DNA from: Molanna angustata
Taxonomy: Eukaryota > Arthropoda > Insecta > Trichoptera > Molannidae
DNA length: 64,000 nucleotides
Assembly (NCBI GenBank): GCA_963576475.1
Contig: OY754989.1
Span: 25,801,531-25,865,530, forward strand
Direction of reading: 5' to 3'
Part shown: positions 1 to 64,000 of the stretch, in pieces
Position numbering within the stretch: the first letter of the stretch is position 1
Layout: the number at the start of each line of letters is the position of its first letter
Notes under the pieces: generated by a model
The model's database searches: none
What the model was told of the DNA's origin: nothing
The model's input: the letters and a program-made list of their open reading frames with translations, nothing else
Program-made: the position numbers and the translations under genes

Positions 1-86
1 TATACTTCATGCGTCATTTATGCAACTGATAAATTAATACAACAAAACTCTTGAGGTCTATAAAGGCACAAAAAAAAAATTGTGTG

Positions 87-187
87 AATGAATGTATGTC
101 GAGGCGATGAATGTATGTCAAGATAGAAGTGGCGTTCGGCTCTCTCTGCCTACCCCGTAAGGGACATGGCGTGATGGTATGTATGTA
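87..187 (+). mobile_element. RTE-1 LINE, 3' tail only
   Basis: This short stretch matches the 3' end of the long RTE-1 copy ending at 5185. Both contain the end of the ORF2 reading frame, the block TCTGCCTACCCCG, then GGGACATGGCGTGATGGTAT and an (ATGT)n end. Everything 5' of it is missing, which is the usual result of incomplete target-primed reverse transcription. It lies just outside the left TSD of MULE-B. It is one of five RTE-1 copies in the window. Confidence 0.8.
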
Positions 188-525
188 ATAACTTGAGTAT
201 TTTCGTCGCCAAAGAGGGCAGTTTGCAAATATACCAACGATAAAAGAAACCCAAACTAGCGCTCTGCACAGCTCACGCGATTTCTCAAGTTATTTGTCGA
301 TACCGGCACACACATTCATTGATTTTATAAATAATAATCTTTTATAACCTTCGATTTTATTAGTTATCAATTTACAAAGCCCGGGAGATACCAATCGTTA
401 TGATTATTGTGCATAAAGATATCTAAATATAAACAATTACTTCCTTTGAATTTGTTGAATATGGCTGTATTGTTTCCTCAAATATTTGAGCATTTAGCGT
501 TCAATATGTAAAACTAAAATAACGG
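188..525. other. Unannotated AT-rich flank
   Basis: No open frame, RNA gene or repeat is recognised here. This would be the sequence flanking the left end of MULE-B. Confidence 0.6.
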
Positions 526-533
526 AAAACGCT
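526..533. repeat. Left target-site duplication of MULE-B (AAAACGCT)
   Basis: AAAACGCT directly precedes the TIR start ACGAGTGTCTCGGGAC. The same eight bases in the same orientation follow the reverse-complement TIR end at 23920. Eight to nine bases is the usual MULE duplication length. Confidence 0.75.
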
Positions 534-549
534 ACGAGTGTCTCGGGAC
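534..549 (+). repeat. MULE-B left TIR, outermost piece
   Basis: ACGAGTGTCTCGGGAC is the exact reverse complement of the last 16 bases before the right TSD at 23904-23919. The TIR is then interrupted by the 550-14708 block. Confidence 0.75.
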
Positions 550-1555
550 AAACCAATGGCTACCATAGAAAAAATACATTTCATTAAAATCCATAGATGT
601 CATAGCTAGATCCCTAGAAAGTGCACATACTTCAAAAGTTCTGACAGCCAGTGTGACAGCCAGTGAATGATAATACTAAAACATCGTTGATGTATGTATA
701 AATGTAGGTATTTCTATAATACGAGTTGTTTTTTTTTTTATTTTTTTTAATAAAAAAACTATTGTGTACATCAAACTTTTGTAAATAAATATAAATGAAG
801 TGTTTAAATATATTTTGAAAAGAATATTAGCCGTTTTACATAATCATTTATATTAAAATTATGTTGATCATGTAGGTTAATTACAATTTCAGTGATTTTA
901 TATCAAAAACTGTTTATTTTATTGAAATCAGACTTTCACCAATATTTTCTTCATTAACTTGATAATAGTATAGGCTATATAATATTATGAAAAATATCTT
1001 GAGGCAGCGCAAAAATAAGATCAGGTACGACGAACAGACCTTTCCTTGGGCAGCCCATTCCTTTCAATGGCATTTATATATGGAGGCCGCAACCTCCTCT
1101 TGACGCAAACATTTTCGTTTATCTATAAATTTAAATCGCTATAATATCATCTTAATACCTTGATGATATAATATAATTATAGTAAGACGGAAGTACCCAA
1201 CAACAGAGGCACGAAGAAGAATTATTATAGTAACATTGTAACTGGAAAACTTACAAGTAGTTTAATTAATTTATATTGAATTTTCAGTAGCGACTACTTT
1301 AAAATAATAAAGTTTTTGTCATAGAAAAATATAATATAGTGATTAAAATCTCTTTTCTATGATAGTGATCAATCAAATATAGCAAGAGATCAGAAATATG
1401 GATAAAGGGTGGAATATCCCAAATTGAAACATCAATTTACTGAATAACTTATTTTGAAAACTATCAGTTAGATATTTTACAATAAATTTATGTACACAAT
1501 AAATGTACAATGGGAGGTTTATTGCTTGTTGGCGATATCTTCCATCCAACCATAT
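550..1555 (+). repeat. Left arm of 1.0-kb inverted repeat
   Basis: About 1,006 bases are the near-perfect reverse complement of 13702-14708. The outer end reads AAACCAATGGCTACCATAG and the inner end GATGGTTGG-like sequence at 1546-1555. Differences seen by eye are single substitutions, poly-T length and a 6-bp local inversion near 1291. The inner part (about 1380-1555, minus strand) encodes the same Jockey-like LINE peptide as the other arm. The arm could be a very long MULE TIR or the product of an inverted duplication. Confidence 0.9.
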
Positions 1556-2526
1556 TCATTTGTTGAAGTAATTAATGTGTATGGTATGTAACCTGCTGCT
1601 TAAATGGATAAAAATGTTGTGAAGTAAGAAGTATTGTGCACTGCACTGGGATACTGAGTCTTTTGGTATCTGAATAAACAGACAATCCGTGTTCTGAGAA
1701 GTAAAATTGATTTTGAAGATAGATTGTTTATACATATTTACATTAAATTTACTTTGTTTAGTGTTTACACTTTTTATTTTGTGACAATTGTGGATGCACA
1801 GATACTGCCATATAAAATATACTTATAGCAAATTATTCTTTTTTTAAGAAAAAAATAAATAATTTGTTTCTAATGAAGAATATATTCACTTATGTTACTC
1901 AATCACACTTACATTACTGACTAATTTCTAATAGTTTTATTTCTAAATGTCTCATGGCATTAAAATCTTTATGTGATTAATATAATATAAAGATCACTAA
2001 CCTACATTTTTAAACCATTACCAACCTAGCTTGTGGTGAGCTCTTACAAAAATGGGGCTATATAAATTATCCAATTATTTATATAATTCAAAATATGTAC
2101 AAAATGTTTAACTAACTACCCAAAAATATATTTGCAAAATTTACATGAGGTAACGAAATGGACGAAAAATGTTTTATAATCAGCTCTAGGCTTATGTACT
2201 TTACACCTATGATATAAATTTGAAGTCGATCAGACTTATAGTTTGGGTTCTAGAGAGGACACAAAAAGGATACGCCGTACATATAAAAACATCTTGACGA
2301 AACTCAAACTGTATACTCTCTGTAGTTTCTGGCAAATCGCCGTGGAGGGGTCTGTATATGTACCTAACAACCGAAACGACACAAATTTGCGGTATGCGCA
2401 CCCTCTATTTTGGTTCTACTAGTTTGCCGGTGATTATACATGACACCCATTGAGAAATTGATGTAAAAAATATGCTTAAAAATTGTGAAATCATGACTCT
2501 CTACTATTCTATAGTCATCATTTGTC
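1556..2526. other. AT-rich sequence without recognised gene
   Basis: About 1 kb inside the left arm shows no convincing coding or repeat structure. Short frames near 2207-2588 have no family resemblance. Confidence 0.55.
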
Positions 2527-2890
2527 CTTTTCCTCATGACTGAGGATAGCGGCTGCAGTCCGTCGCCACACGTATGGCCCGCCTCCATGCCAATCTGTTT
2601 TGTGCTGAACGCAGAGCACCAGTCACCGAAGACCCCATTGTGGACTTAACCAAATCGCTCCATCTGGTCGGTGAGCGACCACGAGATCTCCGTCCCTCCA
2701 CGCTGCCCATCAAAACAAGCTTCTCGAGGCAGTCAGGTTCCCTTCTGGCAATGTGTTCAAATAATTGAAGGATACGTCTGTAGAAATACATAAAAAATAA
2801 ATACATCTTGATACGTCGATAGACGATCCTCGATCTTCAGCTCGTCTAGAATTGACACATTTGTTCTTCTGGCTGTAGTATAGTGATTCT
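2527..2890 (-). mobile_element. RTE-2 LINE, 3' end fragment
   Basis: The minus strand encodes the C-terminus of an RTE-clade ORF2: FEHIARREPDCLEKL, then GSVEGRRSRGRSPTRWSDL, ending near RVATDC. The same protein end is at 16141-16906, so this is one family. The 5' side is truncated near 2890. No catalytic domain is present. Confidence 0.8.
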
Positions 2891-2906
2891 ATAGCAGTGG
2901 AGAGTA

Positions 2907-3221
2907 AAAAACATTTCAATGAAAATGTAATTCTGTGGTGTATTAGCCAATGAATAAACAAAAGTTGAATCTCACTTTGTTTATTACAATAAATAAGACA
3001 ATTACAATAATTAATATATAAGTATACTATTTCAATAATTAGCATGAATAATATATTTTATCAAGTAGGTAAACAATCGACACAGTGTATCATATCGTTT
3101 GTGATAAAGCAATACCTCGTAACCCACTCACCAAAGATTTTACAGGAGAGACAAAAAACTTACATTTATACATTTTTGTGTTGTATTTTGTATAATTATG
3201 TTTTTTATATATTTGAAATAA
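2907..3221. other. AT-rich spacer
   Basis: Nothing recognisable lies between the RTE-2 fragment and the RTE-1 target duplication. Confidence 0.5.
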
Positions 3222-3231
3222 ATCTTTTAAT

Positions 3232-5185
3232 GTGAAAAGAAGAAAGCATGGATGGCATTAATAGCCGCGAAAGGATCGAATAATGAAGAAAGAGCAAAAG
3301 AAAATTATAAAGTATATAAAAAGGTAGTCAAAGACACAGTAAAAAAGGAAAAAGATGGTATAAAAGAGAAAGAAAGCCTGAAACGACTTTCCTGGAAACA
3401 TGAAAATGTTCTGGAAAGGCGTAGCGAAAAGAAAAAATGGAACTGTGAAAGCTTCGAAAGGAATAAATGATAAAGATGGAAAAATAATTATGGACGAAGA
3501 CGGCGTGAAAGAACGATGGAAAGAATATTTCAAGGAACTGTATGATAGCGGAGTAAGTGGGGACGTGAGTCAGAGAACATGGCAAGTAAGCGAAAGTGAT
3601 AAGGATGAAATAACGCGAGAAGTATTTGAAGCAGTAAAGTAAAACACGCGAAAGCGGGGAAAGCTGCCGGATATGACAGTGTATCAGCTGAACTTATAAA
3701 ATATGGCGGCGAACAGACGTTGGAGTGGTGTCTCTCTCTTTTCAACAAATGTTGGGAAGAAGGACACACTCCCTCAGACTGGAGAAATGCAGTCGTGGTA
3801 CCTTTGTATAAAGGTAAAGGATCGAAGCTCGACTGCAAAAACTATAGAGCCATAAGTTTATTAAGCTCAGTTGGTAAGATGTATGCAAGGATCCTGGATC
3901 AAAGAGTGCGAAAAATTACAGAAAGCAAGAGTGTCCAAGGTGCGTTTGTGGGCGGCAGAGGATGTATAGACCAAAATTTTTTTTCTGTACACGGTCACAG
4001 AAAAGGTCCTGGATAAAAATCAGAAAATTTTCTGTGCCTTCATAGACCTAGAAAAGGCGTATGATAAAGTTGTTAGAGAAAAATTATGGGATATACTAGC
4101 AGTGTATGGAGTGAAGAGCAAGCTGATACGCGCAATCGCGTCATTATATGAGAACAGCGAAGCATTTGTTCGTGTCAACGACACAGTGACAACGTGGTTC
4201 TCTATAAATAATGGCGTTAGACAAGGGTGCGTGCTATCTCCATGGCTCTTTAACTTGTACATTGATTTCTGCATAAGAGCCCTTAAGGATGAAAGCAAGG
4301 GTCTGAAATTGAGTACTGTAATGGTGCGAGATTTGATGTATGCAGACGATAAAGTTCTATTAGCAGAAAGTATGGAAGAGTTACAGTATCTTGTAAGTCA
4401 GGTATATGAAGGATGTATAGAGAATGGACTTAGGATGAATGCCAGCAAATCAAAGACAATGGTCTTTGAAAAGAGTGAAAGCAGAACAGCGTGTAAAATA
4501 AGAGTAGAGAACGAATGGCTCGAGCAAGTCGACGAATGTGTGTACTTGGGAAGCATATTTCAACGGAATGGACGACTCGATAAAGAGATCGAAAGAAGAG
4601 TTATGGCAGGAAACAGAGTGAATGGAGCACTAAGAACAATTATGAATGATCGCAACATATCAAAGGATGCCAAAGTTGCCATTCATAACGCCGTCGTAGT
4701 GCCAACCTTGACGTATGCAAGTGAAACCTGGACATGGCAGAAGACGCATGAAAGTAGAATAAATGCAGTTGAAATGAGATCGTTAAGAAGGATTTGTAAT
4801 AGAACGATGTATGACCGGGTAAGAAATGAGGACATAAGGAAAGAATGTAAGATGAAGAAAGATGTCATTACTAGAATGAAAGTGAACACATTGAGATGGT
4901 TTGGTCACATGGGGAGAATGAATGAGGAGCGCCTGACGAAGAAAATATACAGAGCGGAAAGGAATGGAATGAGAGGTCGGGGACGCCCAAGAAAGGGATG
5001 GCACGACCATGTGAACGAAATTTTGAAAGACGGAAATGTTAGAAGTGTGAGCAATAGACGAGCATGTATGAGACGATGCATGAATGTGGACGAAGCGAGG
5101 GATGCGTGCCAGGATAGAAAAATGTGGCGTTCGGTTCTCTCTGCCTACCCCGCAAGGGACATGGCGTGATGGTATGTATGTATGT
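3232..5185 (+). mobile_element. RTE-1 LINE, 5'-truncated copy with TSD
   Basis: The copy starts in the region between endonuclease and reverse transcriptase and ends in (TATG)n. It is flanked by the 10-bp duplication ATCTTTTAAT at 3222-3231 and 5186-5195, which fixes both ends. Length is about 1.95 kb; the endonuclease is missing. It is the longest RTE-1 copy here and the reference for the fragments at 87, 9930, 22995 and 32701. Confidence 0.88.
3388..5169 (+). pseudogene. RTE-1 ORF2 reverse transcriptase, broken
   Basis: The product copied element RNA into DNA at a nicked target. Seen in order: the pre-RT segment with KERWKEYFKELYD (about 3510), WRNAVVVPLYKGKG and NYRAISLLSSVGK (3780-3880), FIDLEKAYDKV (about 4040), NGVRQGCVLSPWLFNLYID (4208-4265), the catalytic YADD box (4338-4349, read as LMYADDKVLL), YLGSIFQRNGRLDKEI, and the RTE-type tail SETWTWQKTHESRINAVEM through RWFGHMGRM to the stop at 5169. 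Frames change near 3640 and near 4000, so it is inactive. The last 355 codons (4102-5169) are still open. Confidence 0.9.
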
Positions 5186-5195
5186 ATCTTTTAAT

Positions 5196-5813
5196 CATAG
5201 GGTATCTAAATTTATGTGAAATATAATATTTTTTTTATGTGGGATATTGGGTATTGCTTCCCCAAAAATAACAAAATAGTGGCTTACGAGTAATTACTTT
5301 TAACAAATTTATGGATTGAAAATCCTAGTGCTACAATAAAGTCACATGTTTTACAAGTAATATGTGCAATAATAATAAATTATTAATTCATTTAAAAAAA
5401 CAATAGAATCCATTACATATTGGCTATTTTCCTTTTGCACGTAGCTTTCTTTATCCAATCACAAAATTCACCTAATGATAATGTCGATAAAGACATAAAC
5501 TTGCACACTGGAACATTTTCTTTATCTACATTTAAATGATGGGCAAAAAATTCATGGCTGGATTTTTTTTGCTTGGAATTTTGTTTTTTTATAATATAGC
5601 ATATACAAAGTGAAATATAGAGAAAAAAAGATATATATGTAACTCAGAGAAGAAAACAATAAAAGACACATTATAGAAAAAATCTGTTTATTAACACTAG
5701 AGTACTCGGCCCTTCAAGTACTCCTTGAGTGCTCGCGCGGAGCACATGTGTCACCCATTACAATTAGCAATTTTTGATATTTTATTTAATGGAAATAAGA
5801 AAAACAAGTCCAT
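5196..5813. other. AT-rich spacer, no gene seen
   Basis: About 600 bases between the RTE-1 TSD and the Copia fragment. A slightly GC-richer patch at 5695-5755 is the only compositional change. It may be older element sequence. Confidence 0.5.
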
Positions 5814-6834
5814 GGTTTAAAAGATCTGAAAATGAATACTGCCTTTATGTAAAATCAACAGACAACGGTTACATATACTTACCAGTATTTGTTGACGATT
5901 TGTTGATATCAGGTACTGAAGAGGAAGAGGTGTCATATGTAAAAATAGTCTAAATAGTAATTTTAAAATTAAAGACCTTGGTCCTGCATGTAATTACTTG
6001 GGCATGACTATTCACCAAGATATGGTTAAGAACCAAATTAAGTTAAATCAAACTGCCTATCTCACAAACATATTAAGAAAATATAATATGCAAGATTGTA
6101 AATCTATGTCAACTCCGTTAGGTGCTAACTTTGATCATAGTAGCTTAAAAGGAAAATCTTCTGAGAGCCCAGAGTTAGAAAGTAATTGTAGAAGTTTAAT
6201 TGGTGCTCTCATGTATGCCATGTTATGCACAAGACTAGATCTCGGTATTTGTTTGAGTATACTAAGTCGCTATCAATCTTGTGCTAGCAAAGAACTATGG
6301 TCTGCCTTAAAAAGAGTCCTACGTTATATAAAGGGAACTGTAAATTTAAGTTTAGTGTTTGCATTAGACAATGAAAATATTATTGTGGGCTATGTAGACT
6401 CAGATTGGGCAGGATATAAAGTCGATCGTAAGTCAACTGCTGGCTATGTTTTCATAGTGCTAGGATGCACAGTTTCATGGATATCAAGAAAGCAAGCAGC
6501 GGTTGCCTTATCATCGACTGAAGCAGAATATGTAGTAATAAATTTAGCTGTAAGTGAAGCTTGTTGGTGGCAAAATTTGATTCATGATTTCAGAGTGTAT
6601 GATGAAAAGGTAAAAATAATAATTTTTGAAGATAATCAAAGTGCGATCAAGATATGCAAAAGTCCATCTCATCATACAAAGCTGAAACATTTAGATATTA
6701 AATTACATTTTGTAAAAAATAAAATTATTAATAATGGTATTAACATTGCGTATATTCCAATTAATGAACAAATAAGTGATATGTTAACTAAACCTCTTGC
6801 GAGAAAGATATTTGTGTACTCAGGGATGGATTAG
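5814..6834 (+). pseudogene. Ty1/Copia pol fragment: RT C-terminus and RNase H
   Basis: This is the end of a Copia polyprotein. Visible motifs are FVDDLLISG, the RT catalytic box (about 5887-5913), KDLGPACNYLGM (about 5974-6006), TPLG, a RLDLGICLS segment, VDSDWAGYKVDRKSTAGY, VALSSTEAEYV and EDNQSAI of RNase H, and HLDIKLHFVKNKI near the end. A one-base deletion near 5943 separates the YVDD part from the rest. Protease, integrase and gag are absent, so this is a 5'-truncated relic. Confidence 0.9.
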
Positions 6835-6911
6835 GATTAGAATGAAAACAACAATTTTTTTAATGTAAAAAAATATTTTTTTTAGACATGGTATTCATTG
6901 AAGAGGGGTAT

Positions 6912-7075
6912 TGTTAAAAAGTGGCAATGAACACTAGTTTAAAAAAATGTTTTAGCGTAGATAAACTGCTCCCTGTCTACTTATCTCTGTGTGCCTAACT
7001 CTGTTCAATTTTGTTCAATGGTGTAAGACATATGTAAAGTTACTGTAAAGGATTTCCACATAAATAAATACATAC
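6912..7075 (+). mobile_element. Probable start of the Copia 3' LTR
   Basis: A purine run GAAGAGGGGTAT just after the pol stop resembles a polypurine tract. The sequence then starts TGTTAAAAAGTGGC, typical of Copia LTRs. No second LTR is present, so the right limit is uncertain. Confidence 0.45.
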
Positions 7076-7124
7076 ATACAAGATTAAATATATATATAAT
7101 ATATAAATAAATTATGTATATAAA

Positions 7125-7280
<156 letters not shown>

Positions 7281-7385
7281 GTCTTTTAATATATATAAAT
7301 GATATTACAACAATTTTCATTGTAAATTTTTAACAGACGTTCATCTGCATCAGACTTCAACCAACTTTTCGTATACATTGATAAA

Positions 7386-7500
7386 ATGGCTGGGAAAGAT
7401 AACCACTCTACTGTAAATAGTTTCGAATGTGATGAATGTAGATGTCGATATAAACATGAAAAAAATTTAAACGCGCATAGAAGAAATATTCATGGTATAA
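7386..7500 (+). pseudogene. MULE-A exon a, first half: C2H2 finger
   Basis: From ATG the frame encodes FECDECRCRYKHEKNLNAHR and NIHG. This is a C-x2-C-x12-H-x4-H finger that would bind DNA, probably the element's ends. The exon breaks at GGTATAA, where the CR1-type LINE inserted. It resumes in frame at 9132 as TTACKINPVTKQ, so the uninterrupted exon is recoverable. Confidence 0.8.
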
Positions 7501-9124
7501 TAATAATAATAAGGACAATTTATAAAGCGCCGTTTAGTGACAACCGTGGTCACCTCAAGGGCACTTTCAGTTTGCAAAAAATAATTTAAAATTAGTCCTA
7601 TAGCTAACACATTGAAAATGGTGAAACATAAAACTTAAAAAAATACAATAAGTTAAAATTAAGTTAAAATTAGTCCTATAGCTAACACATTGAAAATGGT
7701 GAAATATAAAACTTAAAAAAATACCTAGAAATCGCAAATTAATCTTGTTACATAATCCAGATGAAATTAATTATAAAAAATAGTCGATTCAAAGTAAACT
7801 GGCATAATATTTAGTACACATAATATTATTGAACGGATGAAGGACAATCTGGATACGACTTGCGGAAAAGATGAGTTTTTAATTTCTTCTTGAATTCATT
7901 GATATTTTCGGCACATCTTATATCCATTGGAAGATTGTTCCATGACTTTGGTCCAGAAACGCCAAAAGATCGATATAGGTATTTTGGCTTATTTGTGAGA
8001 TTGGTTTCTACTAGTTTTTTATTGGATTGGGTCATTGATCTTAGCGTACTTTGTTTATTGTTAGGTGAAAATGGAACACAAAGTTCCGATATATATTCCG
8101 GGGCCATGCTATTGAGTGCTTTAAAGACAAGGAGACATGTTTTAAATTCTATACGTTCTGGGCTCTTCAGCCAATGAAGTTTGTGAAGTGTTGGTGAGAT
8201 ATGCGAGAAACGATCAATCTGGTAAATATAACGGGCTGCTGCATTGAGGATGAGTTGTATTCTATGGATTTGGTATTGCGGTAGGTGTGCTAATATGGCG
8301 TTACAATAATCTACATGGGAAACTATTAAAGAATTTATAAGGACCTTAGCAGCATTTGTCGAGAGACACCTTCGAATAGGTCTAAGTTGTCTGAGAAAGT
8401 AACAACTTTGTCTGACTATGGAAGAAATGTGTTTATCCATAGAGAGTGCACTGTCGATATGTATACCAAGAAATTTTACGCAGTTAGAAGGAGTAATTTC
8501 GACATTTTGAATTACAATGGGGTCATTATTTATGTATTGTTGCCTGCGAGGTGAGGCAAGCCAAAGGAACTTAGTTTTTGTTGGGTTCAGTTTTAGCTTG
8601 TTCTTACACATCCAGGTGGATATCTGATTTATGCATGTGGATACCTCGTGTGTTAAATGATATTTAAATTCAGGTGAACAGGACTTGAACAGTATGCGGT
8701 CATCTGCATAGGCATGTGTGTTGAAACCAAGATTTTGAACAAGATTTTCCAACTGATTGGTATATAAATTAAAGAGAATTGGTCCAAGTACAGAACCTTG
8801 TGGGACCCCGTACAAGGAGGTAATATTATTTGTGGTACTATCTTTAAATACAACTTTGTATTTACGGTCTACTAAGTAGGAAGATAGCCATGCAATGCAG
8901 TCATTACCCAAGCCAAATTCATGTCTAAGTTTAGAAAAGAGAATATTATGGTCTACAGTATCGAAAGCAGCGCTCATGTCTAAAAATGAAATTAGGGTAA
9001 TCTTACCTGATTCAGCTTGAATGATTAAGTCAGACAAAATTCTTACTGTGGCCGTTTCCGTAGAGTGGAATTTTCTATAGGCAGATTGATTTCTGGCCAG
9101 AAACTTATCAGAATCCAAGAAGTT
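7501..9124 (-). mobile_element. CR1-group LINE inserted in the MULE-A exon
   Basis: A 5'-truncated LINE on the minus strand is flanked by the 7-bp duplication GGTATAA (7494-7500 and 9125-9131). Its 3' end, toward 7501, has a short (TTA)n tail, common in CR1/L2-like elements. Its 3' UTR contains a direct repeat of about 60 bp (about 7590-7650 and 7665-7725). Confidence 0.85.
7826..9118 (-). CDS. CR1/L2-group LINE reverse transcriptase, C-terminal 430 residues
   Basis: The open frame starts inside the RT domain. Motifs: FLDMSAAFDTVDHNIL (catalytic Asp, about residue 48), YGVPQGSVLGPILFNLYTNQ (about 103-122), HAYADDRILF (catalytic ADD), NPTKTKFLW, KFLGIHID, then the CR1/L2-type tail with YRSFGVSGPKSWNNLP. 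The frame is open to its stop, but endonuclease and the first RT blocks are lost by 5' truncation, so the methionine at 9118 is not a real start. Jockey is less likely given the tail. Confidence 0.85.
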   Translation of the reverse strand: MDSDKFLARNQSAYRKFHSTETATVRILSDLIIQAESGKITLISFLDMSAAFDTVDHNILFSKLRHEFGLGNDCIAWLSSYLVDRKYKVVFKDSTTNNITSLYGVPQGSVLGPILFNLYTNQLENLVQNLGFNTHAYADDRILFKSCSPEFKYHLTHEVSTCINQISTWMCKNKLKLNPTKTKFLWLASPRRQQYINNDPIVIQNVEITPSNCVKFLGIHIDSALSMDKHISSIVRQSCYFLRQLRPIRRCLSTNAAKVLINSLIVSHVDYCNAILAHLPQYQIHRIQLILNAAARYIYQIDRFSHISPTLHKLHWLKSPERIEFKTCLLVFKALNSMAPEYISELCVPFSPNNKQSTLRSMTQSNKKLVETNLTNKPKYLYRSFGVSGPKSWNNLPMDIRCAENINEFKKKLKTHLFRKSYPDCPSSVQ

Positions 9125-9131
9125 GGTATAA

Positions 9132-9383
9132 CCACTGCTTGTAAAATAAATCCGGTTACTAAACAGGTAGAATGTAATCTTTGTAAATGTGTTTTTTCTA
9201 CTAAATCATCGTTATTAAAACACAGAAAAAACGTACATAATACATCCAAAACCCGCAATTGTAGAATAAAGTGCTCAGAATGTTCTAAACATTTAGTTTC
9301 CTATAAAAGGTTGAGAGAACATTTTGTAAAAGAACATGAAAAGGAATTTCATATTGAAAAACTGACATTGAAATGCAATGAAG
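9132..9383 (+). pseudogene. MULE-A exon a, second half: two more finger units
   Basis: In frame after the LINE, the sequence encodes VECNLCKCVFSTKSSLLKHR..VH, a good C2H2 finger, and CSECSKHLVSYKRLREHF..EH, a second. The exon ends at GAAG|GTAAAC at 9383, with a consensus donor. With the finger at 7386 the N-terminus had at least three fingers. Confidence 0.8.
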
Positions 9384-9493
9384 GTAAACTCAGACTTTAT
9401 TTATTATTTAAATTGATAATAGATTACATATTCTTAGAGAAATTGTAGCATTGAATGTATTTTTGATTACTTGACAAAATTGTTAATTTTTAG

Positions 9494-9814
9494 ATTTTCT
9501 AGAGTGGAAGGAAAACTATGAGAGGAAGAATTTTTATTCTTATGTGTTGGATACTTCTTCTAAGAAATGTACATCTAATACAGTCAAATATTACTATCAC
9601 TGCCATAGATCTAATTCTTATAAAGGGCGAGGAAGTAATCAACGATCTATAAAAAATATAGGAACAAACAAAATTGGAGCAGCTTGCCCATCTACAATTG
9701 AAGTGGTGGTTAAAGACGGCACATATTGTGTTACGTTATTTAGCACTCACATAGGACATGAAGCTGAAATTGGCAGAATAACTCTCCAAGCAAACGATAG
9801 AGCTAAACTTGCAG
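9494..9814 (+). pseudogene. MULE-A exon b: WRKY/GCM1-like zinc finger
   Basis: The exon follows a TTTTTAG acceptor and ends at GCAG|GTAATC. It encodes DFLEWKENYERKNF, then KYYYHCHRS, KIGAACPSTIEV and STHIGHE. The C-H...C...H-x-x-H pattern and position N-terminal to a MULE core fit the WRKY/GCM1-like fingers of MULE transposases. MULE-B has an alignable exon at 15947 (SCHRSGY, KKINAFCP). Confidence 0.72.
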
Positions 9815-9929
9815 GTAATCACCAGAATGCATCTTTTTGATAATGTATTCATTCCTTTATTTTTATCATTGTGCATCAATGAAAGTGGTTTAGGCATGAT
9901 GAGAGAATGATTGATAAAAGTGACTGTGG

Positions 9930-11575
9930 CCAACAGGAAGGGTCTCAGAAAATGGATGTATGGTTATAGACGAGGAAAATGTCAAGGAAAGATGGAAGGA
10001 ATACTTTAAAGAGTTATATGAAAGTACGCAGTATGACAGTGTGACGTACGAAAGAGTACCAATAAATGAAATTGAGAATGACAGAAAAAATTTCAATAGA
10101 AGAAGTTAGAGAAGCAGTGAAGCATGCACGTACATGAAAGGCTGCGGGATTTGATTGCATACCAACTGAATTTATTAAATATGGTGGCGAAAAGACGATA
10201 GAATGGTGTCATTGCCTCTTCAACAAATGTCGGTAGGACATACTTCATCAGATTGGAGGAACGCAGTTATTGTGCCCCTTTTAAGAAAGATTAGAAATTA
10301 GATTGCAAAAACTACCGAGCTATCAGTCTGAAGAGTTCAGTTGGAAAACTGTATGCTAGGATTCTGGACCAAAAGTTGAGAAAGGCTACAACAAGCAGGG
10401 TATGGGATGCACAAGGAGCATTTGTTGGAGGTAGAGGATGCACTTACCAATTTATTTACCTTTGAATAGCTACTGAAAAGGTTTTAGCTTAAAACCAGAA
10501 GCTTCTCTGTGCCTTTATAGACCCGGAAAAGGCCTACGACAAAGTAGACCGTGAAAAACTTTGGAAGGTTCTATCAGTGTCAGTGTATGGAGCGGAGACC
10601 AGGTTAATAAAAGGTAATATCGTCTCTCTATGAAGGAAGCCAAGCCTGTGTGAGGATTGAAAAATCTGACAGGATGGTTCTTCATAAATAAGGGAGTAAA
10701 ACAAGATTGCGTATTATCACCGTGGCTCTTTAATCTATACATTGACTACTGAGTGAGAGCACTAAAGAATGAGAAAATTGGGCTGAAACTGGAAGGTGTG
10801 ACTGTATGTGACCTTGTGTATGCAGATGACGAAGTATTAATAGCAGAGTGTGTGAAAGACTTGGAATGTTTGGTTAAAATAGTATTCGATGGATGCATGC
10901 AAAATGGACTGAGAATGAATGCAACTAAATCAAAAGTGATGGTTTTTGAGAAGAGCCAAAAACGAACAAAATGCGAGATACGAGTGGAGAATGTAGAATT
11001 AAAACAAGTGGATGAGTATTTATATTTAGGAAGTATATTTCAGCGTAATGGAAGACTGGAAAAGGATATTGAAAGAAAGATAACGGCAGGCAACAAAGTG
11101 AATGGTCCATTAAGATCTGTAATGAACGACCCTGTTATTTTGAGTCAAGCAAAGCTCGCAGTACACAATGGCATCGTTGTACCGACTCTAATGTATGGTA
11201 GTGAGACATGGACATGGCAGAAGACGCATGAAAGTAGAATTAGCGCGGTTGAAATGAGGTCCCTAAGACGAATGTGTGGTAAAAAATGTATGATAGAATA
11301 AGAAATGAGGATATTACATGAGAATGTATGATTCGAAAGAGATATTGTGAGTGAGATGAAAATAAATGTCTTAAGGTGGTTTGGCCACTTAGAAAGAATG
11401 AATGATGATCGACTGACGAAAAAAGTATATAAGGCTGATAAAAGAGGAACGAAAGGTAGAAGTCGACCAAGGAAAAGTTGGCACGATTACATTAACGTTG
11501 GCACGACGGGTAGCTGGAGGTGGATAGAGAGCTGTGGAGGTCTCATGAGGAGGCCTATGTCCATTACTGGATGAA
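9930..11575 (+). mobile_element. RTE-1 LINE copy in the MULE-A intron
   Basis: A second long RTE-1 copy, more diverged than that at 3232. It begins in the pre-RT region (VKERWKEYF at about 9987) and ends without the usual 3' tail near 11575, so its 3' end is truncated or rearranged. No clear TSD was found. Confidence 0.78.
9960..11574 (+). pseudogene. RTE-1 ORF2 remnant, many frameshifts
   Basis: Recognisable blocks are the KHART-AAGFD segment (about 10120), CAFIDPEKAYDKVDREKLW (10507-10563), a KQDCVLSPWLFNLYIDY segment (about 10700), LVYADDEVLIAE (about 10815-10850), YLYLGSIFQRNGRLEKDIE and SETWTWQKTHESRISAVEM. The part from 10753 to 11301 is open (182 codons); elsewhere frameshifts and stops are frequent. 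It is clearly older than the 3232 copy. Confidence 0.8.
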
Positions 11576-11681
11576 GGAGGGCTGACGTAGAATAATACAA
11601 GTTAATAACCTATTAATAAATCTATGTTGATGTAAAATGGTATAATTAACAAACACAAAAATAAATATAATTAAACTGTTT

Positions 11682-11837
11682 AAATTATAAATGAATTTGG
11701 TATGGTAAAATAAAAACCAAAGTTTTCAGTTCTACTACTTTAATGACACTGACTAGTTTCGGTCATACAGTGACCATTTTCAAGTAGAACTGAAAACTTT
11801 GGTATTTATTTTACCATACCAAATTCATTTATAATTT
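11682..11837. repeat. Penelope-type palindrome (54-bp arms)
   Basis: Arms 11682-11735 and 11784-11837 are reverse complements with one visible mismatch, around a 48-base loop. The loop reads ACTAGTTTCGGTCATACAGT and GACCATTTTCAAG. This resembles the terminal repeat sequence of arthropod Penelope-like elements (tracts of the type GACCGAAACTAGT). Read as a foldback fragment of a Penelope pseudo-LTR lying in the MULE-A intron. Confidence 0.7.
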
Positions 11838-11931
11838 GAAATGGAGTTCTACCAAGAATTGTCCGTAGAAAAGTTAAAAAAAGTAAACTGTTTAAGAAAA
11901 TTCTTGATTATTCTAATCATTTGATATTCAG

Positions 11932-13181
11932 GTTTGAAAAAATTTTTGCTCTTCTTTGCAAACGCATTTATGTCTGATGATTTTCCAGCTTTTTATAATG
12001 CTTGGTGTGAAGTAATGGGGCCCATTCCAAACCGCTTGCTTTGTTCGTGGCACATTCAAAGGAACTGGTTCCAGAACCTAAATAAAATTTCTGTGATGTC
12101 TAAAAAATCATTGATTTATAAAACTTCGAAGGTTTTGCAAAGAGAAACAAATATAGAAGTTTTTACAACAGGCTTAGAAAAAACTTTAAAACAGCTGTTG
12201 GAAGATGAAGACACTCTGGAATTTGGGAAATATTTCAAAAAAACATATGTTTCAAGAGCTGAAATGTGGGGTTATTGTCATCGTTAATATATTGGAATAA
12301 ACACCAATATGTATTTGGAGTCCCTGCACAAGAGAATCAAATATCTGTACTTAGAAGGGAAGAAATGCAAACGCTTAGATAAGTCAATAAATGCTCTTCT
12401 GGGACTCGTACGTGACAAAACATTTGAAACGATAATAAGACTGTCAAAAAATAAATTATCTGACAAAAGTATTAAGATAAGGGAAAGTCACAAAAGCAGC
12501 GGACACATAACAGAGGCAATGGTAAATAAAATTGATGAGGGTAAATGGCTTGTTGCTAGTTCCAGTCTCAGTAACACAAATTATTTAGTAGAGAAATGTA
12601 CTTCAGAGAGAACATGCCATTATGTAAACTGTAATTTAAAATGTATTCCATGTACCATTTGTATTCATTCATTTAAATGTAGTTGCATAAATAATGTGAT
12701 TCAGCTAAATATTTGCAAACACATACATGCATGTGCTCGTTTATGTATTCAGAGTAATACTGAAGATGTGCAGCAAATTGACTCAAAACAATGTAAAGAT
12801 ATCATACAACTTTTGCCTTGTGAAAATAAGACAATGCATTCTAATACTTTGAATGAGATAAAGACTAAATGTGATCTTATTGTTGGGTTAAGCCAAAGGG
12901 CAAATATTAGTGACAAAAGTACCAAAGTAGTTTTTGATTATTTGAACAAAGCCATTGATGAATTAAATAAGGGCGAAGTAAATTTTAAAAACAGTGAGAA
13001 TGTGAACACTAAAAAATGCATAGAAAAGCAAGTAAAGTTCACAGCAAAAAAAAAGCACAACAAATCAACTCAAGAAATTCCTTCAGTTGTGGAAGCCCAA
13101 ATAATACGAAAAAGTTTTATTGTGAATGAGAAAAATGTTCTTAATGTTCACCAGAGTTTTGACCATACATATTTTAAATAA
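11932..13181 (+). pseudogene. MULE-A exon c: partial MULE core and SWIM finger
   Basis: After a TTCAG acceptor the frame encodes SDDFPAFYNAWCEVM and LLCSWHIQRNW, the second-Asp and C-x2-H blocks of MULE transposases. Then come MWGYCHR, a TAA stop (12285-12287) and, in the same frame, NTNMYLESLHKRIKYLYL. From about 12670, FKCSCIN and CKHIHA form a C-x-C-xn-C-x-H SWIM finger. The first-Asp block upstream of SDDFPAF is absent. The last 80 residues are Lys/Asn-rich. Apart from the stop the frame is open to 13181. Confidence 0.8.
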
Positions 13182-13221
13182 TCTTGCAATATTCTGTAAT
13201 ACAATGAGTAACTTATTATTC

Positions 13222-13885
13222 ATCATTATCTAGAAAGACTTTATGAATGGTGTGAATTGAATAAGTTACCGCTTAAAATGTCAAATAATCACTTTCTTCA
13301 ATATAAAAAATAAGATCACCTTTCAATATTCTATAAACAATATAATATTAACTAGGGTGTCCAGTGTATCTGACTTGGATGTAATCTTTGATAAGCGACT
13401 AACCTTTGTCATGCATATAAATGATAGATGTCGTAAGGCTTTGAAGATGTTGGGCTTTGTTCTGCGAACCTCTAAGAATTTTAAATCTTTGTTAGCTGTA
13501 AAACATCTCTATTGTTCTTTAAATCGTAGTCAATTGGAATATAACTCGACAGTTTGGTCACCGCATTAAAATATTCATTCTAATACATTGGAAAATATTC
13601 AGCAGAAACTGTTACGTTATATTAATTTCAGGCTTGGCATATCCTTGTATGTGTATGACATTAACTATGATTTCCTTAGAAACTCATTCAGTCTGCCTAC
13701 TATATGGTTGGATGGAAGATATCGCCAACAAGCAATAAACCTCCCATTGTACATTTATTGTGTACATAAATTTATTGTAAAATATCTAACTGATAGTTTT
13801 CAAAATAAGTTATTCAATAAATTGATGTTTCAATTTGGGATATTCCACCCTTCATCCATATTTCTGATCTCTTGCTATATTTGAT
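13222..13885 (+). pseudogene. Jockey-type LINE fragment running into the right arm
   Basis: The plus strand encodes LYEWCELNKLPL (about 13230), DLDVIFDKRLTFVMHIND, FVLRTSKNFKSLL, RSQLEYNSTVWSPH, then a stop, then IQQKLLRYINFRL and IWLDGRYRQQAINLPLY. This matches the C-terminal part of the 715-residue LINE protein at 30422-32569 (DLGVILDNKLSFIPHID, RSHLEFASTVWSP). The segment beyond 13702 lies inside the inverted arm and is mirrored at 1380-1555. Confidence 0.7.
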
Positions 13886-14708
13886 TGATCACTATAATAT
13901 AAAAGAGATTTTAATCACTATATTATATTTTTCTATGACAAAAACTTTATTATTTTAAAGACTACGCTGCTGAAAATTCAATATAAATTAATTAAACTAC
14001 TTGTAAGTTTTCCAGTTACAATGTTACTATAATAATTCTTCTTCGTGCCTCTGTTGTTGGGTACTTCCGTCTTACTATAATTATATTATATCATCAAGGT
14101 ATTAAGATGATATTATAGCAATTTAAATTTATAGATAAACGAAAATGTTTGCGTCAAGAGGAGGTTGCGGCCTCCATATATAAATGCCATTGAAAGGAAT
14201 GGGCTGCCCAAGGAAAGGTCTGTTCGTCGTACCTGATCTTATTTTTGCGCTGCCTCAAGATATATTTTCATAATATTATATAGCCTATACTATTATCAAG
14301 TTAATGAAGAAAATATTGGTGAAAGTCTGATTTCAATAAAATAAACAGTTTTTGATATAAAATCACTGAAATTGTAATTAACCTACATGATCAACATAAT
14401 TTTAATATAAATGATTATGTAAAACGGCTAATATTCTTTTCAAAATATATTTAAACACTTCATTTATATTTATTTACAAAAGTTTGATGTACACAATAGT
14501 TTTTTTATTAAAAAAAAATAAACAAAAAACAACTCGTATTATAGAAATACTTACATTTATACATACATCAACGATGTTTTAGTATTATCATTCACTGGCT
14601 GTCACACTGGCTGTCAGAACTTTTGAAGTATATGCACTTTCTAGGGATCTAGCTATGACATCTATGGATTTTAAAGAAATGTATTTTTTCTATGGTAGCC
14701 ATTGGTTT
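13702..14708 (-). repeat. Right arm of 1.0-kb inverted repeat
   Basis: Reverse complement of 550-1555. The inner end starts at ATATGGTTGGATGG and the outer end is CTATGGTAGCCATTGGTTT. It is followed by TTAC and then ACAAGCGTCTTTAGC, which belongs to the MULE-B TIR. High identity means the duplication, or a later gene conversion, is much younger than the decayed gene between the arms. Confidence 0.9.
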
Positions 14709-14732
14709 TACACAAGCGTCTTTAGCACAAAT

Positions 14733-15330
14733 TAGTGGTGCAAAGTTCGATATTTTTGTAAGATCCTGTCTTTTAAAATCGATTCATGAAATTTATGCGG
14801 ATCATCAATTCGCTCTTCGATTCAATATGATTCAAATATAGCTACCCTTATCTATCGTACATAACATGTACGTAGAATGACAGAGAAAACAAAACCGATT
14901 CAAAATATGATATGCAAATGTAGGCGTTAAAATGTTTGCATTTCAATGTACTTAATGGTCAATATTGCTTAAATATTTTATGAACCATAATGAATTAGTC
15001 GTGAATCGAAGATCGCCTTCAAAATAGTATATTCAATTATAGACGTTACGTATTTGTTTTTCAAAGTATATTGCGGTCAAAATTGCTTAACATATTTAAG
15101 AACCGCAATGAATTAGATTTTATGAACCATAATGAATTAGTTGTGAATCGATGATTGCCATGAGTCGGTATGTGTATCGCATTCTAACGATATATTTTAT
15201 ATGAGATAGAAAGTGTGAGAGTGATGTCTGGTTCATGAGCGGATCGTTGTGGCAACGTGAACCGTGAGTCACCGATTCAATTTAATGATCCGGTCAAATA
15301 ATACGGATCACTCATTTTTCCCCGTCGCTA
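14733..15330. mobile_element. hAT-like MITE in the MULE-B left TIR
   Basis: A 598-bp insertion with no coding capacity. It is flanked by the 8-bp duplication GCACAAAT (14725-14732 and 15331-15338). Termini are TAGTGGTG at the left and CGTCGCTA at the right (TAGCGACG as reverse complement), fitting short hAT ends of the TAGNGNNG type. Removing it restores the MULE-B TIR seen uninterrupted at 23820-23919. Inside are two or three direct repeats of TATGAACCATAATGAATTAG (about 14980, 15105, 15120). Confidence 0.72.
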
Positions 15331-15338
15331 GCACAAAT

Positions 15339-15391
15339 AACCCATCCGTGCGAAAATGGCGGCTTTGTTGTCAAATTTGACGTCTCTCATA
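15339..15391 (+). repeat. MULE-B left TIR, innermost piece
   Basis: AACCCATCCGTGCGAAAATG and the following TCAAATTTGACGTCT match the reverse complement of 23820-23872 with a few changes. This is the inner half of the TIR. Confidence 0.75.
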
Positions 15392-15585
15392 AAACCTAAA
15401 GAACCTAGCGTATACCAGAGTATTTGGTATACCTTCATTCTTCATAACCTAGCGCCGACTTTTTCCCATATTTTTTGTTTAGGTTTGTTTATAATAATTG
15501 AGAATAATATATCTTTTTATAATATATACCTTTGTGTTTTAATTCAAAATCATAGCATCCCAATCTGTAGAAATTTTCCTGATTA

Positions 15586-15830
15586 ATGGCAATGAGAATC
15601 CTATTTTATTTCCTAAATTATTACAAAAAAAATTTCAGTGTGATATTTGTAATACAGAATTCAATCACAAACATAACATGAATAGACATAAAAGAATCAA
15701 ACATGGTTTGAAATTAAAAAATAATTCAGATGATTCGAAGATATTTAAATGTTCGTTGTGTCCTTTAAAATTTTCCACAAAATTATCTCTAGGAAATCAT
15801 AATCGAAGAAAGCATAGATTTAAAAAATGA
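15586..15830 (+). pseudogene. MULE-B zinc-finger exon remnant
   Basis: The frame encodes FQCDICNTEFNHKHNMNRHK with IKH, and FKCSLCPLKFSTKLSLGNHN with RKH: two C2H2 fingers ending at TGA (15828-15830). The order and sequence resemble MULE-A exon a. No start codon was fixed. Confidence 0.7.
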
Positions 15831-15946
15831 ATATGTTCTAAACTGTAAATTTTGCTCATTTTCGGCTTCAAAAAAGATTTTGAAAAAAAATTTCTAACAA
15901 ACCATAATATAAATAAATTAAAAACCAAACTATTAGTTTTAATTCC

Positions 15947-16138
15947 ATGAATGAATTTAAAAGTTGGAAAGATAATTTAGAATTAGAAACAAGGAGTAAA
16001 TTTATTTATAAAGCATCCATGTCTTATGATAATATAAAAACTACGTATTTTTCTTGTCATCGTAGTGGTTATTTTGTTTCAAAAGGAGAAGGTTTTCACC
16101 ATATTAAAAGCCAAGGATCCAAAAAGATTAATGCATTC
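15947..16138 (+). pseudogene. MULE-B WRKY/GCM1-like finger exon remnant
   Basis: The frame gives FKSWKDNLELETRSKFIY, TTYFSCHRSGYF, and GSKKINAFCP. It aligns over its length with MULE-A exon b, with clear divergence, so it is a second MULE gene and not a recent copy. It stops where the RTE-2 LINE begins at 16141. The catalytic core and SWIM part of MULE-B were not found. Confidence 0.72.
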
Positions 16139-16140
16139 TG

Positions 16141-16906
16141 TCCTCATGACTGAGGAAAACTGCTGCAGTCCATCGCTACACGTATGGCCCGCCTCCATGT
16201 CAATCTGTTTTGGGCTGGACGCAGAGCACCAGTTACCGAAGACCCCATTGTAGACTTAACCAGATCGCTCCATTTGGTCGGTGAGCGACCACGAGATCTT
16301 CGTCCCTCCACGCTGCCCATCACAACAAGCTTCTCGAGGCAGTCCGGTTCCCTTCTGGCAATGTGTCCAAAGAATTGAAGGATATGTCTGTAACATATTG
16401 TCAACAGACGATCCTCAAACTTCAGCTCATCCAGAATTGACACATTCGTTCTTCTGGCTGTCCACGGTTGCATGGGTCCAGCACCACATTTCGAAGGCAT
16501 CGATCCTCTTTCGCTCTGACTCCCTCTGCGTCCATGTTTCCACACCATACAGGTACATCGAGAATATCAGAGCCCTGATGAGTCTAGCCTTCGTGTTTTT
16601 TGTGACGGTCCTGTCCTTCCACACTCTTATGAGATTTCCCAGTACTCTCTTTGCCAAGGCGATGCGTCTTCTCACTTCCACGTCACAACCACCGGTGTCA
16701 CATATGTTGGAACCTAGATATGTGAAGTCATGTACTATTTCAAGATGTTTTAGAGAAGTTATTGGGGGAAGTTTACATGTTCTATCAAACACCATCACCA
16801 GTTTGGTTTTGCATTGATTTATGCTCAGACTGAGTGATAAGACTTTCTCTCTCAACACAATCCAAGAGCTGTTTCATATCTGTCTCGTTCGTGGCTACAC
16901 GGATAT
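16141..16906 (-). mobile_element. RTE-2 LINE, 5'-truncated
   Basis: On the minus strand from about 16906: IRVATNETDMKQLLD, then FTYLGSNICDTGGCDVEVRR, RIALAKRVLGNL, YLYGVETWT, then (after a frameshift near 16480) RRTNVSILDELKFEDRLL, HILQFFGHIARREPDCLE and GSVEGRRSRGRSPTKWSDL to the end near 16141. This is the post-RT C-terminal region of an RTE-clade ORF2. RT and endonuclease are missing. Same family as 2527-2890. Confidence 0.82.
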
Positions 16907-17719
16907 AACATACAAAAAATGTTGTCAACAAGAACAAAATAGACTTTGCAAGATATAATTAAACCAAATTCTTGTGAAAAGACAAATCTAAAGAAGGGTC
17001 GCCGGACAATTATTCTTTATGACCTTTCCTAATATTTTTTATCAAAAAAATATCCCCTTTAACTAATCATCTCATATTGTGTATCGCTAATGAGCCGTCT
17101 AACACATTGTATGTAAAAAAGCTTATCTCATTTTACTTTGCGCTTTGTTATCTTGCTACTTTTGTTTTCAAGTAAAATATATACCATATGTTAACAGTTA
17201 CAAATTAGCTCTCTTTTCATGCTTTCAACTCATTCACTGTGTAAAACGTGTTTTGACCGTTTTTTAAGTAATAACCAGTACATACATAATACATAAATCC
17301 TGAACCTGAATATATGATCATATTTTGTTTGATATTTAATTGTGTATTTATTAATTTGACTTTAATGTACTGTAAATTCACTATGTCATATGATAAATAA
17401 ATAAATACATAAGTATATAATTTTGGTTGAAATTAATTTTGATTTCATTGATAATTAAATATTTGTTCTTGAATACATTATTGTATGTTTTATAAGGGAC
17501 GGCCGGAGAAGGATTCTGGAGGAGGCCAGGGCCCACACAGGGCTGTAGCGCCAATGATGATGATGTTTTATAAGTAGACCTCTAAGCATATCCTAAATAC
17601 TTACCTATTTGTACCTAACTCTGATATTATAACGAGTAATGGTTATAACAAGCAAATTTAGTTTGTCCTTTTGTGCTCGCTATAACCAAGTCTGACTGAA
17701 TTTATTTTTAACTTCTTTA
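16907..17719. other. AT-rich region with a tiny RTE-like tail
   Basis: Mostly featureless. The patch 17497-17570 reads GGACGGCCGGAGAAGGATTC, then GGAGGAGGCCAGGGCCC and (ATG)n. It resembles the 3' end of RTE-type LINEs (LEEARAHTGL-like peptide) and is probably a very short 5'-truncated insertion. Confidence 0.45.
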
Positions 17720-18130
17720 TACTTGTAACATTTAGTACTTAATTGTATTATAACTTTAAAATTCTAAATGGTGAAAGGATTTTCTATTTCTAATATATGC
17801 TTCTGTTTATTTATGGGTTATTGGAATTATTTGTAACAATTTGTACTTAACTATATTATGACTGCAATTTTTCAAATTGTGATAAGACTGTGTATTTTGA
17901 AAATAAGAATATTTTATTTATAAGCCATTGATATTATTTCTAACATTTTGTACTTAACTGTATTATGATTGTAAATTTCTAAATGGTGAAATGATTTTTT
18001 ATTTCTAGTATATGCTTGTGTTTATTTGACGGGTTATTGGAATTATTTGTAACAATTTTTACTTAACTGTATTATGACTGTATTTTCCAAATGGTGACTG
18101 GACTATTGAAAATATGTATGCGTTTATTTA
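17720..18130 (+). repeat. AT-rich ~120-bp tandem repeat, left block
   Basis: Three to four diverged copies contain GGGTTATTGGAATTATTTGT, then TGTACTTAACTGTATTATGA and TTTCCAAATGGTGA. Period is roughly 110-130 bp. The same unit resumes at 19575-19880, so a LINE split the array. Confidence 0.72.
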
Positions 18131-18164
18131 ACTTTAATTTTTGAAATTTTAATTAAAATATGTA

Positions 18165-18342
18165 AGCATTAGGATCATGCTGAAAATCAGCTGCAGGGGG
18201 CTTGTCCTCCTGCAACATAGCTGAGCATGGTCCTTTTGAGTTGGAGAGGTTGTTTTAATTTATTTTTATTTTATTGTTTATATCTTGTATTTGTATGTAA
18301 CTTCTTCTGCTCAATAAATGTATTATTATTATTATTATTAAC
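18165..18342 (+). mobile_element. Possible LINE 3' UTR ending in (ATT)n
   Basis: A stretch with AGCTGAGCATGGTCCTTTTG and AATAAATG followed by (ATT)n at about 18320-18342. It looks like the 3' end of a non-LTR element; no coding part precedes it. Family not recognised. Confidence 0.35.
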
Positions 18343-18344
18343 TG

Positions 18345-19565
18345 GTAGCAGCAAAATTAAGAGCCCTCATCTATACATAATATGTATTATGGCAAAAGCG
18401 CTCAAAGTAGAATGGAAACCTAATCTCAAAATCCTGAAGAACCATTAGGTAAGGTTGGAGTTCAGAGAAAAAGTGAATCTATCACTTCAAGAAATAAAAG
18501 AGAACACTCCAATTAATGAAATATGGGAGGAACCTCAGAAAATCTATTGGGAACAGTACAGCCAAACAGAAGATTAGGCCTGGTTGACGAGGAGTGTGAA
18601 ATAGTAACTAGGCAGAAAAATGACGCCTATTTCCGAATGCAGCAAAGAAAAACCAGGAGTAGGAGAAACAGAGGGCTACAAAGATAAAAGAAAGGCAGGA
18701 AAACAATTACGATGTCAATGAAAGTAGAAAATTCTAAAGAGCTGTTAACCTACTAAGAAAATATTTCAGTGAGAATCACAGAAGCAAAAACAGGTATATA
18801 CTCATCAACAGTGAGGATATTATTCTGAAGCGTTGGGTCGAGTACTAAGTACTCGAGTACGAGTAGATAATGAGATCAATTATATGTATAAAGAATTAAA
18901 CATCTCCAGGGCATGATGACATACCAGCAGAACTGTTCAAGTATGGTGGTAGTAAAGTTATCTCAATTCTGCATGAAATTATCACCTAAATTTGGGAATT
19001 TGAAGTAATGCTAAAAGATTGGGAGACTGGCTTGATCTGTTCACTACATAAAAAGAGAGAAGCATTGAACTGTATTAACTACAGAGGCACACACTTTTAA
19101 GCACAGCATATAAGAGTTTTGTTTATGCGCGACTCCTACACTTCGTGGAACATGTCGTCAGGCAATATCAAAGCTGGTTTGGTCAGGCAGATCACTTAAA
19201 AGGAAGACAATATGTTATTGGTGTTTGAAACAACTATATTAAGGAAAAATTTTGGCCCAAATAATGATGGTGGGGCTTGAAGAATACGGTATCATCATAA
19301 ACTAGAGGAAATGGATAATTTAGTCTAATTTATAAAAAATTCAGCACCTACGTTGGCTGGATAGATGATGACCGTTCTCCAAAAAAGGAATTAGACACCT
19401 GTCCTGAAGGGAGAAGTAGAGGCAGACCTAGGTTAAGATGACTGGACGATGTGGTGTGCGATATAAGAGAAATGGTCCTGATAAATTGGAGAAGACTGGC
19501 AGTCGATAGGGAGGGATGGAGACGACTTCTGGAGGCCAAAGTCCATAGCGGACTATAGCACCGGT
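18345..19565 (+). pseudogene. RTE-3 LINE relic, heavily decayed
   Basis: Coding traces in several frames: RKVNLSLQEIKENTPINEIW-like linker (about 18465), SPGHDDIPAELFKYGG (about 18905), LKDWETGLICSLHKK (19012-19056), NCINYRGTH, and near the end GRSRGRPRLR, WLDDV-like and NWRRLAVDR (about 19410-19510), finishing in a T-rich tract at 19570. This is an RTE-clade ORF2 with many stops, distinct from RTE-1 and RTE-2. It interrupts the ~120-bp satellite. Confidence 0.65.
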
Positions 19566-19574
19566 TATGTATTT

Positions 19575-19925
19575 TTTTTTTTGGTTATTGGAATTATTTT
19601 TAACTGTAATTTTCCAAATGGTGACAGTGATTTCTATTTTGAATATGTCTATGTTAATTTTATGGGTTTTTGGAATTATTTGTCACCATGTTATGACTAT
19701 AATTTTCCAAATGGTAATAGTGCTTTTTATTTAGTATAATATGTTGTTATAATAATTTAATGGTTCATTGGAATTATTTGTAATATTTTGTAACTGTATT
19801 ATTATGACTGTAATTTTTCAATTGATGCCAGTTCTATAATACTAATACAGTATAAGTATGATGTTTATTTTTTATTGAAATTATTTGTATAGTTATTGAA
19901 ATTATTTGTATAGTCTTTTTTGAAA
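19575..19925 (+). repeat. AT-rich ~120-bp tandem repeat, right block
   Basis: Three further copies of the unit seen at 17720-18130 (GGAATTATTTGT, TTTCCAAATGGTGA). Confidence 0.7.
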
Positions 19926-20077
19926 CATTAAAAAGAAAATAAGAAAGGTATGTATAGATTGAAATAAATATTGTTTTATTTAATACCTACTAATAAAGAG
20001 CGCATTCCCTTTATATTATAAAATTTGTGTCCCATGAAATGCAAGAAATACTGTAGGTATTAATGCATACTTACCAT

Positions 20078-20336
20078 ACATCCAATTTTTTTATTTTATT
20101 TTACTTCTCGGGCAACTAACAGGTACTATGTCAAATATTAATTAATCAAAATTAAATATTAATAATTAAGACACGCACCCAAAAACAAGTAGCCACATTC
20201 TGGAGACTTACAATATTTATCGTCTCACAGATCCAGACTGAAAACACAATTAAAAACTGTGTCTCCACCGGGAATCGAACCCTGGACCTTTGGATCAGCA
20301 GTCAGATATCTAACCAACTGAGCCACGAAGGCCAGA
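20078..20336 (-). mobile_element. tRNA-derived SINE-1, copy 1
   Basis: On the minus strand the element starts GGCCTTCGTGGCTCAGTTGG (box A) and contains a box-B-like GGTTCGATTCC about 50 bases on, then a unique body and a T-rich/AAAT-type tail at 20078-20105. It would be transcribed by RNA polymerase III and mobilised by a LINE. A second copy is at 38438-38636. The acceptor stem does not close, so it is not a working tRNA gene. Confidence 0.8.
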
Positions 20337-20439
20337 CGACATTTTTATTTATTAACTAGTGAACACCCGGCAAACTTCGTATCGCCTGTATAATTAAAAA
20401 TTGTCCCCCATAACCACCCGTCGCTTCAGACTCTTCAAT

Positions 20440-21280
20440 ACCTCCCATCCCTTCAGTACCTTCCGTCCCTTCAGTACCTCCCGTCCCTTCAGTACCTCCC
20501 GTCCCTTCGGTCACTCCCGTCCCTTCGGTCACTCCCGTCCCTTCGGTCACTCCCGTCCCTTCGGTCACTCCCGTCCCTTCGGTCACTCCCGTCCCTTCGG
20601 TCACTCCCGTCCCTTCGGTCACTCCCGTCCCTTCGGTCACTCCCGTCCCTTCGGTCACTCCCGTCCCTTCGGTCACTCCCGTCCCTTCGGTCACTCCCGT
20701 CCCTTCGGTCACTCCCGTCCCTTCGGTCACTCCCGTCCCTTCGGTCACTCCCGTCCCTTCGGTCACTCCCGTCCCTTCGGTCACTCCCGTCCCTTCGGTC
20801 ACTCCCGTCCCTTCGGTCACTCCCGTCCCTTCGGTCACTCCCGTCCCTTCGGTCACTCCCGTCCCTTCGGTCACTCCCGTCCCTTCGGTCACTCCCGTCC
20901 CTTCGGTCACTCCCGTCCCTTCGGTCACTCCCGTCCCTTCGGTCACTCCCGTCCCTTCGGTCACTCCCGTCCCTTCGGTCACTCCCGTCCCTTCGGTCAC
21001 TCCCGTCCCTTCGGTCACTCCCGTCCCTTCGGTCACTCCCGTCCCTTCGGTCACTCCCGTCCCTTCGGTCACTCCCGTCCCTTCGGTCACTCCCGTCCCT
21101 TCGGTTACTCCCGTCCCTTCGGATGCTTCCAGGCCCTTCCGTCCCTTCAGGCCCTTTCGTCTCTTAAGGCCCTTCCGTCCCTTCAGGCCCTTCCGTCCTT
21201 TCAGGCCCTTCCGTCCCTTCAGGCCCTTCCGTCCCTTCAGGCCCTTCAGTACGTCCCATCCCTTCATAACCTTCCGTCCC
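20440..21280. repeat. 18-bp minisatellite, about 34 core copies
   Basis: The unit is CACTCCCGTCCCTTCGGT, repeated almost without change from about 20505 to 21110, with degenerate related units (CCCTTCAGTACCTCC, CCCTTCAGGCCCTTC) at both edges. Because 18 is divisible by three, both strands stay open (GHSRPF on plus, TEGTGV on minus). That is no evidence for a gene. Confidence 0.95.
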
Positions 21281-21289
21281 TTCAGTAGG

Positions 21290-22140
21290 TTAAGAAAAGT
21301 TTAATTCCCGAAACAATCCTGGGATAATTGGACCTTCTTTATCCAGGATTTTCCAACTTCATAGGTAAAATGACCAAATACACGATAAAAAAGAAGAAGT
21401 AAAAAAATGTTTAGGTCCAGAAACTGTCCTGGAAGACCTGCGATGTGATGAAAGTACAGTTGGACCTTCTTTTTCCAGGATTCTTCAACATCATAGGTAA
21501 AATGACTAAAAACACATTAAAGAAGAAGAAGAAGAAAAAAGTGTGAATCCAGAAACCGTCCTGGAAGACCTGCAAAGAGATGGAAGGACAGTTAAAGCTT
21601 CTTCTCCCAGAGTATTAGGTCATTTTATCTTCATAGGTAAAATGACCTAATACCCGATGAAGAAGAAGAAGAAGAAGAAAAGTTTTTCAATCCAGAAACC
21701 ATCCCGGTCATACGCTCAACAATTCACCAAAATTTAATTGCAATAGGATGAACGGTTCCCAGGATAGTCCACCTTCATCGGTAAAATGACCTAATACCCG
21801 ATGAAGAAGAAGAAGAAGATTTTTTTTTTAATCCAGAAACTATCCCAGTCTTACACTCGACAATTCATCAATGTTTCATTGCAATCGGATGAACGGTTCT
21901 CAGGATAGTCCACCTTCATAGGTAAAAAGACCTGATTCCCGATGAAGAAGAAGAAGAAGAAAATATTTTAAATTCAGAAATTATCCCGGGCATACGTTCG
22001 ACAATTCACCAAAGTTTAATTGCAATCGGATGAACGGTTCCCAGGATAGTCCACCTTCATAGGTAAAATGACCTAAAACTCGATGAAGAAGAAGAAGAAG
22101 TTAAAATTTTTTGATCCAGAAACCATCCCTGGTATACTCT
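21290..22140. repeat. ~150-170-bp tandem units with (GAA)n
   Basis: About five to six units, each with a CCAGAAAC-CATCCCGG-like start, GGATAGTCCACCTTCATAGG, TAAAATGACCTAATACCCGA and a (GAA)4-5 block. The GAA runs differ in length between units. Confidence 0.85.
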
Positions 22141-22257
22141 CGACAGTTCACCAAAGTTTCATCGCAATCGGATGAGCGGTTTAGGAGCGCATTCAACACA
22201 TACATAGATACATACATAGATACATACAAACATTCAAATTTATAATATATGTAGATT

Positions 22258-22689
22258 ACAATTTCACTTTTTTGTACATATATATAGATATACACCTCTT
22301 TCTAAGGGTTACAAAAAGTAAATGGTAAGTGGTCAATAAAAGTATTTTATTATACATACCTATGTTGTATAGAAAACAAAATATCTTAAAATATTCAATA
22401 ATTTGTATTTATGGGTTTATAGTTTGGTACATGTTCTTCAACTATACATACTATCGTTATCGATCTCATGAGTTACATGCGACTAGTTTATGTATAAAAT
22501 ACCTAAACCAAATACTGGGGCATTTTCTAACATTTCAATCTGGCATATTGTTATGAATCCACATTGACTGGTATACATACATACATAAAATTAATAGTTC
22601 AAAGTATCAAAAGCAACACTTTTGTATATAATTGAAACAAAATAAATTTCTCTGATTCAATAATTCATGTGATAAGATCAGACAGTATT
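22258..22689. other. AT-rich spacer
   Basis: No gene or repeat recognised. Confidence 0.5.
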
Positions 22690-22880
22690 CTCATAACGAG
22701 ATGGCAGAGTGGTTAGCGCGCTGGGCTAGTAATCCAGTGGTCGCGAGTTTGAATTCTGCCTCAACCGATTTCGTTCACCTATAGCACAAGCATTTATTTG
22801 CTTATTTTAGGGAACGTAGGAAGATGTATATGTACTTGTTTAACAAGGACATATTCATTTTTTATAAAAAAAAAAAACTG
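22690..22880 (+). mobile_element. tRNA-derived SINE-2, copy 1
   Basis: GATGGCAGAGTGGTTAGCGC (box-A region), a CTGGG-loop-TCCAG anticodon-type hairpin, and GGTCGCGAGTTTGAATTC (box B) form a tRNA-like head. A body (ACCGATTTCGTTCACCTATA) and an A-rich tail near 22865 follow. The second copy is at 32860-33020. No closing acceptor stem, so a SINE and not a tRNA gene. Confidence 0.8.
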
Positions 22881-22994
22881 TAGTTTCAAAATCTACATAG
22901 ACTTTGCCTCTTCCTATACCTTGTTTGCATAGTTTGTTTTATCTATATTTATTTTTCAGATCGCATTTCAATTGTAAGCTTATTTAAATATATA

Positions 22995-23395
22995 CTTACC
23001 ATCACGCCATGTCCCTCGCGGGTAGGCACAGAGAAACGAACGCCACATTTTTCTATCCTGGCACGCATCCCTCGCCTCGTTCACAAACATGCATCATCTC
23101 ATGCATGTTTGTCTGTTGCTCGCACTTCTAACATTTCCGTCTTTCAGAATATCGTTCACATGGTCGTGCCATCCCTTTCTTGGGCGTACCCGTCCTCTCA
23201 TTCCATTCCTGTCCGCAAAACATATTTTCTATGTCAGGAGTTCCTCATTCATTCTCCTCATGTGGCCAAACTATCTCAATGTGTTTACTTTCATTCTATT
23301 AATGACATTTATTCTTCATCTTACATTTTTTTTTCTTATGTCCTAATTTCTTACCCTGTCATACATCGTTCTATTACAGACTTTTCTTAACGATA
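22995..23395 (-). mobile_element. RTE-1 LINE 3' fragment
   Basis: The minus strand carries the RTE-1 C-terminal coding region with frameshifts, then the conserved tail (complement of ACCATCACGCCATGTCCCTC at 22999-23018). The 5' side is truncated near 23395, in the part corresponding to the RRICNRTMYDRV region of the 3232 copy. Confidence 0.8.
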
Positions 23396-23819
23396 AAACT
23401 TAATCAAATACTACCAGAGATACTCCATTTACTATATTTTTTAAATCATGTTATACTTTTATTTGTAGTATATCAATATTTGGAAAAATAAAAGCACTTT
23501 ATTTCGTCATAAACAATTTTGTAATTACCTACTATATATTTTGTAAATTATATAAAACCTCGTCAAACCAGACCGATCTTCTGTGTAATGCTATATTTTG
23601 TAAATTATGTATAATAGAGATCACAATAAAATAGTAGTTGTACATTGATCTTTTCAAAACAATGGTTTAGGTTATGTTGTACATAAACCTTTAACTTAAA
23701 TATAAAACATTACTTATACCTTAACCTCACATCTTAAATAAATACATTGATTAATAAACACATATTAGTGCATTTCCAATAAATATTTTGATCATATTTT
23801 ACGAGAATTTACTTGTTTA
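23396..23819. other. AT-rich inner flank of MULE-B right TIR
   Basis: No coding signal seen. Confidence 0.5.
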
Positions 23820-23919
23820 ATGATAGATGTCAAATTTGACAGCTAAGCCGCCATTTTCGCACGGATGGGTTATTTGTGCTAAAGACGCTTGTTTGGTTTT
23901 ACTGTCCCGAGACACTCGT
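23820..23919 (-). repeat. MULE-B right TIR, uninterrupted
   Basis: Read on the minus strand: ACGAGTGTCTCGGGAC, AGTAAAACCAAAC, AAGCGTCTTTAGCACAAAT, AACCCATCCGTGCGAAAATG, then TCAAATTTGACATCT. It acts as the reference for the broken left TIR. Confidence 0.78.
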
Positions 23920-23927
23920 AAAACGCT
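23920..23927. repeat. Right target-site duplication of MULE-B
   Basis: AAAACGCT, identical to 526-533. Confidence 0.75.
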
Positions 23928-24027
23928 CCGCATTGATGCAGCGCCATCTTGAAAAACTTTCGTGTTTGACGTTAAGAAGCAGTGTGACTGTTTTCCAAAC
24001 TGCCGAAAATACCGCACTTGTGGCGAA

Positions 24028-24245
24028 AATATGAGTCGTATATTTCCTAAATCCGCCAACTCCACTATGATACATTTTTGTCAAAAATGGCAACATCTGT
24101 TTGCATTTTCATATTAAACGCTTGGTTCCTAAATCCGCCGTAACATATAGAAAATCCAAAACTAAAATACAGGTTTTTAACTAAAACCGCTAACTCCAAA
24201 GAGCTTACTGTTCCTAATACCGCCAACTCCCGCGCAGCCAATGAA
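24028..24245 (+). repeat. Element C left end with subterminal motif copies
   Basis: Copies of the motif: CCTAAATCCGCCAACTCC (about 24046), CCTAAATCCGCCGTAAC (about 24127), AAAACCGCTAACTCC (about 24183), CCTAATACCGCCAACTCC (about 24213). Spacing is roughly 30-85 bases. Repeated subterminal sites are often bound by transposases. Confidence 0.6.
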
Positions 24246-24357
24246 CGATACAGGATATGAACGTTATTTAATATGGCTGTCATTCAGTTCAATGTGGTTC
24301 TATGTAAGAGTTGCGTGAATATCTTGTCAGTTTATTTTACATTTTAACAAAATAATA

Positions 24358-24461
24358 ATGTCTGATCTTGTGATTAATGTTACAAAAATTACACCTAACA
24401 AAGCTAGAAAACGAAAGCAAAATCCAGAATTATGGAGGAAACAAATTCTTCGCAGACAAAG
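24358..24461 (+). pseudogene. Element C gene, exon 1
   Basis: From ATG (24358) the exon encodes 34 residues. They begin MSDLVINVTKITP, with the basic block ARKRKQNPELWRKQILRRQ, and the exon ends AAAG|GTACAT. Proteins of this transposase-like family start with an RKRxxNPExW motif. The exon ends in phase 2, and the acceptor at 33047 supplies the missing base (AG|G, Arg). Confidence 0.65.
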
Positions 24462-24483
24462 GTACATAATTAAAATTCGTCAT

Positions 24484-24725
24484 ATTTTGTACCAAGCTTG
24501 ACCACCTACAGGGTTATTTATAATTAAGCGAACCTATTTTTAATAGTTTATCACACTTTTTTTAAAACCATATATTTTAACCATAATATTTTCTTGTTTT
24601 ACATTTTTTCAGTTAACTATTAATGATTGTAGATAACTAAATGCTTATTTCGAATAAATATTTTCAATTATTTTTTTAATTTATTTTAAAAAAATCAAAA
24701 TACTTATAAATTAATATTATAATTT
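24484..24725. other. AT-rich intron sequence
   Basis: Part of the element C intron left of the I-group LINE. It may include 3' UTR of the Jockey-type LINE that continues at 30158. Confidence 0.4.
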
Positions 24726-24968
24726 CTTCAATGTCTTTTTTTTTTTTTTTTTTTTTCTTTTTTGGCGAGATGACTCCTAACAAATGGGTCTTACGGCCAG
24801 TTTCAAGTTAAAATCTTCTCTTTGTTTAAAAAAACAATAAAATGAAAAAAATAAGTATTACAAATATAGATATATTAAATCAAATCTTGATGTCGTTTCT
24901 TTTGACAAATTTTGATATTAAATTAAAAATGATATTTTTATTACTGCTATGCAGCAAGGTCAGAATGT

Positions 24969-27900
24969 TCACTGGCAGTGGGATCTTATATTTTGATAGA
25001 GATTGGTAAAGTGATGGGGATTGGGAGTTGAGAGGACAAGAAAAGAATATATGGTCCAAGTCTCTCCCACTTCCTCACCACATTCGCAAGCTGGAGAATC
25101 TTTTATCTTAATTTTGTATAAATGAGCAGGTGTACAACAGTGACCGATTCTCATTCTGTTTATCACCGTTATCTCCCTCCTATTGCGCATAACAGAAGTG
25201 TACCATGGCTTAACTGGAATACTTGGTTGAATTGAACCATATCTCCTTCCTCTGGTGAGTGAAGATGTGGACCAAAGTTTGGTCCATTCAGAGGTGAGGA
25301 AAGATTTTGTTAAAGGGAGAAGATCGGGTATGAAATTATTACTATAGGAAGAAGCAGAACCTCGCTGCACAGCAGATTTTGCCAATTCGTCAGCCGTCTC
25401 ATTTCCCTGGATTCCCCTGTGTCCTGGGATCCAACCCAAAACGACATCAAGATTTTCATCCCTTAAAGAATACAACATATGACGAATATCAAGGGTTATA
25501 GAATTAAAAGGATGGAGAAAAGGATTAGCGGAGACTGTTTGAAGGGTACTTCTGGAATCAGAAAGAACTAAGGATTTGGACAGATTCAGTGTGTGAATTA
25601 CTCGTAATGCTTCCAGAATTGCGATACTCTCACCAGTATAAACAGAGGTAAACGTTGGAAGTTTAAATTGTTTAGTAATTTTCTCGTTTTTGTAATATAC
25701 TGCAGCCCCAGTGTGACCGTCATCGTCAGTTCTAGAAGCATCCGTAAACAACAGGTTCCAATCACTCCAATTTGAATCAATTTCGTTCTGGAATAACTGG
25801 TCACTGTTACAAGAAGTCCTGTTTGGTCCAAGAGAATATATAATATTAGGGCAATACATAAGAATTTCATATGGTACAGAAAATAACGGAATTGATATAA
25901 ACCGCTGTATCAGATTGGGATGTTCTGTAAGTCTACGATAGCTTTTGACTATTAATGGTAAATTATTGCGAAGTGAAAGGGGAGTATGAATATTTAAAAG
26001 GGAGTGTACTTTAGATATAACAGGGTGAGTAGAGAGCCTAGCAGCTTTAAATAGGTAACGATCTGAAAGAAATTGTCTGCGAAGATCAAGGGGTGGTTCA
26101 ACATTTTCTACTTGAAGAGCATTAGTTGGAGATGACTTCATGGATCCGGAAATAATTCGGAGGGCATTGAATTGAATTTTATCTAATTTACGAAGGTGGG
26201 ACTTCGCTGCAGTACCAAATAAAAACGAACCATAATCTATGCGGCTGCGAATAATAGCATTGTAGAGCAGTTTAAGTGTAGAAGGGTGGGATCCCCACCA
26301 CACCCCCGCAACAGCACGTAATATGTTAAGATGTTTTTGACATTTGGAGGAAACCAAGTCAATATGGGTTGCCCAAGTAAGTTTTGCGTCAAAGGTTAAA
26401 CCCAAGAATTTAAAGGATGTTTGAATTGGAATTGAGGACTGTTGATAAATGATGGAGACCACAGGGGGAATATGTTTTCTCGAAAACACCACAACAGAGC
26501 TCTTGGAGGGAGAGATTTCCAGACCGTGTCTGGATAACCACTGCCCGAGTCCAGTCAGTGATATATTCAAGATTTGTTCTGAGATATGCACAAATTTATT
26601 CAAAACATATATTACAATATCATCAGCATAAGAAAGGATACAAGCATTGGGGGATATAGAAATGGACAAGTCATACGTGTATATATTGTAAAGGAGAGGA
26701 CTAAGGACTGATCCTTGAGGGAGTCCCTTCCAAATTGTCCTGGAATATGAAATACCATCTACCACAACTATGATAGAACGAGATGCTAGAAAATTAAAAA
26801 TGAGGAAAGTTAATTTAGATGGTATTTTAAGGTGCAACATTTTTTCTTTTAAGATAGAAAGTACAACATTATCATAAGCAGACGACACGTCGAGGAAAGC
26901 AGCAATTAAAGGGGAGCGTTGGGAAAATGAAATGTGGATATCAGAAGTTAACATACTGAGATTGTCCATAGTACTTTTACCCTTTCTAAATCCAAATTGA
27001 TGTTTATCAAAGATATTATGATGTTCACAAAACCATTCTAGGCGATTTTTCACAATATGTTCCATAATTTTCAACAAACATGATGACAAAGCGATGGGGC
27101 GGTAGGAATCCCCTAGAGAAGGGTCTTTATTAGATTTTAGTATTGGGATAATTAGCTGAGTTTTCCAATTTTCAGGTACCTTGCCTGAATCAAAGATCAA
27201 ATTTAAAATAGACAAGAAGTAACTTCGAGTGTGAGGTTTTGTGAATTGAATAAATGAATAAGGGATTCCATCTTGACCAGGGGAAGAATTTTTGACACTT
27301 CTGAGAACCAGGTTAAGTTCTTCTAATGTGAACGGGGAGTCTAGTTGTTGGGTATGATTGGGAAGGTAATATGAATATGGAAGGTCTTCATTCCGTGGAA
27401 CGAAGGATGGGGCCAATTTAGAGATAAAAGAATTCAGCCAGGATTCTGGCGGATGTTTTGGAGTGTGAGGGGACAGACTAGAACGGAATTTGTTTATATT
27501 TTGCCATATTTTGTTAGCGGGGAAACTTGGAGATAAAGATTGGCAAAACTCTTTCCATCCCAATCGTTTTTTCTTAACAAGAGTACGTTTGGTTTGAGCC
27601 TGAATTTTACGAAATTGGAGAAAAGAAGACACACTAATGTTTGTTTTTAAAGATTTAATGGCCTCTTTGCGGAGTTTTACTGCATCTGAACATTCTTTAT
27701 CCCACCAAGGAGGAGATAACTTTTGTTTTTTCTTATTATAGGTCTTAGGTGGGATACTTTTAGTTGCTGCTTCTTCAATAGCTTTTGTAAACTGATCATA
27801 AGTTGAAAATAGATTAGAATCAGTAGGTTGATCTAATTTTTTTAATAAAGAGTCTAAAGTATCTTGATATTTAACCCAATCAGCCCTATGAAGATTGAAT

Positions 27901-28589
27901 TTAAAGCGGGAAAGAGGAGGGGAGGGAGATAAGAAAGAAGGAAAGGAAAGTATGATTGGGAAATGATCACTGCCAAGTGTGTCATGAACGAGGTTCCAGG
28001 TCAACATGGAAGCGATGGATGATGATGAAACAGATATGTCAACCGCACTAATATTCTGATTGGGATGAGTAATTCGGGTAGCAGATCCATCATTCAAAAT
28101 GCATAAATCAAATTTCTCTATAATATTAATCAACTCTCTTCCGAAAGCGTTAGACTTGGATGATCCCCATGAAGGGTGGTGTGCATTCATGTCTCCTAGT
28201 AATAATATTGGAGGAGTGAAAATGTGAAGAAGTTGTTGTAACTGGAGAGTGGTTGTTTGGGATGGATGTGGTATGTATATAGATATAATTGTTATGTTTT
28301 TGACTTTTGTAGCCACTACATTGAATGCTAAACCACCCGTGTCAATATGCACCGGTGAAAAGGGGATAGAATTATGTATTAAAAGTGCAGCTCCGGCCTT
28401 TCCGTCCAATCTGTCATCTCTCAGGCAGGAATAACCCGGGAAATGGTACCGACGACCAGGTTGGAACCAGGTCTCAGATATAGCACTTATATATGGAGTA
28501 TATTTATTTAGTAGGTAACAAATGTCTGCTTTGTTGGACACAGCGCTACGGCTGTTCCACTGGAGAATCCTTTCTGCGGGATTGAACAT
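24969..28589 (-). CDS. I-group LINE ORF2: endonuclease, RT, RNase H
   Basis: A 1,206-residue frame. AP endonuclease (1-225): QWNSRS, ISETW, LLLGDMNAHHPSWG, DISVS, SDHFPI. RT (about 440-720): SSPGQDGIPYSFI, YRPIALSSCLLKIMEHIV, FLDVSSAYDNV, GLPQGSVLSPLLYNIYTYDL, SYADDIVIYV, KFLGLTFDAKLTW. RNase H (about 955-1090): LFTDASRTDDDGHTGAAVYY, GESIAILEAL, LSDSRSTLQ, WIPGHRGIQGNETADELAKS. Next is a C-x-C-GEEVGE segment, where the frame shifts near 25055; the other frame continues as a normal C-terminus (DHIFFSCPLNS). Translation probably starts near the ATG that overlaps ORF1. One frameshift disables only the last part. Confidence 0.92.
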   Translation of the reverse strand: MFNPAERILQWNSRSAVSNKADICYLLNKYTPYISAISETWFQPGRRYHFPGYSCLRDDRLDGKAGAALLIHNSIPFSPVHIDTGGLAFNVVATKVKNITIISIYIPHPSQTTTLQLQQLLHIFTPPILLLGDMNAHHPSWGSSKSNAFGRELINIIEKFDLCILNDGSATRITHPNQNISAVDISVSSSSIASMLTWNLVHDTLGSDHFPIILSFPSFLSPSPPLSRFKFNLHRADWVKYQDTLDSLLKKLDQPTDSNLFSTYDQFTKAIEEAATKSIPPKTYNKKKQKLSPPWWDKECSDAVKLRKEAIKSLKTNISVSSFLQFRKIQAQTKRTLVKKKRLGWKEFCQSLSPSFPANKIWQNINKFRSSLSPHTPKHPPESWLNSFISKLAPSFVPRNEDLPYSYYLPNHTQQLDSPFTLEELNLVLRSVKNSSPGQDGIPYSFIQFTKPHTRSYFLSILNLIFDSGKVPENWKTQLIIPILKSNKDPSLGDSYRPIALSSCLLKIMEHIVKNRLEWFCEHHNIFDKHQFGFRKGKSTMDNLSMLTSDIHISFSQRSPLIAAFLDVSSAYDNVVLSILKEKMLHLKIPSKLTFLIFNFLASRSIIVVVDGISYSRTIWKGLPQGSVLSPLLYNIYTYDLSISISPNACILSYADDIVIYVLNKFVHISEQILNISLTGLGQWLSRHGLEISPSKSSVVVFSRKHIPPVVSIIYQQSSIPIQTSFKFLGLTFDAKLTWATHIDLVSSKCQKHLNILRAVAGVWWGSHPSTLKLLYNAIIRSRIDYGSFLFGTAAKSHLRKLDKIQFNALRIISGSMKSSPTNALQVENVEPPLDLRRQFLSDRYLFKAARLSTHPVISKVHSLLNIHTPLSLRNNLPLIVKSYRRLTEHPNLIQRFISIPLFSVPYEILMYCPNIIYSLGPNRTSCNSDQLFQNEIDSNWSDWNLLFTDASRTDDDGHTGAAVYYKNEKITKQFKLPTFTSVYTGESIAILEALRVIHTLNLSKSLVLSDSRSTLQTVSANPFLHPFNSITLDIRHMLYSLRDENLDVVLGWIPGHRGIQGNETADELAKSAVQRGSASSYSNNFIPDLLPLTKSFLTSEWTKLWSTSSLTRGRRYGSIQPSIPVKPWYTSVMRNRREITVINRMRIGHCCTPAHLYKIKIKDSPACECGEEVGETWTIYSFLVLSTPNPHHFTNLYQNIRSHCQ

Positions 28590-29920
28590 TCTTTAGGTTG
28601 TTGAAAATTTCTGTAATCGACTGGGCAACGTTGGGCGGTATATTATTGTTTGAGAGAAAACTAGAGACAATTAAGAGGAGATTAGAAATTATCATATTTG
28701 TATCATCTTTTTTCTCTGTGTTATAACGAAGAGCGCAACCGTTTTCAGGTTGTGGAATTTGGAATTGTTTTAATATAGCATCGTGTTCTATTTTATTATA
28801 ACCAGGTGGTGTAGGTAGACGAGGTGATTTTGTAGAATAAACAGTCTTACGGAATGAACTTGACATTTGACTAGGAATAGGATTCGGGTATTGGGCCGTG
28901 ATTTCAGAATATACACGCTTTACAGCAGGAATCAATTTTACTGCTTCCGAATATGAAATATTATCTTCAGACATAATTTTTTTAATTTTATTTTGTCTTT
29001 CCCATTCCGGGCAGACTTTACTAGTAGCTATATGACTTCCAGTACAAGAAATACATGTTATAATTGAATTATCATCTTTACACTCTAAACCCATGTGAGG
29101 ACCTCCGCATTTGAAGCACCTAGCTGTAGAGCGACAAAGTTTTACAGTGTGACCGAATCTACAACATTTAAAACATTGAATTGTCGGATATTCATATTTT
29201 GTAACAAGAAAAGAATTATAAGCTATGAAAACTCGTTGAGGGAGAATTTGACCATCAAATGTTAACACAACTGTTTCAGAAGGTGCATAGGTGGCTTGAC
29301 CGTCTGAAATTGTTTTCCGATTAAAACGTCTCATTTTAGTCACACGCCCACAATTTCCTGGGACAGTAATATTATCAATAATTTCATCGTCTGTTAAACT
29401 AGTGGGGATACCTCTAATTACACCCATACGTGAAATATTGAATGTAGGAATAAAAGCTTTATAATTATGTTGAGAGACAACTGGGTTCAGAAAAAAATTA
29501 TTTGCAGCATCAGCAGAAACAAACTGAGCAGAAACTCTGTTCCTACCAATCTGCCTCATACCACCTGGTAAAATTCCTGAAATGTTTTGCTGCTTTAAAA
29601 AAAATCCCAATTTGATAGAGTTCAGTCTGATATTTAATTCCTGAGAATTTAATTGAATATGGACAATGTAGGGTCCGGGATCATTTTTACTGTATGATCG
29701 GGTAGTACCTGGGTTACTGTTAAACGTGTGCAAATTGTTGGATAATTTTGGCTCTTTGCGAGGCATAACCTCTTCCACATCAGAACTTTGAGGAGTAGAA
29801 CCCCGTTGTACTCTTTTATGGGTCTTTTTTTTTTCCTTTACCCTCCTTCGTCTGAAGAATCTGAGACTCATCAGAATCTGGAGGGTCAGGAGGTTCAGGA
29901 GGGGATATATTTGACATATT
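28546..29920 (-). CDS. I-group LINE ORF1: RNA-binding gag-like protein
   Basis: The protein coats element RNA. Three zinc knuckles lie at about two thirds: CFKCCRFGHTVKLC, CFKCGGPHMGLEC and CISCTGSHIATSKVC. A probable start is the ATG at 29918-29920 (MSNISPPEPPDPPDSD). That frame joins the main frame only if a run of ten A (T10 at 29825-29834) changes length by one. Otherwise the frame opens upstream at 29961. The main frame is open to its stop at 28546. Confidence 0.8.
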
Positions 29921-30157
29921 GAGTTACAAACACTTACTGACAGCACCACCAGACAGCACAAATATATACACTAAATACACCACATTAACACAAAAAAAAA
30001 CAAAGAGAAGATTTAATCACTAAGATTGAAGTGTACAAACAAATTTTCAATATTATAACACAATTTTTTCAATAAAATATGAATTTTCAGTTGAGAGCAA
30101 AATATTGTATGTTTGACAGGTATTATTGTCACTCGCCAAAAAACCCTTCAATGTCTT

Positions 30158-30421
30158 ATATTAATATTTTATTTTTTATTTTATTTTTATTTTCATTTGT
30201 TTGGAAACTTAACAGCTATACATTTATAATACTTAATTTCAAATGAGAAAACAAAATAAATAGCCAATTATAAAGTTTCACATATTTAAATTATTATACA
30301 TTATTAATGTTGGGTAGTCATTGTAAGATGGTGAGTGTATGTGGGGGAAAGGGAAGGGTAATGGATATAGGAAAGCGTTGATAAGGAAGGGATGAATGTT
30401 TAAGGAAAGTAGGTTTGATTT
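30158..30421 (-). other. 3' UTR of the Jockey-type LINE
   Basis: Non-coding sequence between the ORF stop at 30422 and the I-group LINE TSD, with G-rich patches (GGGGGAAAGGGAAGGG on plus). Presumed 3' UTR. Confidence 0.5.
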
Positions 30422-32650
30422 TTAACCAGTAATATTACCAATAACTGCGCGTAATTGGCGTTTCATCGATGTCTGTGTGGAGTTAAATATATCAGGTTGG
30501 GGGTCAAGACTATTGTAATAATTTAAGCATCTGTTGACATAATTATTCTGTGCGTAATTTGTTCTGCAGTATGGTGTATAGAAAAGGTGATTTTGGCGTG
30601 TTGTTTTCATGGGGCAGTTGAAAGAAATTTTTTGGAGTAGGTAAGAGCTGTCTACAAAGTTATTAAGTATTTTATAAAGCAGATAGACATCGGATATCTT
30701 TCTTCTTTTTTCAAGTGTTATAAACCCATGTAATTTTAAAGATTGGTCATAATCATGGCGGTAAATTTTTTTTCTAAAATTAAGCGTTTTAACAAACCTT
30801 CTCTGAATCCTCTCAATTCTGTCGATGTGAATATTGTAACTAGGGCTCCATACGGTTGATGCAAACTCCAAATGACTTCTAACGAAGGCATTAAATAGAA
30901 GAACTAGCGAGGTTGTTTCTTTGAAGGATTTGGTTATTCTTTGTATGAAACCCAAGTTTCTGTAGCTTTTATTTACGACAGAATCAATATGAGGAATAAA
31001 TGATAGTTTGTTATCAAGGATAACGCCTAGGTCTCTCGCTTCGAGTTTTTGCGACAATATATTATTATTAATAGTGTAGTGAAATTTAATTACATTTCCG
31101 CTTCTACTGAAACTCATTGAGAAACATTTATTTATATTTATATATAATTGATTTTTTTCACAGTAGCAAAAAAGGTTATTTAAATCCTGTTGTAGCAGTG
31201 AGCAGTCATGTGTAGATGAGATTTGTTTATATAATTTACTGTCGTCGGCAAAAAGAATTATTTCAGAGGTAGCTATGCATTGTGTTATGTCGTTAATGTA
31301 GATCAGGAAAAGCAAGGGACCCAGGTGAGAACCCTGCGGTACTCCGGAGGGAATTGGAACAAAACACGATTGGAAACCTTTGGCGGCTACTGCTTGTGAT
31401 CTATTTGTTATATAGGACTTTATCCATCTGTACAGATCGCCACGTATGCCAAAGTTCCATAATTTAAAACACAGAATATTGTGGTTAATTTTGTCGAACG
31501 CTTTGGCAAAATCTAGGTATATTGTATCTAACTGGTTATTTTCGAGTAAGGCAGAAAATGAATGGTCGGTAAATTCTAATAAATTGGTTTCCACTGATCT
31601 TTTACTAAGGAATCCATGTTGTTTAATAGTTAAAGATGTTCTTATTTCAGGATTAATTTGATCTATAATGATTTTTTCAAATAATTTACTGAAAATACAC
31701 AATTTCGAGATTGGTCTATAATTTTCGATGTTTGAATTGTCTCCAGTTTTGTGTATTGGTGTTATAAGGGCTTTTTTCCACATACTTGGGAAATGACCCT
31801 CATTAAGGGATCTTTGGAAAATTAAGTATAATGGATGACATAATTCATTGGCACATTGTTTTATTAAATGGGCTGGAATGTTATCGTAACCAGCTCCTTT
31901 GCTAGTATCAATTTTTGTGAGATAGTTATATACCAGAATAGGATTGATAGTGACTTTGTGTAAGAATACTTGTGAGTTAGAATCTGGGATATCCATTGCA
32001 GGTGGTTGTTCAGAACTGTCAACAAATACAGAAGCAAAATATTCATTGAATTTACTACAAATAGTTGGACCATCATTTGCAGTAGATTGATTATAATGCA
32101 TGGTGAGAGGTAAGTTATTTAATGGACGTTTTGATTTAACATATGACCAAATATTCTTTGGATTGGATTTGAGTGAGTTTTCTATTTTAGCGACGTACAA
32201 ATTGAAACAGGATCTTGTGAGGTTTTTTTGACGTGATCGCAATAGGGCAAAACTATCGTAATCTCTGGGGTTAGAAAATTTTTTCCATTTCGTATGATAT
32301 TTGGTTTTCTCTTTTATTATTTTGATTAAGGGTCTGCTATACCAAGCAGGATAATTTTTGCTGGCTGAAGCATATTTTTTAGGAACAAATTCTACGATTA
32401 ATGCATTGAGCTTATCATATAAGAGAGATAATGAATCTTCTAAATTTAGGTTATTGAAGTGAGTAGTCCAATCTATATCAGAAAGTCTATGCTTGATGTT
32501 TATATAGTCAGCTTTGTGGAATAAAAATATTTCACGTGAATTTGGGTTCATGTACTTGATAGTTGCCATATTAATATTTATAATTAGGGATTTGTGATGC
32601 GAATCTTCTGGTACAAGAGGATAAGATATTTTTTTAACTAGACCCAGTTT
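30422..32650 (-). CDS. Jockey-type LINE ORF2: reverse transcriptase, 5'-truncated
   Basis: The minus-strand frame is open for at least 715 residues (to 32569) and runs on to about 32650, where it reads SYPLVPEDSHHKSL, the end of an AP endonuclease. RT motifs: TSKGAGYDNIPAHLIK, YRPISKLCIFSKLFEKII, YLDFAKAFDKINHNIL (catalytic Asp), IPSGVPQGSHLGPLLFLIYI, LFADDSKLYKQI (catalytic ADD), RDLGVILDNKLSF and RSHLEFASTVWSP. No internal stop or shift, so it is young, but the 5' half is missing. GVPQGSHLGPLLF plus FADDSK fits Jockey-superfamily elements. Confidence 0.88.
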   Translation of the reverse strand, partial: KLGLVKKISYPLVPEDSHHKSLIININMATIKYMNPNSREIFLFHKADYINIKHRLSDIDWTTHFNNLNLEDSLSLLYDKLNALIVEFVPKKYASASKNYPAWYSRPLIKIIKEKTKYHTKWKKFSNPRDYDSFALLRSRQKNLTRSCFNLYVAKIENSLKSNPKNIWSYVKSKRPLNNLPLTMHYNQSTANDGPTICSKFNEYFASVFVDSSEQPPAMDIPDSNSQVFLHKVTINPILVYNYLTKIDTSKGAGYDNIPAHLIKQCANELCHPLYLIFQRSLNEGHFPSMWKKALITPIHKTGDNSNIENYRPISKLCIFSKLFEKIIIDQINPEIRTSLTIKQHGFLSKRSVETNLLEFTDHSFSALLENNQLDTIYLDFAKAFDKINHNILCFKLWNFGIRGDLYRWIKSYITNRSQAVAAKGFQSCFVPIPSGVPQGSHLGPLLFLIYINDITQCIATSEIILFADDSKLYKQISSTHDCSLLQQDLNNLFCYCEKNQLYININKCFSMSFSRSGNVIKFHYTINNNILSQKLEARDLGVILDNKLSFIPHIDSVVNKSYRNLGFIQRITKSFKETTSLVLLFNAFVRSHLEFASTVWSPSYNIHIDRIERIQRRFVKTLNFRKKIYRHDYDQSLKLHGFITLEKRRKISDVYLLYKILNNFVDSSYLLQKISFNCPMKTTRQNHLFYTPYCRTNYAQNNYVNRCLNYYNSLDPQPDIFNSTQTSMKRQLRAVIGNITG

Positions 32651-32700
32651 TTTTTATTTGTTTGTATAAAATATATTTCTACAGTTAAATTAAAAACAAC

Positions 32701-32808
32701 GATGCATGAATGTGGACGAAGCGAGGGATGCGTGCCAGGATAGAAAAATGTGGCGTTCGGTTCTCTCTGCCTACCCCGCAAGGGACATGGCGTGATGGTA
32801 TGTGTGTA
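32701..32808 (+). mobile_element. RTE-1 LINE, 3' tail only
   Basis: A 100-bp copy of the RTE-1 3' end (GATGCATGAATGTGGACGAA to GGCGTGATGGTATGTGTGTA), nearly identical to 5077-5180. Confidence 0.85.
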
Positions 32809-32859
32809 CCTTTTATTTCACCACCATTATTCAATTTTTTACTGCATGTTACGATATCG

Positions 32860-33020
32860 AAGAGCGGTTTTCGCGCTGGGTTAATAATCCAGTGGTCGCG
32901 AGTTCGAATCCTGCCACGACCGATTTCCGTTCACCTATATCACAAGTACTTTTGCTTAGTTTTGGGAATGGATATATACTTGTTACTAGGACATATTCAT
33001 TCTTTTTAGAAAAAAAGTAG
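32860..33020 (+). mobile_element. tRNA-derived SINE-2, copy 2
   Basis: It contains CGCTGGGTTAATAATCCAG and GGTCGCGAGTTCGAATCC, then GATTTCCGTTCACCTATA and a TTAGAAAAAAA end. It matches 22690-22880; box A is degraded. It lies 52 bases after the RTE-1 tail. Confidence 0.78.
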
Positions 33021-33046
33021 TGATTATATTTATTTATTTATTTTAG

Positions 33047-33722
33047 GTACTCTCCCATTAGTTTACCGGAGTTTCCAACTTGTCACAACACCAAATCCTT
33101 GAAATGTGGGACATTATCAATGGCTGATTTAATGCTAATGCATTCATTGTTTTATGAGAAAAAAGAAAAAATTCATCAAGATAATTTTATTTTAAAACAT
33201 TGTACAATTCAAACATGTGCACGTGTTCGACCGAAAAATGGAAACCGTCCCTCAAAAAAGATGTCGGTAAATTAATTTGCTACCCAAAAACGGACTGGTA
33301 AACAAATTCGTGTGTGCAAACAATCTTTTTTGAAAATCTTTGGGATTAATAAAGATCGTGTGACCGGAGTTCTCGAAAGATCTTTCAAAAATAAAGGGTC
33401 ATTGGCAAAGGAAAATAGGGGCGGTGATCATAGATCTACAGGCAATAGTTCAAAGAGAAACGAAATAAATATGTATATTGAGTCTTTCAAAGGAGCTGAG
33501 CCACATTATTGCAGGTCAAAATCATCTTGCAGAATTTATTAGTCGGCGGAATTGAACATAAAAAAAATGTGGCGCATGTATAATGCACAAACAAATGAAT
33601 ATAAGGTTAAAGAGTCATTTTTTAGAAAAGAATTCAATACCAAATATACATAACATTGGATTTGGTTCGCCTCGCACCGACGTGTGTTCAATGTGTACAG
33701 GATTTAAAGAAAAAATCAAAAC
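33047..33722 (+). pseudogene. Element C gene, exon 2: transposase-like core, broken
   Basis: After TTTTAG at 33041-33046 the frame continues from exon 1 as R-YSPISLPEFPTCHN. Blocks follow: MLMHSLFYEKKEKIHQDNF, RVRPKNGNRPSKKMS, VCKQSFLKIFGINKDRV, IESFKGAEPHY, SAELNIKKMWRMYN, and after a frameshift near 33640, IGFGSPRTDVCSMC. In-frame stops are at about 33271 (TAA) and 33539 (TAG). LNIKKM and FGxPRTDxC blocks recur in a family of uncharacterised insect transposase-like proteins. I do not assign catalytic residues. Confidence 0.65.
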
Positions 33723-33916
33723 AGAGATACGTTGATATGTTATAAAAAATATAAAAATACTTGGTAATAGTTCTATTGTATTTATTAGATTATTGACGCG
33801 TTTATTGCAAAGCACATCGTCAGAATAATGCTCTACAAGACTGAGACTAGTGGTTATATACAAAATTTACATGACAGGTGTATAAAAATGTTGGTTTTTG
33901 AACGGTTGAAAAGAAG

Positions 33917-34321
33917 TTATATAATGCAAATGAATCTATACAAATCTACGTTTGATTTATGTTGATAATTTAATGCTCCGTTAATGTCCACTGCTAACAG
34001 TTCTAATTGTTTTTTGTTGCTAATTATTCCATTATAATGAAGGTTGTAATTTAATCCTTTGGAAAGGAGATCGATTTCTTCTTTTTCAAAACTATGTGAT
34101 GTTAGATTGATAACTCGTTCGTAAAATTTAATGTTGGATTGTACTGGTCGATATGAAGGTTCTGGTTTATTTACTTTATTATTAAGGCAGTTTTGTTTAA
34201 GTTTTGTAAGTTTTTTATCTAAACTTTCTTTTTTATTGTAAGCTTTGATACTAGCGATAAACCTCACATGGTCATCAAATGAGTCCCATTCAATTGGATG
34301 TAATGAATTTGCAAGTTCCAA
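33917..34321 (-). pseudogene. Penelope ORF, N-terminal region
   Basis: A 134-residue frame with KFYERVINLTSHSFEKEEID and LLSKGLNYNL, the conserved block ahead of RT in Penelope polyproteins. It ends in frame without RT motifs. Confidence 0.7.
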
Positions 34322-34978
34322 GTGCAGAATTTTAATATTAAGTTTAATATTATTACGTTTTACGAATTAAACACAATAAAACAAATTGCCATTAACAATG
34401 GTTATAATGATGAAATATTCAATAGAATTTTAAACAAAAAACTAAAACAACAATATACAGACAGATTCTTATATCCGAAAATTATTAATAGTGACAAAAA
34501 ACAATGGCGGAAAATCTTATAAATTAATAATAACATAGCAAAATTAATTAAAAAGAACATCCCTGACACAATCTCACCAGCTTTCTACACTAACAATAGA
34601 CTAAAAAATGTAATTTTAAAAAATAAAGATAAAGTCAACAAATTAGATAAGTCGGGAGTTTATAAATTATCATGTAAAGATTGTAATCATTTTTATATAG
34701 GCAAAACTAATAGAAACGTTCAAACCAGAGTCAAAGAACACTTACGTTGCTTGAATAATAATAATTTTTCGGAATTTGCTGAACATCTCATAGAATTTAA
34801 CCATCATTTTGATATAGACACGGGATTACAGATTATGCATACAGGTTACTCAAATTTAAAATTAGCAGATCTAGAAATTTTAGAAATAAGAAAAAGTGTT
34901 AATAATAAACAAAGTATAATAAATAACCAATTAAACTTCCCAAACAACCCGATTCTAAATACATTCCCGATTAATTAA
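34322..34978 (+). pseudogene. Penelope ORF, GIY-YIG endonuclease end
   Basis: Begins with TIKQIAINNGYNDEIFNRIL, the end of the RT part, followed by a stop at 34520. It continues in the same frame with SGVYKLSCKDCNHFYIGKTN and RVKEHL, the GIY-YIG nuclease core with the diagnostic Cys pair of Penelope elements, and LEILEIRKS near the end. The nuclease would nick target DNA. The stop and missing RT make it non-functional. Confidence 0.82.
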
Positions 34979-35260
34979 TAAAATATAAAATATTTTTATA
35001 ACTAACAAAAATTTTTTGAACCACCCAGTGTCACTTATGTTTACCGTTCCGCCCCACTACTTTCTAAAATTGACTCCTCCCACAACTTTAAACCTAACAA
35101 CAGTCTATATTTTATTTTTAATTTTTAGTACGTAAGTCTTCCTGACGAAGAAAACATTTAAAGTTTTTGAAACCGGTAGAAGTTAGTACTCATAGTTAAG
35201 TGGTGTAAACTACGTTAAGTGTATATTATAAATAATTTATAATGTCGCCACAAAGTTATT

Positions 35261-36289
35261 TTCCTAACATTAACGATAAAAAAAGATTTTTTTAAATTAG
35301 ATTCGAATCATAATATGCTTCCTAATTGTATATTTTTTGTGTTTAAAATATTATTCTTGGCTTTTGATTACTTGTATCGGACGTCGCAAGGTCGGAACAT
35401 TTTTAAATTTTAAGTTTTGAAAATGTTAGGTTAGGTTAATCTATTTTGTTTTTGAGTACGAGACATTTTAATTTTAAATATTTTTACCGTAAAAAAGATC
35501 GCGATGACAGCTATCAGTTTGACATATGACGTTTAGCGCGCAAAATATACTACGACATTGACATAGGTCATGGTTCAGTAGTAAAAATCGTAAACGAGGT
35601 CACGCGTGTTGTTTATTTAAAATGCTGCGTATATATAATTACGAATTTGAATATCAACTTAATACGCAGAGATTCAAGGTATCATATTTTCGATTTAAAA
35701 TTATGATATGTTTGTGTATCAGGACCACCAATGTATATTGAAGCTATTTTTTTATTTAAATTGTCGTTTTTGATGCAGTAAATTCACTTTTTGTAATTTT
35801 TATAGTAGGATTTTGATAAAAATTAGATTTTCATGTAGTTTATAATTATGGTATCATTAATAGCGAATAAAATTTGATTAATTCAAATCTCAAGGGCCTT
35901 TAATTCAAGTTTAAAGGTGTGTTATGAATTGAAAATAGGTACCTCTATATTTTGGATAAGTAAACAAAGCCACCTGCATGATATCGCGTCATTATATTAG
36001 TTTGTCAACAAGTGAGCATTCTAGAATATGCATTGGTGTATAATAAAGTATAAATTAATAATTTGTTAATTATTAAATATTATTTAGGGAATTGGTCTCG
36101 TACTTAAAGCAAATATATTTATAGGTACTATGTTATTATCACCTTACTTGGTTTAATGAGATGGTGGGTGTTTGTGAGTTCAATGTCTGTAATTAGTGAT
36201 CAGAAAAAATATTATGATTTACAACCATAAAAATTATGTCAATACCGATCAGCGTTTTTGTAGTATTGACACATTCATATTTGAAATAA
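35261..36289. other. AT-rich region, no gene recognised
   Basis: No convincing frame. A single AGGTTAGGTTAA patch lies near 35430. Confidence 0.5.
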
Positions 36290-36490
36290 ATGGTCACATG
36301 ACATCCTCACTCACTGTGAGGATTGGTCACGTGACATTCCAATAACTGAGGTGAGGATTGGTCACGTGACATCCAAAAGCAGAGTTGAGCTTTTGTCATG
36401 TGGCAGGACAGCATTTATATATACATAATTTTCATTTAAAATCTGTTTTAATAAACGGTTACTCGGCTCCAACATCTTGGATGTGATTGA
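36290..36490 (+). promoter_or_regulatory. Clustered CACGTG palindromes upstream of a TATA-like site
   Basis: GTCACGTGAC occurs at 36326-36335 and 36361-36370, with a variant GTCACATGAC at 36293-36302, each in a GGATTGGTCACGTGAC-type context. TTTATATATACATA follows near 36414 and AATAAACGG near 36453. CACGTG boxes bind bHLH factors, and the 10-mer matches the CLEAR-type consensus. An LTR or transposon promoter is likelier than a host gene, as no coding region follows. Confidence 0.45.
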
Positions 36491-36689
36491 GCGTGTGACA
36501 GATAACGTTTATATATTTTCATGTGTAGTACTTTAAAATGGTTATCACATGATTTCAAACTAATTTATTACAGAATCATGATCTGCAGACGTTGTTCTTA
36601 TGAATGTTCATTGTCTCATCAGGATATAACTTGAATCTGAATGTAATTTGAAACATATGAAAATTAAATAATAATAAAAATAATAATTT

Positions 36690-37570
36690 GTGTACGCCAC
36701 TGCGTGGCGTGTTATTGTTGACATATGTGTATAAAAGGGATTGTTTGCCCTTAAATGAGTCAGTCTTCAGTAGTCTTCAGTCAGTCATCAGTCTTCAGTA
36801 AACAATCTTCCAGTATTGGCTGGAAGAACACGAAAATTGTCTTTCATTTATAACCGATACCTTAGATTTACCAGAAATACCTAGGTGGACGTTTGAAAGA
36901 GAATCGCGGGTTTTGGGTTTCGATAGTTGAGATAAGTCCAATGTTATTTATTTGTACTGACCACAATATCAGTAGTTTATATTCATTATTTGTACCTACT
37001 GGCAAAAATACCAGTCGTATAATTTAGCTCCCAGCCGTGCTGTGTTTGAACGAACGCTCTCTCCCTTGAGACAGGTTCGTAACCAGACGGTGGTGGTTGA
37101 GCCTATAGCAGTTGGAGAACCTGCAAGGGTTCACCTACGACCAACTCGCTTTGCACTTTAATGTAGCTTCAACGAAAGCCAGCAATTATTAGTCGGGAAA
37201 AGAAGCAACTAACGTCTCTGTGTAGACGTTATATACTCAAATTTCCTACGTCATTAGAGTGACAGAAAGCGATCGGTCTTTGTGTTAATCGGCTTATATT
37301 TCGGTCTATTGGGGACGTTATATAGCCGGTTTTCTACCGGACCGAGTCAGCTGGGTTACTCTGATTGCGGTGGATTAATTTGAGCGAAAGAGTTGCTTTC
37401 GCTGATTTTCCCAAAAGCGGACGTAACCTTAAAGAGTCGCGTACGCTTCAATTACTTATATTTTGCGTTTTGATGTTTTGATAATAAAAAATAATTGAAA
37501 TGAAAAGTGTTTTTTATCTATGTATACGTCCTAATCATCCTGTAGGACGATACGCGCTGCTCACAAATAA
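36690..37570 (+). mobile_element. Possible solo LTR or leader sequence
   Basis: A GTGTATAAAAGGG box (about 36727), then tandem AGTCTTCAGT (36763-36802) about 30-60 bases downstream, and a long non-coding stretch ending in an AATAAAAAATAAT patch near 37482. The layout resembles an LTR promoter. No partner LTR, PBS or TSD was found. Confidence 0.3.
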
Positions 37571-37579
37571 TTGAAACAA

Positions 37580-37855
37580 TGTCCGCCAGATTCAAACAGA
37601 TGCGTTTCAATAGCCGCTATGTCCAAGTGTAGTAAACAAACAACGCTAACTCCATAATAAATTGTCCCGTATAATAGTTCTAAACGAATATTTTACGTAA
37701 ATTATTCGAAATAAAATAATAATAGTTATTAATCTTTAATGTGAGTTTAAAATTTTTATAATTTATAATTAGGTGTATTCGGAATAAAAAGTCGTCATTT
37801 CCCAAAATCTGTTGCAGCAGGAGTTGGCGGATATAGGAAATATACGACTCATATA
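37580..37855 (-). repeat. Element C right end with subterminal motifs
   Basis: It contains the inverted end at 37812-37855, a CGCTAACTCC copy at about 37645 and a CCGCCAGA copy at about 37580, mirroring the left end. Confidence 0.5.
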
Positions 37856-38077
37856 CTAAACCCAACGTTGATATATACATAGGTAATATGATCAAGATAT
37901 TACCTATCATGGGTTATGGTAGCATAGAAGCCAAACATCTATTATTTTGTTTCAACAAAATACCTTGATTCTTGGAAAACTTTCTCTTATAATGGTTGTA
38001 ATGATCCTGCCTATTAAATCATATTTTATTATTAGGTATTTAAAAATATTAATTTATATTTTGGAAATATTTAGTTG
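37856..38077. other. AT-rich spacer right of element C
   Basis: Nothing recognised. Confidence 0.4.
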
Positions 38078-38245
38078 ATGCGTGCGGTTAAGGGCGAAGG
38101 GGAGTTGATTGTTTCCCGGGGGGTGGTGCTAGTCGGGGTTTGGGTAGGGGGTGGAGAGATGGTCGAGGCCTTAGTCGTTACTGACGAGGAAAGGGATAGG
38201 TCGGGGATAGAGCAGGGAGTTCGTCTTAGATCTTTGAGCAGTTAA
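38078..38245 (+). other. 55-codon open frame in a GC-rich island
   Basis: An ATG-to-TAA frame with Gly/Val-rich composition (VVLVGVWVGGGEMVEALVV) in sequence much richer in G than its surroundings. It does not match a family I know. It may be the end of a transposon protein or chance. Confidence 0.2.
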
Positions 38246-38437
38246 AACCAGTGTTCGTAATTCGCGTTAAAAATATTTTTTTTAATCAAAATTCGCGAGA
38301 AAAAATAACATGAAATAATTCTCTTAATAAATCGGTTCCAAATAGCTTGAATTTGATTTTGTCGTGGAAATCGGGGATTTAATTCTAAATCGCTCGAATA
38401 TAGACGCGGGTTTTGCCTCCGGTGCAATCTCTTTCAA

Positions 38438-38636
38438 CCGTTTATTTATTTATTTATTTAATATTGCTTCTCGGGCAACTAACAGGTACTATGTCAAATA
38501 TTAATTTAACACGTACCCAATAACAAGTTGCCACATTCTGGAGACTTACGATATTAATCTGTCTCCACCGGGAATCGAACCCGGGACCTTTGGATCAGCA
38601 GTCAGATACCCAACCAACTGAGCCACGAAGGCCGAC
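38438..38636 (-). mobile_element. tRNA-derived SINE-1, copy 2
   Basis: Same head and body as 20078-20336, shorter by about 60 bases. On minus: GGCCTTCGTGGCTCAGTTGG, then GGTTCGATTCCCGGTGG, ending in (TAAA)n at 38438-38460. Confidence 0.85.
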
Positions 38637-38826
38637 AATAATGCCGACCGTTGTGGATTTCACAATTAATTAATTTAATCGGGAATACGATTAATTATTC
38701 GTTTCACTTCGGTTATTTATTTTAGTTATTTCGCTCGTTTATTTCAGAGTTCAAGAAAAGCTATTGAATAGATATTGTTTGTTCGATCGAGAATTTATTA
38801 TATTTCGTAATCATTTCAAACGATTG

Positions 38827-38925
38827 CGCAATTCGGTTCGTCCGTACAGAATGTATGGATTCCGTGAATATCGTGTGGAATAGATTAACGAATAGGTTCC
38901 TTCGTTGTGAATAAGTTTCTAAAAA
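38827..38925 (+). repeat. ~100-bp dispersed direct repeat, copy 1
   Basis: GAATGTATGGATTCCGTGAA and GATTAACGAATAGGTTCCTT recur with changes at 40930-41035, and the first part at 40075-40145. Confidence 0.6.
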
Positions 38926-38950
38926 TGATAGGCGGTCAAATAGATATATT

Positions 38951-40011
38951 ACTTTACTTTACTTTTCGTATGGCATTAGGCAGGCTTCTTCACCAGTTGT
39001 GGTTGCGTCCCAGTATTCTTAAAATATTAGGTCCAGTTGCTGTAGCCAGTCCATGGCATCCCGTTCCGCTCCATGCAGGCTGGTTGGGTCCCCTGGGAAT
39101 CTGCGCAGTGGGTACTCCTCAACGATGTGGCGAACTGTTTGACAGTCTGCACCGCAATCGCATTGCGGAGATTCTCTTTTTCCCCATTTCCACAGGAAAT
39201 AATTACAGCAGCCTAGATCAGTTCGAATCCTGTTGAGTTGCACCCAGGACTTGCGTGGAAGATTGAAACCAGGGACACGTCTGGTAGGATCCTGTATCAG
39301 TTGTTTGTTGCGAATATTTGTATTCATCCAGAGATCTCTCTCCACTCAGTTTCCATGCTGGGGTTCGCTTGATCGACACTCCATATCGGCTTTCGAGACC
39401 TGAGCCTACCCTCCGGGTGGTGGTTCATGTATGCATATACAAGGAGTGCCGGGCTATCGTTGATCTTTTTTATTACCCTCGCAGTTGCTTGCCTTCTTCT
39501 AATTTCAGGGGGTGCAATGTTAGCAAGAACATGGAGCCACGGTGTCGGTGTTGCCTTTAGTGTTCCAGAAATTGTCCTCATCGTTTGGTTCAGTTCGACA
39601 TCAATATTTCTACAATGGGAGCTTCTTGCCCACACAGGAGAGCAATATTCGGCTGCGCTATACACTAGGGCCATTGCTGATGTTCGCAATGTAACAGCAC
39701 TACTACCCCAGCTCGTGCCGGCCAACTTCGATATTATATTGTTCCTGGTCTTGATTTTATTTTTTACTTGTTCAAGATGATATTTATAGGTGAGTGATCT
39801 GTCCAGTTTAACTCCCAAGTACTTAGGGGAAGTTTCATTAGGGATCTTTACAGCGCCCAAGTAAAGTTTAAGCTCTCTCCCAGCTTTATGATTATTCAAG
39901 TGGAGGGCCATTGAGACTGTTTTTCTAGGATTAAGTTGGAGGTGCCAGTTTGCAAAATATTCCTGCAGTGTCTTAAGGTCAGCATTCAGAGTAACTTCCA
40001 GTTCCTCGAAA
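38951..40011 (-). pseudogene. 5'-truncated LINE RT C-terminus with imperfect TSD
   Basis: Minus-strand coding: LEVTLNADLKTLQEYFANWH, KYLGVKLDRSLTYKYHL, LAGTSWGSSAVTLRT, AEYCSPVW, then after a frameshift near 39330, RKSWVQLNRIRTDLGCCNYF and CDCGADCQTVRHIVEE. This is the post-RT part of a Jockey/CR1-type LINE. AAATAGATATATT (38938-38950) and AAATAGATATT (40012-40022) look like its duplication. RT catalytic boxes are not included. Confidence 0.78.
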
Positions 40012-40486
40012 AAATAGATATTATTTCTTCGATTGGGAGTTCATTGTATTTCATATAAGTGAGTCATATCAAAGATTGTGCTACAGATTCGTTCGTTTGG
40101 AATGTATGCATTCTGAAAATGTCGTCGTTGCTTGAATAGAAAGGAGATTCTAAATCCTAGATGTCGGCAAGCTCGGCCTCGGTGAAGTGAAGAATGGGCC
40201 GGTCGGTGGACTGTGCGAATTAATTTTCGGTAAATTATTGCGCGGTGATAGTGTTGCTATTCGGTTTGCGAGATAACTTGTTCATAAAATATCGCGAAGT
40301 ATTGGAGGAATTTGAAGTCAGTCATGAGTGAATTCACGTCAAAATCATTTTAATGTTTAATGGGGGATTGATTTCGGAAGGAACGAATACACACACGGGG
40401 TAATTGCCGTCAAGGCAAACGCTGCGCTGCGCGCATTTCTTTAGGCGCTGTGCGCCATTTTTTTTACGCCACGCAAACCGGGTATG
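40012..40486. other. Sequence inside a possible Helitron-type element
   Basis: No gene. GC-rich low-complexity at 40413-40470 (GCTGCGCTGCGCGC, GGCGCTGTGCGCC). Includes a diverged copy of the ~100-bp repeat at 40075-40145. Confidence 0.4.
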
Positions 40487-40518
40487 GGCCGCAAAGCGGC
40501 CACGAGCGGAGCCCCTAG
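40487..40518 (+). mobile_element. Helitron-like 3' terminus
   Basis: A perfect hairpin GGCCGC-AAA-GCGGCC (40487-40501) is followed after 13 bases by CTAG (40515-40518) and then T. Helitrons end in CTRR before T, with a GC-rich hairpin 10-12 bases upstream. The 5' TC end was not located, and no Rep/helicase is present. Confidence 0.5.
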
Positions 40519-41324
40519 TTCTATATTACAATGAGTAGAAATTATACGCAAATAAAGGGAAAACATAAAATGAGGGTATGTTAAAACCGGGGTTGGAGTT
40601 GAATAATGAAACGTCAGATATATACCAGAATATTGTAATGTGATGAGAGAAGTATTGGTTTTGTAATTATCGATTATTTTTTTTTTTAACTTTAATGTCG
40701 ACTAGCCCCACTGTTGGGCTTAGCCAGTGTAATGTGATGAGTTATGGTTTCTGGCAGTTACTATGTTTGTTTTATTATTTAGAAATATAATTTACTATTG
40801 ACCATTACCTTGTTTCTTTTTCAAAGATAAGACAGGTCTTCTCCGGGCTCAGTGGAGAGACAGTTTGCTCCATATATCGACAGGGTTATTATATCATGGG
40901 ATATGACACGTCCGTCGAAGGTTTCGAGACATTGTGCAATAGGGTTTCCCATATAGAATGTATGTAGTTCGTGAAGGTCGTATGGAATCGATTAACAATT
41001 AGGTTCCTTCGTTGCGAATAAGTTCTACGTACAGTAATTATATTAAAGATGCTTCGGTCGATATTACGCTGCGCTTACGTGGGCTTCCAGCTCGTGACGA
41101 TAAAGGATATTGGCTGAGTGTACAGTAGCGCGGGGTGTAATATTTATTATCCAATAACCACTTCCTTTCGAAGAGGATTCATATTCATATCTGACATGTT
41201 ATCCTTTTGTTTAAAGTTGCATATTCTCCTATGACGATGTATCCCCCCAACCTCTACTTCATACATAAAATATATTCTTGTCTAACATTGGCCCAGCATG
41301 TTTCTGTTTAATTTGAATAATTTC
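40519..41324. other. Unannotated region with one dispersed repeat copy
   Basis: Copy 3 of the ~100-bp repeat lies at 40930-41035 (TTAGGTTCCTTCGTTGCGAA). Otherwise no signal. Confidence 0.5.
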
Positions 41325-42250
41325 AGCCGTCATGCTGGTGTAAATTGGATGCTTAGAGTACAAGATAGAGTGGCTTTGTAGGAGATGGAGAAATTACATC
41401 AAACGTCATGCTAGCGTCAATTGGATGCTTATAGCATAAAAAAAGAGAGGCTTGGAAGGAGATGGAGGAATAACATCAGCCATCATACTGGTATCTGGTA
41501 ATTGGATGCTTGTAGCACAAGATACAAAGGCATGGAAGTAGATGGAGGAATGACATAAGCCGTCATGCTGGTGTCAACTGGATGATGGAGGAATAACATT
41601 ACCCGTCATGCTGGTGTCCATTGGAAGCTTATAGAACAAGATAGAGAGGTTTGTAAGGACATGGAGGAATGACATCAGCCGTCATGCTGGTGTCAAATGA
41701 ATGCTTATAGCACAAGATAGAGGGGCTTGGGAGTAGATGGAGGAATGACATCAGCCTTCATGCTGGTGTCAATAAGAGGCATTGAGTTCAAGATAGAGTG
41801 GCTAGGAAGGGGATGGAGGAATGACATCAGTCGTCATGCTGATGTCATTGCATTGGTCATAGCACAAGTTGGAGTAGCTTTGAAGAAGATGGAGGAATAA
41901 CATCAGCCGTCATGGTGTTGCCAATTGGGAGCTTATAACACAAGATAGAGAGGCTTGAAAGGAGATGGAGGAATAACATTACCCGTCATGCTAGTGTCCA
42001 TTGGAAGTTTCCGGAACAATATAGAGTGGCTTGGAAGGAGATGGAGGAATAACATCAGCCGTCATACTGGTATAAATTGGATGTTTGTAGCACAAGATAC
42101 AAAGGCATGGAAGTAGATGGAGGAATGACATAAGCCGTCATGCTGGTATCAACTGGATGTATATAGCACAAGATAGAGAGGCTTAAAAGGAGATGGAGGA
42201 ATAACATTACCCGTCATGCTGGTGTCCATTGGAACCTTATAGAACAAGAT
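41325..42250 (+). repeat. ~75-85-bp tandem monomers at the LINE-D 5' end
   Basis: About eleven diverged copies of a unit with CATCAGCCGTCATGCTGGTG, CAATTGGATGCTTATAGCAC, AAGATAGAGAGGCTTGGAAG and GAGATGGAGGAATAACATCA. The last unit runs straight into the LINE-D start (CTTATAGAACAAGAT then TCAGT). This suggests promoter-type monomers, as in some LINE 5' UTRs. Confidence 0.85.
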
Positions 42251-42286
42251 TCAGTATTGTCACCACCGTGTACAAGTGCAGTCGTG
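42251..42286 (+). promoter_or_regulatory. Inr plus DPE internal promoter of LINE-D
   Basis: TCAGT at 42251-42255 is an arthropod initiator (A+1 at 42253). AGTCGTG at 42280-42286 falls exactly at +28 to +34 and fits the DPE consensus RGWCGTG. TATA-less LINEs of insects use this pair. Confidence 0.7.
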
Positions 42287-42340
42287 TAGTGTGTATTGAA
42301 GCGAAACAAGTCTAGCTAACACTTTAACGACCAAAAATAA

Positions 42341-42682
42341 ATGGAATCGACGGTTATTGAAATTCTCAAAAATATTAAAAATGAAACGGAAAAAATATGG
42401 AACAATAACACTAAAACAAAAAGTATTAAACTATCCATAGACGCCAAACTGACTGAACTGGAACTACTTTGGATGCAGGAAAAAACAAAGAAGATGGAAA
42501 AAATTATTACATTTATGGAGCAACAAACAAATATAACCAAAAAAGTAGAACAACATTTGGAATCATTAAAGAATAACTCAACACAGGGAATCAAAAATAC
42601 TAATGACTATGCAGATACTTTAAAGTACACCAAAAGAGAACCACCACAACAATATGCAATTATAATCAAAGCAAAACATTAA
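42341..42682 (+). pseudogene. LINE-D ORF1, C-terminally deleted
   Basis: A 113-residue lysine- and glutamate-rich frame with heptad-like leucines (ELELLWMQEKTKKMEKII), predicted coiled coil. It starts 55 bases after the DPE. No zinc knuckles remain. After RTKH-like residues it runs directly into endonuclease sequence, so the end of ORF1 and the start of ORF2 seem to be deleted near 42682. Confidence 0.6.
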
Positions 42683-42689
42683 CAAAAGT

Positions 42690-44259
42690 AGTGGTATTGT
42701 TGCATTTATTAAATCAATACATCATACTAATGTCATAGCATCGGAAATACAACTATCATTAGCCAACTGCCTAGAAATAATAATTACTACTAACAATATT
42801 AAATACCACATATATGCTATTTATCGAACACATCTTTCAAATGTATACACTTTTATTAATGAAATTAAGAATAATATTCTTCTCCAAACAAAGAACAAAA
42901 AATGTATAATTCTAGGTGATATTAACATAAATATACTAAAACACATAAACAAATCCGAAAAGGATGAATATCTTAATATTATGACATTCTACAATTTCAA
43001 GTCATGCATCAATTCACCAACGAGAGAAATGGTGGGGCAAAATCCATCGTGCTTGGATCATATATGGACAAATAAAAGAGACATTGAAAACATAAAAACT
43101 ATTGTATGGAAAAATAATATAACAGACCACCATCTCTGCATATACTTGTATAGTCAAAGGAATGATAAATCTAATAGTGAAAGTGTTATGAATGTTAGAA
43201 CGGCTAAAGTGAATTATGAGAAGTTGAAAATGTCTCTGAAAGATGAAACATGGTCATCAGTGTTTCAAGTTCATGACGTGAATAGTTGTACACAAAATTT
43301 TGCAGAGACACTCCTAAGCCATTTAAAAAAGTCAACAGAAGTAATTCATAAATATAATATTCAATCAAAACACAAAAAAATTAAACCATGGAATACTTAT
43401 GGACTATACGAAAGAGAGAAAAAACTTTTAAACTTACCAAAAAATACCCGGAAAATGAAAATATAAAGAGATATTATAAAAGATACAGAAATCTACTTAC
43501 TCATTTGATAAAGAAAACCAAAGACAAATATTATGAATTAAAACTCTTAAAAAACTGCCACGACAGTAAAAAAAACATGGAATATAATAAATGAAATAAC
43601 TAATAAAACTAAAAAGAAAATAGACATTAAACAAATAAATGATGGAAATAATATCATACAGGTAAATGAAAATTCAAAGCAATGCGCAAAAATATTCAAT
43701 GAATATTTTGTATCCGTTGGAGAAAACTTGGCCAAAAATATAAATAAAAACTACACAAACGACCAAATTAACAATGATCTAAACAACCCTAACAATTTCT
43801 CTGAATTTAAAGAAACTAATGAGAATGAAGTATTAGAAATAATTAAAAGTCTTAAAGGTGGATCAGCGCCTGGACATGACGGAATAACTGCAGAACTATT
43901 AAAGAACGTGAGCCAACACATTTGTAAACCATTAACATTTATCATTAATTTAAGTCTTGCACTAGGAACATTTCCGACAGTATATAAAAAAGGTATAATC
44001 ACACCAATTTACAAAAGCGGAAGTCAAGATATTGTTAGCAACTATAGGCCAATTACCCTTGTATCGAATATAGCAAAAATTTTTGAAAAAATTGTGAAAA
44101 AACAATTATTAAAATTTCTAAATGAAAAAAATATCATAAACAATCAACAATACGGATTCCGGGAAAATATGGGAACACAGGACGCCATTGCTGAATTAAC
44201 ATCCGAAATAATCGACGCTCTAGACAATAGAAAAAAATGTATAGGTATTTTTGTAGACC
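42690..44259 (+). pseudogene. LINE-D ORF2, endonuclease and first half of RT
   Basis: Endonuclease: SGIVAFIKSI, HIYAIYRTHLSN, CIILGDINI, NPSCLDHIWTN, NITDHHLCIYL. Frames shift near 43460 and 43590. RT: LKGGSAPGHDGITAELLKN, GIITPIYKSGSQ, NYRPITLVSNIAKIFEKIV, QQYGFRENMGTQDAI, ending at IFVDL where Gypsy-1 inserted. Confidence 0.85.
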
Positions 44260-44811
44260 TATGGCGCGCGCTAGTGTCTGAATCCGGACGATTCAGCCCT
44301 ATATAAAGACGCCTCAGACCGGGAGCGTTCATTCGATCTACCCTGTTCCAGTTGTCGCGGTCGCGCTGTCCTTGCGACCCCATAGTTTTCAATCCGCGTA
44401 ATCATCGTATATTATTCTAATTTAAAATATAATTATTTATTAAGTCAACTATTTTCAATGTATTAGAGTCACTTATCCAAATAAATTCATGTAAGTAATT
44501 GCACCAATTATCTTTTGATTTCTGCCATCTAATTACCTGTGTTTTACTGTAATATTAAATATCTATATGTACGTAGTGCTGTGTTAGGTAAGTACCTACA
44601 CAGTCATTACAATACCTTCGCTTGGGGATAGGCAAACAGGTTGAAATACCTAAAGCCTATATAGACCGGCATAGCCTATCCTGGGTGACCACCGACAGGT
44701 TATCTAACTTGATCGGCAGCACAACCCAGTCCTCGGTAACCAAGATCAGGTAACTTGGTATCCCGAGGGCCCAAAGCCAAACAGGTGACGAGAGTACACC
44801 TAAACAGGTAA
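44260..44811 (+). repeat. Gypsy-1 5' LTR (552 bp)
   Basis: Begins TATGGCGCGCGCTAG and ends ACCTAAACAGGTAA. It includes TATATAAAG (about 44301) and CATTCG about 30 bases later. It differs from the 3' LTR mainly by a 20-bp segment (CTTGGGGATAGGCAAACAGG) near 44617 and one G/A change. Confidence 0.9.
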
Positions 44812-44813
44812 AC

Positions 44814-44822
44814 TGGTGACCC
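44814..44822 (+). other. Gypsy-1 primer binding site
   Basis: TGGTGACCC two bases after the LTR matches the 3' end of tRNA-Trp, as in CsRn1-type elements. Confidence 0.7.
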
Positions 44823-47300
44823 AAAACACGTGAATTTGATCACAATTGGTTACCAACAAGTAATCTGGTAAACCAAAAACGTGAAGTAAAACACAATGGT
44901 TACCAATCAGTAAACTGGTAACCACCGAAATTGTATTTGAGCATATAATGTAACATAAAAAATAAAGGTTTAAAACTGGTAAGCCCCATGTATTATTTTA
45001 AAAATTGCATTATTTCGTGTACTATTTTTGTATTACATAAATTGGATTATTTTATAAATATTTTTGTTGCCAAGTAAACGTGCTCAATTTGTGATAATTA
45101 TTGTAACCGGTAAATTGTTAAAAGGAACAAAATAATTTTGTGCATTAATAATCTACCCATATAATTTCACAAATAATATTTTTTTTTAAAGAATTAATCA
45201 TAACAGGTAGCCAGAAATTAAAAAATAATTGAATTTGTCGTTAAAAAGGACTGGCTAGATCGAATCCCACGGGTAACTCTATACGCATTCAGAAGTATTC
45301 GTATTTTTTTGTATTTAAATTTAGCCTAATATAATACCTACGCAAACCCCGTGTGAAGCGTATTAATTTTAAAAAATGCTTCGATATAATTATATAAATA
45401 AATACATGTAAATTTAATTATAAAAAGCGACATATATAAATATGTAATATAACCCTATTATTGTTGAATACTTTTGTATCATAACTGATATTTCTTTTAG
45501 ATATAAATGTATATGTTTATTAATAAAATATGTTATTTTTTTTCATGAAACGAGACAAACCAAACAAAACAAGTAAACTAGACGAAAAAAAATAATACCC
45601 AAAAAAAAAAAAAAAACCAAGGAAGTTGGAAACGAAGTAAAAATAAAAAATTACATGCCAGAGAAGCAAGAATTCTACAAAAAGTTAAGTAAAATAATAA
45701 TTTTTATAATAATATTCAGTTGTGCAGTAAAAAATATAGTAATTTCATTGAAAAATATATATATGTAAAGTCATTGCCAAAAAAAAAAATAGTTAAAAAT
45801 ATGTAAAATTATTGCCAAAATTAGTAAAAAATATATAAAATCAGTGCACAATCTAAAGTAAAATCATTGATGATTTTTTAAAAAAATTAATAATAGACGC
45901 ATTTTTTATTGGCAAATTGTAGAGGCATTTTAATAAAAATACCTACAAAAAAGGAATATAATACTCCGCATATTTTTTAAATATATGTTGTTTGTCTAAA
46001 ATTATAACCGAATAGAAGGTAACGAGAAATCTAGCACATTTAACAATCATATCAAAATCGTGTAACAAAAATACCTATTATCAAGGTGATATTATTTTTG
46101 CGTTCGCATAAATTATTATCATGATATTTTGATATCTACCAATAATTCGGGTAGAATTAAATTTTGGAATATTTATCAAATCATAATTTATTATTGTGTG
46201 TAGTAAAAATACTGCCGAAAATCGTCACCAAGCGTAATATTATTCCGCGTGATATAAAAAAAATACCCATCGAAAAAAACCGAACAACAATTTTGCCAGT
46301 GACGCGCATAATATACAAGAATAAAACCAAACAAAAAAATATTATTTTGCATTTAAAAAAAAAAAAACACAATAACATTTTTAGCAACAAAGTGAGAATA
46401 TATACTATATTGTAAAAAAAAACCATTTGAAAAATAATATTTTATTTAAGCCGTTTTTGTTAAAACCAAGGGTATAATTTAATAAATAATATTAAATACC
46501 TAACTAACTTTGAAAAGTTACAACATAATCATCTTATCAAACATCAGAATATTTATAAAAACTTAAAATCATATTCATTAATTCGTGTCCAAACAAATTT
46601 ATTTTAAATTAATCGTAAAATAAATAACATCGCAACAATATTTCGGACGCCACTGCATTCCCGAAATAACTAATCCCGCAAAGCGAGAAACCGTATCCCG
46701 AACGTCAGTTAACTCGCCGCGAATCTCGTAACGGAAATAATATTGTCATCTAGCATTAATACCCGGAGTTTCACAAACAACATTATATTATTTAATATTA
46801 TTTATTTTCTGTAATAACTTGTAACTTTATTTCAGATTTTAAACTTATAATATTTTAAATAGATATAATATTTAACCAATATCAACTTAATCAACGGCAA
46901 CAAGAAACAAAACATCGCACTTCAAGCAAATACAAATAGAACTTCAAAAAATATTTTTTCTAAACGCGGATAAATAATTATGAAACAAATTTTATTCTTC
47001 TTAAATTAAAAGAAAAGAAACTTGAACATTTATAAACTTAATTAAAACATTTTTAAGATTCAAAACTTCTTTAATATCGAATTTTTTTTAAGATTCAAAA
47101 TTTTTTTTAGATTCAAATTTTTTTTAAGATTCAAATTTTTTTAAGATTCAAATTTTTTTTTATTTACAAATTCATTTCTAAATTGATCAAACATTATTTC
47201 ATCAAGCAATTTCAAACATTAATTGAAAGCAACTTAGTTAATTAACAAATACAATCGTCTACAAATAATAAAAATTTAAATTTAAATAAAATTGTATACA
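44823..47300 (+). other. Gypsy-1 untranslated leader, about 2.5 kb
   Basis: Long AT-rich leader without conserved frames. At 47056-47170 a unit like AAGATTCAAATTTTTTT recurs about six times. Confidence 0.7.
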
Positions 47301-48278
47301 ATGTCCTACGATAAATTAAGCATTATGGATCAAGATAATCTACATCAGACATCACAAGAAACAGGAAACGAAATATCTTCAGCGAACCTCAAACTACCAT
47401 ACGTATGGAGAGAGAAAATCCACTTATGGTTTTTTACGATAGAAGCGCAATTCGCGAACGCGAGAATCACAAAAGACGAATCGAAGTATAATCATGTTTT
47501 AGCAGCATTGGATCCTGAAACCATGTCTTGCGTCGCAGATATTATTCAATTTCCACCAAGTACAGAGCGCTACAAAAATCTAAAATTAACATTATTGAAC
47601 CGTCTACAAGAATCGGAAGAAAAAAGACTCACACATCTACTACACGGGATGCAATTGGGAGATAACACACCATCGGAACTATTAAGAAAAATGAAAAATC
47701 TCGCAGGACCAACATTAAACAACGACGCACTCATCAAAAGACTTTGGATAGAGAGACTTCCGCATAGAATTCAAGAGATCATCACAGCAATTAATACTGA
47801 CGACATTATGATAATCGCAACTACAGCAGACAGAATTATGGAGGTGAACAAAAGAGCTGAAATACAATCGATAAATTTACCATCTACATCTACAATGAAT
47901 AACCATGCACATAACGATCCAAACACAGTTCAACTTCTTATTGGAATGCAGCAGCAAATTCAAATTTTGACTGACAAAATATTAGGACTAGAACTTCAGC
48001 AAAGGCAATCAAGACCATTTTATAATAATCAAGAAAGAGAACGTTCCAGATCAAGATCGTCTAGTAGAAACCGTCATAATAATTATAATAATAATTCTTA
48101 TCACAACCGACAAAATAATAATCGAAATTATAAAAATAAAAATAATAATAATAAAAATTATATGCCTAATAATAATAATCACATCAAGAAGGAAGATATA
48201 TGCATACCACATCAAAGATTTGGAATTAACGCAAGATATTGTCAACTACCCTGCACTTTCAATCTTCCGGAAAACTAA
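47301..48278 (+). CDS. Gypsy-1 gag
   Basis: A 325-residue gag. The capsid-like N-half has VWREKIHLWFFTIEAQFANA, DESKYNHVLAALDPE, SELLRKMKNLAGPT. An Arg/Ser- and Asn-rich linker (about 250-300) follows, then the finger CIPHQRFGINARYCQLPC (C-x2-H-x9-C-x3-C, CHCC type). ATG at 47301 is the first in frame. It overlaps pol, which lies in the -1 frame. Forms the particle and binds RNA. Confidence 0.9.
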   Translation: MSYDKLSIMDQDNLHQTSQETGNEISSANLKLPYVWREKIHLWFFTIEAQFANARITKDESKYNHVLAALDPETMSCVADIIQFPPSTERYKNLKLTLLNRLQESEEKRLTHLLHGMQLGDNTPSELLRKMKNLAGPTLNNDALIKRLWIERLPHRIQEIITAINTDDIMIIATTADRIMEVNKRAEIQSINLPSTSTMNNHAHNDPNTVQLLIGMQQQIQILTDKILGLELQQRQSRPFYNNQERERSRSRSSSRNRHNNYNNNSYHNRQNNNRNYKNKNNNNKNYMPNNNNHIKKEDICIPHQRFGINARYCQLPCTFNLPEN

Positions 48279-51200
48279 AACTGCGACAGGTGTGCGAGAC
48301 AACACTGTCGCAAATGAAACATCGTCTCTTCATGCCAGATATAGTCACCGGCGTCAAATATTTAATCGATACTGGTGCTGAGATCAGTATAATACCGAGA
48401 TATCACAAAAGTGACAAAGCAACGATCTCTACAGACAGCTTAATCACTCCAATATACGCCGCAAACGGAACAATGATACCAACATACGGTCATAAAGTTA
48501 TAAATCTAAATCTCGGGCTTCGCAGAAATCATAAATGGAAGTTTGTAATAGCCGATGTAACAAAGCCAATTATCGGAGCGGACTTCCTTACAAATTATGA
48601 TATTTTAGTTGATTTAAAAAGAAAACTGTTAATAGATAAAACAACAGGTATAACAACCAGAGGATTCATATACAAGACATCAGTCATAGACATAGCAACG
48701 GTGCAAGCAACATTAAAATTTAAAAAAATTTTACAAAAATATCCGAATCTGACAAGAGCAAACATGACACCAAATGAATCGAAACACAACGTAACACACC
48801 ACATTCAAACAAGAGGACCGCCTGTCACATCAAAAGTGAGAAGATTAAACCCGATGCAACTAGAGATAGCAAAAAAAGAGTTTGCATACATGGTCGAGCA
48901 AGGCATATGCAGACCCTCAAAGAGCAATTGGTCAAGCCCACTTCACATGGTTAAGAAACCAGATGGAAACTACAGAATGTGTGGAGACTACAGACGACTG
49001 AATTCAATTACCAAGCCGGACAAGTATCCGATACCACAACTCCAGGACTTTTCACATAAGCTCCACGGATCAACGATATTCAGCAAAATTGATTTGGCTA
49101 GAGCTTATAATCAAGTTAAGATGGAGGAAGAAGACATTCCGAAAACAGCTTTAATAACTCCATTTGGATTATTTGAGTTCACAAAAATGCAACCTGGACT
49201 ATCAAATGCAGCACAAAGCTTCCAGAGGTATCTTCATAACATCACAAGGGACCTAGAATTTGTCTTCTCGTATATAGATGACATTCTGGTCGCCTCAAAA
49301 AATTTAGAAGAGCATGAAAAGCATATAGACATATTGTTCAAAAGACTATCTGAGAATGGTCTCATCATTAACCAAAACAAATGCCAGTTAGGCGTGGAAG
49401 AAGTCAACTTTCTCGGTTATAAAATAAACAAATACGGAAGCACCCCAATCCCAGAAAAAATCGAGGCAATAACAAAAATTGACCCACCTAAGGATGCCAA
49501 AGGACTCAGAAGATTTATGGGTATGTTAAATTTCTACCGAAAATTTTTACCCAACGCAGCAGAAACGCAGCAAATATTATTCAATCAGCTCAAAGGATAT
49601 AGCAAAAACGACAAAAGAAAACTAGCATGGACAGAATAGTTACGCAACGCATTCGAAAAATGCAAACAAGACTTAGTACAAGCAGCACTCCTCACGCATA
49701 TAAACCCTTCAGCAGAAATGTCAATAATGGTCGACGCATCCGACAACGCCATGGGCGCGGCCCTGCAACAAAAGAAAAATAATGATTGGCAGCCGATAGC
49801 TTTTTTTTCAAAAAAGTTTAACAATGCGCAAGTCAAGTACAGCACTTACGACAGAGAATTAACTGCCATATATGAAGCAATAAAATATTTCAGATCACAG
49901 ATTGAAGGAAGAAATTTTTGTATAATAACGGACCATAAACCATTAATTTTCGCCTTCACAAAAGTCAAACTCAACTCTCCAAGACAAGAGAGGCAGCTTG
50001 ACTACATTAGCCAATTTACCACGAATATCCTACACGTATCAGGCGAAGATAACGTAGTCGCCGACACATTGTCAAGAGTCGAAGAAATAGAGATTCCATC
50101 AAATATAGATTACCGAAAAATGGCGACAGAACAAATCAGTGATAAAGAATTTAGGAAAATTCAAGAAAAATCATCGTTAACGCTGAAGAAAATTGTAATA
50201 CCGGGAACTACTAAAATGTTATGGTGTGACATATCTAATAATACAGTACGTCCGTACGTACCGGCCAGCATGAGAGAAGAAGTCATTTTGGCGACACATA
50301 AAATAAGTCACCCCGGAGCAAAAGCAACTTCAAAAATGATAAAGCAGAGATACGTTTGGCCCAATATTGATAAAACTGTCAAAAACATCATAAATAATTG
50401 CATAGAATGTCAAACGTCGAAAATCCACAGACACACCGTCACACCTTTAAAAGAATTTCAACAAACAGATGGAAGATTTAAAAACATTCATTTAGATCTC
50501 TTAGGACCGTTACCACCGTCCGGAGATTATACATATATGCTAACAATAATCGACCGATACACCAGATGGCCAGAAGCAGTGCCACTAAAAGATATGACTG
50601 CAGAAACAGTAGCAGACGCCCTCATGTATTCATGGATTTCTCGTTTTGGCGTTCCCACCTCGATAACAACAGATCAAGGCCGCCAGTTCGAAAGCTCCCT
50701 ATTCAAAAAGCTTACAAGTAAATTGGGCATAATACATAATAGAACTACCGCATACCATCCACAGTGCAATGGAATGATTGAACGATGGCACCGCACGTTA
50801 AAAAGTTCAATAATGGCAGTAGGTAATACGTCATGGTCGACGTCACTACCAATGATACTCCTAGGTCTCCGCGCAGTAATCAAGGAAGGATCAAGTTACA
50901 CGCCCGCAGAGATGACCTACGGTACAACACTCAGATTACCTGGCGATTTTTTCGAAGACAGACCACCAGAGGAACCAGACACCTATGGACAGAGACTACA
51001 AACAATGATGTCAAAAATTCGCCCCATTCCAATCTCAAATCATAGCAGATTAAAAACATTCGTGCATAAGCAGATGAATCAGACAAAATACGTCTTCCTA
51101 AGGAACGACGCAGTGAGACGCCCTCTTCAGAAACCTTACGACGGACCTTACTTAGTGCAAGAGAGGGATGATAAAACAGCCACTATAAATATCAAGGGAA

Positions 51201-51442
51201 AAAGCAGAAAAATTTCATTAGATCGTCTAAAACCAGCCTTCTTCCTAAATGAGAGTATGGACCCCTGCGATGAGATGAACACCAGACTAGCCACTTCCCC
51301 AGAGCAGAGAAGGATGTCTATTCCGCAGACTAACAACGCCACTACGTCAGAAGCCACTTCATCACAGCAATCACACACAACCACCAGAGCTGGAAGAAGA
51401 GTGTACTTCCCTGAAAGATTCACAAGCTACAGATTTTTTTAA
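48239..51442 (+). pseudogene. Gypsy-1 pol with one nonsense codon
   Basis: Protease YLIDTGAEISIIP; RT with WSSPLHMVKKPDGNYRMCGD, FSKIDLARAYNQ, FSYIDDILVAS (catalytic YIDD) and NFYRKFLPNAAE; RNase [16 protein letters not shown] and [13 protein letters not shown]; integrase HHCC (HKISHPG, CIECQ), DDE ([29 protein letters not shown]), and a C-terminal [19 protein letters not shown] at 49637-49639, in the RT-RNase H connection, is the only break. Gypsy-2 has GAA-type Glu there. Expression would need a -1 shift from gag. Confidence 0.92.
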
Positions 51443-52168
51443 GTTAAGTAACTTATATTTTTTTTTTTCTTTTCATATATCTATGAAAATATTTATAATT
51501 TATGTAAAATATGTAACACAAAGTGCATTCGTTATAATATAATATAACTGTTTTATTCAATTTGTCGCACCTCACAGTAAAGTGCATTGAATAAAATAAT
51601 ATAATTAATTAAAATATTGTGTATAATTTAATATGTAAAAATAAGCACTTACAAGCTCATAAGCAATGAGTAATTATTTAAAATTTTGTGTATAATGTAA
51701 TATGTAAAACTAAGTACTTACAACCTCATAAGTAATGAGTAATTATTTAAAATTTTGTGTATAATGTAATATGTAAAACTAAGTACTTATAAACTCAGAA
51801 GTAAAGAGTTATTAATTTAAATTTTATGTACCTATATGAAAACCAACTCAGAAGTAATAACTAGTTAATTTATTTATTTTTTGATACCAAGGAATGTAAT
51901 TATAAAGAATTAAAATTGTATTGGAAAACTCATACAGCATGAAAGTATGCTATATTTTTTCCATTATTATGTCAACATAACAAAGAAACATTTGTATTTA
52001 AACCAAACCAAAGAAATATTTTTTATCTCATGCCAAAATAAAAAAAAAACTTAATTTTTCCTCATGTCGAATCAACAAATGTTTTAAAATTTTTTTCCAT
52101 TGTTACAGAATGCTGTAAGGACTATAGGGGAAGCAAGGATATCGTCGAATCGACTGGAAAGGGGGTGA
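51443..52168 (+). other. Gypsy-1 3' untranslated region
   Basis: AT-rich, with about three tandem ~85-bp units at 51605-51830 (TTTGTGTATAATGTAATATG, GTAATGAGTAATTATTTAAA). Ends in the polypurine tract GGAAAGGGGGTGA. Confidence 0.75.
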
Positions 52169-52700
52169 TATGGCGCACGCTAGTGTCTGAATCCGGACGA
52201 TTCAGCCCTATATAAAGACGCCTCAGACCGGGAGCGTTCATTCGATCTACCCTGTTCCAGTTGTCGCGGTCGCGCTGTCCTTGCGACCCCATAGTTTTCA
52301 ATCCGCGTAATCATCGTATATTATTCTAATTTAAAATATAATTATTTATTAAGTCAACTATTTTCAATGTATTAGAGTCACTTATCCAAATAAATTCATG
52401 TAAGTAATTGCACCAATTATCTTTTGATTTCTGCCATCTAATTACCTGTGTTTTACTGTAATATTAAATATCTATATGTACGTAGTGCTGTGTTAGGTAA
52501 GTACCTACACAGTCATTACAATACCTTCGTTGAAATACCTAAAGCCTATATAGACCGGCATAGCCTATCCTGGGTGACCACCGACAGGTTATCTAACTTG
52601 ATCGGCAGCACAACCCAGTCCTCGGTAACCAAGATCAGGTAACTTGGTATCCCGAGGGCCCAAAGCCAAACAGGTGACGAGAGTACACCTAAACAGGTAA
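52169..52700 (+). repeat. Gypsy-1 3' LTR (532 bp)
   Basis: Same as 44260-44811 but without the 20-bp segment. Followed by AGACC, which restores the LINE-D reading frame DLRKAFDSV. Confidence 0.9.
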
Positions 52701-52705
52701 AGACC

Positions 52706-53974
52706 TAAGAAAAGCATTTGATAGTGTATCTCATACTAAATTAATTAATAAAATAAATGACATTGGATTGCAAAAGACAGTTAAAACTTGGTTCTATAGC
52801 TATCTCAATAACAGAGAACAATACACTAAAGTAAACAATCATATAAGTGAACCCCTAACAAGTAATTTCGGAATCCCACAAGGTACAGTTATAGGCCCAA
52901 TACTATTTATAATCTACGTAAATGAAATATTTAATATTGATCTGAACGGAAAAATAATTTCATATGCCGACGACACTGTACTCATTTTTAAAGAAAATTC
53001 GTGGAAAAATGTAACATACTTAGCCAATAAAGGTATTAATAAACTCAAAATATGGTTCGATGATAATTTACTTTACAATAATAATGATGTAAATATGCAC
53101 TTTGCTAAATACCACTTATTGAGTATAATTGTTTAATTATACTCAATAATGTGTTTAATTATACTCAATAAGTGGTATTTAGCAAAGTGCATATTTACAT
53201 CATTATTATTGTAATCATGGACTACCACAAAGTTACCGTCAAATCCATCAATCTTATTATAATTTACTTTCATTAAACTCAGAAAAAACAGTTTTCGTTC
53301 CCTTTTGTTTAAACGTCAATGAAATAACGAATAATATCAACATAAATATAATACAAGAAAACGAAACTCAAAATAAAATAGCTAAAAAGGACGAAGTAAA
53401 ATACCTTGGAATAACCATTGATAAAAATTTAAAATGGAAACACTTCATAGAGTTAACAAAAAATAGAATGAGAAAGTTAATTTACATATTTCTACAACTG
53501 CGTAATATACTGACAATTCAAAATTTAAAAATATTATACTTTGCCTTTGTACAATCTATTCTACAATATGGAATCCTTGGATGGGGTGGAACGTATAAAA
53601 CTAATTTAAAACCGATTGAAATCACTCAGAAACTGATCATAAAAATAATTTTAAAGAAACCAATAGACTTTCCCTCCAATGAAGTATTCAAACAATTTCG
53701 TGTACTAAAGCTAAACAATTTATATAAAAAATATACTCTTTTAACAACATTTAAAAAATATTATAGTGTAATACATGAAAACAACAATAGAACCAGATCG
53801 AAAAATAATATTGCTATCCCTCAGGTCAATACATCTGCAGCCCAGCACCACTTTACATACCTGGGAATAAAACATTTTAATGACCTTCCAGATGAATTGA
53901 GGAAAATGAAGGAATATATACAATTTAAAAATTCTATTATAAATCATATTAACAATTATAATTACATCCAGTGA
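52706..53974 (+). pseudogene. LINE-D ORF2, second half of RT and C-terminus
   Basis: Continues from 44259 as LRKAFDSVSHTKLINKI. Then FGIPQGTVIGPILFIIYVNE, ISYADDTVLIF (catalytic ADD), then the 184-bp palindromic insert (53075-53258). It resumes LSLNSEKTVFVPFCL, KYLGITIDKNLKWKHF, LQYGILGWGGTYKTN, and ends YLGIKHFNDLPDEL, stop at 53974. Confidence 0.88.
53063..53270. repeat. Palindromic insert with 12-bp TSD in LINE-D
   Basis: ATAATTTACTTT flanks the insert (53063-53074 and 53259-53270). The inserted 184 bases contain a near-perfect palindrome, arms about 53073-53130 and 53157-53214 with a short AT loop, plus 44 unique bases (TCATGGACTACCACAAAGTT...). Removing it restores the LINE frame. Confidence 0.85.
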
Positions 53975-54447
53975 TGGATTTTTGTTTTGTTTTTATTTTA
54001 TTTTAATTTTTTTATATTTCCAAATTACGCCAAATTGTGAGTGTAATTTTTTTTTTTTGGTGTTGAGTTGTGTGTACTTTTTTTTTGATGATATGTTATG
54101 TGTATATATAATTTTTTGATGTTGTCTGTTATTATATAAGAAATATTGATTTTGTTTTTGATGAGTAATTTATTTGAATTTGTTCTTGATGTAATTAATG
54201 TATTTTTATTGTATTCCAGTTTTTGCGGTTAGTGGTTTTTGTTTCGTGACGGTGGACGGTGAACCGTGAATGCCTGCTAGTGGGGCCCTGTGAACGGCAA
54301 ATGCAGTTCGCGGTTCTCAGTATGCGCTTGCGTATACTAGAGTATGCTCCATTGGTGAGGGTTCATCCGTAAACTGTTCGCCAGTTCGCGTAATATTAAT
54401 TTAAATATATGCGTGTTATTTTTAGTAATATTATATGTTATTGAAAT
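53975..54447 (+). other. LINE-D 3' UTR, first part
   Basis: T-rich after the stop, then a GC-richer part (GGTGGACGGTGAACCGTGAA near 54261). Cut by Gypsy-2 at AAAT. Confidence 0.65.
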
Positions 54448-54451
54448 AAAT

Positions 54452-55011
54452 TGTAGCGGGTGCAACCAGCCGAGTTGACCACCCACTTCAAGGAGTAGGG
54501 GGACGTCAGCCGGCTATTTAAGGTCCTGCACATCACGTTCCCGTCGTTCAGTTTAACCAAGGCCAGCGGTAGATCGTCACTCTGCTCGACTCACATTTCA
54601 ATTCCGCGCATTCATCGATCTATTTTATTTAAATTATTTAATAGTCAATTATTGAAGTATATACCAATCTTGAATTATAATTAGAGTCAAACTATCAAAT
54701 AAACACGTAAGTCAAATCCAAACTATTTTAATACCTGTCTGTAATATCAATTAATTTATATTTCATATGATAAATTTATAAATGTTTTATGGTGTGGCGT
54801 GGGTACCTCATTCTGCTGTGTAACGTTCTTTAATTAGCTTGCAACTAATTACCGAGTTACGCACGGCAGGATCGAGTACACACGCGACATCATTTCGCGT
54901 TGGATTTGGGGAACAGGCGACAGGTTATCACCTAGTGCCTTTCTAGACCGGAGCACCCTTCTGTAAATAAATAAATTAACATTAAAATCCAATTCCCAAC
55001 CTAGCGCGAAA
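54452..55011 (+). repeat. Gypsy-2 5' LTR (560 bp)
   Basis: TGTAGCGGGTGCAACCAGCC to CCTAGCGCGAAA. Contains CTATTTAAGG (TATA-like) near 54518 and TTCAGTT about 30 bases on. PBS TGGTGACC follows at 55014. Confidence 0.92.
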
Positions 55012-57225
55012 ACTGGTGACCACCGAGCGTGCAGAACAGGTATATTTGTTGTGTAAAGATAATATTTGTAAAATAGTGTGTAAAACTGGTAAAGCCCCAT
55101 CTCTGTTGCAATTTTGTCGATTTAAATTTATATTGAGCACATGACATCAAATTTGTGATAATAATTTTTTTGTGTAACAAACGATAATCTGTTATCAGGA
55201 ACAAATTATAATATTCGTTCAATAACAATTATCAAGTCACTTTGCACATTCTAAACTCATACGACAGAGATTAAAATTTTATTGAATAATAATTATTTCG
55301 GTTATCGGACCTGGTTAGACTGAACCCTACGCAGTAAAACATACGCAGTAATAGTATGTTATCCCTAATTGTTATAAACCATTAAAAAAAACACATTTAT
55401 AACGTAATTATAAGTATTATAATTAGTTATATTGTCGTATTCAAAACTAAAATATCGAAACTGGTATTGAATAAATATATGCTAAATAAATACCTACCAA
55501 AAATTGAAAAATATTTCCCTATGTTAATTGTAAAAATATATAATAATGTGTATTTATTTTTTTTTCATGAGCTAATACTACGCTAAAACGGACCAAAAAA
55601 CTACCAAACGGAGGTAAAATAACGGAAGGAATACCAAAAAAACTAAAGGAGATTTAAAAAAGATAAAAATATAAAAATAAAGAACCTAAAGAAGCATGTA
55701 TTATGCGCAAAAACAGCACGCATAAAAAGATAAGTAAAAACCACATTTTATTATTTAAAAAAGCCAAAGTAAATTCATTTGCAGTAACATAAAATCATTG
55801 CAGAAATAAAAATAAAATATCTATCTAAAAATTCACGTAAAATCCTTATTTTTAAATACCTACAAGACAAATTATTAACCTGTAAAGTAAATACGTAGGT
55901 AAATAAATTTTAGTATTATTGCTTAAAAATAACGCATAAATGTTACACGGAATGTAAAATAAAATTATTGTCTAAAAAATGTCACAAAAAAACTTGTTTA
56001 CCATGACGCGCACATTTTTATCGCGATAATAAAAACATGTAACAAAATTAACCAAAAATATTATTTTTAATATTATTTTGCGGTAGTAAAAATATATCCA
56101 AAAAAATATCCTGTAAAAAATTACAATAATAATATCTTCCCGAACATCAATCGGAATACATTATCTGATACCTACTTATGAAATAGGTAGAATCCTATAG
56201 TGTAAATTTAAAATATGTAACCGAGGTAATAATAATAAAAATATTCTCCACGAAAAAAATCACGAAATCGAAGCTCGAAACGAAACATTAAATATATTCG
56301 AAGTACATACAATAATCATATGCCATTGAGCGTACAGTGCCGTGCACATTTGAAACAAAAAATAAGAAAGATAATAAATGTAAATGTAACAAAAATATTT
56401 ATTTTAAAATAAAATAGAAATATTATATCGAATAATAATAAAGTACGAACGCAGTCATATTAACAAAAGTATAAAAAAACGAATATTAAATACGAAATCA
56501 TAACATAATTTAATAATCTATAGAAATATCGAGTAAACATCATCGAAAAATATATTCCACTCCGCGATACTGTACACCGAGACAATACCGGGTACGTGGG
56601 CGTAAATACGAAATACCAAAATCTAACACCGCGACGAATCACGCATGAATCTAGGACTATTCGCCACCAACATTTGTTAGCCAGCGAAACGTAAAATAAT
56701 ATATCTCATTGATAATATATACATAACTTGTACTTTTATTTCAGATTAAAAACGTTTAAACATTTATTCATTTTAAATTATTAAATCAAATATACATTTA
56801 AATTTAATAAAGAATTATATCCTATTTAAAAACAAAGCATTTAAATACTTTACGCTGAATATATTAAATAAAAAATAAATTATTTTTTTAATTTTTTTTT
56901 AAATATAGTTACCTAATCACAATAACAACAAACATATATACGTATAGGAACGTCCACAAACAAGAGACCTTATAACCATCGAACAAAAATAAACTCTAAA
57001 AATATTTACAATTTACAATTCATACAATTAAAACAAAGCAACTTCAATTATAATATACTGATAATATCATAATAAATAAAACACAAAAAATTATATTTTA
57101 GTTTAAAACAACTATAAAAATATTTTTATTTTTTATTTTCTTAAAAAAAATAGTTATAATATTTTTTTTATTTTTATTTATATTTATAAACTGTAATACA
57201 ACTTGAAGAATATAACTCACATCAA
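55012..57225 (+). other. Gypsy-2 untranslated leader, about 2.2 kb
   Basis: AT-rich, no conserved frame; similar length and place to the Gypsy-1 leader. Confidence 0.7.
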
Positions 57226-58023
57226 ATGTTATACGATAAAATGAACATCATGGACAAAGAAAATACAGAACAATCGTCACAAGACCAAGCAACCGAAATT
57301 TATTCAACAAACATCAAATTGCCAAGCGTATGGAGACATCAGATACAATTATGGTTTTTCACCATAGAAGCCCAATTTTCAAACGCAAGAATAACTAAGG
57401 ATGAATCCAAATATAATCATGTATTAGCCGCATTAGATCCAGAAACCATGTCATGCGTCGCTGACGTCATACAATTTCCGCCAAGTATGGATAAATACAA
57501 AAACCTCAAACTCACACTTCTGAACCGTCTACAAGAGTCTGAAGAGAGAAGACTCACCCAATTACTCCATGGAATACAATTAGGAGACAAGACACCATCA
57601 GAACTATTGCGAAGGATGAAAAGCCTAGCTGGACCAACATTAAATAACAACACGTTAATTACAAGATTATGGATAGAACAAAATAACAAAATAATGGGAC
57701 TCGAAATTCAACAGAGGCAATCAAGACCATTCTACAGAAATAATCAACGCGACCATTCAAGATCAAGATCCACAAGCCCAAATAGATATCAAAAATATAA
57801 TAATAATTATAATCGGCAAAACAAACGCAATTTTAAATACAATTATAATAACAATAACTTCCAACAAATGTCAAATAATAATAATAATAACAACTACCAG
57901 CAAACGCGTAATAATAATAACGATAACGTCAAGCCGCTGGATATATGTATACCACATCAAAAATATGGAAGTCAAGCAAAATACTGTCGACAGCCTTGCA
58001 CCTATAACCATCCGGAAAACTAA
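57226..58023 (+). CDS. Gypsy-2 gag with internal deletion
   Basis: 265 residues, about 60 fewer than Gypsy-1. Capsid-like part VWRHQIQLWFFTIEAQFSNA; the break is after ITRLWIE, which joins directly to NNKIMGLEIQQRQSRPF, removing about 70 residues that Gypsy-1 keeps. The frame stays open. Asn-rich linker and CHCC finger CIPHQKYGSQAKYCRQPC remain. Confidence 0.88.
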   Translation: MLYDKMNIMDKENTEQSSQDQATEIYSTNIKLPSVWRHQIQLWFFTIEAQFSNARITKDESKYNHVLAALDPETMSCVADVIQFPPSMDKYKNLKLTLLNRLQESEERRLTQLLHGIQLGDKTPSELLRRMKSLAGPTLNNNTLITRLWIEQNNKIMGLEIQQRQSRPFYRNNQRDHSRSRSTSPNRYQKYNNNYNRQNKRNFKYNYNNNNFQQMSNNNNNNNYQQTRNNNNDNVKPLDICIPHQKYGSQAKYCRQPCTYNHPEN

Positions 58024-58025
58024 AA

Positions 58026-60477
58026 ATGCGACAGGTGTGTGAGACAACACCGTCGCAAATGAAGCATCGTCTCTTTCTACCAGATATAATCACGGGCGTG
58101 CAATACCTTATCGACACAGGAGCCGAAATAAGCATCATACCAAGATACCTAAAAAACGACAAGGCAACCATCGCTACAGACAGTATCATCACTCCTATTT
58201 ACGCAGCAAATGGAACAATAATACCTTCATATGGACACCGAATTATCAACTTAAATCTCGGATTACGCCGGAATCACAAATGGAAATTTATAGTCGCCGA
58301 CGTAACCAAGCCGATCATAGGGGCAGATTTCTTAACCAATTATGATATATTGGTGGACTTAAATAGAAAATTACTCATTGATAAAAAAACAGGGTTGACA
58401 AGCAAAGGAACCGTCTATAGAACAAGTGTTATAGACATAGCAACAGTACAGTCAACATCAAAATTCCAAAAAATTATACGAAAATACCCAAGTTTAACAA
58501 GAGCAGATATGGCACAAAAAGGATCAAAAACAAATATTACTCATCACATTCAAACCAGAGGACCACCCGTCACAACCAAAATGAGAAGGCTCAACCCATT
58601 ACAATTAGAAATAGCAAAAAAGGAATTCGCATATATGATCGAACAGGGAATATGTCGCCCTTCGAAAAGCAATTGGTCAAGCCCTTTGCATATGGTAAAA
58701 AAGCCAGATGGAAATTATAGAATGTGTGGAGATTACCGACGACTAAATTCAATAACAAAACCGGACAAGTACCCGATTCCACAACTTCAAGACTTCTCAC
58801 ATAAACTATACGATGCAAAAATATTCACTAAAATAGACCTCTCAAGAGCATATAACCAAATAAACATGGAAGAAGAAGACATCCAAAAAACCGCCCTACT
58901 AACGCCATTTGGACTGTATGAATTCACGAAAATGCCACCAGGACTGTCCAACGCCGCACAAACATTTCAACGACATCTACATAACATAACAAGGGACCTA
59001 GAATACGTCTTCACGTACATTGATGACATTCTGGTCGCCTCCAGAAACATAAACGAGCATGAGAAGCATCTCGACAAACTTTTCGAAAGATTATCCGAAA
59101 ACGGATTAATTATCAACCAGGATAAGTGCAAATTCGGCGTAGAAGAAGTACACTTTTTGGGTTACCGAATCAACAAAAACGGAAGTACACCAATACCAGA
59201 AAAAGTGGAAGCAATAATAAAAATTGAACCCCCAAAGGACGCAAAAGGACTCCGACGTTTCATGGGCATGCTAAATTTTTATAGAAAATTTTTGCCAAAC
59301 GCAGCCGAAACGCAAAAAATATTATTCGACCAATTAAAAGGGTACACCAAAAATGATAAAAGAAAACTACAATGGACAACTGAATTAAAAAAAGCGTTCG
59401 ACAAATGTAAGCAAGATTTGACACAAGCCGCACTACTCGTACACATAAACTCCTCGGCAGAGATAGCAATAATGGTCGACGCATCAGATCACGCCATGGG
59501 CGCAGCACTTCAACAAAAAACGGATAACAGCTGGCAACCTATATCATTTTTCTCCAGAAAATTTAATAGCGCACAAGAAAAGTACAGTACGTATGACCGA
59601 GAACTCACCGCCATCTACGAGGCGATTAAAAAATTTCAGACCACAAATAGAAGGAAGAAACTTTGTAATAATCACCGACCACAAACCGTTAATTTTCGCC
59701 TTTAATAAAATCAAGCCCAACTCTCCTAGACAAGAAAGACAGCTGGATTATATAAGTCAATTCACCACGCGCATCAAACACATATCAGGCGAAGAAAACA
59801 TAGTCGCAGATACTCTATCAAGAATCGAAGAGATAGAAATAACATCAAACATCGACTATATTAAAATGGCAAGAGAACAACTCACAGACAAAGAGCTCAA
59901 GAAAATGCAGGAAAATTCATCTCTATCACTAAAGAAAATCTCAATACCTAACACTAACAAAATGTTATGGTGTGACATCTCAACCAACACGTTACGACCA
60001 TATGTACCAATCACAATGCGAGAAGAAGTAATACTATCAGTACATAAATTAAGTCACCCCGGAGTAAAAACAACATCAAAGTTATTAAAACATAAATATA
60101 TTTGGCCCAACATTGACAAAACAGTAAAAAATGTTGTGAACAACTGCATCGAATGCCAAACTTCGAAAATTCATCGCCACACTGTAACACCTTTGAAACA
60201 ATACAAACAAGTATCATTGGACAGACTCAAACCAGCATTCTTCCTGAATGAGAACACAGACTACGGCGTAGAACCAAGCAGTAGACACACCACCTCTACA
60301 GAACAGAGATGGACGTCCACGCCACAGACGCACCAAGCCACTACGCCAGATGACACTTCAGATGACACTTCAGATGACACTCCAGATGCCACCCCAGAAC
60401 GGCAACCACATACAACCACTAGAGCCGGAAGACGAGTATATTTCCCGGAGCGATTCACCAGCTACAAATATTTCTAA
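58026..60477 (+). pseudogene. Gypsy-2 pol, frameshifted, integrase core lost
   Basis: Protease YLIDTGAEISIIP, RT with FTYIDDILVAS, and RNase [16 protein letters not shown] are present to 59632. A one-base gain in an A run (about 59626-59632) shifts the frame; coding continues to 60477 in the next frame ([15 protein letters not shown]). The HHCC integrase finger (LSHPGV, NNCIECQ) remains. The D,D,E core of about 270 residues is deleted between YKQ and [12 protein letters not shown] at about 60210. The tail has a Thr/Asp repeat (DDTSDDTSDDTPD). Confidence 0.9.
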
Positions 60478-61010
60478 GCTGAGTAATTTTTAATCATTTT
60501 TATAACCTGAATAATTTCTATTTTTAATTTTTGTAATATGTAATCATTGTAATATGTATTCAATATAGATAAAAAATTTGGTCAATATGCAACTAATATT
60601 TGAATATAAAATCTTATAAAATTCCAACTTGACCAAATCAAAATAAGAAAATGCTGTATAATAAGAAAATGCTGTATACTAAGAAAATGCTGTATAGAAA
60701 TGTAAATTTAATTGTAATTTTATCTTCTTGTTCAAATTACAGTACATGTAAAAAAGTACATTGAACAAGTTAATATAAACAATATTTTTTTTTAGAAATG
60801 TATAAGTATAGAAATAAGAACATGATAAATATATGACCTCTAAATTTTTATTAGTAAAATAAACTGCTATATATATATGTAATGCCATTTCAGGTAAACA
60901 ATATAAAATTCTTTGTATTTTAAAAAAAAACATATGTCATTGTTACAGACAATCAGAGAAAATGCTGAGGAACGGACCAGGGTGGCGCTATCCAGCTGGC
61001 AGGGGGGTGA
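60478..61010 (+). other. Gypsy-2 3' untranslated region
   Basis: AT-rich with three short AGAAAATGCTGTATA copies (60645-60695). Ends GGCAGGGGGGTGA, the polypurine tract. Confidence 0.7.
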
Positions 61011-61570
61011 TGTAGCGGGTGCAACCAGCCGAGTTGACCACCCACTTCAAGGAGTAGGGGGACGTCAGCCGGCTATTTAAGGTCCTGCACATCACGTTCC
61101 CGTCGTTCAGTTTAACCAAGGCCAGCGGTAGATCGTCACTCTACTCGACTCACATTTCGATTCCGCGCATTCATCGATCTATTTTATTTAAATTATTTAA
61201 TAGTCAATTATTGAAGTATATACCAATCTTGAATTATAATTAGAGTCAAACTATCAAATAAACACGTAAGTCAAATCCAAACTATTTTAATACCTGTCTG
61301 TAATATCAATTAATTTATATTTCATATGATAAATTTATAAATGTTTTATGGTGTGGCGTGGGTACCTCATTCTGCTGTGTAACGTTCTTTAATTAGCTTG
61401 CAACTAATTACCGAGTTACGCACGGCAGGATCGAGTACACACGCGACATCATTTCGCGTTGGATTTGGGGAACAGGCGACAGGTTATCATCTAGTGCCTT
61501 TCTAGACCGGAGCACCCTTCTGTAAATAAATAAATTAACATTAAAATCCAATTCCCAACCTAGCGCGAAA
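61011..61570 (+). repeat. Gypsy-2 3' LTR (560 bp)
   Basis: Matches 54452-55011 with about three substitutions seen. Confidence 0.92.
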
Positions 61571-61574
61571 AAAT

Positions 61575-61735
61575 GAACCGATAAAATGACTGTGCTCCTC
61601 CCTCGAACACGAGATTTGATCTCAACTGAGGGATGAATAGATATTAAATAATTTAATTTTAAGATACTGTTTATAATTCTTTTTATCATTAATGTATAAT
61701 TGTTAAAATAAAAAAAAAAAAAAAAAAAAAAACTC
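61575..61735 (+). other. LINE-D 3' UTR end and poly(A)
   Basis: Sequence resumes after the AAAT duplication and ends in a run of about 23 A at 61710-61733, the 3' end of LINE-D. Confidence 0.7.
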
Positions 61736-63999
61736 AAATTCACGGTTGTGAAGTTGAGTTGGGGGAAAAACCATCTGACTGGCTGTAAAACCAGGTAGGA
61801 GTTGTTTACCAATAAGTAACCGTCTTAGAGGTCCATATATGTAGTTCTACCGTAGTTTTTTTCTTGAAGAGAGGATGCTCTTGGAAGGGATGCATGTTGC
61901 CAATCAATGTTCAACCGAACCTTGATTTGACTGTTCTTTTCATCCTGGATTAGTCTACACAAGGAACCGTAGATTTAAATTGGGAACCTTACCTGTGAAA
62001 TTAATGTTACTGGTGATGCGAGAATGCGGCACTGGTTCGATTTTTTAATGTATTTGATTCGTAGAGATATAAATGCGAGGGTGTATGAATGTTAAGCACT
62101 GCAATTAACACACTTGAACACCTCCAGTGACACCAAAATAAAACAATGCACCTACCTTTAGACCAGGGTTGGTGGAAGTGCCTTCTCTGCAGTGTGGCAG
62201 CTGGAGATGTCTGTTGAGATGCGAACTTGTAGCGGCGTGTATTATATCAGCGGCGGCGAGATGATTGCGAAACTTAAAAATATATCTATTGCAATAATAT
62301 AATGCGCCAGCGAATTAACCGTGAAAGAAAAAGTCTTCTTTTCACAGAGCGAGCGGGGCGAACACTTGTTCTTATTGTCGTCCATAGACAACCTGGCGGC
62401 GATCGCGATAATATGCGGCCTTCCTCATTGGCCGAGTCGGTGCATTACTTACTTGGATAACACACAGAGGCACCAAATAAGTCAAATGCAGTGATATTAA
62501 AATTTTTAATTTTGTAGCGCGAACATTCTCCCTGCCTTGGAAGTACCTGAATGGTACTTTCAAAGAACATAAAGAAGTCCCAATAGGTGCCGAAAGAAAT
62601 TATTTGTTTAAGTATAAAAAAATAAATAAAGGAAATTGATACTCCTTTATTACATGAAAAAAACAATAAAATTAATATGAGTTTATAAAATTTAAACTTA
62701 TACGAAGAGCATGTTACTATAGATATAGACAATAAATTGGCAACTAAACCGCAACAAATTGTTTCAAAAGGAAACTCGAAGGACCATTAACTTATTATTA
62801 CATTAAAATTGCGAAAGAATGAGTAACAAACTCCTCAAACTCATAGCGTAAAAACTGTCATATCTGTTCAGGGTTGACCCAAACTTTTACTATTTATTTC
62901 TGTTTGATAAAAAATACCTTTTTGAAAACTGACTTTTACCCAACTTTAAAACAAAGAATAATTATCCTGCCTACCACTTAGGTTGGTCTCGATTGGGTCA
63001 GTGTCTTTTATTATCCTTATATAAAAAGAGTGATTTTTGTATTGGTATATTGTTGTGTACCTTTATTTTTTTTTGTCTGCTTATGACTTTTATTGATTTC
63101 ATTTTCACTGTCGATTGTTTTTTCCCATGTTATTTTTATAAATAGAAAAATACAGAGAATTATACGTGTATAAGCGATCTTTTCTTTGACGTTAAAGCAG
63201 GAGGAAATCCTTGATCCAAACTATTTGATTTATATTCTTTTTTTATGGTGAATCCTGCCTCTCAGGATCACTTAATTTAATTAAATCTGCTTGAAAGAGT
63301 AAAGCTCAATTAACCAAAAGGATAAAGAAGAAACCATTTAAGCAGCCTAAGTTTCTTGTGGAACTTTAAGGTTATAACTTGTCAAATTCTACGTATGTAG
63401 ACACTCAAGCCCACGGAAGACATCCAGTAGAACATATGGTAAGAAAACCCATAAGGACATAACTTCTCTTATTCTTGGCTTCAATAATCAATTCCTCTAT
63501 TCTGTCCACGTCGTTATCACCACCGGGCCTGTGATTGTGGCGTAGCTTATTAAAGAGCACCTGCAGTCATAAAGGTAACGGAGTGCGACAATATGACGTT
63601 AATAAACATCGATATTTCGCTTATCAAAGTCAGTGGAATAAAATTTATTTTTCAGTTTATATATTATGATAGATTTTATTTATGTTATTGATGTTGTCTA
63701 ATTTCATAATCTCTTTGAAATCGTATTAGAAATGTTCTGTTTTGTCTATGTGTTGTATTATCACCGTTCTTATTTGTCAGTGTACTGATTTGTCAATGTG
63801 ATGTTTTGACTGTGTGTTGATTTGTCGCTGTTCTGTTATGTCGTTTTCTGTTTTGACGTGTAACGAATTGTCGTGTTCTGATTTGACTTTAACGATTTGT
63901 CCGGTCACCATATTCCAGGGACATTTTCTGTTTTATATTCTGAAAATAAATAAATATTTTCATACAAGTACAAGGCGCACTTGAGAAATATCTATATTT
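61736..63999. other. No recognised gene
   Basis: About 2.3 kb with no family resemblance in any frame. A GC-richer patch at 62190-62450 (GGCGGCGAGATG, GGCGGCGATCGCGATA) could be a promoter or 5' exon of a host gene. 63725-63905 holds a degenerate TGTTTTGTC/TGATTTGTC repeat, and (AATA)n occurs near 63940. Confidence 0.5.
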
Positions 64000-64000
64000 T

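Follow-up and report, generated by a model that had tools for sequence, protein, structure and literature searches.

Nested Mutator-like elements in Molanna angustata and an apparently recurrent insertion site in the inverted repeat of one of them

Introduction

Among described Mutator-like elements (MULEs), the Spectre MULEs (PMC6446971) are presented as arthropod elements with a C2H2 zinc finger, an 8-bp target-site duplication (TSD) and terminal inverted repeats (TIRs) of 74-76 bp, with Dendroctonus ponderosae as a listed host. In a survey of arthropod MULEs (PMC13359780), TIR length ranges over 13-1193 bp and full length over 1.4-10.0 kb, and the elements have both a catalytic DDE domain and zinc fingers. 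Plant MULEs with multiple tandem TIRs (PMC3310237) carry an internal TIR without a flanking TSD, the TIRs being alike over at least 100 bp. Recurrent, non-random targeting of microsatellites is reported for SaTar MULE arrays (PMC5907723) and MuTAnT (PMC4486113).

The window analysed here is a stretch of 64,000 nt from Molanna angustata (GCA_963576475.1, contig OY754989.1, positions 25,801,531-25,865,530, forward strand) in which two Mutator-like families, MULE-A and MULE-B, are nested. Set against the arthropod survey (PMC13359780), TIR range and domains are alike; MULE-A is longer, at 14.2 kb, with retroelement fragments inside. A likeness to the Spectre clade (PMC6446971) may lie in an arthropod MULE with a C2H2 zinc finger and an 8-bp TSD, and the protein matches of MULE-A include D. 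ponderosae; the differences are a MULE-A TIR of about 1 kb compared to 74-76 bp, and a MULE-B TSD of 9-10 bp. As in the plant tandem-TIR elements (PMC3310237), an outer TIR that is bounded by a TSD has further TIR sequence beside it; in the window, however, the TIRs come from two families, and the inner TSD is clean. Recurrent targeting is shared with SaTar and MuTAnT (PMC5907723; PMC4486113), whereas the target here is one site in the TIR of another MULE.

Results

Ends of the two families

Family ends and uninterrupted copies were taken from the same single 995-Mb genome. Family A ends at ACGAGTGTCTCGGGACAGTAAAACCAATGG, which occurs in 149 exact copies (0 for the control), all of them A ends without B, and the 17-bp A tip was in the expected place at 35 of 39 retrieved A end loci. 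Copies of family A are numerous, and many of their ends are 99-100% identical. For family B the end is ACAAGCGTCTTTAGC, with 57 exact ends in the genome; its end ACAAGCGTCTTTAGCACAAATAACCCATCC likewise gave 57 exact genome copies compared to 0 for the reversed control. Perfect 9-10-bp duplications adjoined the B end at 19 of 22 paired copies, the B of the window included (14 of the 36 rows of the duplication table are single ends and are uninformative on duplication either way).

Since these genome copies show the true ends of both families, MULE-A is the outer element in the window. It extends over 534-14711 and 23903-23919 and is bounded by 8-bp TSDs, AAAACGCT, at 526-533 and 23920-23927, as the preliminary description of this DNA had noted; from base composition, the chance of this match at a given place is ~2e-5. 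The left TIR, about 1 kb (534-1555, plus strand), is without GTAA after base 17 compared to the family end, and the interior (1556-13701, plus strand) includes LINE and Copia fragments. The inner part of the right TIR (13702-14711, minus strand), whose last 10 bp (14702-14711) double as the left copy of the MULE-B TSD, is severed by MULE-B from the outermost 17 bp (23903-23919, minus strand). From 550 inwards, the two arms differ by 13 substitutions and 3 gap positions over 1005 aligned bases. Four other A loci had 8-bp TSDs when read by eye (GTATTTTC, ACACATAC, TGATTAAC and TCAAAAAC). TIRs with a TSD of 8-11 bp, the pattern of Mutator-like elements, are thus found in MULE-A, and also in MULE-B with its 9-10-bp duplications.

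MULE-B (14712-23892, plus strand; 9,181 bp including a MITE) lies within the right TIR of MULE-A, between perfectly matching 10-bp TSDs, TTGGTTTTAC, at 14702-14711 and 23893-23902. Its right TIR is 73 bp long (23820-23892, minus strand); its left TIR is in two pieces on the plus strand, bases 1-21 at 14712-14732 and bases 22-73 at 15339-15390. Between them lies the 598-bp hAT-like MITE, TAGTGGTG...CGTCGCTA (14733-15330), with exact copies of the 8-bp duplication GCACAAAT, the TSD length of a hAT MITE, at 14725-14732 and 15331-15338. Counting 5' and 3' ends alike, 57 ends of B had no interruption at the MITE site. We take the MITE to be of the hAT type from its 8-bp duplication and a TIR consensus. 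Further inside MULE-B, an 18-bp minisatellite and 132/141-bp tandem arrays occupy 20413-22181.

Order of the insertions

Three insertions are demonstrated, both by the duplications they left and by copies at other genomic places that lack the interruptions. We are highly confident of the following sequence of events, with the A-TIR site as a recurrent target. First, the 14.2-kb MULE-A would have integrated, duplicating AAAACGCT. MULE-B, from the other Mutator-like family, would then have entered the right TIR of MULE-A 17 bp from the tip, duplicating the A-TIR bases TTGGTTTTAC and cutting that TIR into its two present parts. Last, the MITE would have entered the left TIR of MULE-B, duplicating GCACAAAT. 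Each insertion was presumably ordinary cut-and-paste by a transposase of the element's own superfamily.

The preliminary description had recognized that Mutator-like elements are nested here, that 8 bp of target are duplicated at the outer limits and that the MITE came into a TIR afterwards; these points hold. It had also read 23820-23919 as one intact 100-bp TIR of MULE-B, whose left partner was split in three, and had placed MULE-B first, followed by a 14.2-kb block and the MITE. The three-piece alignment to the reverse complement of 23820-23919 was reproduced (534-550, 17/17; 14712-14732, 21/21; 15339-15390, 48/52), but the pieces are not one TIR. The 100 bp are a chimera of 73 bp of B TIR, the duplication made by MULE-B, and 17 bp of MULE-A. 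The spliced left partner has no counterpart to bases 18-27 of the supposed TIR (GTAAAACCAA). These bases have just two occurrences in the window, 14702-14711 and 23893-23902, each in reverse complement; according to the genome copies they are the MULE-B TSD. With up to 3 mismatches allowed, the 16-mer 534-549, which had been taken for the tip of the partner, matched only one further place in the window (shuffles, 0.03 in all). The tips of MULE-A are 534-550 on the left and 23903-23919 on the right. Each divided TIR is broken only once, the right TIR of MULE-A by MULE-B and the left TIR of MULE-B by the MITE. The 14.2-kb block is MULE-A itself, the owner of the outer ends and of AAAACGCT.

If MULE-B were instead the outer element, its TIRs 100 bp long and the left one interrupted by the 14.2-kb block, the outer AAAACGCT copies and the three-piece match would be accounted for. 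However, no direct repeat reaching 6 bp was found between the stretches around the ends of the block, a direct-duplication fit was no better than with random ends (38 of 60 nulls were as good), and elsewhere in the genome the end of B falls on base 28 of the supposed 100-bp TIR. Family copies with other TIR limits or TSDs, which the preliminary description had named as refuting its reading, were thus found. We give this arrangement almost no credence. Equally negligible, in our view, is the possibility of an end-to-end fusion of A and B at terminal sequence common to both, or that a 10-bp duplication of MULE-A was inverted by template switching. In the window alone, the inverted-duplication model fits in 4 edits, which none of 60 nulls and 6 of another 1500 equalled, but given the family ends both variants are superfluous, the 10-mer being a direct duplication of the A TIR by MULE-B. 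Gap filling, as described for Pack-TIRs (PMC8277862), was considered for the 14.2-kb block and dropped.

The two TIRs of MULE-B differ more than those of MULE-A in the window (4/71 vs 13/1005, Fisher P 0.02). Read as a clock, this divergence would make MULE-B older than MULE-A, against the order of A, then B, then the MITE. The same four differences are present in another B copy (L039), and we therefore took them to be inherited. The 4 bp missing from the left TIR of the window's MULE-A also count against the proposed course of events.

Coding remnants

The transposase remnant of MULE-A (11925-13178, plus strand) has SDD..AFYNAW and SWIM-like motifs and one in-frame TAA at 12285. A protein search with 12288-13178 returned 44 homologues (threshold E<=1e-3), and PF10551/PF21056 had been precomputed for several of them; 11937-13178 matched these proteins at E down to 2e-104, so that MULE-A has a MULE-type transposase. 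The matches include D. ponderosae and aphids, the best-scoring named ones being from Trichonephila spiders. A Pfam search of the fragments gave no MULE match. In family B, a MULE transposase is encoded by full-length copies. Identity to the homologues found with MULE-A was 33-40% for the B copies at C10, C3, C2b, C19, C1b, C5 and C11 (E between about 1e-85 and 1e-95); neither the B of the window nor C27 and C1a, which are short copies, matched these homologues. A MULE-type transposase is a property of family B and not of the window's own copy.

C2H2 zinc-finger and N-terminal-domain pieces were found on the plus strand in both elements, at 9029-9837 in MULE-A (in different frames, the zinc finger being C2H2-like) and at 15543-16150 in MULE-B. 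As to the Spectre traits, MULE-A has the 8-bp TSD with C2H2 matches all below Pfam cut-offs, and MULE-B has a C2H2 zinc finger scoring above the cut-off with a TSD of 9-10 bp. The pieces of the window's B are 33% identical over 72 aa to those of MULE-A; the N-terminal pieces of neither element had a protein-database match at E<=1e-3, and a search of solved structures gave only three matches (E 0.076-0.91).

Pattern-matched stretches from viral and prokaryotic collections contained no confirmed relative (0 of 122 stretches in viral contigs, 0 of 590 in genome contigs). One IMG/VR contig matched a pattern, but its flanks do not continue like a TIR and the match was taken as chance; other pattern scans of viral contigs gave no match. 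In genome contigs, one Planctomycetaceae MAG matched a pattern.

Apparently recurrent insertion of MULE-B near the tip of MULE-A

Six of 35 B loci were at the same site of the A inverted repeat (C25, which is the window, C5, C27, C19, C24 and C11); the count covers the B loci that keep an exact end on one side or on both. The 3' end of B faced the A tip at four of the six and the 5' end at two, B length ranged from 6,286 to 12,890 bp, the first 800 nt of B fell into three groups (84.0-99.5% identical), and the outer flanks of A differed. Duplications of both 9 and 10 bp were seen; no clean duplication surrounded B at C24 and C11, and therefore four of the six insertions are clean. Because the same site is occupied repeatedly, in both orientations and with differing B length, subfamily and outer flanks, the tip of MULE-A looks like an insertion hotspot for MULE-B. 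Provided that hits are independent, that is, that A-plus-B pairs did not spread together, the chance of six at that base is P about 4e-35 with 169 A ends and 1e-28 with 2000, and even two would have a chance of 2e-11 with 169.

Joint spread of A with its B could explain some of the pairs. In the window and at C24, the B copies are of a single subfamily and lie in the same orientation, with 99.3% identity in their first 800 nt; C5 and C11 likewise form a pair (98.7%). Together with the abundance and near-identity of A ends, this would fit a single A that multiplied with B in its TIR, carrying B along and making the hotspot only apparent. We consider this improbable for the six loci as a whole, since multiplication can unite pairs of loci but not all six: B stands in both orientations, its duplications measure 9 or 10 bp, its length varies over 6.3-12.9 kb and its sequences form three groups. 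From orientation and subfamily we infer that at least four of the six insertions were independent.

Discussion

A speculative and rather doubtful extension of the hotspot reading is that MULE-B prefers the site 18-27 bp inside A tips, perhaps exposed by the A transposase or by inverted-repeat structure, and gains a ride: MULE-A, which retains both tips and a TSD, could mobilise MULE-B as cargo. Among the papers listed in a literature search, none appeared to describe a MULE hotspot in the TIR of another MULE.

The order of insertions in the window is corrected here, and the locus illustrates how easily, from a single window, a tip of mixed origin can be mistaken for a whole TIR. One site in the TIR of another transposon, in an animal genome, offers a tractable case of MULE target choice, with 149 intact and six occupied A ends in one assembly.

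Nesting of the elements in the window

The 14.2-kb block, itself the Mutator-like element MULE-A, is the outer element of the nest. MULE-B, a second Mutator-like family, spans 14712-23892 and carries on each side TTGGTTTTAC, which is MULE-A's own terminal inverted repeat (TIR) sequence. The outermost 17 bp of MULE-A lie beyond MULE-B at 23903-23919 and are followed by AAAACGCT, and the lengths add up: 14,178 + 9,181 + 10 + 17 = 23,386 bp, that is, 534-23919. MULE-B is therefore nested in the right TIR of MULE-A, and the 598-bp MITE in the left TIR of MULE-B; the order of insertion is MULE-A, MULE-B, MITE. The three insertions have target-site duplications (TSDs) of 8, 10 and 8 bp. Each of the sites is also represented by uninterrupted copies, apart from AAAACGCT itself, for which this analysis has no empty site. 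Each insertion would have been made by a transposase of the element's own superfamily.

The preliminary description had recognized the nesting and the late arrival of the MITE, but had taken MULE-B as outermost and first. The three stretches it assigned as the TIR partner are present beyond chance, as is AAAACGCT at both outer limits, and its 598-bp insert (14733-15330) proves to be a clean insertion, bounded on either side by GCACAAAT. Its 100-bp TIR at 23820-23919 is not a single repeat: bases 18-27 (GTAAAACCAA) are missing from the spliced partner, and the window contains only two copies of GTAAAACCAA, at 14702-14711 and 23893-23902. The ends of the 14.2-kb block share no direct repeat as long as 6 bp.

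Dating by TIR divergence would make MULE-B the older element, against the nesting, as its TIR pair has 4 differences in 71 aligned bases versus 13 substitutions in 1005 for the ~1-kb inverted repeats of MULE-A (Fisher P = 0.02). However, the 5' and 3' TIRs of a MULE-B copy on contig C1 (locus L039) show the same four differences, and other copies too have distinct 5' and 3' TIR types. Judged from these sequences, the MULE-B difference is thus inherited and is no clock.

Family ends and coding remnants

The search for the ends of both families covered the complete genome, 995 Mb in 131 contigs. In fetched copies MULE-B starts at ACAAGCG, directly adjoining the TSD; the pattern search returned 57 exact ends, and 0 with the reversed control. 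The left end in the window escapes the pattern because of the MITE; adding it gave 58 ends in 36 entries (22 pairs and 14 single ends). Perfect 9-10-bp TSDs were present in 19 of the 22 pairs, the remaining three being two copies on C11 and one on C24. MULE-A starts at ACGAGTGTCTCGGGACAGTAAAACCAATGG, with 149 exact ends (control, 0). Its 17-bp tip was at the expected place in 35 of 39 fetched loci, which covered the 41 matches other than the window's from a search that scored 40 of 169 candidates; the 35 include L080, with one extra A, and L069, in which the tip occurs twice. The four exceptions are a mismatch (L081), two loci where two MULE-A ends meet (L083, and L093 with one of its two tips whole), and an end that breaks off at base 18 against a different repeat (L091). 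A repeat end, CACTGCCTTCTACAAATAAC or its reverse complement, adjoins the cut TIR in L091 and the outer tip of MULE-A in L086.

MULE-A carries pieces of a Mutator-type transposase, among them an N-terminal piece; its C2H2-like fingers score below the Pfam cut-offs. The piece that bears a SWIM-like motif is 297 residues long; of its 44 homologues, several carry the annotations PF10551 and PF21056. An in-frame TAA at 12285 disrupts the element, as do the LINE and Copia fragments within it. Among the matches listed, at least 15 MULE-A end pairs lie 14,028-14,752 bp apart, so MULE-A seems to have multiplied with the retroelement fragments inside.

Pieces at 15543-16150 belong to MULE-B and are related to those of MULE-A (33% identity over 72 aa). 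Proteins found with the MULE-A transposase match seven fetched stretches with full-length MULE-B (C10, C3, C2b, C19, C1b, C5 and C11) just inside the 5' end (33-40% identity; E values of about 1e-85 to 1e-95). The same comparison gave no such match in the window's copy, which has therefore lost its transposase part. In this copy, the interval separating the gene remnant from the right TIR contains, at 17702-22181, 107-bp repeats, an 18-bp minisatellite and 132/141-bp arrays; several other copies have longer arrays matching the 107-bp repeats.

Elsewhere in the window, two LTR retrotransposons, which we take to be Gypsy-like, lie at 44260-52701 and 54452-61571 (flanking repeats 96% and 99.5% identical), with reverse transcriptase, RNase H and integrase or integrase zinc-binding domains. 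Two LINE reading frames on the minus strand fall within 24969-32653, one (24969-28592) with endonuclease, reverse transcriptase and RNase H, the other (30422-32653) with reverse transcriptase only.

A recurrent insertion site in the TIR of MULE-A

The same site, bases 18-27 from the MULE-A tip, holds MULE-B at 6 of 35 loci with at least one exact MULE-B end (the two C11 copies counted once): C25 (the window), C5, C27, C19, C24 and C11. BLAST of 56 MULE-B flanks against MULE-A, the window's flanks left out, recovered the other five loci and a junction on C3, where MULE-B straddles the outer boundary of MULE-A with the duplication CAAAAACAC; beyond these, it gave only two matches of 13-14 bp. 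The outer flanks of MULE-A differ among the six loci, and MULE-B measures 6,286 to 12,890 bp. Its 3' end points towards the MULE-A tip at C25, C5, C24 and C11 (C11 by the order of ends read), its 5' end at C27 and C19. By their first 800 nt the copies form three groups, the window with C24, C5 with C11 and C19, and C27 alone; a C21 copy, which aligned at only 57-60%, was set aside. Because orientations and groups differ, we infer at least four separate insertions. On figures that assume independent insertions at uniform sites, chance cannot produce six at a shared site.

At C24, the flank towards the MULE-A tip is rearranged, with the tip within 94 bp. C11:27972144-27993576 (L051/L052/L109) has two MULE-B copies head to tail, 5 bp apart, of equal length (10,714 bp) and identical across the first 800 nt. 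The window's left MULE-A tip lacks GTAA relative to the family, a gap inside the hotspot that could be an excision scar.

MULE-A ends also adjoin other MULE-A ends at or near TIR bases 17-27, at L069 (C19:23862297), L093 (C6:9650134/9650310) and L083 (C14:1158588/1158749). L069 and L093, with one junction read each, look like insertions at bases 17-24 of another MULE-A (AGTAAAAC). These abutting ends suggest that MULE-A inserts into its own tip too.

Nested MULEs as such are ordinary. Among the papers listed by our literature search, none described recurrent insertion at a single position in the TIR of a different MULE. Animal MULEs with 8-10-bp TSDs and long TIRs are known from the available accounts (PMC13359780; PMC6446971, PMC5225508, PMC3169594). 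Plant MULEs with extra TIRs, in the available account (PMC3310237), have no inner TSD, whereas one is present here.

The 15 MULE-B duplications away from the site (one at the edge of MULE-A, C3) tend to have T or A at base 2 and A at base 3 from either edge. This motif, as read from the duplications, is weak; GTAAAACCAA fits it, but the motif alone is too common to account for 6 of 35. Candidate causes of the hotspot would be a DNA structure formed by the 1-kb inverted repeats of MULE-A, open chromatin at its tips, or MULE-A transposase bound there.
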